Assembly: GCA_027972325.1 (NCBI GenBank)
Contig: JAPMOS010000053.1
Span: 124,001-188,000 of the forward strand
Length of the DNA stretch: 64,000 nucleotides
Source: Paratrimastix pyriformis
Lineage: Eukaryota; Preaxostyla; Paratrimastigidae
Reading direction: 5' to 3'
The position numbers were made by a program, and so were the translations under genes. Shown in pieces: positions 1 through 64,000 of this stretch. Position 1 is the stretch's first letter. Every line of letters begins with the position of its first letter. The notes under the pieces are model-generated. The model did not search any database. It was not told the origin of the DNA and saw only the letters and a program-made list of their open reading frames with translations.

Positions 1-3000
1 TGGTGCCGCCCCGGGGACGGGTGGGGCGAGGCCAGGTGGGGCGAGGCCAGGTGGGGCGAGGCCAGGTGGGGCGTCTGGGGCGAGGGCGACCGGGGCCGGG
101 CGGGCGCCTGGGCGGGCGAGGGTCTCTGGAGGGGCTGCGCCGACCCCCAAGTGAGGCCAAGGCCACCACAGGGCCGATTGCCAAGACGCCGGTCAGTGAG
201 GGGAAGGTCAGTGAGGGGGCAGAGGCGGGAGCGAGCAGGCCATGACAGCGGGTGTGTGTGTGTGTGTGTGTGTGTGGGGGGAGGTCGGACCCGAGTCGAG
301 AGGTGCAGGGGGCGGAGCGGCGGCCAAGGGGCGGGGGGCGAGGCGGACCTTGAGGGCGTCCTCGTCGGCCTCGTCGGGGCCCATGAGATCACTGGCGGCC
401 ACCCCCATGAGGTCCCTGGCGGCCATGGCGCCCATGGGCAGCAGCGCCGCCTCATCCGGCGGGGCCTCGGGCCCGCCCACGAGCCCGTCGGGTGCCCCGC
501 CCCATCGGGCATCGGCATCGGCATCGGCATCGGCATCGGCATCGGCATCCTCAGCGCCGGCGGTGCGGGCGGGGGCGGGCTTCTGGGGGCTGTCGGGGCT
601 TGGGGGCGCCAGCATGGCGGGCGGCATGGCGAAGTCGCCCTCGTCGAAGGGGACCCCGCCTCCGGGGCGGCGGCTTCCTGGGGGGCAGCGGGGCCCTCGG
701 AGGGCACCCGGGACCCAACGGGCGCGGCCCGGCGGCCCTGCTGGGGTGCTGGGCCCTGCTGGGGTGCTGGGCCCTGCTGGGGTGCTGGGGGCGTCCGCAC
801 CTGACCACGGCCCGCAGGCGGCGAGGCTTGGGGGCGGCCCTGGGGCTGGGGCTGAGGATGGGGCTGATACTGGGGCGCCCGTTGCTGCTGCTGTTGCTGG
901 GGCTGGCGGCCGGCGGCCTGCAGGGCGAGCCGGGGCACCAGCTCCCCGTAGCGGGAGGCCCGCTGGGGTAACGACGGCTCGGCGGGGGCCGCCTCCATCC
1001 CCGGCCGGGAGCCCATCCCCGGCGGGGACCGGGCCGCCTCGGGGGCGCCCTCCCGGCCAGGGGCGGCCGGCTCGGCCAGGGCGAGCGGAGGCTGGGGTTG
1101 GGCCGCCGGGGCCGCCAGCCAGCCCGAGGCGCGGTAGCGGCTGGTCAGCCAGGAGCGCCCATGCCCGCCCGCAGACGCAGACGCAGACGCAGACGTAGAC
1201 GCAGACACAGACAGCCGCCCATCCGTGGGATCGCCACCGGGCGGGGCGGCGGGATGCGGGCTGGGCTCGTCCGGCTGCTGGGCCGACTGCTGGGCCGGCT
1301 GCTCGTCCGGCTGCTGGGCCGGCTGGCGGGCCGGCTGGCGGGCTGGCTGGGGGCGACCGGTCGTGGGTGTGGGCGGGCCGGGGCGGCGATCCTGAGGGGC
1401 GGCGGCGCCCTTGGGGCCCCGAGGGGCGGCCGCCAGGGCCGGCTGGGACCACTCGGTCTGGGGGGAATGCCTGGTGGCCGCTCCCTCCGTGGCCTGGGCC
1501 GGCGCGGGGCGGGCCGGGGTGAGGCCCCCATCGCATTCATCGCCCGCATCGCCCTCATCCCCGGCGGGGGTGCCGTCGTCCGGGCCAGACAGCACCCGCG
1601 GGGAGCCCCCGAGGGGGCGCTCGGGGCTGGTGGGGGGGAGCATGGTCAGGGCCAGGGCCGCCCGGGCCGCCTCGTCGCCTGCTGCCGAGGGTGTGGGCGG
1701 CTGGAAGCGGCCCGGGCTGGGCGGGGGCAGGGCCGGCTGGGGCTGGGGGACCGGCGCCTGGATGGGCTCGGGCGCGCGGGCCGAGGGGGGGCTGGGCGGC
1801 GGGGCGGGCGCATGCAGGAAGGCCGCAGTCGCCTCCAGGGGCTCGGGCGGGCTGCCCGGGCTGCGTGAGGCCGGAGTCGCGGGGCTGCCTGGAGGCGCCA
1901 CGGAGCCTGTCGGGAGAGCGCGGGCTGGGACGGGGGCTCGTGGGGCCGGCTGGGGGGCTGCCGGCAGGAGCGGATCGCCTGCCTCGTCGGGGGCCCTGAG
2001 CACGTCGCCCACGGGCTGCTGCTGCTGCTGCTGGGGGGCGGCCCCAGGGCCCTGGGGGGCCGGCGATGCGGCCTGGGGGCCCCCATCCTCATCCTCATCG
2101 CCCACCTGGGGACCGTGTGGACTGCGCACGTCGGCCCCTCTGGACGGGGCGGGCGGGGCGGGCGGGCTGGGAAAGCGGCGCCGGCCCGAGCCCGCCATCA
2201 GGGCAGGGGGCGTGGGCGTGGGCGAGGAGGATGAAGGGCGGCGGCGGAAGAGGGGCGACCCGGGGCCTTGGGCTTGTTGGGCTTGTTGGCCTTGGCCTTG
2301 CCCTTGGATGGGCGAGCGGGAGGGCGAGGGCGAGGGCGAAGAGGATGAGGGGCGGCGGCGGAAGAGGGGCGACCCGGCCCGCAGCGGAGACCCGGTGGCC
2401 TCGTCCGAAGGCTGGGGCTGGGGCTGGGGCTGGGGCTGGGGCTGGGGCTGGGGCTGGGGCTGGGGCTGGGGCTGGGGCTGGGGCTGGGGCTGGGGCTGGG
2501 GCTGGGGCGGTGAGGGGCGAGGGCGGGGGCGGCACGGGGCTGCTGCCGGGGGCGGGCAGGTGGCGGGGTGGCCGTCGGCGCCTCGGCGGGCCCATCCCAC
2601 GCCGGCGCGGGCCCAAAGGCCACCCCGCTGCTGCGGACGAGAAGGGGCCCCTCCTTGGGCTGCCGCTGGGGCTGCCGCTGGGGCTGGGGCTGGGGCTGGG
2701 GCTGGGGCTGGGCGGAGTCGCGTGGGGGCGGTCGGGCGGGCGAGTCGCGGCGCCTCTGGAAGAGCGGGCTCTCGCTCCGCCCCTGAGGCTGGGGCGGCTG
2801 GGGCCGGGTCCGGGGGCCCTGGTTGCGGAGGGCCGCCGAGATGCCCCCCCGGCCGGGCGGGGGCGGGCTGGGAGGCGATGCGGGCGGGGTGCTGGGCCGG
2901 GGCACGGCAGGCTCGGTGGGCAGGGGCGAGACGGGCCGGGCGGCCGGGGCCGGCGGCAGCCCGACGGGAGGTTGCGCGGGCGCGCCTTCGGGGCCTCCCG

Positions 3001-3763
3001 GGGCGGCGGGGGCCGAGTCGGGCGGGGAGAGCTCCAGGTCGGGCAGGTAGGGGCTGGGCAGGGGCGGCCCCGGGGGTGCGCCCGGGCCGGGCGGCAGGGG
3101 GGACGGTGACCGGGACAGCGAGAGCGACACGCCCCGGCTCCTCTCGGCTGACGAAGAGCCCTTGCCGGGGCTGCTCTCCGAAGGGACCGCGAGGATGGGC
3201 CCCACGGTGGCCGGGGCCGGGGCCTCGGCGGGAGGGGGGGCCGAGGGCGGGGCCGAGGGCGGGGTCGAGGGCGGGGTGCGCGAGGAGCCGGTCGAGGGGG
3301 ACCGGTGGTGGTGCTGGCGGCTGCGTCCCCGAGGCTCTTCGCCCCCGCTGGGGCCGTTGCCCTGCGGGGCCGCGGAGGGGGCCGCCTGGTCGGGGCGGCT
3401 CGGGGAGCGGTGGTGGTGGTGGTGGTGGTGGTGGTGGTGCGAGGCCGTGGACGAGTGTGTCAGCGGCGATTCCGCACGCTCCTCACGGCGCAGAGGGGAA
3501 TGGGAGAAGAGGTTGGCTCCTCCGCCCAGTGAGGAACGGGGCGTGCCGCCGCGCCGGGAAAAGAGCAGGGGAGGGGAGCTCGCGCCACTGGCGGGGGATG
3601 GGGTCATCGTCGGGGTCATGGCGGGAAGAGACTCGGATACATTTGGCTGTGACAGGACGTGTTCGTTAAAGCCATGGGGTGGAGGGAGAGCGTCCGGGTG
3701 CATATTCCCAGGGACGATCATAGGAATCGCAACCTCGCGAGAACGAGGTCCTTCCTCGTCCAT
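1..3763 (-). CDS. Proline/serine/glutamine-rich protein, partial, unknown function
   Basis: The gene starts with an ATG at 3763 and continues past the left edge. The first long reading frame (3763 to about 2200) opens with about 50 ordinary residues (MDEEGPRSREVAIPM...) and then becomes low complexity: a run of ten His encoded near 3413-3442, Ser-Pro and Pro-Gln runs, and basic SPSR blocks. Further left, protein-like stretches recur in other frames, including six Gln near 2035, SRYGELVPRLALQ near 950 and FDEGDFAMPPAML near 640, so introns or frame-changing repeats lie between them and I did not fix their limits. I see no known domain. Such composition suits a disordered scaffold or regulatory protein, but that is only inference. 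It is divergent from the small gene starting at 3898. Confidence is good that it is a gene and low for exon structure. Confidence 0.55.
252..275. repeat. (GT)n microsatellite
   Basis: About twelve GT units lie inside the left-edge gene, in a stretch without convincing coding sense, so it is probably intronic. Confidence 0.8.
2410..2506. repeat. (GGGGCT)n tandem repeat, about 16 units
   Basis: A hexamer repeat in the left-edge gene reads on the minus strand as Pro-Ser, Pro-Ala or Pro-Gln repeats depending on frame. All three frames are open, so coding status cannot be decided by eye. A shorter block of the same unit lies at about 2680-2710. Confidence 0.8.
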
Positions 3764-3897
3764 CGGGAGACTATCGTCCCAATTATTGTCGCTGCAAAAA
3801 TGATACGCATGGGTTTACAAAGGGGAAAGTGCCAGTGCCGGACCTCATCGCGAGCGACTGCTTATGCACCCACCGGCTTTATCAACAATATTTTGTT
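3764..3897. promoter_or_regulatory. Shared intergenic region between divergent genes
   Basis: Only 134 bp separate the ATG of the minus-strand gene (3763) from the best ATG of the plus-strand gene (3898). It is clearly AT-richer than both flanking genes. I see no convincing TATA box. It must hold both 5' ends unless either gene has an upstream noncoding exon. Confidence 0.45.
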
Positions 3898-4733
3898 ATG
3901 GTCGAACACGGAGCTGGGATGGAATGGCGCGTTTTTTTCGCCAGGAACTCTTTCCCAGAATTGGACGCTCGCTCCCTTTTTGCGGCCGAGCTTGACGGGC
4001 GGCAGGATTTTCCCATTGAACATCGAATCGATAAATACTACTGTGCCACTGAAGATGTGGGCATCAAGTTGCGCGGGGAACGTAAGTTGGAGATGAAGGT
4101 ACGCATTGACGCGTACGTCCACCCATTTTATTCGATCTTCGATAGGTATGCCTCGGGCGTTTCCCGTCACGGGTGGAACAATGGACGAAAATGGGCCTCT
4201 CTCGGGGACCTGGCGCACCACTGAGTAGCGCCCTTGAACCTTTCAAACAGATGCGCCCAGTTCAACACGCACTCTCCAGTGGTCTGCTGCGACCTGCCCC
4301 CCCCCGTCACTATCACCATGCCTTTTCCTTTTGCCCTCGTAGCACATCTTGCGGAAGGGTTCGAGCCGCCAATGGTCACAACGGACAAGCACCGCTTCAA
4401 TGTGGGGATCGCAGGGTGCTCGGTCGAGCAATGCGACCTCACGGTCACGGTGGGCCCCACCCAGCAGGCGCTCGCCCCGTACCGGTCCGCCCAGGCCGGC
4501 ACCTCATCGCCGGCTGACCTGAGGCCCCCACCACGCACCACCACAGGTCGTTCGCCATCGAGGGCCCCGACCGAGCGGCCGTGGAGCGGCTCGTTGGGAC
4601 CCTCTGCACACGGCTGCCTCCGGCCTTGACCCACCCGACGGCGACGGAGGGGCAGCCGGCCCTCGGCCAGGGCATCATGGGCTTCCCGGCCTTCGTCGTG
4701 GCCCTCGAGCAGCAGGGCCGGCAGCAGCACTAA
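3898..4733 (+). CDS. Small conserved-looking protein, 192 aa, 4 exons
   Basis: Exons are 3898-4116, 4251-4281, 4343-4484 and 4547-4733 (TAA at 4731). The exon lengths sum to 579 nt, and all phases agree (0, 1, 2). Donors are GTCCAC, GTCTGC and GTCCGC; acceptors end CAG, TAG and CAG. The N-terminal third reads MEWRVFFARNSFPELD, then a stretch with IDKYYCATEDVGIKLRG and KLEMKVR. Later come VGIAGCSVEQCDLTV and, in the last exon, SFAIEGPDRAAVERLVGTLC and GFPAFVVALEQQ. Charged strands with a GIKLRG...LEMKVR pattern recall CYTH-like triphosphate-tunnel proteins, but I cannot confirm this and assign no function. It converges on the minus-strand gene ending at 4794, with 60 bp between stops. An upstream start is possible, but 3898 is the first ATG in a sensible context. 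Confidence 0.65.
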
Positions 4734-4793
4734 GGGGCGAGCATGGCGGCGGGTCAAATCACCGCTGTACACAATCGTATTCGTGTCTTCCAA

Positions 4794-6325
4794 TCAGAGT
4801 CCATTATCGGCACTCCAGTGATCCGGCAGGTAGCGGGGAGCCATCGTCTCCACGAAGTGGCGCCGCCAGCGCTGGATGAAGTGCACCAGGGCGGGGAAGG
4901 CAGAGGCGGCGAAGTCGACATGCCAGAAGCTCGTCGCAATGCGGTCGAGGGCCTCGATCGAGTCGGCACGGAGCAGCCGGGGCAGCTCGGGGGCGCCGCT
5001 TGGGGGAAGCCGTTCCGAGCGGTGACGGCCTTCGCCGGGACGGGGCGCCAGGAGCGCAGGGTCGGCCCCGGACTGTGCCAGGAGGCGCGTGATGACGGCC
5101 TGCCCGTGGGGAGTGACCCCGTAAAGGGCCCGGAGGCGGTCTGGGTTGGCGACCTCCCCCAGCCAGGCAGTGGGGACCTCGGCAGGCTCGTGCACGGCAT
5201 CCAAATCGGCCCCGGGGCTCCGTCGGTATGCGTCCCAAATCTGCTGCTCGAGGGCCGCGACGCGGGCCGCCGGCAGGGAAGAGAGCTCCCCCTTGCGGAC
5301 GCGCAGCAGCACTTTGGCGCTTTTGCAGAGCTCGGCCAGGGCGAGCGGGAAGGAGGCCACCCTCCAGACGGCCGGCTCGCCCTTCCCTCGGTCCTCTGGC
5401 GACTCGGCTTCGATCGTCGCAGTTGGTGGCGCCGCCGGAGGCGGGCAGGGAGTGGGGGCGGGAATGGTCGGGGGTGCGATGCCTGGCGACGGCGTGGTGG
5501 GGGCGGCTTGTGGCGGGGCAACATCCGGGCCGAGGCTGAGGCCCAACTCGTGGGCGATGGTTGTTTTGAGGCAGTCCGCGTGCTGTTCGTAGCGCTCGTG
5601 GCAGGCGTGGCACAGCAGCACCACGTCATGGGACAGGTGGGCCTTCAGGGCATGAGGGAAGTAGTGCCGATAGCTGGGCCAGTCCGGGAGTGTGGTGAGA
5701 GGATTGAAGGGTGCCATCGGCGATGGCAACGAGAGCAGCCCACGGGGAACCGGAGCAATACAGACAGGTAGGGGACGATATGGTGTTTCGTGAGGGCCGT
5801 GGGGCCAGCAGGCGAGCTCTCGTCGTCCCCGTCCGTGTCGTCGTCGCTGGGCCCCGATGAATCGTCGCTGCCCCCGTTGTCCTCGTTCTCACTCTCGTCC
5901 CTGTTGTCCACCGAAGGAGGTGATTTTGATGAGGCCGATGCCGCGGTGGGAGGAGCCGTGAGCCCCACCCCACAGCACACACAAATATTGTCCCGCCAGC
6001 CCATGTCGTAGGCAGGAGCTGTTGTGGCCGCTGCGCCCCGTTCCGGGTGAGATGGGCCCTGGGCTGGCTGCCCATGATCCAGCTGTCCCTCTGTCGATTG
6101 GGCCGCCGCGCGGGCTGCGAGAGCCTCTTCCATACCGCGGGGACGCACCAACAGTTGCACCAAATGGCGGGCGTGGGGCGGCGGCTCCTTGGTGATGGCG
6201 CTCCCATCGGCGGGCATCAACAGCACCCGCAGCCGGCCCACCATGGACTGGGCAGGCTCTGCAGCCAGGTCATGTGCGGTCTCGTCTTCCATGGCTAGGT
6301 AATGCCGTGCGATGCCTCGAGTCAT
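4794..6325 (-). CDS. HNH-like zinc-domain protein, about 479 aa, 2 exons
   Basis: Exon 1 is 6325-5766 and exon 2 is 5673-4794. The 92-nt intron begins GTCTGT and the joined length is divisible by three. The middle of the protein carries an HNH/zinc signature: CVCCG, then an acidic Ser/Asp-rich insert, then LTKHHIVP, then across the splice YRHYFPHALKAHLSHDVVLL followed by CHACHERYEQ. That is Cys-x2-Cys, His-His and Cys-x2-Cys-His in the order expected for an HNH fold. The C-terminus (FIQRWRRHFVETMAPRYLP) resembles the end of EXD2-like proteins, which pair a DnaQ-type exonuclease with such a C-terminal region. No exonuclease domain is visible upstream. Cleavage of nucleic acid is possible but unproven. 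An in-frame ATG at 6292 is an alternative start (468 aa). Confidence 0.65.
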
Positions 6326-8315
6326 GTACCACCGAGCCTACCGAGGAAGAGGGTTGCAGTGGTGGGCAGCCATAAGCGCACACCTTCTTTGCGGAAACCC
6401 GCGCCAAGGGGACTCCATCCGGAGAAAAGAGCAAGATGTTGTCGTACTAACAGAGAGCGGCGGTGGTCGAACCGGCCGGGGTCGGGAAACGACCGACCTG
6501 GAGGGCCGCCTTGCCCGTGGAGGGCCTCGGGGTGGACCGGCTGCTGGGAGACGCTGGTGTGGGAGTAGACGAAGGCAGAGAGTCAAGGCCAAGCGCTACA
6601 CGGCGAACACACTGGAAAAGCTGACTTGTGGCAAAATGTCGAACGACGGACGAGATGATCTGGGGAGAGTGCTAAAAGATGCCCGCAGCTCGTGCTGACA
6701 ATCTCCGCCAACGAAGAGACGGTTGCCTTGAGCTTGACCATTTTGGGAAATTCACATATTTCCTGTAACGCAATGACTGGGAGAAAAGAAGGTGAAGAAA
6801 CACGGCATATCAAGCATCATGGACACTTATCTTCTCGTTTCCCCTCGAGGTGTTGCAGATACCCATCTTTGGTGAAGTTGTCTTCCGAGAAAAGGTGTTC
6901 GAGTGCTTTCCGAAGTTTTGTGGCCATCGGCCGGCGGCGGCACCAACTTGGGGTGTCAGAAACCGCTATTCCCGAACTTGTCACTTTTCTCGTACTTGTC
7001 ACTTTTCTGTTAAATTTTCTGTTAAAGTCTCCACGAAACCCGCATTAGGACGGCACGCATGAGAAAGAGAAATGGGGGTGGAGAAAAGACCCACAAGTCA
7101 TGCTGACGGTTAACAAGCAGGAAGACGGACCTGCCGAGTGACCAAGGGTTGTTGGCCATTGAAGTCGCGAATAGGTGGTCACTGGGGTACAATCTTTCTT
7201 TATTCCTTTCTTGGACCATCTCTTTTTCGTTTTGATCCCGTATCGCCCCCCTTAATGTGCCTAAGAATTGGAAAAACCCCATTTTGACGCCCTTCCGGTC
7301 TCCACCACCTCCCACCCGTCCACCGAAGGCCCAACCTGAATTGCGCAGTATAAAGAGGCCGAGTGGGGCTACACACAGGTATCTTGGGTTCCCTCCGGGG
7401 GGGGTCGGGGGGATGGTGACACCACACAGAACCATCGAGGGGTCATTTGGTCTGGAGACCAAATGGGTTTGGTCCGTTATAGGATGGGGGGATGCAGCCG
7501 TCGGGTCGACGGGGGCCGGGGGGCCGGGGGGGAGGAGGAGTGGTGTGCTGAACGCGAGGAGAGTTGGGTCTGCCACTCGGCAGGGTGTCACGTTTCGAGT
7601 CGATCAACCATGTGACCCCCCGGGCGGCCACCTCCCCCCGATGCGAACCCCTCGATGGGGGCGATCCGGAGCGGACCGCCTCTTTCAACCATCGCACTCG
7701 TGAGCCCTCAGCCCCGAGACCCTGCCGGAGGATCAGTGGCAGATTGCACCCTTCACGAACCCGGACAGGGTCGTGACGATGGAGCAGGGGGTGCGAAAAA
7801 GTTGACAGGGGAGGCGAGGTCCGGGCCAGCCAGGGGGCGCGGGCGGGGTGGCCGGGCTTCCCCCGGGCACCGAGGTGAGGGGAGCCTCTAGTGAACGCGC
7901 CGACGGGGGCATGGGCCAGGAGGTGGGCCGAGTGATGACCGACACCCTCAGGACGACCCCGCGGTATGGCACCGGGGCAAACTCCGAGGGACCCTACAGC
8001 GGGGGCCGGGAAGTCAATGGTCTTGTCTCGCAATAATGTAGCAAGGGTGCCTTCCCTCAACGCACCGAGGGTGTTTGGGCTCCCCTGCGAAGCACCCGAG
8101 CCGCTTCGCGGTCTAAACCTGATATCGACCATCGATGTCTTGTGTGGTCGCGGGTCGGACTCGATCACCGCGGATCAATTTCACCTTATGTCCGTTCGAG
8201 AAGACCACGAGGACGGCCGAACGCCAAGAGAAATTTCCTTTCCGGCCCCTTCGAACCGGCTGAATGGCGGGCGCAACCCTGTCAAAATTTTGAATTTTTC
8301 AAAACCTTAGGTACA
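6326..8315. other. 2-kb intergenic stretch without a recognised gene
   Basis: Neither strand shows a convincing exon series, homology or splice pattern like that of neighbouring genes. Base composition is mixed, AT-richer near 6.7-7.1 kb. Visible structures are a tandem CTTGTCACTTTTCT-like duplication at about 6980-7020 and a short palindrome at 7444. The right half is GC-rich and may be decayed repeat DNA belonging to the transposon island that starts at 8316. Confidence 0.5.
7444..7465. repeat. Perfect short palindrome
   Basis: CATTTGGTCT and AGACCAAATG are exact reverse complements separated by GG, giving a 10-bp stem. No role can be assigned. Confidence 0.7.
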
Positions 8316-8332
8316 TTAACCCCGTGGAGCCG
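8316..8332. repeat. Left terminal inverted repeat with TTAA
   Basis: TTAA at 8316-8319 is followed by CCCCGTGGAGCCG. It matches the reverse complement of 17910-17926 at every base. Confidence 0.75.
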
Positions 8333-8334
8333 GA

Positions 8335-8360
8335 GTCACTGCCACAAACGTGGCAGTGAC
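8335..8360. repeat. Subterminal hairpin, 11-bp stem
   Basis: GTCACTGCCAC, loop AAAC, GTGGCAGTGAC. It lies 3 bp inside the left terminal repeat. A near-identical hairpin occurs at 10540-10561, so it is a shared module and not chance. A tRNA B-box-like GGTTCGAATCTC follows at about 8369 and also near 10399. Confidence 0.7.
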
Positions 8361-8414
8361 TGTTCGCGGGTTCGAATCTCGAGAATCGCCGAAAGGCTGA
8401 AGAACCCGAGAGCC

Positions 8415-9092
8415 ATGAGGTGTGTGATGGTGATCCCATACGGATCTGGAATGCCAAACAAAGACGGGGTGGAGACTGGATTGGATATTATCCGTAAAGC
8501 GATCGTAAAGGGAAAGATCGACGCGGTGGTTCGGGAGATTGCGGTGTTTGAATCAGGGACCTTCAAGTTCTGGCGAGCGAATTTCTGGAAAGACGGAGTC
8601 AGAGGTACGGGGAATGCCCCATGGGCGGTGGGAGTAATTATGGTGGAGAATACTGTGTGCGAGGAGAAATTCCCGGTGGATGAAGAAGCCTTTGTGAAAA
8701 TGAAAGGAATGATGACAAGGCAGGCAGGGTTGCGTGGGGTTCAATTTGGAGAAGTGGGTAGACGGGGGAAGAACTGTACTATCATTGCAAGGGAAGTTCG
8801 GAAGAAAGTGGCGAGGAGGCTCGAGTGTCTTTGTAATCCGAAAGCCTATTACAAAGGAGAGTGCGAGCTGGCGGCGGAAATGGGAATTCTGGATGTTTGG
8901 ACAGAGAGAGAATGGAAGAAGGCAAAAATAAGCACGAAAAAGTGGGGAGAAACTTTCCGGATTGCGCAACCGTCGAAATGGGTACAGGAAATCGCCCATT
9001 TTCGACCAGCCCCCCGGGGTGCCCCAGTGTGGTGCTGGGTGGCGAGCTCTCGGTGCGGGGCACCTGGGGGCCAAAACCAGGTGGGGCGGTGA
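8415..9092 (+). CDS. Uncharacterised ORF inside the piggyBac-like element, 225 aa
   Basis: From ATG 8415 the frame is open to 9092. The first 190 residues look protein-like: charged, Lys-rich,  with few low-complexity runs (for example MVIPYGSGMPNKDGVETGLD and WTEREWKKAKISTKKW). The GC content is much lower than host genes. The last 40 residues run into the repeat modules and look non-coding. No transposase motif or known family is recognised. It could be a remnant of a transposon gene or an accidental ORF. Confidence 0.3.
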   Translation: MRCVMVIPYGSGMPNKDGVETGLDIIRKAIVKGKIDAVVREIAVFESGTFKFWRANFWKDGVRGTGNAPWAVGVIMVENTVCEEKFPVDEEAFVKMKGMMTRQAGLRGVQFGEVGRRGKNCTIIAREVRKKVARRLECLCNPKAYYKGECELAAEMGILDVWTEREWKKAKISTKKWGETFRIAQPSKWVQEIAHFRPAPRGAPVWCWVASSRCGAPGGQNQVGR

Positions 9093-10300
9093 CCAACGTG
9101 GGTGGGGGTGGTGGGCAATCGGCATGCCGGTGATGGCGATGCCCAAAACCGGAAGGTGATCTCCAAAAGAGGGCTCTGGAGTGATCAAGAGACCTATGCC
9201 AGGATTCAGCCCGTCGGGCTTTGGGGCTTCATATTCCTGCCCAACTCTGGAAAAGTGGGCGCCATCACTTGATGCTCCCGTTGGGGAGCGTCAACTTGTG
9301 AGATGGAAGTCCTCACACAATAGAAATGGTCTCAGAAGAAAAGACCTGCTCCAAAAAAACCCCGACTCACCAAAAGCGCGCCCAAACCCTGACAATTCAA
9401 AAAATGAGGCGCCGCTCCAACCTCACGGATCAAGAAGCTCTCTTTCGCGTCGTGTTTTGGTTTGGCCCAGCGGGTTGTGAAACAAAAAGCGAATGGAAAA
9501 CACCACAGACGATGAGAAAATGAACGTGATAATGGGATTGTGCACAGAAACAGGCACAGAAAGACGACATGGTGGGCCCGTGGCAATGCAGTAGAAAGGG
9601 CAGGCAATGAACCCTGTCGAGGCATAAAATAAGATGATCTATTAATATAACTCGGAAACATGCGCCGCGGAGAGCCAACCACCCTCAGAAGATCCCAAAG
9701 AGTGGATTGGTTGAAAAACTTGAACGGTGACCGGCAAAAACGCTCCAAGATAGAAAAAACGCAACAGAAGCCACTAACAGCTGATAAGACACCCGCAAAG
9801 ACCCTCGGAAAGGCGGAAGTGAGGCCCGAACTCTCTTCCGGGAAGAGCCAAAAGCGCACAGTGGTGAGAGCGGCTATTTTTTTGGGGCGCGTTTCTGTGG
9901 TGGCTTTGGCGCCCATTTTCCCGTGGCCTGGTTGGGAGGGGCCCCATTTTCTCATCGGGGATGAAGTTCCCCTACCAGAGTGCGCATCACTCCAGAGGGC
10001 TTTTTTGGAAAAGGTCCGGGAAAACCCCATCTGACGGAGATGGGCATTCACTTTCACCCACACCCACCGCGAGTCCAGGCTCGCTGCACCAGATGGGGCA
10101 TCTGGGGTATGTCCCGGTTTGTTTGGGTGGCCCGTTTGGGCCCCTGGAGGTGTCCTTCCCAAAAGGGGACACCATTTCGAACGTTGGTGAGCTGAGACCG
10201 ATCTCCCCTGAGGGGGGGTCAGAGCCCACCCTCCCCGAAAAGGGGAGGGAGGGTGTGGGCTGAGAGGGCGCTGTACCCGCCAAAGGGCGGGCCAGCGTCG
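8950..10300. repeat. Left arm of a large imperfect inverted repeat
   Basis: Read on the opposite strand, this arm matches 10780-12062. Examples are shared translated strings such as MSSFC.CF...QKRAS/RKRAS and ASPGSLHQMGH versus ASSGSPHQIGH, and nucleotide blocks around CTGTACCCATTTCGAC. Identity is about 70 percent by eye. Confidence 0.6.
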
Positions 10301-10539
10301 GGTGGTCAGGGGCCTAGGCCCTGGGCCGCCAATGGGAGCCTGCACCTGCCCAGTAATCTCGGTTTCTGGGTTGGGTTTGATTAAAAAAAAAAAAAAGGTT
10401 CGAATCTCGGCAACGGATCGGAATTTTCCGACCGGGTTTTCGGGGGACCCCTCTCCGTGGTCTGGTCTCGCTCCCTTTTCAAAGTGGCCATCGGCACTCA
10501 AAAGCTCCGGTGCCGGCGAGACTCACAACTGGGGGACCC

Positions 10540-10561
10540 CACTGCCACATTTGTGGCAGTG
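10540..10561. repeat. Hairpin in the centre of the inverted repeat
   Basis: CACTGCCACA, TT, TGTGGCAGTG. Same stem as the subterminal hairpin at 8335. It lies in the roughly 480-bp spacer between the two arms. Confidence 0.7.
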
Positions 10562-10779
10562 AATTGGGGGCGACAGTGCTCCACGACGGTACAAGATTTT
10601 TTGACCGGGTAAAAAAGCGGGACCCCTCCACATCCCCCAGAAAACAAGTTTACGCAGGGACATGGCCCTGGGGTCAGAGGGGCGGTGGTCCGGCTCGAAC
10701 AGGCCGCGCAAAGGAAGAGGAACGGGGGGGGCATGGGGGACGTGAGCGGGGGGCACAATCGGGGCTCCGCACGGCCCGG

Positions 10780-12062
10780 CGCGGCCGAGAGCCTTGTTCC
10801 CCGGTGCCGGGCGCACCGTCGGTCGAAATGGGTTCCCATTTTGGGATTGGCCCGGACAAGGGCCCAACTGACACCCCCAAACAAAAAGTGACTATCCACA
10901 CATGTCCAATTTGGTGCGGCGAGCCTGAGCTCGCATTGGATGGGGGAGAAAGTGGATGACCGACCGCCATCTGATGCCCTTCCGAGGGCCGTTCCAAAAA
11001 AAGGCTCTGTGGAGCACTGCTCCGCACTTGGGAAACATCATTCCCAGTGCCAGAATGAGCCCATTCCCAACCGATCCCCGGGAAAATCGGAAGCAAAAAC
11101 AGGCCAAACCGAGCCCGGAAAAAATAGCCGCTCTTCCCCCATTGGTAACTTGCGCTGCGACGGGATGCCTCTTCGACGGCTCTCCTGCGGCTCCTCACTT
11201 CGTTGACGAGGCATTTTATTAGGGTTTCATATCCTCAGTGATCTTATGTTTTGCGGAGGTGTCGCCGCTCGTCGATTCGGCCTTTTAAGGATCATCCACA
11301 TCTTTGGCATGTTCCGAGGATGATTGGCCTATTTAACGTATGTTTCCGAGTTAGGTCATTCTGCAATAGGTTTTTCTGCTTGCGTCGCGGATCAGATGCC
11401 CACCGTTTAATGCATTGCCGCCGGCGCTCCATGTCGTCTTTCTGTGTCTGTTTTCTTTCACAAAACAATCACCGTGGTGTTTTTCTCGGCCTCGCCGATG
11501 TTTTTCACGGGATTGAACTTTCCCACCACGTTGTGCACAAAAAAATGCTGACTCAAAAGCGAGCTTCCTGATCCGCGGGGTTGGAGCGGCTACTACTTTT
11601 TTTGAATGGGGAGGAATTTTGCAGGGCTTTTGGGAGTCAGGAATTTTCGATGATGGAATTTATCAGGTGCCACCACTTCCTCGTGTAAGGGGCATCCATT
11701 CCATGAGATGTCACATCACACCTCCTCCATCTCATTGGATTCCAACTTTTCTGAGAATGGGCTGTTTTTTGAGGCCCACTTTCCTCCTCCCGTTTATTTG
11801 GGTATCAGGTTCTTGCGCGCTACAGAGCCCTCTTTTTGAATGAAATTCCCACACCCGCCATCACCGCGGATGCACATGCACTTTGTCACACAGCACCCCA
11901 CGGCGGCAAGCCAGCGGGTCCCGGTCAGCAAACTCCAACATCCTGCCCCCTCAGCTCGCACGGGGTGGCATGGGTTTGGGCACCCGGGCAGCGGTCCCCA
12001 AAAGGGGAAACTCGCTGTACCAATTTCGACCGACGCTCAGCGCAGGTGAAATCGGTCTTGAA
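10780..12062. repeat. Right arm of the large imperfect inverted repeat
   Basis: Inverted partner of 8950-10300. It is followed by about 100 bp of element sequence and then by the insertion site of the Ty3/gypsy element. A small module (CCCAAAA GGGGA ... ATTTCGA) occurs here in both orientations, so part of the repetition is also direct. Confidence 0.6.
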
Positions 12063-12165
12063 GCGATGGGGCACGTGGAACTGTGCCCTGCACCGCTCCC
12101 CACCGCGGGGCACGGCCAAGTGCCAAGCGCTTGACCCCGACTGTGGAGGACGCCAAAGGGAGTCT

Positions 12166-12250
12166 TGTGCGTGTTAGGCGTTTGGAATAGGAGAGTTCTC
12201 CTGGGTAATATACTCGTGCAGGCACCCTCTCTGCACCCACCCTGCCCACA
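12166..12250 (+). repeat. 5' LTR of the Ty3/gypsy element, 85 bp
   Basis: Identical by eye to 17381-17465. It starts TGTGCGTGTTAGG, ends CTGCCCACA and is preceded by GTCT. Confidence 0.85.
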
Positions 12251-15200
12251 GTATCGATACTGGGCACTTCTCCTTTTTTCTTGATTTCAACTAGTGCCTG
12301 GTAACCGTTACACCATGTCTAGACAGAAATTCGCCACTATTCTTTTGCCGTCGAAGATTCGGAGCATGAAGCCGGAAGCTTTTGTTTCACCTTTGCCGAG
12401 TCTTCCTCGCCTCCGCAACATCTTGAACTTTGAAGAGTGTGTGAGATTTGAGGACACCATCTCACAGACTATTGGATCGATTGATGGCCTTCCTGTTGAT
12501 TTGAGGCAATTGGTCCCTCCTTCTGCGGTGGGTATTCTTTTGCGTTACAATCAACATTGCTTCGATTCTTGTGAAGATCTCTTTGATTCGCTTTACGACA
12601 TCTCTCGACCGAAATCAAATTTTCTCCGAACTCGTCTTTTGGCATCGCTTGTTTTTCTCCTCCACCGACGTCTGAGCAAATCGCCTTCTCACTTGAGGAA
12701 CATATTTGGAAGTTCCTCAGGTTTGTTGATGGGTTGAAGTTCCCGGCTGAGGCCGCCGCGAAGCTCTTTCTCAAGTCTTTCCGCGGTTTCTTTGGCGACA
12801 TGGTCAAGGATGAGTTCCTTGTTGGTTGCGCCGCGTCTCCTTCTTCGGACGATGATTCCTCTTCGTCTTCGTCTGAGGACGAGAAGCCAGCTCCTTTGGC
12901 TTCTGCCACTTCTGTTCCGGCCACTTCTGGTTCTGACCCCGCGGGTACTTCTGCCGGGGTTGCGAAGACGCCTGCCGAACAGGCCGCTCAGGAGCTGGCG
13001 GCCCTGGATCAGGAAACCGAGTTGCATCGAGCGGTCGAGCGCGTGCGCGATCTTGCGCAGAGACTTGACGAGGCTGCAGCGCTCCATCTGTCACGAGGTG
13101 TCACGACCGCTCCTCGCCCCTGTTTTCGGCCACTCCTTCGGCCATGGCCATCACCGTGAACGTGCTTTCGCCGGCCGTGTTCCTTTTCAACCTCCGACTC
13201 CGTCTCCTCCGGCCACTGCCTCGGTCCCCCCGCATCCGACTTCGCGGGGCTCCGTCGAGCGTAGCCGCCTTCGTGACCAGGGGCTTTGCACATGGTGTCA
13301 TTCCCCGGTCATGTGATCTCGGATTGTCCGGGCAACGATCATGGAATTCCCGGACGGAGCAGGTATCATCCTGAGAACAACGGGGCCCCGAGGTTGGCCC
13401 CAACCGTCCACCTGCTCCTGCTCCACCTCCTTCGACGTCTCCAGCCCCTTTGGGTACTTCCACCACATCGGCTCCCACTTTCGGTGGCGGACGGTACCCA
13501 CGCCGTTCGCGGAACCCGGCTCACTTGCGGCTTCTCCAAGCCTGTCCACCACCGGCTGGGGTTCCTGTTGGGCCTGTCACCTCTGTCGTACCGGCTGGCA
13601 CCCCCGCACCTTCAGCTTCTGTTGTGGCCACCACTCCATGCTCTGGGGCAGCTACCACCGCTGTCACTTTCCCATCTTTCGGGAAGCTTGACCCTCAGCT
13701 TACCACAACGGTTGTTGTGAACGGGGTGTCCGCGCCCGCTCTCCTGGACACTGGCGCAATGATTTCCGTTATCTCACCGGCTTTTGCGCATGATCTGGCA
13801 CTACCGGTTGTGGAGGACGGCCCGGTTCGCTCGGTATTGCTCGCTGATGGCAGTCGTACTTCTGTTCAGCGTTTCAGTCCCGTTACTTTGAGGCTGAGCC
13901 CCGAATGCAAGCCTCAACAGGCCGTCTTGTACCATCTGGGTCGTGACCCGTTGATCTTGGTTGGTCTCTCTGAATTGCGCGGGCATGGCCTTGTTCTTGG
14001 TGATACTCCAACCATCACTCCTCTCAACATCCCTGTTGATGATGACGACAACGATCTGGGTGATGATGATTATGGTGGTGAGGCCATTGTGGGACGCTTG
14101 GTTTTGGCCGGTCCCCTTGGTGCTCTTGATTCTGACGGCCAGCCAGATTTGGCCGCCCTTGCTCTTGCTGCTCCGCGCATCGCCACTCTTGCCACTCCGC
14201 CTTCCGGAGTCTCGGAATCCTCGCCTGTGTGGATTGCACCCGCTTCTGAACAGCCTCACCTTGGGAAGGCTGCACCGACCCTTCCTGTTGTTCGCCGTGA
14301 TGTTCTCACCGACCCTGAGGCCCAGCAGGTTACCGACCTTCTCGGCGAGTATGCGCATCTTTTCGGGGGACTCACCTCTTCCCCGCTGTGATGGAGCCTT
14401 TTCGGGTCCAGCTCTTGCCCGGAGCCAGCCCTGTCTCGACCCCTCCCCGGCGTTTTCACGGGGAAAAGGAGGCCTTCGTGAAGAGACAAATTGATGATTG
14501 GCTCTCTGCCGGAGTTATACGTCCATCACGGAGCGTCTGGGCTGCTCCACTGACAGTCGCCCCAAGCGTGGTGGCGGCTGGAGACTTTGTGTGGACTTTT
14601 CTCAACTCAATTCCCGGACTGCTCAGGAGGCTTTCCCGTTGCCGATGGTCAACGATTTGACTTCGGTTTTCGGGGCTGTGGTTACTTGGCCTCTTTTGAT
14701 CTCAGTGCCGGGTTCAATCAAGCGCCGGTGGCCCCAGAAAGCGTTCCGCTGCTCTCGTTCACCTCGAGCCATGGACAATTTGAGTTTCTTCGCCTGCCCT
14801 TTGGAGTTGTTTCGGGGCCCTCCTACTTCCAGAGGCAGACCTCAACCATTTTCTCCAATTTGGCCCGGACGGTTGTCTATCAAGACGACCTGGGTATTGG
14901 AGGACGGGATTTTCCTGAATTCCTTTCTGGCCTGCGACGTGCATTGGAACGAGCCGCACTTCACCGCCTTCGTCTGAATGTCAAGAAGGCCAACATTGGC
15001 CCCAAGGAGTTGTCTTATCTGGGTTTGCTCCTTGGCCCGGATGGGACTCGTCCTGACCCGGAGCGTGCTGCCCCTTTCCTGCAGCTGCGTGACCCTTGCA
15101 ACGTGGCTGAACTGCGCAGTCTTGTGGGGACGATCCAGTACTACATCCCGTACCTCCCTGGACATTACCGTCTTTTGGCTCCGATGCTTCCTCTTTTGAA

Positions 15201-17380
15201 GAAGGGCCAGCGCTTTCACTGGAACGCGGAGTGCCGGGAGTCTTTCAGCAAGCTGAAGACCCTGTTGTCGCGCGCGCCTGTGCTCCATCACCCTGACCCT
15301 CAGGCGCGGCTGGAGATCCGGACGGATGCTTCTCAGAAGGGGATTGGCGCGGTCCTCCTTCAATATCCACCTGGCCGTCCGGTGGAGACCGTATGCTTCG
15401 CGGGGAGGCAGCTGACCCCCGCGGAGAGACGCTACTCCACGCTTGAACAAGAGACTCTCGCCTTGGTTTGGGCGTTGCACAAGCTCAGGGGCTATCTGCA
15501 TGGCCCTATTGTGGCGACGACCGATCACCGGAACTTGAGCTTCGGCACCAGTGATTCCACCAGTGATCGTGTTCACCGCTGGCGCGCTCAGCTTGCCACG
15601 TATGCTCTGACTGTTCGCTATGAGCCTGGCTCTGGGAACTTCATTGCTGACTTGCTGAGCAGACTCATTGCTCCTGTGGACCCTCCCCTGCCGGTTTGTC
15701 GTGACGCACCACCTGGGGTTCGGGTGGTTGTGGTCGACGATGACAAGGATGGTCCCCTGGTTGAACAGCCACCTTTGCCCGATCTTGCTTCTCCTCACGA
15801 GCTTCCCGATGGGTTTTCCGTCGATGATCTTCCTTTGGTGAAGCTGTTGTCGCCTTTGAAGCACCGAATTGTCGATGGCCGCTGGGTCCTTGAGGAGCGA
15901 CCTCCGGATGATTGTGTGTCGCGCCTCTTGACATGTGCCCATTCGCTCCCACTTTCCGGCCATGGCGGAATCCAACGGACCGCCTATCGTTTGCATCAGG
16001 CGGTCACCTGGCCCCACGATGAGGAGGATGTTGCCAAGTTTGTCCGGTCTTGTGTGGGTGCCAACTTGCAGCCCGCAAGCCGGATGCTCCTGCTGATCTT
16101 CTGACGACACCAGCTGGGAGTCCTTTCTCGTCTCTGCAACTTGATTTCATTGGGCCCCTGCCGAAGACGTCGGCGGGATCCGTGTATGCTCTCACTGTCG
16201 TTGATCGCTGGTCTCGCCTGACCGAGGTCTCCGCTTTCCTGATGCCACCGCTCAGTCAGCAGTTTTGGGACTCCTCTCGTGGATTTCGCGCCATGGGGTT
16301 CCTCTTTCAATTTGCTCTGATGGCGGCCCGCACTTTGCGTCCGGAGCTTTTCACCAGGTCGTGGAGTCTCTTCGGGTTGATCACCATATCTCTCTGGCCC
16401 ATGCGCCGACTGGTCATGGTTTGGTGGAGAGGCAAAACGAAACCGTTCTGGATGCGGTCCGAGCGCTCCTGCTCGACAATCATGCTGCTGATGTGGAGTG
16501 GGATACCATCCTGGAGCCTGTCTCTTTTGCCATTAATTCTGCTCCGAACCGTGTGACTGGACTTTCGCCTTTTGAGGCCGTCCACGGGTTCAAGATGCGG
16601 TTGCCGATTCAGCAAGAGCTGGGGTTTCGCTCTGTGCTCGCTGATGATCCTTTGGCTTTTGCTGCTCGCCGATCGGCCCAGCTCCAGACTATTGTCGCCC
16701 GTTTTGCTGAGGCGGAGCGCAAGGCGTACGAGGGACGCCGCCGCGCGTATCTCCAGCGCGTGGCCCGTCGGCCGAAGGCTGAGTATGATCCGGCCGAGTT
16801 CGTCCTGGTTTCTTGGCCTGCGCCCAACAAGCTTGCTTCGGTGTGGCGTGGGCCGTACCAGGTTGTCTCTCGCGAGTCGCCTGTGAGTTACCGGCTCCGT
16901 GATCTGGTCTCGGGCATCGAGACTGTCTTTGCCGCCTCGCGGCTCCGTCGTTTTTTCCAGGGCGACATGTCCGAGAATGATCTTCGCGAGGTGGCCGCTG
17001 CGAAGGGGGAGTTCTTTGTGGAGTTTGTCCGGAGTCACCGTCGCCAACCTGCCCTTGAGTTCCTGGTGCATTGGCTCGGCTATCCCGACGCCGATGAGCC
17101 GTACGAGAACTGTGCTGGGAACGTACAGGTGGAGGAATACGTCCGGGCTCACCCTGATGCCCGGCCTGGTTCGGAGGATCGGCCCCGGCCCCAGCCCCGT
17201 GGCCAGCCCCGTCGGGCTCGCAAGGCCACGAGGGGGAAGGGGTAGGGGTCTGGACTTGTCGTTCGTAAAGCCGAACTTCTTTCCCTTTGTTTTGTCTATT
17301 CCATCCGTCTTCTTCGCCCTGCCTTTGTTTCCATTCCCCTTCCTCTCCCTCACCTGTGTCTTCGTCTCGAAGGGGGGTAG

Positions 17381-17465
17381 TGTGCGTGTTAGGCGTTTGG
17401 AATAGGAGAGTTCTCCTGGGTAATATACTCGTGCAGGCACCCTCTCTGCACCCACCCTGCCCACA
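17381..17465 (+). repeat. 3' LTR of the Ty3/gypsy element, 85 bp
   Basis: Identical by eye to the 5' LTR. It is preceded by a purine tract (AAGGGGGGTAG) and followed by the target duplicate GTCT. Confidence 0.85.
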
Positions 17466-17909
17466 GTCTGGGATTGCAGGAAAAGACGTTTGGTGGCACC
17501 CCCTGTGGGTGCGGAAGGAAAAAGTGACCAACCACGGCCCTGGACAAGTGTGCGGAAAGGGGTGTGGGTCCAAGGTGTGTCCGGAACTCCGGAAGTAGAC
17601 ACAGACCACTCACCAAAATTGAAAGGTAGTTTCTCCCATTCCCGAAGAATAATCCATCAAAAGATGGGGTTTCCCTGATAAATAGACGCTGAGATCCATC
17701 GAAAACGGTCCAAAAACACACCTTGAAAGTTTAGCGGCGCGGCGCAACGAGTTTTTTGAATTGAGATTCGGGAGGTGGTGCGTTGGATTCCCGAAAGCGT
17801 CACGTTTCAGGTGCACTTCAAACGGTTCCTGGATCTTGTTTCAGTGACGCAGGGCATGAGCAAGAACGGCCGCTGAGAGGTCATTTTTGGGGTATTTTCC
17901 ACAAAATTT

Positions 17910-17926
17910 CGGCTCCACGGGGTTAA
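17910..17926. repeat. Right terminal inverted repeat with TTAA
   Basis: CGGCTCCACGGGG followed by TTAA at 17923-17926, the exact complement of the left end. The next LTR element begins 5 bp beyond it. Confidence 0.75.
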
Positions 17927-17931
17927 GGGGG

Positions 17932-18022
17932 TGTTGTAGTAGAGCCTTCCCCGTCAATACAGACCCCTTCCTTTGTGCCCCCAATGGCTTGCTCCGCCGA
18001 GTACTCAGCACCCCGTGCCACA
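17932..18022 (+). repeat. 5' LTR of the integrase-only element, 91 bp
   Basis: Identical by eye to 19685-19775. It begins TGTTG and ends CCACA, like the other LTR family here. Confidence 0.85.
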
Positions 18023-19684
18023 GTAACGGCCACACCCCCGCTCAGCCCACGCCCGCCGTCACCCTCACCGCAAACGCCTCTGCTCCAACGCCAGCAGCGC
18101 AACCGCGACCCGTCCCGCCCCCAGTGCTGGATGACGATCCCGATCCTCCCAGTCCGGTTCCGATCGAATTGCCACCGCCCCCCGCCTATTCGGACCAACT
18201 GCCTCCAATTCCCGCCGACATCTGGACACGCGTCACCCCAGGTGCCCGCCCGGACGACCCCACTGTCGCCGCCCTCATTGCTATCGCCCACACGGCCACA
18301 GCCGGCGTACACCTCGGCGAAGGCCGCACGCGCGCGCTGCTCCACACCGTCACCTCCTGGCCGAACGACTCCCAAGACGTCCACACGTTCGTGAGCCACT
18401 GCCCAATCTGCCAGATCGCCCGCCTGCCCGCCAACCCTGACCACCCTGCCGATGTCCACGCCATTCCGCCTGCCTTTCCCTTCCATTCGGTCGAGATCGA
18501 TACGGTGGGCCCACTTGCGCCAGCCTCCGGTTACCGGCACATTTTGGTTTGCGTCGATGTATGCACGCGCTTCACCGAGCTCACTCCCCTATCCGACCTG
18601 GAGGCTACGACGGTCGCTGCCGCCCTCCTCGATTCCTGGGTCCTGCGCCACGGCGTCCCCAAGCTCGTCATTGGCGATGGTGCCTTCGCCTCGACCGTGG
18701 TCAAGGAGCTCACGGCCTTGCTCCAGGCCCGCCTCCATTTATCTTTACCCCTCGACCCGCGCGGCCATGGCAGAGTCGAGAGGAGGAACCTCGACGTTGA
18801 GCAAATGCTCAGGACACTTCTCACCGCTGACCACTACGTCAAGAATTGGCCATCCCATGTGCCGGCTGTCCAGTTTGCCATCAACTCCCTCCCATCAAGG
18901 ATCACTGGCCTGCCCCCGCACACACTCGCCTACGGCTATCCCCCGCTCCCCGCTCGACTCCCTCCGCGGCGCCGCCCCGCCTGACGGCTTCCCAGCCTTT
19001 GACCCCGCTCACCCACGCAAGTTCGCCAAGTTCCTACACCAACGCATCCTGCACCCTCTCCGAAGTCGCAGCCGCCGAAAAGCGCCAGTTCGACGCCCGC
19101 CGCGCCAAGTACCTCGCCGCACTCCCTCCCGCCCACACCGCGGACTATTCCCCCGGTGACCTCGTCTTACTCCTGCACCCCCGTCCCCACAAACTGCTCC
19201 CACCATCCTCCGGCCCCTTCGCCATCGTCGGCCCCGGTGACAACGCGGCATCGTTCATGTTGCGGAACCTTCTCACCGGCGAGCAGTTCCTCGCCTCGGC
19301 GAATCGTCTGAAGCGCTTCCTCCAGCCCGCCTACTCCACCCAGGAGGACACAGCCATACTCGCCATCCCCCCTGGCGAGGCCATTGTCAAGGAAGTCCTC
19401 GACCACGCCCTGGACCCTCTGCGCTTCCTGGTTCGCTGGCACACGGGCGCCACCGCCTGGATCCCGTATCGAGGCAATTCCAACAGCGCGCCACTGATAG
19501 CCTACATGCATGCCCGAGGTATCCACCCCCGCAAGCTCTCGAAAAAAGGGGGGTAGGATGAATGTAAGGTGGTTTCGGTCTTTCGTGTTGATTCGATGTC
19601 GTTTTGTGCATGCTTTCTCGCCATTCTCCGATGCCGACCCGATGCCGACCCTCTTCCTTGGCTTCGCCAAAAGGAAAGAGGTAG

Positions 19685-19775
19685 TGTTGTAGTAGAGCCT
19701 TCCCCGTCAATACAGACCCCTTCCTTTGTGCCCCCAATGGCTTGCTCCGCCGAGTACTCAGCACCCCGTGCCACA
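19685..19775 (+). repeat. 3' LTR of the integrase-only element, 91 bp
   Basis: Identical by eye to 17932-18022 and followed by the GGGG target duplicate. Confidence 0.85.
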
Positions 19776-19970
19776 GGGGCCTCCTCATTTCCCCTACTCC
19801 CCTCCCCTCTTTCTTCCTTCTTCTCCGGCAATTGCCCCATCGTACCATCACCGCCACCACCGCTATTCTACCGGTCGAGATGAATATGACATCGGCAGCA
19901 GGACCGAGCACCAATGCCGGCGGACAGTTCGAATCCCGGGGCTTTGTAGATTCTTTTTTTTTTTTTTGGC

Positions 19971-22900
19971 ATGGCGGCGCAATCATCAGAGAGCCAGGCC
20001 TCCCTCCCTCTTTCTTCACTACTGGAGCTGACAGACGAACAGCTCCAAACACTACGAACGATTTTCGATCGCGGGAAGAACAAGTCTCTCGACCGTATTT
20101 CATTCCTCCAGGCGATACAGGCCATTTTCCCGCGAATCACTGGACTTTGTCACAACAAGCATCTCGTTACGGAGATCTCTGGGTTTTTCGATATGATTGA
20201 TGTTCGGGGGATTGGCACCATCGACTGGAACGACTTTTCGGGCTTTATTGTGAGCGCGGGGGCGCAACCCCAACTCGAGCAGGCGCACCTCACCAAGGTC
20301 TGCTGCCACCTAGCCGGGGTGACTCATCCGTCTCCCTCGCCCCAGTTCAAGAGCCAGCCGGTCGCCGTGGAGGGGGCTGTCTTCGACCAGCCCGTCGAGC
20401 GGACCGTCTACATCAAGCGTCTGCCCACCCACCACCCAGCTGTTTCCATTGCCGGCTCAACCCCCCCGCGTGCTCTGTCGCCCCCCCCCCCCCCCCCCCA
20501 GCCCTCCAGCGGGTGCTGACCTGCGAGGGCAACCACACGGTGCGGGTCTGGTCGGCCGTCGACGGCACCCACACCAGGACCCTCGTTGGCCATTCGTCCT
20601 CGGTGCTCGACGTCGGTCCGCTCGAAGCGCCCACAGCTGCCTCGGGGGGGATTGGTGGGGCGGAAGTGACGGCCGGATGCGTGCGACACCGTGGGGGGTG
20701 GATGGCTGGTCCGGACGCAGTGTACATGCCTGCCAGCAAGCGGCTGGTGACGAGCTCCGCCGATCGGACGCTGGTCACGTGGGACGGGACCACCTTCGCC
20801 ATGCAGGGCCGCATCCTGACCCAGCACCCGCAGCTCTGCCTTGCCCACAGCCCCGACCAACCGTCCCTCAGGCCCCAGGCCCGTCCTGTCCCTGCCATGC
20901 CATGCCCTGCACAGCCCCGCCCCGCCCCTGCCCTGCCCTGGACCCGCATCCTTTGGACAGTTGCTCGGCCCGGGGGCCCGTGAGACCAAGCTGACCGGGC
21001 GGCCTTCGCTCGTGGGCACGGGGGGGGGCACGTGGGGGCGGGCCACGGCAGGTCTTCGAGGAGCTCGAGTCCCTCAACCGGACGGGCCTGGGCAACAGCC
21101 CGGCCGCCCTGGCCATGGCCGGCAGCAGCCCGCGCAGGGCCAGCTTGCTGAGCCCGTCCCCCCATCGGCGCCCCGCCCCATCCAGTGGCACCGCCAATTC
21201 GGGCCGCTTCGAGTGGCCCGTCCCAGGCGGGCCGGGGGGACGCTTCGACTCGCCCACGGCCCGGCTCGGGCGGGGCGGCAGCCCGGATAAGGCGTCCAGT
21301 CCGCACCACGATGCTGCCCTGCCCCCCCCATCCTCGGCCCGGCTCCCTCATGGCCGTTGTGACGGTGTTCTCTTCTGCGCCCCGTCGTTGTCGGCAGCCG
21401 GCTCGCCCGGGGGGTCGCCCCCCGGGAGCCCCACCCTCGGCGGGCTCGTGGCGGCCGGCGGCAGCCTGGCGGGCGGGGGTGGGGGCGCCGAGGCCGACGA
21501 GACGGCCACCCAGCGGAGCGCCAGCACCGTGCGGACGGGCAGCCGCTTCCACCAGCGGGCCGGCCAGGTGCGGGACATCCTGCGGGTGGTGGGGGCGCGC
21601 GGCCCCGGGGCCGGGGCGGGCCGGGGCGAACCCGCCGACGAGCAGCCCGCGGCCAGCGACCTGCTCTACTCGGGCGGCACAGACGGCCTCATCAACGTCT
21701 GGGACGCGGCCAAGGTCCGCCGGGGCGTCCGGCTGCAGGGTGCTTGGCGCCCGGTTCTTGGCCTGGGGGACCTGGGGCCTGGGGCCTGGTTTCTCATGCC
21801 GGGCTCCGGGCGGGCCATGCGAGCGCAGGGGCTGCGGGCGCCGGTGTGGTTCCGAGGGGAACGCTCCGACCGGTGGGCCACCCAGTCGCCCAAGCTGCAC
21901 CGCGACTGGGTCACCGACCTGCTCATGCTCCCCGAGCTCGGTCCGCCCCCGCCCGGCAACCCCCGCCCAGCACTCGCCCAGCACCCGCCCAGCACCCGCC
22001 CAGCACCCGCCCAGCACCCGCCCAGCACCCGCCCAGCACCCGCCCAGCACCCGCCCAGCCGCCCAGCACCGGACCTCCCCCACCCCGGCCTGTCGCCCTG
22101 GGATGGGATCCGCTGGGACGCATCCTCACCGCCTGGGATCTGCTGGGACGCATCCTCACCGCCGGGGCCGCGGGCGGGTCTTGCGGTGGGGCTGGGGTTG
22201 GGCCCTGCCGGGCTGGGGCTCGGGACGCGTGCAGGGCTGCTGGCGAGCGCCTCGCTGGACCGGAGCATCAAGCTGTGGGACGTGGCCGAGGCGCTGCTGG
22301 TGCGCGACCTGAAGGCCCACCAGAAGGTCCGCCACCCAGCCTTCGCCCCGGCTCCCATGCCCCACCAGCCGTCGCCCCGGCTCTCATGCCCCGCCAGCCG
22401 TCGCCCCGGCTCCCACGCCCCACGGCCGCCGCCTCACCCACCCTCGGCTCACGTGCCCCTGCTGGTGGCTGATTGGTTGCACGCTGGGGCGGCCCTCGGC
22501 TGGCGACCGGGCAGGGCGTGTACGGGCTGACGTACAGCAACGCGTACCGGTTCCTGGTCTCGGCCGGCTTCGAGCGGGACCTCTTCATGTGGAACCCCTT
22601 CCTCCGCGACTGCATCCACAGGCTCGCCGGTCCGCACCCGCACCCGCACCCGCACTCGCACCCGCACTCGCACCCGCACCCGCCCTGTCCACCAACCAGG
22701 CCGCACCCCTTCTCGCTGCCTCCCGCCGATTGCCCCCATCGGGTTGGACCCTGACCGCACGCACCCGGGGGGGTTCCACCTCGGCATCCGGGTCTGCAGG
22801 GCACGAGGCCTCGCTGGTTGGGGTGCATGCGGTGGCCGACTCGCCCCAGCTCATCTCGGCCGACGTCACCGGGTGCATCAAGACATGGGACATGTCCGCC

Positions 22901-25900
22901 CCCTGCCCTGCCCTGCCCTGCCCCCTTGCTTCCCCGCCCTCCTTGCCCCCGCCCCTCCTTGCCCCCGCCCTCCTTGCCCCCGCCCCTCCTTGCCCCCGCC
23001 CTCCTTGCCTCCGTCTTGGCACGGCGTCCAGACGAGCGGTGGTGGGTGGTGGGTGGCGGGTGGCGGGTGGCGGGTGGCGGGTGGCGGCTTGCTGGTCGGT
23101 GGGGGTGGTCGGGGTTGGGGCGCCCGTCGTGCGCGGCCCCAGCCGGACGCTGAAGTGCCTGCAGACGCTCGACGAGGGCTCGGCCGCCGTCCGCCAGCAG
23201 GCGGCCATCCTCGATGTCAGGCCACAGCTCGGGTCCGCCCGCCCGCCCGCCCGCCCGCCCGCCCGCCCGCCCGCCCGCCCGCCCGCATCCCCTGGCTGCC
23301 ACCGCAGCCGCAGCCGCAGCCGCCCCCGGCCCCTTTGCTGCCGCGCCCCCTGTGCCCCCTGGTGGTCGGCCCTCATCCCACGGCCTGCGCGGGCGGATGG
23401 GCGGGTGGTGTGGATGTGGATGTGGGGCGCAGGCGGGCGGGGCGGATGATGGCCCTTGTGGAGGGCTCCGAGCACGAGGGCCCGCCTGCCGTGATCAGCT
23501 CGCTCTGCTGGGCGGCCGAGGGCGACGTGCTCTTCACGACCTCCCGCGCCCTGCAGATGTGGCGCTCCGAGAAGGACCTCACCTCCGACCGCGCTTCCGC
23601 CCAGCCCATCGCCAGGGTCCGCCCGGGGCATGGGACATGGGCATGGGACATGGGCATGGGACATGGACATGGGACATGGACATGGGCATGGGACATGGGC
23701 ATGGGACATGGGCATGGGACATGGGCATGGGACATGGGCATGGGACATGGGCATGGGACATGGGCATGGGACATGGGCATGGGACATGGACATGGGACAT
23801 GGACATGGGACATGGGCATGGGACATGGGCATGGGACATGGGCATGGGACATGGGCATGGGACATGGGCATGGGGTCATGAGGGAGCATGGGGGGGCATG
23901 GGGGAGCATGGGGCATGAGGCATGGGGCATGGGCATGGGGTCTGTTTGTGGGCGGTTCAGGCAGCCCACAGGCGGCGGGGCCGACACGCGGACCCTCTCC
24001 TCACGAAGCGGGTCTCTCCACTCCACGCGCCATCCTCCCCCCTCCTGCACGGGGCCGGCTGTGCAGGTGGTGTACAACAGCACCTACGCGACATTCGTCG
24101 TGGCGGCCGGGCAGGAGGTCTGCATGCCGCCCCGTCGGCACGCACCCGCGGGCCCCACAAACACAAAAACGGCGAGATGCCTGCCCCGCCCTGCACACGT
24201 CATGTTCACGCCCTGCTCACGCCCTGCTCACGCCATGCTCACGCCATGCTCACGCCATGCTCACGCCATGCTCACGCCCTGGCGGCGACTGACTGACAGA
24301 GGCTGGTCCTGCTGGCGTGCCCTTGGGGGTGGCGGGGGTGTTTGGATGGGCGCAGGTGTCCGTCTGGGACGCCATGCTCACGCCATGCTCACGCCCTTGG
24401 GGGTGGCGGGGGTGTTTGGTTGGGGGCAGGTGTCCGTCTGGGACGCCCACACGGGGCGCCTGTCGGCCTTCTACCCGCACTTCACCCTCCACGAGGTCCG
24501 CCCCACGCCACCTCCGCTTCCCCTGCCAGCCTGCTGACCGCCCCCTGCGGCTGACCACCCCCTGCGGCCGACTGTTGGGGGGCTGGGGGCTGGGGGGCTG
24601 GGGGCAGATCACGGCCCTTGCGCTGGACGAGCGGCAGCGGCGGATCATCGTGGGCGACGCGGCCGGCTACGTGGCGGTGCACAGCTACTCCAACGGGAGC
24701 CGGCTGCAGCGGTTCCGGGCCTGCCCCGAGGGGGACATCCGCCACCTGTACCACCTGCCCCAGGCCCTGCTGGCCCGGGGCCCCGTCCTGGCCGACGCCC
24801 CCGACCTGGCCGCCGCTGCCGCCATCGCCCGGGCGGGCCTGCTGGTGGGCGCCCAGGCCGGGGCGGAGCTGCTGCAGTGGGACTTCGCCACCCCCAAGCA
24901 GGAGAAGCCCATCAGGAACTTCCCCCTGTCCGCAGCGCCCCCGCCCCCCGCCTCTCGCCTCCCTCTCTGCCTGCCTCTCGCCTCCCTCTCGCCTCCCTCT
25001 CGCCTCCCTCTCTGCCTGCCCACTCTGAGCCTAAGGCTCCTCCGTTGGCTGGCCGTCTCGACCCCTGACCGCACCGCATCCCCGCGCCCATGTTGTTGCG
25101 GGCAGGATGGGCAACCGGATGAACTGCTACGTCTTCTCGGGGGCCCACAACCTGGTGCTGGGGGGCGGGGCCGTGCTGCTCATGTGGGAGATGGAGTCGG
25201 CCCGCCTGCTGGCATCCGTCAAGCCCTCATCCGTCCGCCCCCGCTGCCGCTGCCCCCGTGCTCTTGCCGCTGCCGCTGCCGCTGCCGCTGCCGCTGACGC
25301 CCCGTGATGCCCGAACTGACAGCGGGACCGGGGTGTGGACCTGGGCTGGTGGCCTTGCTACGGGGCCACTGTGGGGCGGGGGGCTTTGGGGGCTTTGGGG
25401 GCAGGACGTGACGGGGCTGACCTTCCACGAGGGGGCCCGGCTGGGCATCACGGCCCACCGGGGCGGCGAGGTGGGCCTCTGGACGGTGCAGCCCCTGCAG
25501 CTCATCGGCTCCTTCCAGCCCGGCCGTCCGCACCCCGCACCCTCGCCTCCACCCGCCTCCACCCGTCCCTCAGGGGCCCCTCCCGAATGGCCGCCGATCG
25601 GGTCACTCTGTCTGTCTGGCTGTCTGTCGTTCGGCCGTCCCGGGGCGCGGGTGGGGGCAGTCGTGATGAACGAGCTCTACTGCACGGGGCCGCTGCGGTC
25701 GCCGGTGCCGTCGGCCTCGGAGGGCTCGCTGGCCTTCGTGGGGCCCGCCCCGACGACCCCCTCGACGCCCGGGGGCGGCCCGAGCTGGCCCGAGACCCCC
25801 ATGAGCGCCTCGACGGCCCCCTCGCCCGGCTTCGAGCCCCGCTCCCCCGAGACGCCCGCCGCCCCGCCGCCCCTCTCGCCCCTCTCGCCCCCGCTCCGCT

Positions 25901-28900
25901 CGGCCCTCTCGCCGGCCGTCTCCACGGGCCCCGGTCCGCAGCCCCCCACCCCCCCCCCCTGCGTTGGTGCGGGGCGGGTCAACTCAATTTCCGGCATGGG
26001 GCTGCTCCTCTTCCACCCGCTCGCCCGCCCCCTCACCCGCCAGCGCCCCCCACCCCACCCCACCCCTCACCTCACCCGGCCGGCGGTCTGCATGGGTCCC
26101 ATGCCCATGGTGGGGCCGCACCACCAGGAGGCCTCCACTTGCGGCGGCCCTCGGGGGGCGCCGGGGTGTCGGGGGGCCCCGTCTTCCTGACCCCCCCGGG
26201 CCCCGGGGCCGTGCCGCCCACCCCCACCGGGGCCGGGGCCGGGGCGGGGGGGCTGCTGGGGCGGCGCGGGTCGGTTGTGCTTCTCTCGCCCAAGCCGAGC
26301 GGGGCCCCGGCGGCGGGGGGGCGGCGCGGGTCGGTGGTGCTGCTGACCCCGCCCCCCGGCCTCCAGCGGCACCCCTCGGCCGGGGCCGTGGGGGCCCGCC
26401 CGCCCCAGGGGATGGGGATGCTGCCCATGCTGGCAAAGTCCAGGAGCCGCCTCAGCATCGAGGTGCCCCGCGCCCGCCCCGGTCCGTTGCTGCCCACGCC
26501 ACCCCACCCACCCCACCCCACCCCACGCGCCCCTGGGACGGGGGGAAGGGTGGGCGAGCGTGGGCGCGGCGTGGGGCGTCGCCCATGGGGCACCCTCGAC
26601 ACGGCTCGTCTCGTCTCCACCCCCGGGGTGGGGCTGTGGGGGTGCAGAGGGCGACCCCGGCCCGCAGACGGGCGCCAGCGACGAGGTGAGCCCCGGCGGG
26701 GAGGCCGACCCGCGGGGCGGGGCGCCCATCCACCTGGTGGGCCTGACCGAGGCCGAACACATCGTCGTCTTCGACATGACCGCAGCCCTGGCCGCCTTCC
26801 ACCAGGCCCGCCCCATGCCCACGTTCCCCAGACCCCATGCCCCATGCCCGTGCCCATGTCCGTGCCCATGTCCCATGTCCGTGCCCATGTCCCATGTCCG
26901 TGCCCATGTCCCATGTCCGTGCCCATGCCCATGCCCCGTCCGCGTCTGGCCACGGCCCTGACCTTCCTGATCTGTTGACCTGACCCGCTGCTCCTCCGGT
27001 CGTCCGCCGCCGGGTCCCCGATCGTACCCCGATCGTACCCCGATCTTACCCCGATCGTACCCCGATCGTACCCCGATCGTACCCCCGATCGTACCCCCGA
27101 TCCCCCAGCGCTTCACGCGGCGGGCCCGGCAGCGACAGGGGGCCGTGATCGAGGGCATCCACTTCCCGCTGCTGGCCGAGTGGGCCCCCTTCGCCGAGGA
27201 CCACCTGGCTTGGTCCGCCCCCGCCCGGCCCTCCACCAACCTCCCATTGCCCGCAGCTGCCCCTCCCTCGCTGCCCCTCGCTGCCCCTCGCTGCCCCTCC
27301 CTCGCTGCCCCTCGCTGCCCCTCCCTCGCTGCCCCTCGCTGCCCCTCGCTGCCCCTCGCTGCCCCTCGCTGCCCCTCGCTGCCCCTCGCTGCCCCTCGCT
27401 GCCCCTCGCTGCCCCTCGCTGCCCCTCGCTGCCACTGACGTGCTGTGGTGGCTGTCTGCTCTGATGTCTGCTGTCTGTCTGTGGGCTGGGGGGCAGCCTG
27501 GGGGTTGTGGCGGCGCCCCCGACGGTGATCTGCGGGTCCTTCTGCGGGGAGGTCACCCTGTACGGCCCCCGGGGAGACCCCATCGCCGGCCTGGCGGCCA
27601 ACCGGAGCCGCCCCTGGGGCTTCGCTGTCGACAAGGAGGCCGAGGACGCCCGCGAGGACGCCCGCACTGAGGCCGTCCGCCACGCCCTGCCCTGCCCTGC
27701 CCTGCCCTGCCCTGCCCTGCCCTGCCCTGCCCTGCCCTGCCCGGGTTGCGGATGGCCGCCGCCCATGGGGAATTCACGGATGGCCTGCGGGTCGTGTGGG
27801 TGCGGGCGGCGGCGGGGGCGGGGGGAGGGGGGGGGGGGGGGGGCGGGGCGAGCAGATCAGCCGGCAGCTCAGCCAGGCGCCCCCGCTGCGGCTGCCCCGG
27901 ACCCGGTCGCCCTCGCGACAACTCTCCGCCTCACAGGCCGACGGGTCGGGGGGGCCCTCGCGGTCACCCTCGCGGCTCTCCTTCGGGGCCTCGTCGTCGT
28001 CCTTCTCGCTGCCCTCGGCCCGCTCGGGGCGCCGCTCGCCCTCCTCGGCCGCCTCGGGGTCGTCCTCGTCGGCCTCCTCGTCCCGCGGCTCCTCGGCCGC
28101 CTCGGGGTCGGCCTCGGGCCCCGACAGCCCGCCCGGGGGCGGCTCCCATTCGGAGGGGTCGTCCTCCTCCGGGTCGGGCAGCGGGTCCGAGAGCGGGGCC
28201 GAGGGCGCATCGGCCTCGTCGCGGGTCAACCGGAGCGGCTCCTTCCTGACCCGCTCGTCGTCCTCCCTCGAGGCCCCCGAGCCGCCCCCGCCGCCCTCCG
28301 ACCGCCCCTCGCCCTTCCCGGTGCCCACGGCCCCCGGCCGCCCGGGCACTGGCCAGTCCGCCCTGGGGGGCCTGGGGGGCCTGGGGGGACGCCCGGCGAC
28401 CGTGGGCCTCGACGGGGCGCCGCTCTCGCCCCTGGGGCTGCTGCTCCGCTCGCAGGACGCCGCCCCGGGCCGCCCGGCGGACCTGCTGGGCCCCCCGCCC
28501 CGGGTGCCGGCGCCCCTGTACGGCGAGCTGGCCCAAAAGGTGGCCGCCCCGGCCGCGGCCAAGGTGCTGGCCTGCTACGAGGCCGCCCGGGCCAGCCAGG
28601 CCCAGCAGCGCATCCAGCGGCAGCTCGATCGGCCCCCCGACCGGCGGCCCCGGGACCCCCACAGCCACAGGCACCGCCACCACGGGCATGGCCACGGCCA
28701 CGGGCGGCCCCACTCGCACCCCCGGCAGCGCCGACCCGCGGGGGGCGACACGGTCCTCGTCCGGGGGACCCACCGCACCCCGGGGGCCCCGCGGCCCGGC
28801 CCCCTGCAGGACGAGCAGCCCCAGCAGCCCCAGCAGCCCCAGCAGCCCCAGCAGCCCGGCAGCCAGGGCGGAGAGGGGGCGGCGGGGAAGGGCGCCGGCA

Positions 28901-31463
28901 GCCCGGACGGGGCCGCGGGGGCGCCCCACCTGGTGGCCCAGTCGCCCATCCACCCGGCCGCCCGCTACAAGGCCCGCTGGCAGCGCTGGCTGGATGGCCT
29001 CGATCAGCTGGCCTCCCCCACCCGGCAGCCCCCGGGGCCGACGAGCCAGCAGCCGGCGGCCGAAGGGGCGGGGGCCCGCCCGCTGGAGGGCATGGGGCCT
29101 GGCGAGGTGCCGCCCAGCGTCCGCGAGGAGGACGAGGCCCAGGACGAGGCCCAGGACGGGGGGGGCGGCCCGGCCGAGGGCGAGGCGGACCTTGACGGGG
29201 GCGACGTCATGCTCCGCGCGGCCCCGCCACCCCCCTGCAGTCGCCCCCGCCCCCGCCCCGCCCCCGTCGGCGCCACCCGCACCCGCACCGCCACAGCCAC
29301 AGCCCACACCACCACCGCAACCACCACCACCACCATTCGCTTTCTCAACAGCAGCAGCAGCCGCCAGGCCCCGCCGGCTGGTCGGCCTCGCTGGCCGAGG
29401 GGGCGCAGGCCCGGGCGGGCGGCCCCGAGCTGCGGACCTTGCTCAGCAGCCTGCCCGCCCCCTGGGCGAGCTCGCCTCTGCCCCCGCCCCCTGGGGCTGT
29501 CGCGGCCGTCGCGGCGGCCATTGCGGCGCCCCTGGGGCCCGCCTGCACCAGGCTCCCGCTGGGCCGCCGCTCCCACCACACCCTCCCCGCCCAGCCCCTG
29601 CAGCCCCAGTCTCCGCCCCAGCCCCAGCCCCAGCCCGACACGAAGCCCCATCCCGAGCCGCAACCCGATGGGGGTCCCCATCCGGAGCCCGACAAAAATG
29701 GGGGGCCCCATCCCGAGCCCGACCCAAGGCCCGATGGGGGGCCCGACGAGCGGCCCGTCTCTCCGCGCTCGGCCAGTCCCGCCGGCCATGCGGCCAGCCC
29801 CACGCCTCAGGCGGCGGAACCCCCGCCAAGCGACCTCGGCCCCTCGCCGCCCTCGCCCTCGCCCTCGCCCTCGCCCTCGCCCTCGCCCTCGCCCTCATCC
29901 TCGCCCTCGCCGCCCGCCCCTGCGAGCCCCCGCGCCCCCGCGGCTGGGGCGCCCGACGAGAGTGCCACCGCCTCTGCGGGCCCCAGCCCGGCCGTGCCCC
30001 CCGGAGCCCCGGAGCCCCGTGGCGGGAACGGGGAGGAGGGCGATGGGGACGGGGACGGGGCGGCACCGCCCTCCCAGTGGGAGCAGCCGCCCGAGGCGGG
30101 CCCCGGCCCCGGCCCCAGCTCAGGCCCCGAGGCGGGCAGCCAGCCGCCGAGCCCCACCCGCCCGGGGCTGCCGCCCTTGCCCGAGCGCCGGGGCCGCCGG
30201 GGCCGCAACGCGGGGGCCAAGCCGCAGGGCTCCTCGTCGCCCAGCCGCCCACAGCGGGCGGCCGTGCAGGGGGGGCCCGGGCCCGGGCCCGAGGCGGCAG
30301 GGCCGGGGGCCGACGAGCCGCCATCGGGCAGCATGCGCCAGACCCGCGCCCCGCCCATCCGCCCCTTCTGTCCGCCCTGCCCCGCCCCCGCCTCGTTCGC
30401 CGCCCTATCGGCCTCCCGGTCCCTGGCGCCTCCCCTGAGCAATGTCGGCCCTGGTGGCCGCCCAGGTGCGCGTCTCATCCTCGGCTGCTCCGGGGCTGGC
30501 TGGGGGCTGGGCTGGGCTGGGGGCTTGCTGGGGGCTTGCTGGGGGCAGACATGCCCAAGCCGCGCCTGCAGCGTGTGACGGACCAGTCGCTCTTCCTGCT
30601 GCGCCGCGAGCTGACCCAGCTCATCAGCGCGGGCGAGTCGCCCGCCGGGCTGCAGCGGGCTGTCCGCAGGCGCGACCGGAGCGCCTCCCCCGCGGCCCGG
30701 TCGAGCCTGATGCACCGCGCGATGCCCCCCGCCCCCTCGGCCGCCATGGCCGGGTCTGCCCCGCCCTGCCGCGCCCACACCCCGCCGCCATTCGCCATTC
30801 GGCCGTCTCGGGGCTCATACCCATGGGGGGATTTGGGGGCCGTGGGCGCCGTTGGGGGCCGTGGGCGCGGACACGGGGCACTGCAGGCGCAGCGTCTCCA
30901 CGGAGCCGCCACGGAGGCGACTGCCCCTCGATTTCCTCCTCTCCAGTCCGCCCCCCTGCCCCCCGCCCCCTTCCCTGCCCCCCCCCCTGCCCCCTGCCCC
31001 CCTGCCCCCCTGCCCCCTGCCCTGCCCCCTGCCCCCCTGCCCCCTGCCCCCCTGCCCCAGGGCGCCCGAGGGCCCAGACGGCAGCAGACTGACCCACTAC
31101 CTGCCCTGGCTGCCTGCCCTGGGCGGCTGGTGGGCGGTGGGGCGCAGCGATGTCCTTCGAGCGGAAGAAGTACGACCGGGTCGCACGCGTCCGCCCCTCG
31201 CCCCGCCCCGCCCCGCCCCGCCCCGCCATCCCGCCCTGACCCCTGCTCTGGCCCCCCGACCCGCCCCCATCCTGCCTGACGCCTGCCTGTGGGGCTCTTC
31301 CATGGCTGGGCTGTGGGGGCTGTGGGGGCTGTGGGGCTCTTCCATGGCTGGGCTGTGGGGCTGGCGGGCAGGAGGCGGAGGACGCGCACCCGCCCGTCTG
31401 GTCGTCGATGCTGCTCGGCCTCGAGGCCGCCTTCAAGCTCGAGGCCCAGCAGCAGCAGATCCA

Positions 31464-31500
<37 letters not shown>

Positions 31501-31532
31501 CAACAGCAGCAGCAGATCCAGCAACAGCAGCA

Positions 31533-31563
<31 letters not shown>

Positions 31564-32202
31564 CAGCAACAGCAGCAAGAGCAAGGGGCTGGAGCGCGGG
31601 CCTTGGTGCTGCCCCCCATCGGGTCGGGTCAGGCCGCCAGCCCCCGGGGCGCCTCGTCATCGGCCCCTCCCATCCGCCCCGTCCCCTCGACCCGTCCGCC
31701 CGCTGGCCCACCTCGCCCCAGCCCACCTCCTCCAGCTCGTCCCGGCCCGGGGTGGGGTGGGGTGGCCCTGCCTTCCTTCGCTCCGCGGCTCACTTCTTCC
31801 TCCGGCCGTGGGGCGGTTGCTGTGTGCGCGCCTGGCGTGGGGCGTGGGGCGTGGGGCGCAGCCTTGATGAGCCTGGGCTCGGGGCGGTCGGGGCGACTGG
31901 TGCGGGCGGGGGGCAGCAGCACGGCCTCGCTGGTGATCCCCCCGCGGGGCCTCGACCAGCCCGACCGGCAGCCCGACCGGCAGCCCGACCGGCAGCCCGA
32001 CCAGCTGCCCGACCCGCGGGGCCCCGGGGCCGAGGCCTCCAGCCGGCCCGGATCGGGGGCAGGCTCGGGGTCGGGGGCGGGCTCGGGGGGCCTGAACACA
32101 TCGGCCTCGGTGGTCATCAGCGAGTCGGGCTCGCCCGCTCCGGCCCTGGCCCCGGCCCTGGCCCGATCGGCCGTCCACCTGCCCCCTATCGCCGGCCCGT
32201 AG
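19971..32202 (+). CDS. EF-hand / WD40-repeat protein (WDR64/EFCAB8/WDR49-like) with poly-Q tail, more than 20 introns
   Basis: Exon 1 (19971-20297) encodes an EF-hand-like N-terminus (LTDEQLQTLRTIFDR; DMIDVRGIGTIDWNDF). Exons 2 (20346-20405) and 3 (20510-20615) begin the WD40 part (HTVRVWSAVDGTHTRTLVGH). More WD units follow: SSADRTLVTWD near 20.77 kb, YSGGTDGLINVWD near 21.69 kb, SASLDRSIKLWD near 22.26 kb, DVTGCIKTWDM near 22.88 kb, VSVWDAHTGRLS near 24.45 kb, LLMWEMESARLL near 25.2 kb and GEVGLWTVQPLQL near 25.48 kb. The order EF-hand then many WD units matches WDR64/EFCAB8/WDR49 relatives, known from ciliated eukaryotes. From 27.8 kb the sequence is Ser/Pro/Ala-rich, with a long Gln run at 31443-31578, ending at TAG 32200. 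Donors are mostly GTCCGC. Exon limits beyond 21 kb are approximate, and the low-complexity tail could belong to a separate gene. Confidence 0.7.
21966..22062. repeat. Intronic minisatellite (CCGCCCAGCAC-like unit)
   Basis: About eight tandem copies of a 10-11-bp unit directly follow a GTCCGCCC donor in the EF-hand/WD40 gene. Confidence 0.8.
23232..23286. repeat. Intronic (CCCG)n repeat
   Basis: About 13 CCCG units start at a GTCCGCCCG donor, so the repeat seems to have grown out of the donor sequence itself. Confidence 0.8.
23629..23873. repeat. Intronic minisatellite, 12-bp unit (GGGCATGGGACAT)
   Basis: About 20 units over 245 bp. Most copies read GGGCATGGGACAT and some GGACATGGGACAT. It follows a GTCCGCCC donor. 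Confidence 0.85.
24318..24440 (+). repeat. Tandem duplication of an acceptor and exon start
   Basis: CCTTGGGGGTGGCGGGGGTGTTTGG followed by a CAG acceptor and GTGTCCGTCTGGGACGCC occurs twice, beginning near 24319 and 24392. The second copy continues into the WD40 exon (HTGRLSAFYPHF). The first runs into a CTCACGCCATG repeat and is a decoy exon start. Confidence 0.75.
26830..26936. repeat. Intronic minisatellite (CCCATGTCCGTG unit)
   Basis: About eight copies of a 12-bp unit inside an intron of the EF-hand/WD40 gene. It is similar in style but not identical to the complement of the 23.6-kb array. Confidence 0.75.
27011..27100. repeat. Intronic minisatellite (CCCCGATCGTA unit)
   Basis: About eight copies of an 11-bp unit directly before the CCCCCAG acceptor of the exon encoding FTRRARQRQGAVIEG. 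Confidence 0.8.
27268..27434. repeat. Intronic minisatellite (GCTGCCCCTC unit)
   Basis: About 16 copies of a 10-bp unit, with a few longer variants at the left end. It lies between two WD40-region exons. Confidence 0.8.
27686..27742. repeat. Intronic (CCCTG)n repeat
   Basis: About 11 pentamer units right after a GTCCGCC donor. Confidence 0.8.
31443..31578 (+). repeat. Coding CAG/CAA repeat (poly-glutamine)
   Basis: About 43 Gln codons, CAG mixed with CAA, broken by two Ile-Gln (ATC CAG) interruptions, in frame with LGLEAAFKLEA before it and ARALVLPPIGSG after it. The interruptions and CAA codons argue for a maintained protein tract. Confidence 0.75.
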
Positions 32203-32798
32203 GCCCATCAGCCGCCCCCCTCCCCGCGGCTCCGCCTCGCGCCCCGTCTCCGCGCCCCTCGCTTCTGCCTTTCCCCTGCGGCTGCCGGATGGGCCTACCC
32301 TCGGCCTGCGGGCGGGCGGCTGGCCCTCGTCCTTCGCCCCGCCAGCGTCGTCGGCGCTTGCTCCCCTCCCTCCGTCCCTCCCAGTGTCTCTCCCTCCCGG
32401 TGTCCACCCTGGTGTCCCTCCGTCCCGGGTCCCCCGCTCTTGCTCTCGCTCCCACCCCTGCCATTTAATTGACGCCGCCCCTGGCTGCTTGGGCGGGGGC
32501 GCCTTGTTGCACCTCTCGAACACGGGACGAACGAGCCCCATCCCTGAGAGAGAGAGAGAGAGGATAGCAGAGCGGAGGGGAGGGGCGGGTGGCCTGGGGT
32601 TGCCCTCCTCTCCTACCCTCCTCCTGCCCGCCTGCCCTCTCGCCGGTCGGGGCGGCCGAGGATGGCCACAGCCAGCTTGGCAACTTACGAGGCCCCTGCT
32701 GTCGCCCGGAAGGCCATAGGGCCTCAGGGCGGTGGTGCCCCCTCGGCGGGCTGGTGACGACCCTCGGCGAGCGGGGCGGCGCCTGGGGCGCGCGGGGC
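32203..32798. other. Intergenic region between two convergent gene ends
   Basis: It lies between the TAG at 32200 and the last codon of the minus-strand gene at 32799. It is pyrimidine-rich, with a (GA)8-9 run at about 32544-32562. No gene is visible. Confidence 0.55.
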
Positions 32799-34371
32799 TC
32801 AGAGGCCCTCGAGGACCTGCCGGGCCAGGTCCCGGATGCGGCTGTACCGCTGGGGGTTGATCTCGGCCGGCGTCTGGCCCCCCCCCAGCCCCCAGCCCCC
32901 AGCCCCCAGCCCCGCAGTCACGACAGGGACGACCTCATCAGGTGAGCCCAAGAGGGGCCAGTGGGGCGTGGCCAGACGAGGTGCTGGATCCAGAGGGCCT
33001 GCAGGGCGGCCGGGTCACGGTGGTGGCTCTGGTAGGTCATCAGCACCTCGTCGATCTCCTCCCGCACCGCCGACGGCACTGAGGGATGATGGGGGCAGGG
33101 GAGGGAATGGAATGAGTGGGCCAGTGGGCTGATCCCTCGGTGGGCGGGGGGTGGGCGCAGGCCGGACCGCGCTCCATGAGGGCGGGCAAGGCGGCGAGGC
33201 GCTCGAGGGCGGCGCAGAGGGCCACCTGGTGGCCGATGAGCAGCCGCTGCTCGGCCCACAGCCAGTCGCCCTCCTGCTCGGCAGGGGTGCTCTCGGCACG
33301 CCCCGTTTTCTGGCCCGGGACGGGAGGAGGAGCATTGTCAGGCGATGCGGGGATGGGTGGGTGGGGCGACCTCACGGCGGTCGAGGTAGAGGGCGTAGGC
33401 CTCTTTGTCGAGGCTCTCGAATGGGTCCGCCCCCAGCAGCTCTTGGGCCTCCGCCACCAGGGCCTGCAAATGGCCCGCCGGGCGGCGTGGAGAGGTGAGG
33501 CAACCAAACAATGCCCCCCCCCCCCCCCCCCCCCCCACCACCACACAAACACAAACAGACGGCTGTTTGTGGAGAGTGGGCCGTGGTGGGATCAGCCGGG
33601 GCAGGTTCGGCGGTATCGGGGCCCGAGACAGGGGGCGGGGCCATCAGAACCGGGGCCGCCGGGGCCTCAGGCTCGCATTCCGAGTCGGGGGTGCGGGAGC
33701 GGGGCCGGGCGGGCTGCGGGAGGAAGCTGTCGAAGGCGCGGGCCTCGCGGAGGGTCCGCTCGCTCCACTTGAGCAGCTCCTCAGAGAACAGCTTGTACGT
33801 GCTGGTCGCCAGGGGCGGCCCCAGGTGCTTGATCAGCTCGGCCAGCCACCGGGCCACGTGGGGCAGGTTCTTGGACTCGACCAGGTCGTTGGGCCCCGGG
33901 GCGGTGATGTTCAGGTGATACAGAGACTGGCAGGCCGTGAAGAAAAGCCCCACGTTTTCCCGTGCAAAGAACAGGTTCTGCCGGCACGCAGCCACGCTGT
34001 GAATCCGCGCAAAAGCTTCCTGGATTTGCTGAATCTGAAGTGAGTCCTTCAAAATTTTCATCAGTAAAACTCCGTCCCGAAGCGCTGCGCAAGAGAGGGT
34101 GGCAAATCAATGACAACAACAAAAACAAAAAATCGTACGGACCATCAAAAAGAACCGCAGGATCCAAGGATTGGCACTGGTCCACCGAGAGATGTTCACA
34201 ATGTTCTGGATAGCGGCATACCCATTCCAACTAGTTCAATCGGGAGCGTTCAAGAGTTCAAAATGTCAACCGAGTTGTGGGACGAAAATCGGAGCAGCGG
34301 ACAATTTTTTGGCATGTGGAGAGAAATTCATAAGATGCCAGCGATCGCCTTGTTAAAGTGGCTCGGGGCAT
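32799..34371 (-). CDS. CH-domain protein, IQGAP-like CH, 363 aa, 7 exons
   Basis: Exons are 34371-34303, 34230-34143, 34084-33561, 33463-33371, 33309-33168, 33078-32978 and 32873-32799. They sum to 1092 nt with consistent phases. All six donors start GTC. The first 130 residues form a calponin-homology domain: YEFLSTCQKI|LEWVCRYPEH, ALRDGVLLMKILKDS, ENVGLFFTACQSLYHLN, DLVESKNLPHVARWLAELIK. Its start (YEFL...LEWV) and its end (LGPPLATSTYKLF) are closest to the IQGAP type of CH. After a Pro-rich linker come helical segments (LVAEAQELLGADPFESLDKE; QRLLIGHQVALCAALERLAA) and a short tail (YSRIRDLARQVLEGL). No IQ motif or RasGAP-like domain is present, so it is not a full IQGAP. Actin binding is likely but inferred. 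A LINE ends only 55 bp upstream of the ATG. Confidence 0.8.
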
Positions 34372-34425
34372 GTATTGTACACTCTCGAGACTGAGACTGG
34401 AAAAAAGCCCGCCTTTGGGGGGTGG

Positions 34426-36829
34426 CAGAGAGAGAGATAGCGTGTTCAACCTCAACGGCACGCAGACTAAGTTGAAATTCAAACTCAAATTATTACATTC
34501 AAGTCTGGCACTCTCCTGAGTCCTCGCATGCCACACGCGTCCACTAAGCGTGCGAATCGCAGATCCGCATTGACTCCCTCGAATTCTGTGGGAGCGCTCG
34601 GTGGAGATAGTCAATGGTCACTGACTTCCTGGTTCTTCGTCGTGCTCTTTGCGGGTCTCGTTTGTTCTCGCCTCCGTCACTCCTGATCGACGGCAATAGG
34701 ACTTCGTTGCTCCGATCGCTTCGACCGGGCAAGATGGAGCTGGTGATGGTGTCGTCGGGGTGGTGCGTCGTGTGCGCGATCCGTCCGCCGCTCTCTAGGC
34801 GGCGCGACCTGGGGGGGCGCAGCTCCCCGCTCTCGCCGGTCTGCCGTCGGTCTTCCGCCTGCCGCCGCTCATGGTTGCCGCGCACCTCATGCCGAACAGG
34901 GCGAGCATGCTCTCCACCAGCTGCGTCCCGATGCGCCGGCAGAGGCTTTGCACATCCAGCTTGGCCTTGCCCCTCGACTCCAGGCGCTTTTCCTGGCCTC
35001 CGCATTCTCCGGCGGCCGTGGCTCTCTGCCCTTCCTCTGCGGCGCTCCCAGCGGGCTCAGTGACAGCTCGAGGAGCTCCTGGTACGTCAGGCGCGGCACA
35101 ATGCCTGTGCTCCCGAAGAGGAGGATGCGGTACCGGCACGCTCGCCCGCTCCTGGCGATGGCCTCACAGAGGGCCCGTACTTCGCGCTTTTGGCCTGGAA
35201 CGCCTCCTCAAAGTTCGAGGTGACCTGGATCTCCAGGACCTCCATCCCGCCGTCCGGCCGTTCCAGGACGATGTCCGGGTGCTGGTCCCTGGCCTCCGGC
35301 ACCGCGGCGAGGACCTCTTCCGGGAAGGCTGCCTGCTTGTTGGTTCTGGCCACCCCGTGGTATCCGAACTTGTGCGGGACCCTCTGGGCCAGGAATCTGA
35401 AGACCCGGTCCGTGATGGCGTCACTCCTCTTGACGTAGTAGTCTCCGAACTTCCTGCCGCATCCTCCCAGCAGGTGGCTCTGCGTCTCGGGGCCCTGCAT
35501 CCAAAGGGGCACCAGCAGTCCCCTCCGCCGCCGAACCGGGCCGACACGGCCTTCACGCCCGGGAAGGCGTGGAAAACCCGAAGCAGATGTTCCGGAGCTG
35601 CTGGACCGGGCGCGTGATCTTGCCAGCCCAGCCCGACGAGAGCTTCCCCTCCAGGGGGTCCAGGGTGTGCCACCACCCCGTGGGCGCCTTCAGCCATTCC
35701 TCCGTGATGTCCTCCTCGTTCCACCATTCGGCGGTCCGCTTGGCCGCCGCCTCGCCTCAGCAGCCTGTAGCAGAATGGCAGGTCCCCTGCGGGCGGCCCG
35801 CTCGCCCTCGGTCCCACCGGGGTCTCCGCCTCGACGGTGATCATCTGGAGCGCGACCTGCAGGCCCGTGGTGGGTGTCCGGTCCAAGAAGCCGAGCGGCA
35901 TGGGCGGCTTCCCCTCGCCGCCTCCGCCGCTGCTCTGGCCTGTCGATCGACCCACTGGTTCGCCGGCAACCGGGGCGCCGGGAGCGCCACCTCGTCGAGG
36001 TGGGCCGGGCAGTAGCGCAGCACCAGCCGGGGATACTTCAGCAGCTCTCGCCTGATCTCGCCAACCACGTCCCGGTAGCGCTCCACGCGGGCCACGCCCG
36101 CAATGGCCACCAGGGTGTACTGCGAATCGCTGAGGAGGATGTAGTTCGCCCGCCGGTCTGCCTGCTCCTCCTCCAGAAGTTTCAGGGCCATGCTCACCCC
36201 CATCAGTTCCGCCAGGCCGTTCGATCCGCAACCCGGGAGGCCCAACGCCGCGCCGAGGGTCGACCCCCGCCCGTCCCTCGGGGGTAGGCCGACTATCAGC
36301 GCCGCTGCACCGCCATCCTGCCTGGCCGCGCTGCGTACCATCGACCCGTCCGTCCAGACCAGCACCGCGTCGGCTGGTGCCTGTCCGAGGTACTCCATCA
36401 GGTCTGCCGCCTCGAGGGCCCGCTTGACCTCCGGAGTCATGCCGCTGGGCCTCTTGGGGGAGAACAGCTTATGAGCGTGGACCCGGCGGTATTCCAACAG
36501 CATCTTCTCCCCTCCTCCACGCTTGAAGGCGAAGCGTCGCTCGATGCCGGCGTGGCGTACCCACCCCCAGAGTCCGTCCGCTGCCGCCCGACGCTCCTCG
36601 TAGCAGGCCCAGGCCCTCTGGGAGATCTCTTGCCCCTCGTGGGCCAGGAGCCGGGCCGCAAAGGCGAGGCGATCTCTCTCGTAGGCCGCCTTCAGCCCCC
36701 GCAGGCCCAGCCCGCGCTTTCGGATGGGCTCGAAGAAGAAGCGATGCGGGATGCCCGGGAGCTCCTTGCCTCGCTCGTTCCGCAGCCAGGCCACGCACCT
36801 GTGCGAAAGTAGGGGCCCGCCCGGACTGG
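34426..36829 (-). mobile_element. 5'-truncated LINE, family B, copy 1
   Basis: Minus-strand element with its 3' end at the AGAGAGAG run near 34426, complement of a (CT)n tail. It is cut at 36829 where the DIRS element begins. The last 0.67 kb matches 46572-47248 in inverted orientation at well over 90 percent by eye, and both copies end in a CT tail. Such simple-repeat tails and 5' truncation are usual for LINEs. The coding part is described separately. Confidence 0.75.
34795..36829 (-). pseudogene. LINE B reverse transcriptase C-terminus, RNase H, CCHC finger and R2-type endonuclease
   Basis: Read leftwards: an RT thumb region (FFFEPIRKRGLGLRGL) near 36.7 kb; an RNase H domain about 36.4-35.95 kb (VLVWTDGSMVRSA, NGLAELMGVSMAL, LLSDSQYTLVAI, PANQWVDRQAR) with Asp, Glu, Asp and Asp in expected places; an R2-style C-x3-C-x7-H-x4-C finger near 35.5 kb; and a restriction-like endonuclease core near 35.25 kb (HPDIVLERPDGG, MEVLEIQVTSNF). 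The copy is not intact. The reading frame changes near the finger, where its Cys pair and its His/Cys fall in different frames. Near 35.0 kb one A is missing relative to copy 2. The RT catalytic part is absent. RNase H beside an R2-type endonuclease is an unusual mix. Confidence 0.7.
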
Positions 36830-36874
36830 AAACCCTTCAAGTTTTCGGGTTTCTAAATAAGGGCTATCCATCAC

Positions 36875-37009
36875 TCTCTCCCTCAAAGGACGAAACCATT
36901 GGAGTCACGACGCGTGTTCAGGATTCCACTCAAACATTTAAAGAATAAACAGAAAGTTTAATAATATCCCCGTGGGTTACTATCCTCAGCTCGCGCTCTT
37001 TTTGACGCG
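36875..37009. repeat. Left inverted terminal repeat of the DIRS element
   Basis: Contains CCTCAAAGGACGAAACCATT, GTCACGACGCGTGTTCAGG and CCCGTGGGTTACTATCCTCA, all found as complements at 42075-42210. About 45 bp of further end sequence (36830-36874) is matched only in the internal complementary region. Confidence 0.85.
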
Positions 37010-40000
37010 GAAAAGGTGAAAGAAAAGTCTGTTAGGATGTCCATTCGTTCTTCTGCCGCTGCTGCTGCTGCTGGCCTGGCCGTCAAGTCAAGAAAGGCCA
37101 TTGTCAAGAGTAAGTCTTTTGCGGTGCGATCGGGGCCGGAAGAAGCCCACGCACCTTCAAGTGATGCAATGCATGCCGGACCTTCGTCTCAAGATTGTCC
37201 CGAGCCTTCAGGCTCTGAATCCGTCCGAGTTCCCGGAACTCCTTCCGGGGTTTCCGGGACTCCGCGGAACCGAAAACGCTGTTCCGGGCCTTCAGGCCCT
37301 AGTGCTGGAGCTGAATGCTCCGTTCAAGCATACACGGTCGAAGATTCTGACGCACCCGTTACGGCCTCGCCTTCTTCGACTTTTGCTGAGGGTTCTCGGC
37401 CTGTTTCAGGCCAACCCTCGGACAGCCCTTCTTCAAGCTCATTATCATCATCGACGGCCCCATCTGGGGCATTGGTCTCCGGACCCTCTGGTCCTTCTTC
37501 GCCTACTTTATCCGACCCCACAAGTCTTCCGGAAACGGAAAACGGGGCCATTGAAGAAATGTTTGGCGATGATCAGGCCGACGAACCGACGGCTGAACAA
37601 GAAGCAGGTCTGTGTTCTCGTGCACAAACCACTTTTTCACTGGTTGAAACAAACGGCGCCCGCTCACCTCTCGCTCGCTCAGCCTCTTTAGGCGAGGAGC
37701 AGATGGATTGTTCCGATGAGCCGGGGCAGCTGGGGGCGGCAAACTCGAAAGCTGCGCGTCGGGAGACGGCAGTGAACTTGTTCGCCGACGACTCTCAAGT
37801 CGGGCCTGTTCCGGCCGTCTTGAGGTCGTACACCCAAGGAGGACGCGCGGTGGTAACACACACCCCACCGTCCATGGCCCGCCTCCGGGAGATTTTCCGG
37901 AAATACAGTCGTAATTCGTACGATGTGGCGGGCCCCTTGGTTGAGCCCCCCAAGGAGTACATGGTCGCCTCCTTCATTAAGGAGGGACCATTTGGCTCCT
38001 TGGAGGTGGGGAAAGCACTCGTGGAGTTTTGGCGGTTTGCCATGCTCACTCGGAGGTGCTGCCTCGCTGCGGCCACGGAGCTCGAGGAAAAGGAGCCCTC
38101 ACCTGAGGTGCTCCGCGCCTCTCTCCAAGACGCGGTGGCGAGTAGCGAAATGCTGCTCTCCCGCATCGAGGGGATCCGTAAGCAACGCATCGGGATGGCC
38201 GTCAAGGCATCCGAGCTGCTGGCGGCGACTCCGGCCTCCGCGCCCACTCAGGGGTCACTCTTCACTCGTGAGGAGCTCCTTGAGATGGAAGCGAGGGTTG
38301 GCCTGGCCTCCCAAGCCAAGGCGAAGACCTTGGGGGAGGTCGCCCGGAAGAAGGACGAGCCTCGGGCCCCATCTTCCTCCACACGAGGGCGCAGCCGCTC
38401 ACGGAAACAGCTGGCCCCCTGGAAACGACAGGCAGGATCGAGGAACGCGGCCGGGAGTAAACACCCCGCCCCCTCCCCCTCTTCTGCTGCGGGTTCCAAC
38501 AAGAAGTCTCGCTCGTACGTCCCAGTAGAGCGGGGGGTTGGAGCAAGGGTTGGACAGTCGGATTGTCATGACAAACCGTTGTCGCCCCCGGTAAGCTTCT
38601 CCGGCTCTCGCCGCCTCCCCGACTGTCCGTCAGCGGGGGAGCACCGCTCCCCCGGCTGCTCGGCAGCAGGGAAGTAGCGAGAGCAGCTGCTTTTTTCGCA
38701 TGCGCGGAAAACGCGGAACAGAGAGATTACCCGGCAAAGTTGCGACGGCGCTTGTCGGCCTGGGAGAACCTTTCGTCCCCATCACGCAGGTTCGCGGTGA
38801 ACCTGCTGAGGGACGGGTTCAGGGTCAAAGGGGACCTCTCTGCGGTCACCGACCTTCCCCAGCGCGAGTTTCGCCTGCCCCAGGAGGCAGTGGAAGCGAT
38901 CGACAAGGAGGTCGCAGAATTGCTGCGTGTCGGTGCGGCCATCGAAACCCACCAGCAGCAGGGACTGGTGCTCCAGCACCTCTTCACGGTCCCGAAGCCC
39001 GACGGGGGTCTTCGTCCAATCCTGGACTGTCGGCCCTCGAATGTGGCCAAACCACCCCATTTCAAGATGGAAGGGGTCGGCGACCTTCGGAATGTCCTGA
39101 GAAGTCAGGACTACATGATAAAGCTCGACCTCCGGAAAGCGTACTGGCATGTGCCGGTCGCTTCCGAGTCGCAGCCGAAGCTGTCGTTTGCCTGGCGGGG
39201 CAAGATATACCTCTGCAGGGCAATGCCCTTCGGGGCAAACCTGGCACCCTTCGTGTTTACGAAGATGATGCGCCCGGTCGTCGAGGAGCTCCGGGCAGCG
39301 GGCATCCGCTGCCTGATCTACCTCGACGATCTGCTGTGCATGGCAGCCAGCAGAGAGGAGGCAGCTCAGATTGCCCTCAGGGTGTGCATTCTGATGACAA
39401 GCCTCGGGCTCACAGTGAACACAGAGAAGTCCGTGTTCGAGCCCACGCAGAGGATCGTCTTTCTGGGGTTTCAGATCGACAGTCGATCCATGCGAATTTC
39501 CCTTCCGCCGGAGAAGGCCGTGGCCATCCGGGAAAGCATTGCCCAGTTCCTGGGCCTGAGCCACACCAAGACCCGGCCATTCGCCAGTCTTGTCGGACAG
39601 CTCGTGTCGTGTCGCCCGGCTCTCGAGCCGGGGCACCTTCACCTGTTCTTCCTCAACCGCTGCAAAGCGCGTGCGGTTCGAGCGGGCGGGTGGATGGGGA
39701 ACACGTTCCTGTCGGCGCAAGCGCAACAGGAACTGCTCTGGTGGCACGAACACATTCTCCAAAACGGTTGCACCTTGACGCTGCCTCACCCAGTCTGCAC
39801 AATCCAGACGGATGCGAGCAACAGCGGCTGGGGGGCGACCTGGAGCGATGGAACCCAGACACGTCCCTTGGAGGCGTGCGGGTTCTGGAGGGGGACGTCT
39901 CCGGGGCAGAAGGGCCCGACCGAGACAGACCGCCATATAAACTGGCGGGAACTCTCCGCCTTGCTCTTGGCCTTGAGATCCTTTGCGGATCGGGTCAGGG

Positions 40001-41700
40001 GCAAGACAGTGAGGTGGCAGTGCGACAACACAGTCGCGGTGTGCTGTGTGCGGAAGTGGAACACCTCTGCGCCAGCCCTCCTTGCACTTCTCCTCGAATT
40101 GTGGAAGTTGAAGGAAGAACTCCAAATTCGGCTGGTTCCCGAGCACATTGCGGGGGAAACCAACATCAGAGCAGATGCTCTGAGTCGGCGGACGGACAGC
40201 TCCGACTGGAAGCTGACCCTCCCTCTTCCGACAGGTCTGCCTGCGACTGGATTTCCAGCCCCAGGTGGACGCCTTCGCGACGCTGGCCAACAGCCAGCTC
40301 GCCAGGTATTGGAGTCTCCGCCCGGACCCCGGAGCGGAGGCCCAAGATGCCTTTGCCCAGGACTGGGCCAAGGTGCGGGTGTACGGGAATCCCCCGTTCA
40401 ACCAGATCGGCAAAGTCCTGAGGCATGTCATCCGCCAACGGGTGACTGCCCTGTTGATTGTGCCAGTCTGGCGCTCGGCCCCGTGGTGGCAGATGCTCCT
40501 GAACCTGCTTGTCAGGGCCCCGCTGGTTCTCCCCAACACGGTGGAGACTTTCCTGCCCGGACTGGGCGGGAACAGTCAGGGGATCGGCCTCACTCACTGG
40601 AGTGCGTGGGCGGTCCTGGTCTCGGGTCATCCGCTGAAGAAGCGGACAGCCCATCTGACACCGACAGTGTTGTCGTGGAGGTAGAGGATCTGGAGGATCC
40701 CGAATTACTCGGAAAGCTCTATCCTCACCTTTGTCCGGTCTTCCTTCCCCGAGGGGTGGACGACCGCGCCCTTGCCTTGATGAAGAATGGTTGGTCCAAG
40801 TCCAGGACACAGGCCATCAAGACGGCATGGGATCGTTGGACCGACTGGTGCGGGAAGAAGGGGATGGACCCCTTTGAGGCAACGGATGTGCGCCTCACCA
40901 ACTTCCTGACCGAATGCTTCCATCGGTTCACTTACGGCCACGGCTGGTTCAAGAACACAGCCAGTGCCATTTCTACGAAGCTCTCCCTCCTGCTGGGAAA
41001 GAGCATCGGTGCGACCCCACTGGTGTCGGCATTCTTGCGGTCGGTCTCGAAGCTGCGGCCAGCGAAACCACGCTATGCTGAGACCTTCGACCCCGCCCCT
41101 TTGGGGAAGGTCCTTCGAAAGAAGGACAAGTCAGTAGGGTTCTTGCAGGGGAAGACTGCAACCCTGCTGTACTTGTCGGGACTCCGGGCCTGCGATATGG
41201 CAAGGGCCTCGGTGAAGCTGTCCCGTTTCGACGACACGAGCCACTCTGTCCAGCTCGTCGTCAAGACCAAGACATCCCATGGGCAATGGGTTGTCAAGAA
41301 AATCATGGGCATGCCAAAGAGCCCTGAGGTTTGTCCACACTGCTGTCTGCAGCAGTTGATCCGCGGACGCCCCAAGGGTGCGGCTGACAGTCCCTTTGTG
41401 AAGATCAAGGGACCGATTCATGGTGCCCTCACGGCGCAGTACCTTTCGAAAAGGGTTGCGGCCGTCATGAAGGAGGCTGGGATCCCAGCCTCCTTCAAGC
41501 CCCACTCCCTTCGTGGAGCGGGCGCCTCGAAGCTGCTCGAGCACAAGGTGCCGGAGGCAGTTGTCAGGCGGATGTTTGGTGGTCTGCGAGGTCTGAGACC
41601 CTCGATAGACACTACAACAGAGCCCCTCCTGCCTCGTTGGAGGATGTGCTCCCGGTGGATGAACCTGTCGGGGACCCACAGGATGAAGATCTTTGAAGTC

Positions 41701-41811
41701 TCAATGGTTTCGTCCTTTGAGGGAGAGTGATGGATAGCCCTTATTTAGAAACCCGAAAACTTGAAGGGTTTATCGGATAAGGGTATCCCTCTCTCCCTCA
41801 AAGGACGAAAT
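41701..41811. repeat. Internal complementary region of the DIRS element
   Basis: The first part (to about 41770) is the complement of the left end, including AGAAACCCGAAAACTTGAAG. The second part (about 41772-41811) is the complement of the right end, including CGGATAAGGGTATCCCTCTC. The junction gives the two outer limits used here. Confidence 0.85.
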
Positions 41812-42074
41812 ATCCCACCTACCCACCCAGACACTGGCGTGCGGCTCCCGGGTTCGGGACCCGCCTTGCCCTCGTTCTTTGAAGAAGCCCCAGGTCCACA
41901 AACGGCCCTGGGCAGGATAAAAGCGCAAAGGTCGCAGGGGGTTTTCTAGTTCCTCTTCCCCCCTAGCAAGCCGAAGCAAAGCGGCAGACCTGAGGAACAG
42001 TCCTGCCCTATGGGTTGCCCCGGGGGTCTTCATTGAGGGCAGGAGTAAACAGGGAGGTCTGATAACCTGGTTCT

Positions 42075-42210
42075 CGCGTCAAAAAGAGCGGGAGCTGAGG
42101 ATAGTAACCCACGGGGATATTATTAAACTTTCTGTTTATTCTTTAAATGTTTGAGTGGAATCCTGAACACGCGTCGTGACTCCAATGGTTTCGTCCTTTG
42201 AGGGAGAGGG
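42075..42210. repeat. Right inverted terminal repeat of the DIRS element
   Basis: Near-perfect inverted copy of 36875-37009, from CGCGTCAAAAAGAGCG to TTTCGTCCTTTGAGGGAGAG. Confidence 0.85.
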
Positions 42211-42225
42211 ATACCCTTATCCGAT

Positions 42226-43086
42226 TTACCGGCACGAGCCCCGACTCCCCGTGGAACCTTAAGCCAGGCTTTTCACCAGCCCGACCGACACCCGCTAGCC
42301 ATCTGTCACGCCGCTCAACTAAGCCCTCTCACGAGGGGAGCGCGACGGTCCGCCACACCATGTGGTTTCCCGTTATTTGAGGTGTCTTGCCTGGTCGCCA
42401 CCCATCTCATTTGGTGGCCGTTCTCAAACCAGACTAACCGGGCCACTCTTCTGACCCATCCGGTACCCTGTCGGCCGAAGCCGTCGGGCGGTTTTTGGAA
42501 CATTCCGGCTTTTGGTTGGCATTTTTTTCCCTGTTCGACAATTTCGCACCACACCGGGTTCGAACCAGGGTCCTTGGGACAGGAGACCTCCTCCTTCCCG
42601 CTCGACCACGCCGCCAACCCCATGCACCAGGTCTTCTTTTCAACTTCCGAAAGGAAGAGGGGATCAGACCACAAAAACACATGTCATTCCCCCCTTGAGG
42701 GGGGATTCCTGACCACCTCCGTTTGGAATTTTGTTTTTCGGATCTGGGGAAGGACATTTGTGACTGCTGATGATGCTTCAGTTTGATCCACACCACCCAC
42801 GGCGGCAACCCTGGCTGCATTTGTCCTGCGAGGACCTCCAGCCTGTGCAGCCCCTGCGGGTGTGTGGACCCCTTTGGCGCGGCACATGCAATGTGGTGAG
42901 CGCGTGAGCTCTCCACCATGACGGATTCCTTGTGGGTACGGTTTCCGTCGCCCCATCTCCTCACCCCTTCTCTGCTCAAGGACGTACTTTCAAGCGCCCT
43001 GGTCGAGCAGATTGCGGAGCTTCAAAACTCCAACCTCCCACCTTCTCTCGGTTTCTTTCAAAAGGGAAACCAGACCTACGTAGAGG
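42226..43086. other. Stretch between the DIRS element and LINE A, no host gene seen
   Basis: It holds a tRNA-like short repeat (next entry) and a small inverted C6/G6 hairpin near 42690. The part after about 42950 may be the 5' end of LINE A. No splice-like or coding pattern is convincing. Confidence 0.5.
42540..42628 (-). mobile_element. tRNA-like short element (SINE head or tRNA pseudogene)
   Basis: On the minus strand GGCGTGGTCGAGCGGGAAGG resembles a pol III A box and GGTTCGAACCCGG a B box, about 45 bp apart. No 7-bp acceptor stem forms, and one T-arm pair is mismatched, so it is not a working tRNA gene. A short body follows to about 42315. Only one copy is in the window, so SINE status is not proven. 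Confidence 0.4.
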
Positions 43087-46000
43087 GTGTCCCAACAACC
43101 CGGAACAGAACGCTTTTCGGTTCTATCGACTAGCAGCAATTCAAATTCGAAGCTGTCTTCAGACTCCCCCCCAGCGAAAGTGAGCTCTGCGGAGCCCGCT
43201 GACGCTGGACCCATCCTGCAGCAAAACCCACCTCCTCCTCAAGCTCCGACGTCGTCGCCTCCCCAGGCGATGCCTGATGGATCTTCGAACCAACCCCTCG
43301 CCACCCCTCGCCCGCTTTTTTCTGTGGTCAATTTGGTCAACTCTCCGTCGTCTCCGCGCCCCTCCCTGCACAGCAAACACCCTCGTCCCCCCCCGGGACC
43401 CAACTCCCCCGAAGCACGTGCCCCACCGCCCCCTCCCCGCCGTTCGTCTCCTGTGCCCTCGTCTCCTGCTCCTTCAGTCGCCGGCTCGCCGGTGCCTGCT
43501 CCAGTCGCCGATGCCTCGCCGGTTCCTGCCGGGGGGGCCTCCAAGCCAGCCGTTCACCAACCAATGGGCCCGGTGGTCTCGGCTCCCACTCCCAACCTCC
43601 CCTTCCGCTCCCGGCCCCCCAGGGGGCAGTTCCGGCCCCTCCGGGGCTGCTTCCCATCCCTGCCCCAGCCAAAGGGCAGTCAGGCCCGGCCAAGCCTGCC
43701 GCTGCCACCCAGCGTCCCTCCCGATTCCACATCAACCCCCCCACTCCCCCGCCCCCATCGGCCAACACCTTCGTTCCAACGACGCTTGCTCCTGGTTGCA
43801 TTGCCCCCTTCACCGAGCGCTTCTATGTCCGCCTCGAGTCCCTCGTCGTCCTCTTGCGGGCGGAGAAGCCGGACGTGGACAAGGTGGCGGAGGCAACGCA
43901 GCACATGATGGCTTCTTCGGTGGACACCGTCGGCGTCCGGAGGCGCGAGCTCGCGCGGCACCAGGCGAGGTTCGCGGTTCCGGCAGCCGAGGCCCTGCTG
44001 GCCCTGGGGAGGCCCGCGGACGCCGTCAGATGCATGAAGGCCGCGGACCTTCCGAGCCTCTCGGCTGAGGAGCAGCTCGACGCTCTACGGCGCCTCCACC
44101 ACCCGAAGCCGCTCGCCGTGCCCCCTGAGGTGCTCAGCCAGTACTTCACGGACTCCCGGCCCGCTGATGCCGAGTGCCCCAACTTCAGCGAGCGTGGGGT
44201 GCGCCGGGGCCTGTACGCCTTCAAGCGTGGGTCGGCCGGTGGCCCTTCCGGGCTGGCGCCTGACCACATCCGCGCTGCTGTCAAGCGCGAGCCCGGGATC
44301 GGCGGGTTGCTGACCGAGCTCCTCAACGCCTGGCTGGCCCTGAGCTCCCTCCCCAAGATGCTGGCCATGGCCAGACTGGTGGCGATGCCGAAACCGCGGG
44401 GCGGCGTGCGACCCGTGGCGGTCGGCGAAGTCCTGGTCCGGCTTCTCCTCAAGTTGGTGGTGCAGCACTACTACAAGACGACCCGCGGGCGCCTGTCCCC
44501 GCTCCAGTTTGGAGTGGGTGTTCGCGAGGGCTGCGCCACTATGGCAACGCTGGCCGCGTCGATCGCCGAGGCCTGCGCAGCCGGGGGGCCGGCCTACCCG
44601 TTCGTCTTCGTGTCTCTCGACCTGTCCAACGCCTTCCAAGCGCCCAGCCGGGCGGCCATGACCGCGGCGGCCAAGCACATTGGGTGGGGTCCGGCCCCCA
44701 TCCGGGTCCTGGAGCAGCTCTACGCGGACGAGTTGCTCTTCTCGGGATCTTCGCGAGTGCCCAACGCCCGGGGCCTGAGGCAGGGGTGCCCTTGCAGCCC
44801 TCCTCTGTTTGCCTCGCTGCTGGACCCCGCGATCCGGAGAGCGGAAGCGGCCCCGGACGAGGCCTTCCCTCGCGTGGTCCTCCCTGGCAGTCCGGCCACG
44901 TCCGTGCCACGGTTGTTCTCGTACTTCGATGATATCCTCCTCATGGCCCGCGACCCTGTCAGCGCCCAGCGGCTCCTCAATCACTTCGTCGACTCGATTG
45001 CGCCGCTGGGGTTCACCCTGAACCCCGCCAAGTGCTGGGTCATGGCCTCGGACCCTCACGTGGCGATCCAGTTCGGGGGGGCTCAGCTCCCGACCAAGTC
45101 GCTGGCCGAGGGGGGGGGACCTCCTCGGGGTGCCCTTCGGCTCCGAGGCCCATGTGGCGGGCTGGGTTCGGGCGAAGGTGGAGGCCGCCCTGGCGCTCGC
45201 ACGGAAGCTGTTCAAGCTGCAGGCCCAGAGCTTCGTCTTGCTGGTGAGGATGTGCGTCATTCCAAAGCTGGTCTACCTGCTGCGGACGACAACCCCTTCG
45301 CCAGCCCGGGACGAGGCCCTCCGCCACTTCGACGACGCCCTCCACGCCATGGTTCTCGAGCGGCTGGGGGTCAAGGACCTGCCCTGTGACATCCTCCCGC
45401 TCCCCCTGGAGGCCGGTGGGCTGGGGCTCCCGCGTCTCCTCGACTTGTCGCCATGCGCGCAGGTTGGGGGGCTCATTGGGATCTTCGGTGTCGCCGAACA
45501 ACTCTCGACTCCCGGTGTCTCCTCGATCGCCACCCTTCTGTCAACGCTCGCTCGGCTCGACGGGCCGGCCTTCCTCAAGAGCTCCCTCCAAACCGCTTTG
45601 GCGTCCTTCCACATCACGTGGGAGGGCCGCCAACAACCGTGCGCGGCAACGCGTTTCTACCGCGGCAAGGAGGGGGCCCGAGTGGGGGGTCAGGTCCAGC
45701 ATGCCCTGTGGGTGGAGAAGCAGGGGGCGGCGACCGCCGAGGCCGCTGCGCGGGTCGATGCCGGCTCGGCCGAAGGGAAGATGAGGCGCTCGGCCAGCAA
45801 CCCAGCCACAGCTGCCCTACTGGCCTCGTACCCGTCGGCCCTTCTGCGGATGTCGGACGTGGTCTTCGCGGGGCTGGTCCGGAGGCTGGCGGGGGGTCCT
45901 GCGATGCCGGGTGTGCGTGGCATCTTCAGTTCGTGGGGCAGATGGGGCCTCAGGCGGAGCGCTTCCTGGAGATGATCGAGGAGGTGCACCGCAAGGCCGA

Positions 46001-46571
46001 GCGCTCGTTCAGCAAGTCGTTCTGGCGCGCCCGCATCGCAGCGGCGCTGGCCCGCTGGAGCACTGCCATGGAGATGGGATGGGCCCGCGAGGCGACGCGC
46101 CTGCACAAGAGCCTGGGACTGTCCTGCATCAACGTGGCCGAGGACGAGGACGCAGTGGCCCGAGACCCCAACGCGGTGGACGGGTAAAGAGCGAGTTTTC
46201 TCTTCGATTTTGAAGTTTTCCTCTCTCTCCGGCGTTTGTTCCTATTCCCCGGGCCAACACGTTTATCATCGCGCGGGGAAGGTCGCAACTTCCTGTGAGC
46301 CTAGCTTTGGGCCGCATGCGGGCTGCCTGGGATTATCACCGGGCTGCTTGGACCTCAGGTGGCTTGTCGATGGACTGCCCTCAGTCAGAGCGGTATCGAC
46401 ATCGGGGTCTCTGCGGAAGCGGAGGCTTCGAGGCCGTGAGAAAGGGAGGCACCGCGTGAGGCTGGAAACAGAGCAACGAAAACTCCCTGTACTGCCGATT
46501 GGCGAGGAAAACGGTCCTGAAAGCGCACGGAGTCATCCGAGCAGTTGCAGATGGTAAGACTGCAGTTCTTT
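42950..46571 (+). mobile_element. Non-LTR retrotransposon (LINE A)
   Basis: Reverse transcriptase-bearing element in plus orientation. The left limit is uncertain. On the right, the coding part ends at 46187 and is followed by about 380 bp without coding sense, up to where the LINE B fragment starts at 46572. No poly-A or simple tail was found at 46571, so the true 3' end may lie earlier. Confidence 0.6.
43087..46187 (+). pseudogene. LINE A protein: Pro-rich N-terminus plus reverse transcriptase
   Basis: A Pro/Ser-rich N-terminus (about 43.1-43.75 kb) leads into an RT: GGPSGLAPDHIR near 44.25 kb, VAMPKPRGGVRPVAVGEVLV near 44.4 kb, FVSLDLSNAFQ near 44.62 kb, RGLRQGCPCSPPLFA near 44.78 kb, YFDDILLMA near 44.93 kb and FTLNPAKCWVM near 45.03 kb. 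The YFDD box and finger/palm order fit non-LTR RTs. After it, thumb and helical regions run to the TAA at 46185. The frame changes at least three times: once in the Pro-rich part, once at a run of nine G near 45113 and once near 45950. This copy is therefore decayed, largely at homopolymers. No endonuclease (APE or restriction-like) or RNase H is seen. Confidence 0.75.
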
Positions 46572-47248
46572 TTGTGCCGCGCCTGACGTACCAGGAGCTC
46601 CTCGAGCTGTCACTGAGCCCGCTGGGAGCGCCGCAGAGGAAGGGCAGAGAGCCACGGCCGCCGGAGAATGCGGAGGCCAGGAAAAAGCGCCTGGAGTCGA
46701 GGGGCAAGGCCAAGCTGGATGTGCAAAGCCTCTGCCGGCGCATCGGGACGCAGCTGGTGGAGAGCATGCTCGCCCTGTTCGGCATGAGGTGCGCGGCAAC
46801 CATGAGCGGCGGCAGGCGGAAGACCGACGGCAGACCGGCGAGAGCGGGGAGCCGCGCCCCCCCAGGTCGCGCCGCCTAGAGAGCGGCGGACGGATCGCGC
46901 ACACGACGCACCACCCCGACGACACCATCACCAGCTCCATCTTGCCCGGTCGAAGCGATCGGAGCAACGAAGTCCTATTGCCGTCGATCAGGAGTGACGG
47001 AGGCGAGAACAAACGAGACCCGCAAAGAGCACGACGAAGAACCAGGAAGTCAGTGACCATTGACTATCTCCACCGAGCGCTCCCACAGAATTCGAGGGAG
47101 TCAATGCGGATCTGCGATTCGCACGCTTAGTGGACGCGTGTGGCATGCGAGGACTCAGGAGAGTGACAGACTTGAATGTAATAATTCGAGTTTGAATTTC
47201 AACTTAGTCTGCGTGCCGTTGAGGTTGAACACGCTATCTCTCTCTCTC
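46572..47248 (+). mobile_element. LINE family B, copy 2, strongly 5'-truncated
   Basis: It matches the complement of 34426-35103 nearly base for base, from TGTGCCGCGCCTGACGTACC to the CT-rich tail. It encodes the last 100 or so residues of the family's protein (VPRLTYQELLELSLSPLGAP to APPGRAA) with stop at 46877-46879, without the one-base loss seen in copy 1. About 370 bp of 3' UTR follows, then CTATCTCTCTCTCTC. Confidence 0.8.
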
Positions 47249-47250
47249 AC

Positions 47251-48004
47251 GAACCAGAAAGCCGGAACAAAACCGCCCTGCGGTCCCACAAGGAACCCGC
47301 GTCCCGAAACAAGAGCGCGTTCGACACCCAGCCCCGGGGCGGTTGTTTTAGTAAAGAAACTGTTCTGTTACCACCACTAGCGGAGGCGAGGCGATGTACT
47401 GTTCAAGGTCGATATGCTCGACATCACCAACACGAGGGCAACAAAGAGACTTCCCCGTCCGCGGGCTGTGGGAGTGGGTTGGGGGGGTCGAGGGGCTTCA
47501 CGGTAAGAGGGGGGAGGGGCACTTGCACCACTCGAGGGAGGCGGAGACGCAGGGGACGGTTTTGGGACGGAAACCGGTGTGGTCCTGGGAGGGTCCCAGC
47601 AGGGGCGGGGTGATGCCCCAGGGTGCGGGAAGTTGCCGCGTGACCTACCGAAGGGGTCCAAAGCATAGGAGGGATTTGGTGTGCAGGGGCGGGACCCTGG
47701 TTTTTCCGTCCCCTGCGTCTCCGCCTCCCTCGAGTGGTGCAAGTGCCCCTCCCCCCTCTTACCGTGAAGCCCCTCGACCCCCCCAACCCACTCCCACAGC
47801 CCGCGGACGGGGAAGTCTCTTTGTTGCCCTCGTGTTGGTGATGTCGAGCATATCGACCCATCGCCTCGCCTCCGCTAGTGGTGGTAACAGAACAGTTTCT
47901 TTACTAAAACAACCGCCCCGGGGCTGGGTGTCGAACGCGCTCTTGTTTCGGGACGCGGGTTCCTTGTGGGACCGCAGGGCGGTTTTGTTCCGGCTTTCTG
48001 GTTC
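47251..48004. repeat. Long foldback (inverted repeat), arms about 300 bp
   Basis: Left arm 47251-47559 and right arm 47706-48004 are almost perfect inverted copies, for example GAACCAGAAAGCCGGAACAA at the left end and its complement at the right. They differ mainly by a 10-nt extra segment in the left arm near 47395. The 146-bp spacer is unrelated. The arms have no coding sense. It starts 2 bp after the LINE B tail and ends 142 bp before the KATNAL2 ATG. It may be a foldback transposon or a rearrangement product. I found no target duplication. Confidence 0.8.
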
Positions 48005-48145
48005 TGTTCCGGTGACACCTTCCTTGCATGCGGCGAGAATCACCCGTTGGTTGGGTTCGAGTGGCACATGTCAGAAATTCCCCCAACACCCCCGCCGGGA
48101 AAGACCTCCCAGGCCAAGGCCCCGAGTAGGGTTGAGTCACTTTAT

Positions 48146-52666
<4,521 letters not shown>

Positions 52667-52924
52667 ACCACATTCGGTTCGGATACCGACATCTGCGCTT
52701 CGAGCGGTTGGACCACTTGAAGCAGCGGAAATTTCAGCTGTAAGATTGTGTTAGGCCTCTCGAGCTCCTCTCGTTTACTCCGAGAAAAAAATGGCGCTTT
52801 TGAGCGAGTCGACAGAATCTCGTTTGCCTGTGTCTGCGGGTAGAGCCAGAATACATCGACTATCTCAAATTTAGTACCGAACCGAAATCAGCCTCCATTC
52901 CTCTTTCGAACCTGTCTGTAGAGG

Positions 52925-55112
52925 ATGTCGCAGCTACAGAAACCAGGAATGCAACAAGGCAATCCCTCACCACTCCCCGGATCCACTCCCACATCTAATC
53001 CTGCTCCTCAGCAGCCACTTTTGAGCTATCCGCCCTCTCTTCGCGCCACTCCTGTTTCACCTCCCATACCAGCAGCTACCACCCCCGCCCGACAGTCACC
53101 TGCGCCTCTCCCAGTTCAATTCCCTCGGCACACGCCGCCACCGCCACCGCCACCACCACCTCCACCGCCGCCGCCGCCACCACCACCACCACCACTGCCA
53201 CTACCACTACCACTACTACTACCACCGCCACCGCCCCAGCCGTCTCAGCCTCAGGGCGGGCCCGCTGCTGCCGGAGCGGACACGTCGGCCGACGAGGCCC
53301 TGGCGCGTCGGCTGGCGGACGAGCTGGAGCGGGAGTACCTCACCGAGCAGGCCAAGCGCCGAGAGGAGGTCCGCCCCGGGAAGGGCGCCAGGGCCGCGGG
53401 CTAGAGATGATGGCTGGGGCTGATGGCTCGCTGGTTGGTCGATCGGGCGGGGCGTCGCTGCGGCCCCTCACTGCGACCCCCCGGCCCCACCCCCTCCCCA
53501 TGAACGTGCCGCCTGACCCGTGCGGGCGGGGCGGCAGGAGAGCCGCGACGAGGAGTTCGCCCGGCGGCTGGACGAGGAGGAGCGCCAGCGGGACCGCCAG
53601 CGGCGGGCGGCCCGTCAGCAGCAGCAGCAGGCGGCCGAGGGGCTGGCGGCCCCGGGCCCCGAGCAGCCCCCCGAGGCGCCCGGTCTGGTCGCGGTGGCGG
53701 CCGTCCCCAGCGGGGGCCCCGGGACCCGCACCCCCCTGGTGGGCATCCCCGCCCCCCAGCCCCTGGTCCGCACCCGCCCGCCCACGCCACCCCCGCCCCG
53801 GCACAGCATCTCGGCCCCTGGTGGGCACACCCGCCCCGGCTGGGGCTGAGTGGATGGGCGCGGTCACGTGTGGGTCTCTGTGGGCGCAGCCGCCGGGCGC
53901 GGATCCGCCCGAGGGCGCCCCCACCCGCCGCCGCCCGCTGCCGCCCGTCCCGGTCGGGCGGCCCGCCCCTGTGGCCCCCATGGGCCCGCTGACACCCGTG
54001 GGGGGCTCGCTGCCGGCCGTGCTGCGGATGCTGCTCGCCTCGGGGGACCCCGCCCGCATGGGCCAGATCGAGAACGTCCGCCCCGCCCCACGCCACACCC
54101 GCCCCACGCCGCCACACCCCGCCCCGCGCCAATCCTCACTTGCTTCGGGTTGTGGGTGTGGGCTTGCGTGGGCATTGCGTTGCCATCGAACGGCCTCGGC
54201 CTCCCCGGGACAGCAATTGGCGATGGTCTGCCAGCAGACCATCCCAACGGGGGGGGGGGGGCGACCGGTGGTGGCCGGGCCGGGCCGGGCCCCTCACGGC
54301 GTGGCGGGTGGGGGGGTGGGGGCGCTGGGCAGATGATCGCGGCGCTGCAGTCGGGGGCGGTGGTGGTGGAGGAGGATCAGGGCATCAGCCCGGCGTACCT
54401 GCGCCGGCTGCCCACGGCCAGCTACCGGCGCCCCTCAAACCCCGACGCCACGGCCCCAACCCAGTCCGCAGCCCCCTCCCTGCCGCCCGCCCTCCCTCGC
54501 CCGCCCGGCCCGGCCCTGGTCGGGGCGGGTCTGAGCGGCCGGTCTCACTGGACCCATCGCTCGGTCGCGCCCACACGGGGGGCCGTCGCGCAGGTGTCCC
54601 GTCTGCCTGTGCGACTTCGAGGAGGGCGACCAGGTCCGCACCGGCCAGAGCCCCTGCCCGGCCCCCAGCCCGCCAGCCCCGCCAGCCCCCAGCCCCCAGC
54701 CCCAGCCCCCAGCCCCCAGCCCCCAGCCCCCCAGCCCCCCAGCCCCCCAGCCCCCAGCCCCCCAGCCCCGCCAGCCCCCAGCCCCCAGCAAGGAGGACGC
54801 GCCCGTGCCGTGCCGTGCTGCCATCTGCCGGCTGACGCGGCTCGTCTTGGGCTGCCGTGGTCCGGGCCCCAGGTGCGCTACCTGCCCTGCCTGCACCAGT
54901 TCCACGTGGCCTGCGTGGACAAGTGGCTCCTCGAGAAGGCCACCTGCCCCATCTGCAAGCTGCCCCTCCGCGGGCGCCCCGGGGCCGCCGACGCCCCCGA
55001 TGATCCGCCCCCGCCCCCGCCGCCCCCGCCCCCTGGTGCCGGGGGCCACGGACCCGAGGCGGACGGACCCGAGGCGGACCTGCCCCCGGGATATGGCGAA
55101 CCCTTCCAATAG
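52925..55112 (+). CDS. RING-H2 zinc-finger protein, probable E3 ubiquitin ligase, 422 aa, 6 exons
   Basis: Exons: 52925-53368, 53538-53765, 53890-54075, 54333-54463, 54594-54633 and 54873-55112. The total is 1269 nt, phases agree and all donors are GTCCG. The N-terminal half is Pro-rich, with a pure Pro run of about 20 encoded near 53147-53200, then charged helices ([38 protein letters not shown]). The RING is split over the last two exons: [13 protein letters not shown] then [32 protein letters not shown]. This is Cys-x2-Cys ... Cys-x-His-x2-His-x2-Cys ... Cys-x2-Cys, the H2 pattern. It resembles RNF38/RNF44- and RNF111-like C-terminal RINGs. The partner E2 and substrates are unknown. No membrane segment is seen. 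The stop TAG is at 55110. Confidence 0.85.
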
Positions 55113-55550
55113 CCCCGCGGCCCCTCTTCCTGCGGCCCCTCAACCCCACGCCCCATCCGGGGCCTCTCCTCGTCTCCGGTCGCCGGTGTGCTCTCTGCGG
55201 CCACTCGTGCGCCCGTCCCCTTTTGCCTCGCCGGCCCTTTCCTTGGGATGCTCGCCCGCCTTCTTTTCTCTTTCTTCTTCTTGCCAACGGGCCCCACCAA
55301 CAAGGGCGGGGGCGGCGAGATCTCGCCGTGCATGCGGCGCTTGGGAGCGAGGGCCGAACGGCCCGTGCCATCGGCGGTGGGCGGCAGGGAGGATGGCGGG
55401 GCGGCCATGGGGAGCGGCGGCCATGGAGGAGAGCGCGGATCGCAGGCGGGCAGGGCAGGGCAGGGCAGGTTCCTAGGAGCACTGGGGTCGGCCATGGCGG
55501 CCCCCCTGCAGGCAATGCCAGCGGCGGCGGACGGGCGTTCAGTGCGAGGT
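55113..55550. other. Intergenic region between two convergent gene ends
   Basis: 438 bp between the RING gene stop and the CPSF3 stop. It includes a T/C-rich tract near 55260-55290 on the plus strand. No gene or clear terminator is recognised. Confidence 0.55.
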
Positions 55551-58500
55551 TCAGAGCGGTGCCAGCGGGAGCAGGGCCGCCTGGACCCGCTCCAGAATGG
55601 CCTGCACGCGCATCCGCAGCTCGGCGCTGCCGCTCTCCACCTCCAGGTCGCTGATGCCCTCCCCCTCGCCACCCCCGGTGGTCGCCGGTCGGGCGGGGGG
55701 CGCAGGTGGCGGGGCGGGCGCCAGGCGCAAGCGGGCCGTGAGGGCGTCCTGGCGCAGCTCCAACAAGATCGGGCCGGCCACCCCTTCATGGCTCGGGACC
55801 TTGGGCTGGGCGGCCTCGGCCACGAAACGCACCTCATCGAAGTGCTCGCGCAGCACCCGGGCAAGGATGCGACCCTCTCGGCTCTGGGCCTGCACGCGCG
55901 GGAAGAGGTGATTGGTGCGGGAGCGTGGAGAGAAGACGGACCAGGGTGTGAACGCGGCTGTGGGCGGTCGGGGTGGCGGTCGGGGCAGCAGCATCGGGGA
56001 GGAGCTGCATGGGTGCGGCCCCCTCGGGTTCCTCTCCCTGGCCCTGGCGAGTGGGCTCTTGGCTCTTGGCTCCCTCGCCCTGCGGCTGCTCGGCGATGAC
56101 TTTGGGGGCTTCCGCCTCAGGCTGGGAGGGTTGCGGGGCCTGCGGGGTGCGGGGCTGGGCCTCCCCCTCGATGGCGTCCAAGGAGCCCACTGCATCCCGG
56201 TCCCGGTCCATCCGGGCTCGCGTCCGCCGGGCCGCGGCGTGGGGGGCATCGGAGCCCGACCCCGCGCTGGCACTAGGGGCAGCAGGCAGGGCAGGGGCAG
56301 CGGTGGGGAGGTGCAAGGGCCGATCGGTTGGGGCGCAGCCGAGCAGCACCAGCAGAGCGTCGGCCGTCATGTCGGCGGCCGGAGACGAGGCCCACTCGAT
56401 GGCGATGTCGGGCAGGGGCTGCGGCGGGCGCGAGGGGGCGGCCCTTCCGGCCTCGGGGGTCACCGAGGCCCCAGCAGGGGGCTGGCGGATGGAGACGCGC
56501 ACCAGCCCATCCACCTGCGACACGGAGGGGATTCGTCGTCGGCCAGCCAAGACGAAGCCGGACATTCGGACATTCGGGGGGTCGCCAGGGACAGGAGGCG
56601 CCCAGGAGGAGGCGCGAAGGCAAGACAGACCATGAAGCCATCGGGGGCTGGAGCAACCCCCTCAAAGGCGGTCTGAAGGAGGGCTTGCAGAGCAGGTCCC
56701 GTCATAAGGGCGGCGGCCGAGGGGTCGCCGGGGTCGGTGGGTTCCAGCAGTGAGAGCAGCATCGCCCCAGGGACGGCGACGCGGTTCCGCAGGGCCGTTA
56801 CGGAGAGCTCAGTAAAAGTGCTGTCATAATACGCGAGTCAGATGGGCCGACCAAGTCGAAGAGGCGCGCGGGCGAGGCGGACCTGAGGTCTTCGGGGAGC
56901 AGGAGCGCGTGCTGGAAATTGTTTCGCACCAGGAGGCCCTGGACCCGGGCCCCAGGCGCAAGGGGACAATCCGCCAGGCGACCCTGGGCGCGAGCCGCCC
57001 AGCTACCCGGGAAACGGATCCGCACGGGGTTGGCCGTGCTTCCATTGCCGGGCGTGTAGACTTGCATGCCCGGGAAGGTGTTTAAGAGGTGTTGTCGCAG
57101 TCGGCCCATCTCGGTCCGCTCCCCATGCACTAGCGCCTGCGCCCCAGCCCGCCAGCCAAAGTGACGGAGGACTGACATTGGCCACCGGGACCCAGGGACC
57201 GTCACCCTTGCTGCTCGATGGCCTACTACAGAGCAGACCAATCGCATCTGCTGGCAGAGACGAGTGGGCAAGGGAAGCGAGGCGGACCACATGACGCGGT
57301 CGAATGGCTTCGACGAAGCCGGTTGTCTGCTGGCAGTCGGAGTGCGCCGAGAAGCTGATCTGGTCCACGGAGCACAGCCGGGGGACCCGCTCGCCCGTCA
57401 TGGTCTCCACCTCGGTCGGCAGCGACATCAACCGCTGTCCAGGGCACAAGACCCCCCCCCCCCGAGGGGAGCAGCGTGAGATGGGAGTCCTCGGACAGGA
57501 TGGACCAGGACGGCTGGGCGGAGAGGCGCTGCGACCTTGGCCAAGGTCGGCTCGACCGCGTAGCCTGCGATGACGACTCCGTTGATCTCGTTGCTGCACC
57601 ACCGGTCGAAGAGCTCCCGCGAGAACCCATTCTACAGAGCCGGGCAGGGGCGCATGGAGCGAGAAGTTGTTGTGGTTGTGGTGTGCAGTACATCCGGGAT
57701 GTGATGATATGCGTTTTAAAAAAGGCGCGCCGTGTGGGCGGGCGGCGGTATGGACGGGGCGCGCCAGACCTGGAGCATACCAGGGGAAGCCACCACGACG
57801 CAGGGCCCCGTGTCCTGGAACTCGTGCTGCTTGACTTCGCGGATGTACCTGAACTGAAAGGGGTTGCGCAGGTCCGATTCGCGCTGGAGCCGCTCGTTCA
57901 TCATATTGATGTACGTCTACCCGGCCCGCCCGGCCCGCGCAGCCCACGCAACCAGTCGCCCGACCATGACAGAAGTCGGTTGAATCGAAGTCACCCATGG
58001 GGCCACAGGGCGACAGAGGCCGGCGAGCCGAGCGGAAGCGGACCTGGTAGACTTTCATTGACCGGCTGGCCAGCGAGGAGGCGAAGTAGACGGGGATATT
58101 CCGCAGGGAGGGCGTGTCTGCCCAGTACTCCTCTGCCCGCCCGCCGTCGGAAGACCAGAGTGTGGTGAGACTGTGCACTGCTGGGATGATGGGGGACGCG
58201 GACCAAGGATGAGGAGCAGCTCCTGAGCGCGGCCGAGGGCAAAGACGGGGATCAAGCAGCGCCCACCTCGGGTCACGATCTTGGAGACCGCATCTGCGAA
58301 AACAGTCCAACCAGAGATCAAGGGGTTGGCACTGCCGCCACGGCGTTCGGGCTTGGGTTTGGAACGTGGTCGGAGGTGCAGACCGGTGAACCTTTTCTCG
58401 CGCGTGAGGCGCGGTTCGTGGACCTGCACTCCGTACGTCGACTCGACAATTAACACTGCCGGCCCGGGAGCCCGTCCCCGCGAGGAGAAATTTGCAAGTG

Positions 58501-59516
58501 CGGAAACGAGTGCGAGATGAAAACGTGTGACCGAGATGATCACGTCGGAGCGGGCGCAGAGGAATCGACTCACTCGGCTCGGGAGCTTGCGGACCATCCG
58601 GAGAGACGGGCGGCGTCTCGGCGCCCATGAGGTGCCGATCGGAGATCCGGGAGAAGTCCCCCGTGTAGAGAACCTGCACTCACAAAGGTTCGGGCAGGTG
58701 GCCGCCGGAAAAGAAGTGAGCCGAGATAATGTGGTGTGGACAATATGCTCATGGGCCACGGGGTGGGCGAGGAGTGGGCGGGACCTTGACACCGCCGATA
58801 TCGACAAGCCACATGGCGGCTCCCAACACGTGGCCTGCATTGTAGCCCGTCACGCGGATCCCGTTCACTTCGAATTCCTGGCATCCACAGCCGCATCGAG
58901 ACGGGACCGCAACGGGCAGGTAGTGAGCACCATGAGACATACAGCTCGGGCCGGGCAGACCTGGTGGTAATCGACAGTTTCGATCTTGTCGAAAGAGCGC
59001 TGCAGGTCGTGTTCGTTGTAGAGGCCGCTTTCACCACCGCTGACTTGCATGTAGTCTGTCATCATAATTTTGTAGATGGCCTTCGTGGGGTGGGTCATGA
59101 AGATGCGGCCTTTGAAACTGGCAAGCTGGCACCAGAAGGGGTGATGCCGGCAATGCTGTGGGGAAAAGAGACCTTCTCCGTCAAGTACGGAAGAGCGGCC
59201 GAGTGGTCAAGGTGAAAGCTATGAAAAAGGCAGGTGGGTGGCCAAGGTCGAAGATGCTGGCGGACTGGGTGATCAGAACAAGATCAATTGAGGCCGGGTC
59301 GATCTCGTCGAAGAAGGGCATAGCTCCAATGCCCGATTTCGCGGGATGCACGCCGCAATCGAGAAGAACTCGCCGAGACTGATACTCAATCAAAATTGAA
59401 GAACGGCCCACTTCTTGGCCTATTATGTTAATGATGAATCGAAATCAAACTGACCACCATGATACTATTCGACCTGCTCCGATTGGTTTGACGGTGAGGA
59501 TATTGGGATCCGTCAT
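55551..59516 (-). CDS. CPSF3: CPSF73 endonuclease of the pre-mRNA cleavage complex, 858 aa, 16 exons
   Basis: Exons: 59516-59474, 59419-59266, 59218-59173, 59125-58961, 58877-58785, 58673-58595, 58455-58384, 58293-58204, 58132-58044, 57916-57770, 57631-57536, 57434-57288, 57136-56883, 56820-56631, 56514-55942, 55889-55551. The sum is 2577 nt with all phases matching; all 15 donors start GTC. The protein opens [20 protein letters not shown]. Metallo-beta-lactamase motifs are complete: HFHLDH across exons 2-3, [53 protein letters not shown]. The beta-CASP part has [25 protein letters not shown] and the final metal His in [10 protein letters not shown]. The C-terminal CPSF73/100 domain is present. 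Length exceeds animal CPSF3 (about 684 aa), mostly through exon 15. It cuts pre-mRNA before polyadenylation and histone mRNA 3' ends in the nucleus. Confidence 0.93.
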
Positions 59517-59670
59517 TGCCGGTTGGTATCTTGCCAACACAGGGGTCTTAGTTGCTATCTTGGTGGTTTGGTGAGTTCTGATCTCCGTGGCGCAGGTGTC
59601 ATCACCACACCTTCCCCCTCGTTTTGGTTTGTTTCCTCACGCTCGTGTATATTCTTGAATTGTTCCACAG
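59517..59670. promoter_or_regulatory. Region between CPSF3 and the divergent EF-hand gene
   Basis: The CPSF3 ATG is at 59516 and the first secure exon of the EF-hand gene begins at 59671 after a TGTTCCACAG acceptor. The missing first exon of the EF-hand gene must lie here or overlap CPSF3 exon 1. A shared promoter is likely. The region is AT-richer than the genes. Confidence 0.4.
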
Positions 59671-60480
59671 ATGTTCAGGGGTATGAGATCAACCAGAACA
59701 ATCCCCAACGTCGGAACTTTTCGGTAAAGCAGCTTGCGCGAAGTGGTCTGCTTTTCGTTGCTGCCCTTCCACTTCCTTTGATTCCCTTGGCTTCTCCCAG
59801 CCGACGCCCTGGTCCCTGCCCGCTGGCGCCAGGCCCCCGCCGTGGCCAGCCAGGAGGCGCTCCGGCAGATGCGAGCCCGGCGGGATCTGCCCGACGGCAC
59901 CTACGACCTGGACGGGGACGGGGCCGTCAGTTCGCGGGAGTATTTCATCGCCAGGCAGCACGACCACGACCGGGACGGCCACCTGGAGGCCCCCGAGCGC
60001 GAGGCGGCCCTGCAGGCGGCCCGCGACCCGGCATTCCTGGGGCGCTTCTCGTTCGGCCACGAGGAGCCGGGCACCCTCCCCAAGCAGCCCATCCGCCAGG
60101 TGCGGGGCGTCATCATCCGGGGGGGCGACTACACCCCCCTCATGCCCGCCCCCCGCTCCCCGGCCGGTCTGCCCCTCTGCCGCCCCAGGCTGCCCGCCGC
60201 TCGGTCCCAGGGCCCGTCCGCCCCGCCATGGTTCACCTAGAGACGGACCGGGTGGTCTCGCGTGGGGTGGGGGGTCGCGGGGGCAGACCCGAATGCGGCC
60301 CTGACCCGAACGGAGCTGCTGCAGCGGCGCCGGGCGGAGCTTGCCGCCCAGGGGCGGGCCCTCAACGACGCCCAGCGGGCCACCCAGCGGGCCCTCAGGC
60401 CCCCGCCACCCCCGCGTCCCGTCAAGCAGGTGGGACCCGTCTGTGGGCACGCACGCGCTCGCACATACACAGACAGCAGC

Positions 60481-60514
<34 letters not shown>

Positions 60515-63500
60515 GCACAGGAACAACCCAGACCGAGACCAGGCCGCAGGCAGGGCATATGAGACTCGGTCAAGGGGCCGCGTGGGGCCCCATTTAACCT
60601 CTGACGGATCACCTCACCCGGCCCTCTCTGCCTGGCGCAGGGGAACGAGCTGGCACCCGTGTGGGTGGACGAGCCCCTCATCAAGACCCGCACCCGTCCG
60701 TCTGCAAGCTGCCGCCCCTAGACGCCCCCTCTGCCGCCCGGTCTCGCCTCACCTCGGTCGGGCGGTTGGTGGTTGGATGCGCGGGGGTGCCTGTGCAGAG
60801 CTGCGCGAGGAGCGGCGGCTGCAGGGGCTGGCCGATGCCGAGGCGACCCAGGGTGCGCTTGCCCGGTCGGGCTTCGTCGACGCCCCGGGCCGCCAGCGGG
60901 CCCGCGATGAGGCCGTCCGGCTGTCCCGCCTCGCGGCCCACTCGACCCGCACCAGGGAGCGCCTCCTCGCCGTCCGCCCCAGCCCCGCCCCAGCCCCCTC
61001 CCCCGCCACGTGCGGGACCTCCAGCCCCCACCGGTGCGCCGATGTCCGTACCTTCCGTCACCCAGCGGGTCCCGGTGGGTGCGGGGCTGGGTCTCCTGTG
61101 CAGGAGCGGCGGCAGGAGCGCCTTGACGCTGCGCCCCCTCAGGCGGCGCCCCCGGTGGCCACCTTCGCGGGTGAGGGGGACGCCGGCTGGTGGGAGGTCA
61201 TCCGCAGGGGCACCGCCGGCCAGGCCCCCGATGCGGAGGCCCCCGGAGCCGGTCCGCGGACGCGGCGCCCCCCCCCCGGCACCATGACCCTCCGCGGCCA
61301 CCACCCCCACCGGTCCCTTCACCCTCACGGGCCATTGCGTCCTGTGCCTCTTCTTCGGTAGGAGGGCGGCGGCGGCGGCCTGGGGCCCGGCGAGGGCCCC
61401 TGACGGACAAGATCACGGCCGTGGGGCGGGGGCTTCTGCCGCCCAGCCCCGGCCAGAGCCCGGCCAGAGCCCCGGCCAGAGCCCCGGCCAGAGCCCCGGC
61501 CAGAGCCCCGGCCAGAGCCCCGGCCAGAGCCCCGCCCGAGCGGGCAAGGGACCGTGCAGGAGGGGCCCTCCGCGGGAGTCCTCGCCTCGCCATCCTCGCC
61601 GCCCGGCCTCCAGGGGCGCCCGGCCCCAGCCCCCACGGCACCGGAAGGCCGCCCGGCGCTGGTCGGAGCGGCACGCAATCCTCCCGGTCGGCACACGGCC
61701 TCCCTCCCCGCAGCCTTCCCCCCCCCCCCCCCCCCCCCCACTTGGGACCGTCTCCACCACCCCGCGGCCATGCGCTCTCTTCGGTTGCCAGTTGGGACGC
61801 CCCCCCCCCCCCCCCCCCGTGGGGAAAGAGACCCGGCCCGCATCGCCGTGGCTCCCCGCTCACCCTCCAGGCTCCTTCCCTCCCTCTCCCCCTCCCTGGC
61901 GGCTGGGGCTTGTGGCTGGGGCTTGTGGCTGGGGCTTGTGGCTGGGGCTTGTGGCTGGGGCTTGTGGCTGGGGCTTGTGGCTGGGGCTTGTGGCTGGGGC
62001 TTGTGGCTGGGGCCGTGGCGGCGGGGCAGCGGGACTGGAGCAGCATCGGGAGCGCCGTCGAGGGGCCGCCGGTCGCTCGAGCTGGCCGACCGCTACGCCG
62101 ACGGGGCCCTCTACAGCTCCTTCGCCCCCGACGGGCGCTTCCGCCCCCGCCCGTCCCCCCCTGGTCCGCCCCGCACGCGCACGCCACGCCACGCCAGCAC
62201 ACGTCCGCGCCCCCTGGGTGGGACCCGTGCCTGACCGAGGGGGCGGCGGTGGTGGCGGGGGCTTCGTTCGGGTGTGGGCAGCACGTCGGGCCGATCGCTG
62301 TCTGCCCCGCGGGGGACCCGGGTCTCGCTGGCCCTGGCCATGATGGCGGGCGAAGTGCCCTCGGCCCCCGCATCGCCCCTGGGCCCCCGCACGCCCCGGC
62401 TGCCCTCCGAGGCGCCCGGTCCGCAGGCCATCGTGCCGCCCCGCCCCCACACCATCACTGCCCTCCCACCCCACCGCCAACCCGCCCCACCTCACGGCCT
62501 GCCCTCCCACCCCCAACCGCAGAGGAGGCCCGCATCCTGCTGCCCTCGGCGCCCACGCCCACTCCCCCGCCGGGGCCCCCCGGGGCCGCCGCCCTGCCGC
62601 CCATCGGGACCTCGTCCCCCCGGGTGGCCGCCGCCGCCGCCGCCTCGGGCCGCCCGGTGCCCGTGCCGCCGCTGGCCCTGGGCACGAGGCCCCACCACAG
62701 GCGCCGCGACTCGGAGGGCTCCGGCAGCGCGGGTGGTACCGAGGCGGCCCCCACCACCGAGCGGACGGTCTTCCGCTCCTCGCTGACGCCCCGCCAGGCC
62801 CAGGCCCTGGTCGCCAACAGCCTCCTCTTCGCCCCCGCCTACGGGCCCTCGCCCCGCCAGCCCGCCACGGGGCGCCCCATGCGCATCGACCCGGCCACCG
62901 CGTCGGCCGCCTACCCGCCCCCGCCCCTCGTGCCCGCCGACGGGCCCCCGCCCCCGCCCCTGCCCGCCTACCCGGCCTCGGCCCCGCCAGCGGCAGCAGG
63001 GCCGCCGCACCCCCTGGTCGCCGAGGGGCCGAAGTTTGCCTCGGCGGGCCCGAGTCCCGGCGGCCGGGCCGAGGGCGGGGCTGCCCTCGGGCGTGCCACC
63101 GGTCCCCGTCCGTCCCCGCGGGCCGAGACGGCCCCCCCCGGCAGCCGCACCGACGACGCCGATGCCGATGCCGATGCCGATGCCTTCCTGCGCACCAGCG
63201 CCTCCTTGGGGCCGCTGGGGCTGCTGGGAGCCGCGTCCTGGCGGCCGGCCACGAGCGCCCTCACCGGGACGGGGACCGCCCGGGGCCGCACCTCCGAGAG
63301 CGGGCTGGGCTTCCCCATCCAGTGGAGCGCCGCCCGGCCCGCCACCCAGCCCGCAGCCACCCGGGGAGCGCCGCAAGGGACCCCGACCGACGCACCTTCG
63401 CCGCGGACCCCCTGGCGGCAGGCCCGGAGCCTGGGCCCCAGCGAGGCCGCCGAGGGCGAGGGCGAGGGCGAGGGCGAGGGCGAGGGCGAGGGCGAGGGCG

Positions 63501-64000
63501 AGGAGGGGCCGCTGGATGGGCCGCTGGACCCCCGGGCGAGCATCGCCAGCAGCAGCGCGGCCGGCCCGGGGCAACAGCTGCTGGGGGCCTCGACCCCGAT
63601 GAGCCTGTGGAGCGAGGCCTCGACGGCCACCCCCAACCCCACCTTCGACTTCGTGGTGGCCCCACGGCCCGCCAAGCAGCCTGCGCCCCTGCGGGTGGCA
63701 GCACCCGTGGCCACTCGTCCGGCCCCCCAGGCCCAGCCCCTGCACCAGCTGCCCCAGCCACAGCAGGGGCCACCCAGCCAGACGCCCAGCCAGACGCCCA
63801 GCCAGACGCCCAGCCAGACGCCCAGCCAGACGCCCAGCCAGACGCCCCGCGGGACGCCCCGCCTGTGGGGGCCGAGCCCGCTGCGCCAGTCGGTGACCCG
63901 AGTCACCTCGCCCCCCACGGCCCGGGTCGCCCCAGCCCCGAACGGGGCCCCCGACGCGGTCCCAGGCGCGGCCCCTGAGGCGGACGCGGACGCGGATGGA
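59671..64000 (+). CDS. EF-hand protein with long low-complexity C-terminal region, partial
   Basis: Secure exons include 59671-59745 (YEINQNNPQRRNFSVKQLAR), 59801-60166, one from 60287, and a last exon open from 62523 to the window end. Exon 59801-60166 holds two EF-hand loops, DLDGDGAVSSRE and DHDRDGHLEAPE, both with acidic residues at positions 1, 3, 5 and 12. These are followed by RGVIIRGGDYTPLM. Later exons encode charged helices (RTELLQRRRAELAAQGRAL; RRLQGLADAEATQGALARSG) and GWWEVIRRGTAGQ. The final exon is Ala/Pro-rich with Asp-Ala repeats, a Glu-Gly run and six SQTP repeats. The arrangement (NPQRRNFS motif, then EF pair, then GDYTPL) recalls uncharacterised EF-hand proteins of flagellated protists. 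Calcium binding is likely and the role unknown. First exon and stop are not seen. Confidence 0.65.
61437..61540. repeat. Intronic minisatellite (GCCAGAGCCCCG unit)
   Basis: About eight 12-bp units in an intron of the EF-hand gene. Poly-C runs of about 19 and 17 nt follow at 61719-61739 and 61801-61818. Confidence 0.8.
61905..62016. repeat. Intronic minisatellite (GGCTGGGGCTTGT unit)
   Basis: About nine 13-bp units, followed within 20 bp by the GGCGGGGCAG acceptor of the next exon. Confidence 0.8.
63776..63847 (+). repeat. Coding repeat, six SQTP units
   Basis: Six exact or near-exact 12-bp units (CCCAGCCAGACG) in frame in the last exon of the EF-hand gene, encoding Ser-Gln-Thr-Pro repeats. 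Confidence 0.75.

Follow-up and report, generated by a model that had tools for sequence, protein, structure and literature searches.

The 5′ end of U1 snRNA, the reader of intron starts, is normally almost invariant, and few RNA sequences are better conserved; once U1 has left, U6 contacts the same intron bases. The donor consensus in Entamoeba is GTTTGT. In 227 yeasts and nine outgroups where U1 was found, the U1 5′ end was reported to be invariant (PMC10581693). The Saccharomycotina with +4 U donors have invariant ACUUACC in U1 and ACAGA in U6, and a change of pseudouridine to adenosine at U1 position 5 was floated only as a possible compensation (same report). Fritillaria borealis is reported to have a strictly conserved U1 5′ end even though most introns break the GT/AG rule, the changes being in U2AF and snRNA methylation (PMC13326754). 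The diplonemid S. specki is described as having, besides a normal U1, a second one that contains a C run, both pairing comparably with a canonical donor logo (PMC12621601). For Eurytemora affinis, a C8-to-U change in U1 was proposed to match a donor change, but this concerned one of five potential U1 genes, was hypothetical and was not a genome-wide rule; the variant also occurs in a human pseudogene (PMC7072748). No U1 is reported to have been identified in Entamoeba (PMC8876499). Our own literature search, which was thin on subscription papers and preprints, listed no genome whose U1 end is altered as a general rule.

Paratrimastix pyriformis resembles the canonical U2-type spliceosome (U1 AUACUUACCUG, donors GURAGU) in its GT-AG introns, in G at −1 and +5, in U6 ACAGAG and in U2 GUAGUA, but differs in that U1 positions 5–6 are AG instead of UU, and in that +3 is C and +4 a pyrimidine instead of a purine and A. 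It shares with the Saccharomycotina an apparently lineage-wide shift in donor preference adjoining U6 contacts, whereas its U1 carries A5, the very state raised there as a possibility. A genome-wide departure from a standard intron-end rule is shared with F. borealis, a U1 gene whose 5′ end is altered with S. specki, and a U1 base change proposed to match a donor change with E. affinis. Like Entamoeba, P. pyriformis has a pyrimidine at +3, and GTTTGT donors occur here too, but here U1 matches the donors.

Donors in the window and in genes elsewhere

The window is the whole stretch of 64,000 nucleotides that was analysed. The first-pass annotation had claimed that all introns resolved in it begin with GTC. 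Spliced alignment to human proteins kept 19 of 28 candidate introns in CPSF3 (− strand) and KATNAL2 (+ strand), and 18 of the 19 begin with GTC. An intron was kept when it passed a fixed flank rule, with GT-AG imposed in the main mode. The introns are listed below; that of the RING-finger gene is supported by its domain, all others were kept, and "rule-free" marks those for which the aligner placed an identical junction without a splice-site rule (allowing shifts that leave the spliced product unchanged).

49973–50294, + strand, KATNAL2 intron, GTCCGC...CAG
50403–50506, + strand, KATNAL2 intron, GTCCGC...TAG, rule-free
50659–51012, + strand, KATNAL2 intron inside SKWRG/DSEK, GTCCGC...CAG
51084–51335, + strand, KATNAL2 intron inside TIFL/DELD, GTCCGC...CAG
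51426–51609, + strand, KATNAL2 intron, GTCCCC...CAG, rule-free
51721–51929, + strand, KATNAL2 intron, GTCCGC...CAG
54634–54872, + strand, RING-finger gene intron, GTCCGC...CAG, joined flanking exons match zf-RING_2 (E 3.2e-15)
57137–57287, − strand, CPSF3 intron, GTCCGC...CAG
57435–57535, − strand, CPSF3 intron, GTCGCA...CAG, rule-free
57632–57769, − strand, CPSF3 intron, GTCTGG...TAG, rule-free
57917–58043, − strand, CPSF3 intron, GTCCGC...TAG, rule-free
58133–58203, − strand, CPSF3 intron, GTCCGC...CAG
58294–58383, − strand, CPSF3 intron, GTCTGC...CAG
58456–58594, − strand, CPSF3 intron, GTCCGC...CAG, rule-free
58674–58784, − strand, CPSF3 intron, GTCCCG...CAG, rule-free
58878–58960, − strand, CPSF3 intron, GTCTGC...CAG
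59126–59172, − strand, CPSF3 intron, GTCTCT...CAG
59219–59265, − strand, CPSF3 intron, GTCCGC...TAG, rule-free
59420–59473, − strand, CPSF3 intron, GTCGAA...TAG, rule-free

The sole kept intron without GTC (55659–56349, at the CPSF3 C-terminus; donor GTGCTG, acceptor GAG) is probably an alignment artefact and is included in the counts. With intron 50659–51012 removed, the KATNAL2 translation matched Pfam AAA (E 1.8e-38); for the gene at 32799–34371, no Pfam family matched at E 1e-5. A self-trained model placed C at +3 in 53 of the 54 window introns with a flank score above 4.

The full donor sample comprised 11 genes on six contigs, aligned in the same way, with 97 candidate GT-AG introns, 55 of which were kept. 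Among the kept introns, +3 was C in 51, T in two, G in two and A in none; among all 97 candidates, kept or not, the other bases at +3 were G (8), T (6) and A (2). The GTC pattern is thus confirmed and continues outside the window, where 36 introns were kept in nine genes (+3 C 33, T 2, G 1), and all 15 PRPF8 introns were GTC in the GT-AG mode. Besides, spliced alignment showed GTTTGT donors in EIF4A1 and PGK1, so that the earlier "every" is slightly too strong for the genome as a whole. G was found at +5 in 47/55 kept introns. The commonest base was C both at +4 (31/55; purines 4/55, A 1/55) and at +6 (26/55; purines 9/55), with C and T both occurring at each position. The kept donors thus do not follow GURAGU. 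The U12-type donor consensus is RTATCCTT, and none of the 55 kept donors was of this type in a mode that required GT; a candidate U12 RNA is present in the assembly.

The introns have GT...AG ends, which the main mode imposed; without the splice-site rule, identical junctions were placed for 31 of the 97 candidates (29 GTC and two GTT), including 26 of the 55 kept introns, all GTC, although this mode placed 144 introns in all, many in poorly conserved stretches. When trained from a uniform GT, the model settled on +3 C in 375/445 introns vs. 35/261 in reversed sequence. In 200 kb elsewhere in the genome, GTCTGT was the most over-represented GTNNGN hexamer (295 seen vs. 188 expected, z 7.8) and GTAAGT was seen 7 times with 7 expected; inside the window GTCTGT was not enriched (29 vs. 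26). A contaminant contig as the source of the GTC donors was rejected, since the 11 aligned genes lie on six contigs and the U1 genes on eight. The EF1A protein lacks the insertion that marks opisthokonts, which does not fit an opisthokont such as Fonticula, and a PRPF8 piece of 1068 residues scored nearly the same against the human protein as against 8xi2, from Chlamydomonas (1948.5 and 1926.6 bits).

U1, U6 and U2 genes

Eight U1 genes were found in the 56-Mb assembly, on eight contigs, and all start with AUACAGACCUUG and not AUACUUACCUG. They read ACAGACC where the family has ACUUACC, i.e. two letters are changed, positions 5–6 being AG instead of UU in 8/8 genes. The normal U1 end ATACTTACCTG had no match in the whole assembly, compared to 57 for the backwards control. 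All eight match RF00003 over its full length (model positions 1–166; E 7.1e-13 to 3.8e-10), with scores under the Rfam gathering score (50.8–60.2 vs. 69.5). A search for the U1 body with up to three mismatches returned the identical set of eight. Scoring covered 41 of the 992 U1 candidates, which leaves room for another, divergent U1. CCCATAA lies upstream of all eight U1 genes at −59 or −60, and also at the eight fetched U2 loci (−58 to −60) and four U6 loci (−66 or −67). The U1 genes are presumably expressed.

All four U6 copies found have GAUACAGAGAAG, with the ACAGAG box kept, and the GUAGUA branch-site region was present in 8/8 fetched U2 copies (the search gave 10 matches, one of them partial). 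Thus, of the change in U1 or U6 that had been suggested from the window, the U1 part is upheld and the U6 part is not. Since U6 keeps ACAGAG, the changed U1 now has AUACAGA in common with it: the seven bases ATACAGA of U1 recur at U6 positions 37–43, and GUCUGU is complementary to U1 and U6 alike. A Methyltransf_10 match and an NPPF motif are present, so METTL16 loss was rejected as an explanation for the altered +4. A search for the U1-C protein, which like LUC7 contacts the helix between U1 and the donor, found only a gene that presumably resembles WBP4; an intron could hide U1-C.

Pairing of U1 with donors and rival explanations

The complement of the U1 segment AUACAGACCUU is AAG/GUCUGUAU; a C is a mismatch at either +4 or +6. 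U1 G6 would pair with C+3, or with U+3 by wobble, and A5 with U+4, favouring U there; positions 7–9 (ACC) would still read G/GU, and C4 would still read G+5. Averaged over the 55 kept donors, the duplex energy was −7.66 for the organism's own U1 end vs. −3.46 for the normal end. Among the 16 dinucleotides at positions 5–6, AG ranked second, and GG would fit better. The pairing predicted from these sequences probably forms as drawn. According to the first-pass annotation, a U1 5′ end that can form pairs with GTCYG would support a changed recognition system, and all eight genes carry one; the match differs from that expectation in that the perfect complement is GUCUGU, not GUCCG, and in that U at +3 is accepted too. 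The commonest base at +4 and +6, C, gives A-C mismatches with U1 A5 and A3.

We consider it very likely that P. pyriformis has an ordinary U2-type spliceosome in which the first recognition step was re-coded by the change of U1 from AUACUUACCUG to AUACAGACCUUG, with donors shifted to match. This reading is built on what the assembly itself contains: the donors of the sampled genes, eight uniform U1 genes, the absence of the normal U1 end, and unchanged U6 and U2 contact boxes. The main U1 RNA would then begin with AUACAGACC, not AUACUUACC, and donors genome-wide would have moved from GURAGU to GUCYGY; U1 and donors appear to have changed together in this lineage. It is extremely unlikely that a GC-ward mutation bias alone put C in intron starts, tolerated by a normal U1 with recognition unchanged. 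C at +4 and +6 does climb with intron GC content, and +4 T falls from 31/80 to 10/80 and 6/81 from the lowest to the highest GC third, but +3 C (65/80, 70/80, 72/81) is already high in the lowest third, which rejects this explanation; a GC-rich genome could also retain GTG, yet G is rare at +3, and the U1 genes, with the normal end absent, already contradict a normal U1. That the eight U1 loci are pseudogenes or variants, the working U1 being a divergent gene elsewhere, is equally hard to credit: the sub-threshold Rfam scores, the small scored fraction of candidates and an expression that is presumed would allow it, but eight copies on eight contigs share one 5′ end and an snRNA promoter element, match the family model at full length, and fit the donors, and the normal 11-base end is missing from the assembly. 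A putative modification of U1 A3 and A5 (e.g., to inosine), by which C as well as U would be read at +4 and +6, is very unlikely; it would account for the co-occurrence of C and T and for purines being scarce at +4 and less scarce at +6, but the C share tracks background GC, so that mismatch tolerance together with mutation bias is sufficient.

A specific origin for the re-coded U1, and not a competitor to it, is that U1 took on the code of U6, either copied from a U6 gene or through two U6-favoured substitutions, giving one donor, GUCUGU, for both RNAs. We regard this as conceivable, though somewhat short of an even chance. The seven shared bases and the unchanged U6 copies are in its favour, and C+3 could form a Watson-Crick pair with U6 G44, which +3, usually A or G, contacts only weakly (PMC11732430). 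However, C, the most frequent base at +4, fits neither RNA, and, as only two U1 bases need change, copying from U6 looks the same as chance or selection on U1 alone. With similar reserve we suggest that the donor may be read twice by one seven-base word, AUACAGA, the U1-to-U6 hand-over swapping identical pairings with U6 leading and U1 following. If U1 does copy the U6 ACAGA box, one code would govern donor choice.

With every detected U1 copy changed together with the donors, this genome would be a natural experiment on how a code read at a great many places can be rewritten, and on which of the two RNAs, U1 or U6, dictates the donor sequence. Gene finders expecting GTRAG, and the Rfam U1 cut-off, would mis-annotate this lineage. 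A branch-point enrichment analysis returned mostly G-rich words.

Donor sites of the introns

In the window (G000:C445:124001-188000; assembly of 56.06 Mb, 495 contigs) and elsewhere, junctions were placed with a spliced aligner of genomic DNA against protein, run in two modes, with GT..AG as the sole requirement or with no splice-site rule. Human proteins served as references; two of the 11 were verified by comparison with PDB, CPSF3 in full (684 residues) and PRPF8 over residues 301-2335, the printed alignment of the latter covering part of this span. The GT-AG mode gave 97 candidate introns in 11 genes, of which 55 passed a flank rule (≥3 identical residues among the 8 on either side, intron length <1000 nt) and were kept; the other 42 were dropped. 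The first-pass annotation had the introns of the window starting with GTC, and this was borne out over the 11 genes, as 51 of the 55 kept donors had C at +3 (T 2, G 2, A 0). The kept introns showed C 31, T 20, G 3, and A 1 at +4, G in 47/55 at +5, and C 26, T 20, G 7, and A 2 at +6. Before the flank rule, +3 was C 81, G 8, T 6, and A 2. Both kept donors with G at +3, one close to the C-terminus of CPSF3 and one close to that of PLS3, each with a GAG acceptor, may be artefacts and are still included in the counts. In PRPF8, located on a different contig from the window, all 15 introns were GTC in the GT-AG mode, one being lost to the flank rule.

Freed of the splice-site rule, the aligner reported 144 introns, and many of these lay within poorly conserved stretches. 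The junction was identical in this mode for 31 of the 97 candidates, counting shifts with the same spliced product as identical: 26 kept introns, all GTC, and five dropped ones (3 GTC, 2 GTT).

Donors were also determined without homology, using a hidden Markov model that covered coding sequence and introns and whose training began with all GT weighted alike. Trained only on 200 kb taken from seven contigs other than that of the window, it reached C at +3 in 199/316 introns in 10 rounds, a count that was still climbing; when training also took in the window and the PRPF8 region, the count was 375/445 after 25 rounds, and 35/261 in a reversed-sequence control trained in the same way. GTCTGT was the most over-represented GTNNGN hexamer in the 200 kb (295 seen vs 188 expected), and GTAAGT showed no over-representation (7 vs 7). 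In the GC-richer window, GTCTGT was not over-represented (29 vs 26) and GTCCGC weakly so (100 vs 85).

Model introns of at least 110 nt (n = 166; window and sequence loci L021-L045) had a C-rich start (C 0.49, G 0.23, +9 to +48) and more G-rich ends (C 0.38, G 0.30, -48 to -9). Several introns (PRPF8 loci L044/L045; window 51100-52300) contained short tandem repeats, open in frame, which the gene model mistook for coding sequence.

U1 genes and predicted pairing with the donors

An Rfam U1 search (best 41 of 992 candidates scored) detected eight full-length U1 genes on eight contigs, all beginning ATACAGACCTTG, and a search with the U1 body allowing up to 3 mismatches recovered the same eight. 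The normal U1 11-mer ATACTTACCTG had no occurrence on either strand of the assembly, and the reversed word, used as control, had 57. The motif CCCATAA was present at -59 or -60 in 8/8 U1 genes and at -58 to -60 in the eight U2 genes retrieved; four U6 genes carried it at -66 or -67, and it also preceded a U12 candidate by 61 bases:

G000:C432:103343-103517, minus strand, U12 snRNA candidate (L048), 44.9 bits, under the gathering score, GAGUAAGGAAAAU intact

Because this motif is common to U1, U2, U6 and the U12 candidate, the eight U1 loci look like ordinary snRNA genes as judged from their sequence. CCCATAA is a promoter-like element common to the snRNA loci (L001-L020, L048).

At U1 positions 5 and 6, A and G replace the usual pair of uridines. 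G6 would pair with C at +3 and could wobble with U at +3, which would account for GTC, occasional GTT, and the scarcity of A and G at this position; A5 would pair with U at +4, C4 with G at +5, and A3 with U at +6. The mean duplex energy over the 55 donors was -7.66 with the organism's own U1 vs -3.46 with the normal end. Among the 16 dinucleotides possible at positions 5-6, the actual AG ranked second and the normal UU fourteenth; GG took first place, owing to the frequent C at +4.

The chief point against a straightforward fit between U1 and donor is the C at +4. From low to high intron GC, T at +4 was found in 31/80, 10/80, and 6/81 introns, and C at +3 in 65/80, 70/80, and 72/81. Since +4 tracks composition, we read C at +4 and +6 as tolerated and driven by GC bias, with +3 under selection; modified adenosines in U1, which would also account for C at +4 and +6, are less likely.

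U6 and comparison with known systems

Of the changed U1 or U6 proposed earlier, the U1 part stood, with an altered end in 8/8 genes, and the U6 part did not: the four U6 genes found were identical and normal around GAUACAGAGAAG. AUACAGA is now common to U1 and U6, and GUCUGU is therefore complementary to both. According to PMC11732430, the contact of U6 G44 with +3, which is mostly A or G, is no more than weak. A C at +3 could pair fully with G44. The shared AUACAGA and this possible pairing suggest that U1 may have come to match U6, through copying or selection. The genome contains a METTL16-like gene that carries an NPPF motif, and loss of the U6 methyltransferase therefore does not explain the donor shift.

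Among known cases, U1 ACUUACC is invariant across the yeasts and outgroups in which U1 was found, with a change of position 5 to A named as a mere possibility (PMC10581693); Fritillaria retains the U1 end (PMC13326754), and a diplonemid has an odd second U1 alongside a normal one (PMC12621601). ACUUAC is retained in Giardia and the Guillardia nucleomorph, the motif is fully conserved in the Bigelowiella nucleomorph, and Stentor U1 reads ACUUACCU (PMC3510501, PMC6461891, and PMC9505925 jointly). None of the compared systems has a genome-wide replacement of the U1 end, and no precedent was found in the literature searched, most subscription papers being outside its reach.

Other RNA and protein genes

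Further features in the window and elsewhere in the assembly
Window 46273-46570, plus strand, SRP RNA gene, matching Rfam Metazoa_SRP over the full length with 119.8 bits
G000:C86:24809-24916, sole PF06220 match (L049)
G000:C461:38401-39900, EF1A (L047), opisthokont insertion absent

The PF06220 search did not detect U1-C as an intact exon, its sole match resembling WBP4 and not U1-C. An EF1A intron, identified by visual inspection of the sequence, also starts with GTCTGT. The insertion missing from EF1A is an opisthokont marker, and the organism is thus probably not an opisthokont. The U12 candidate, with its intact motif, suggests that a minor spliceosome exists.
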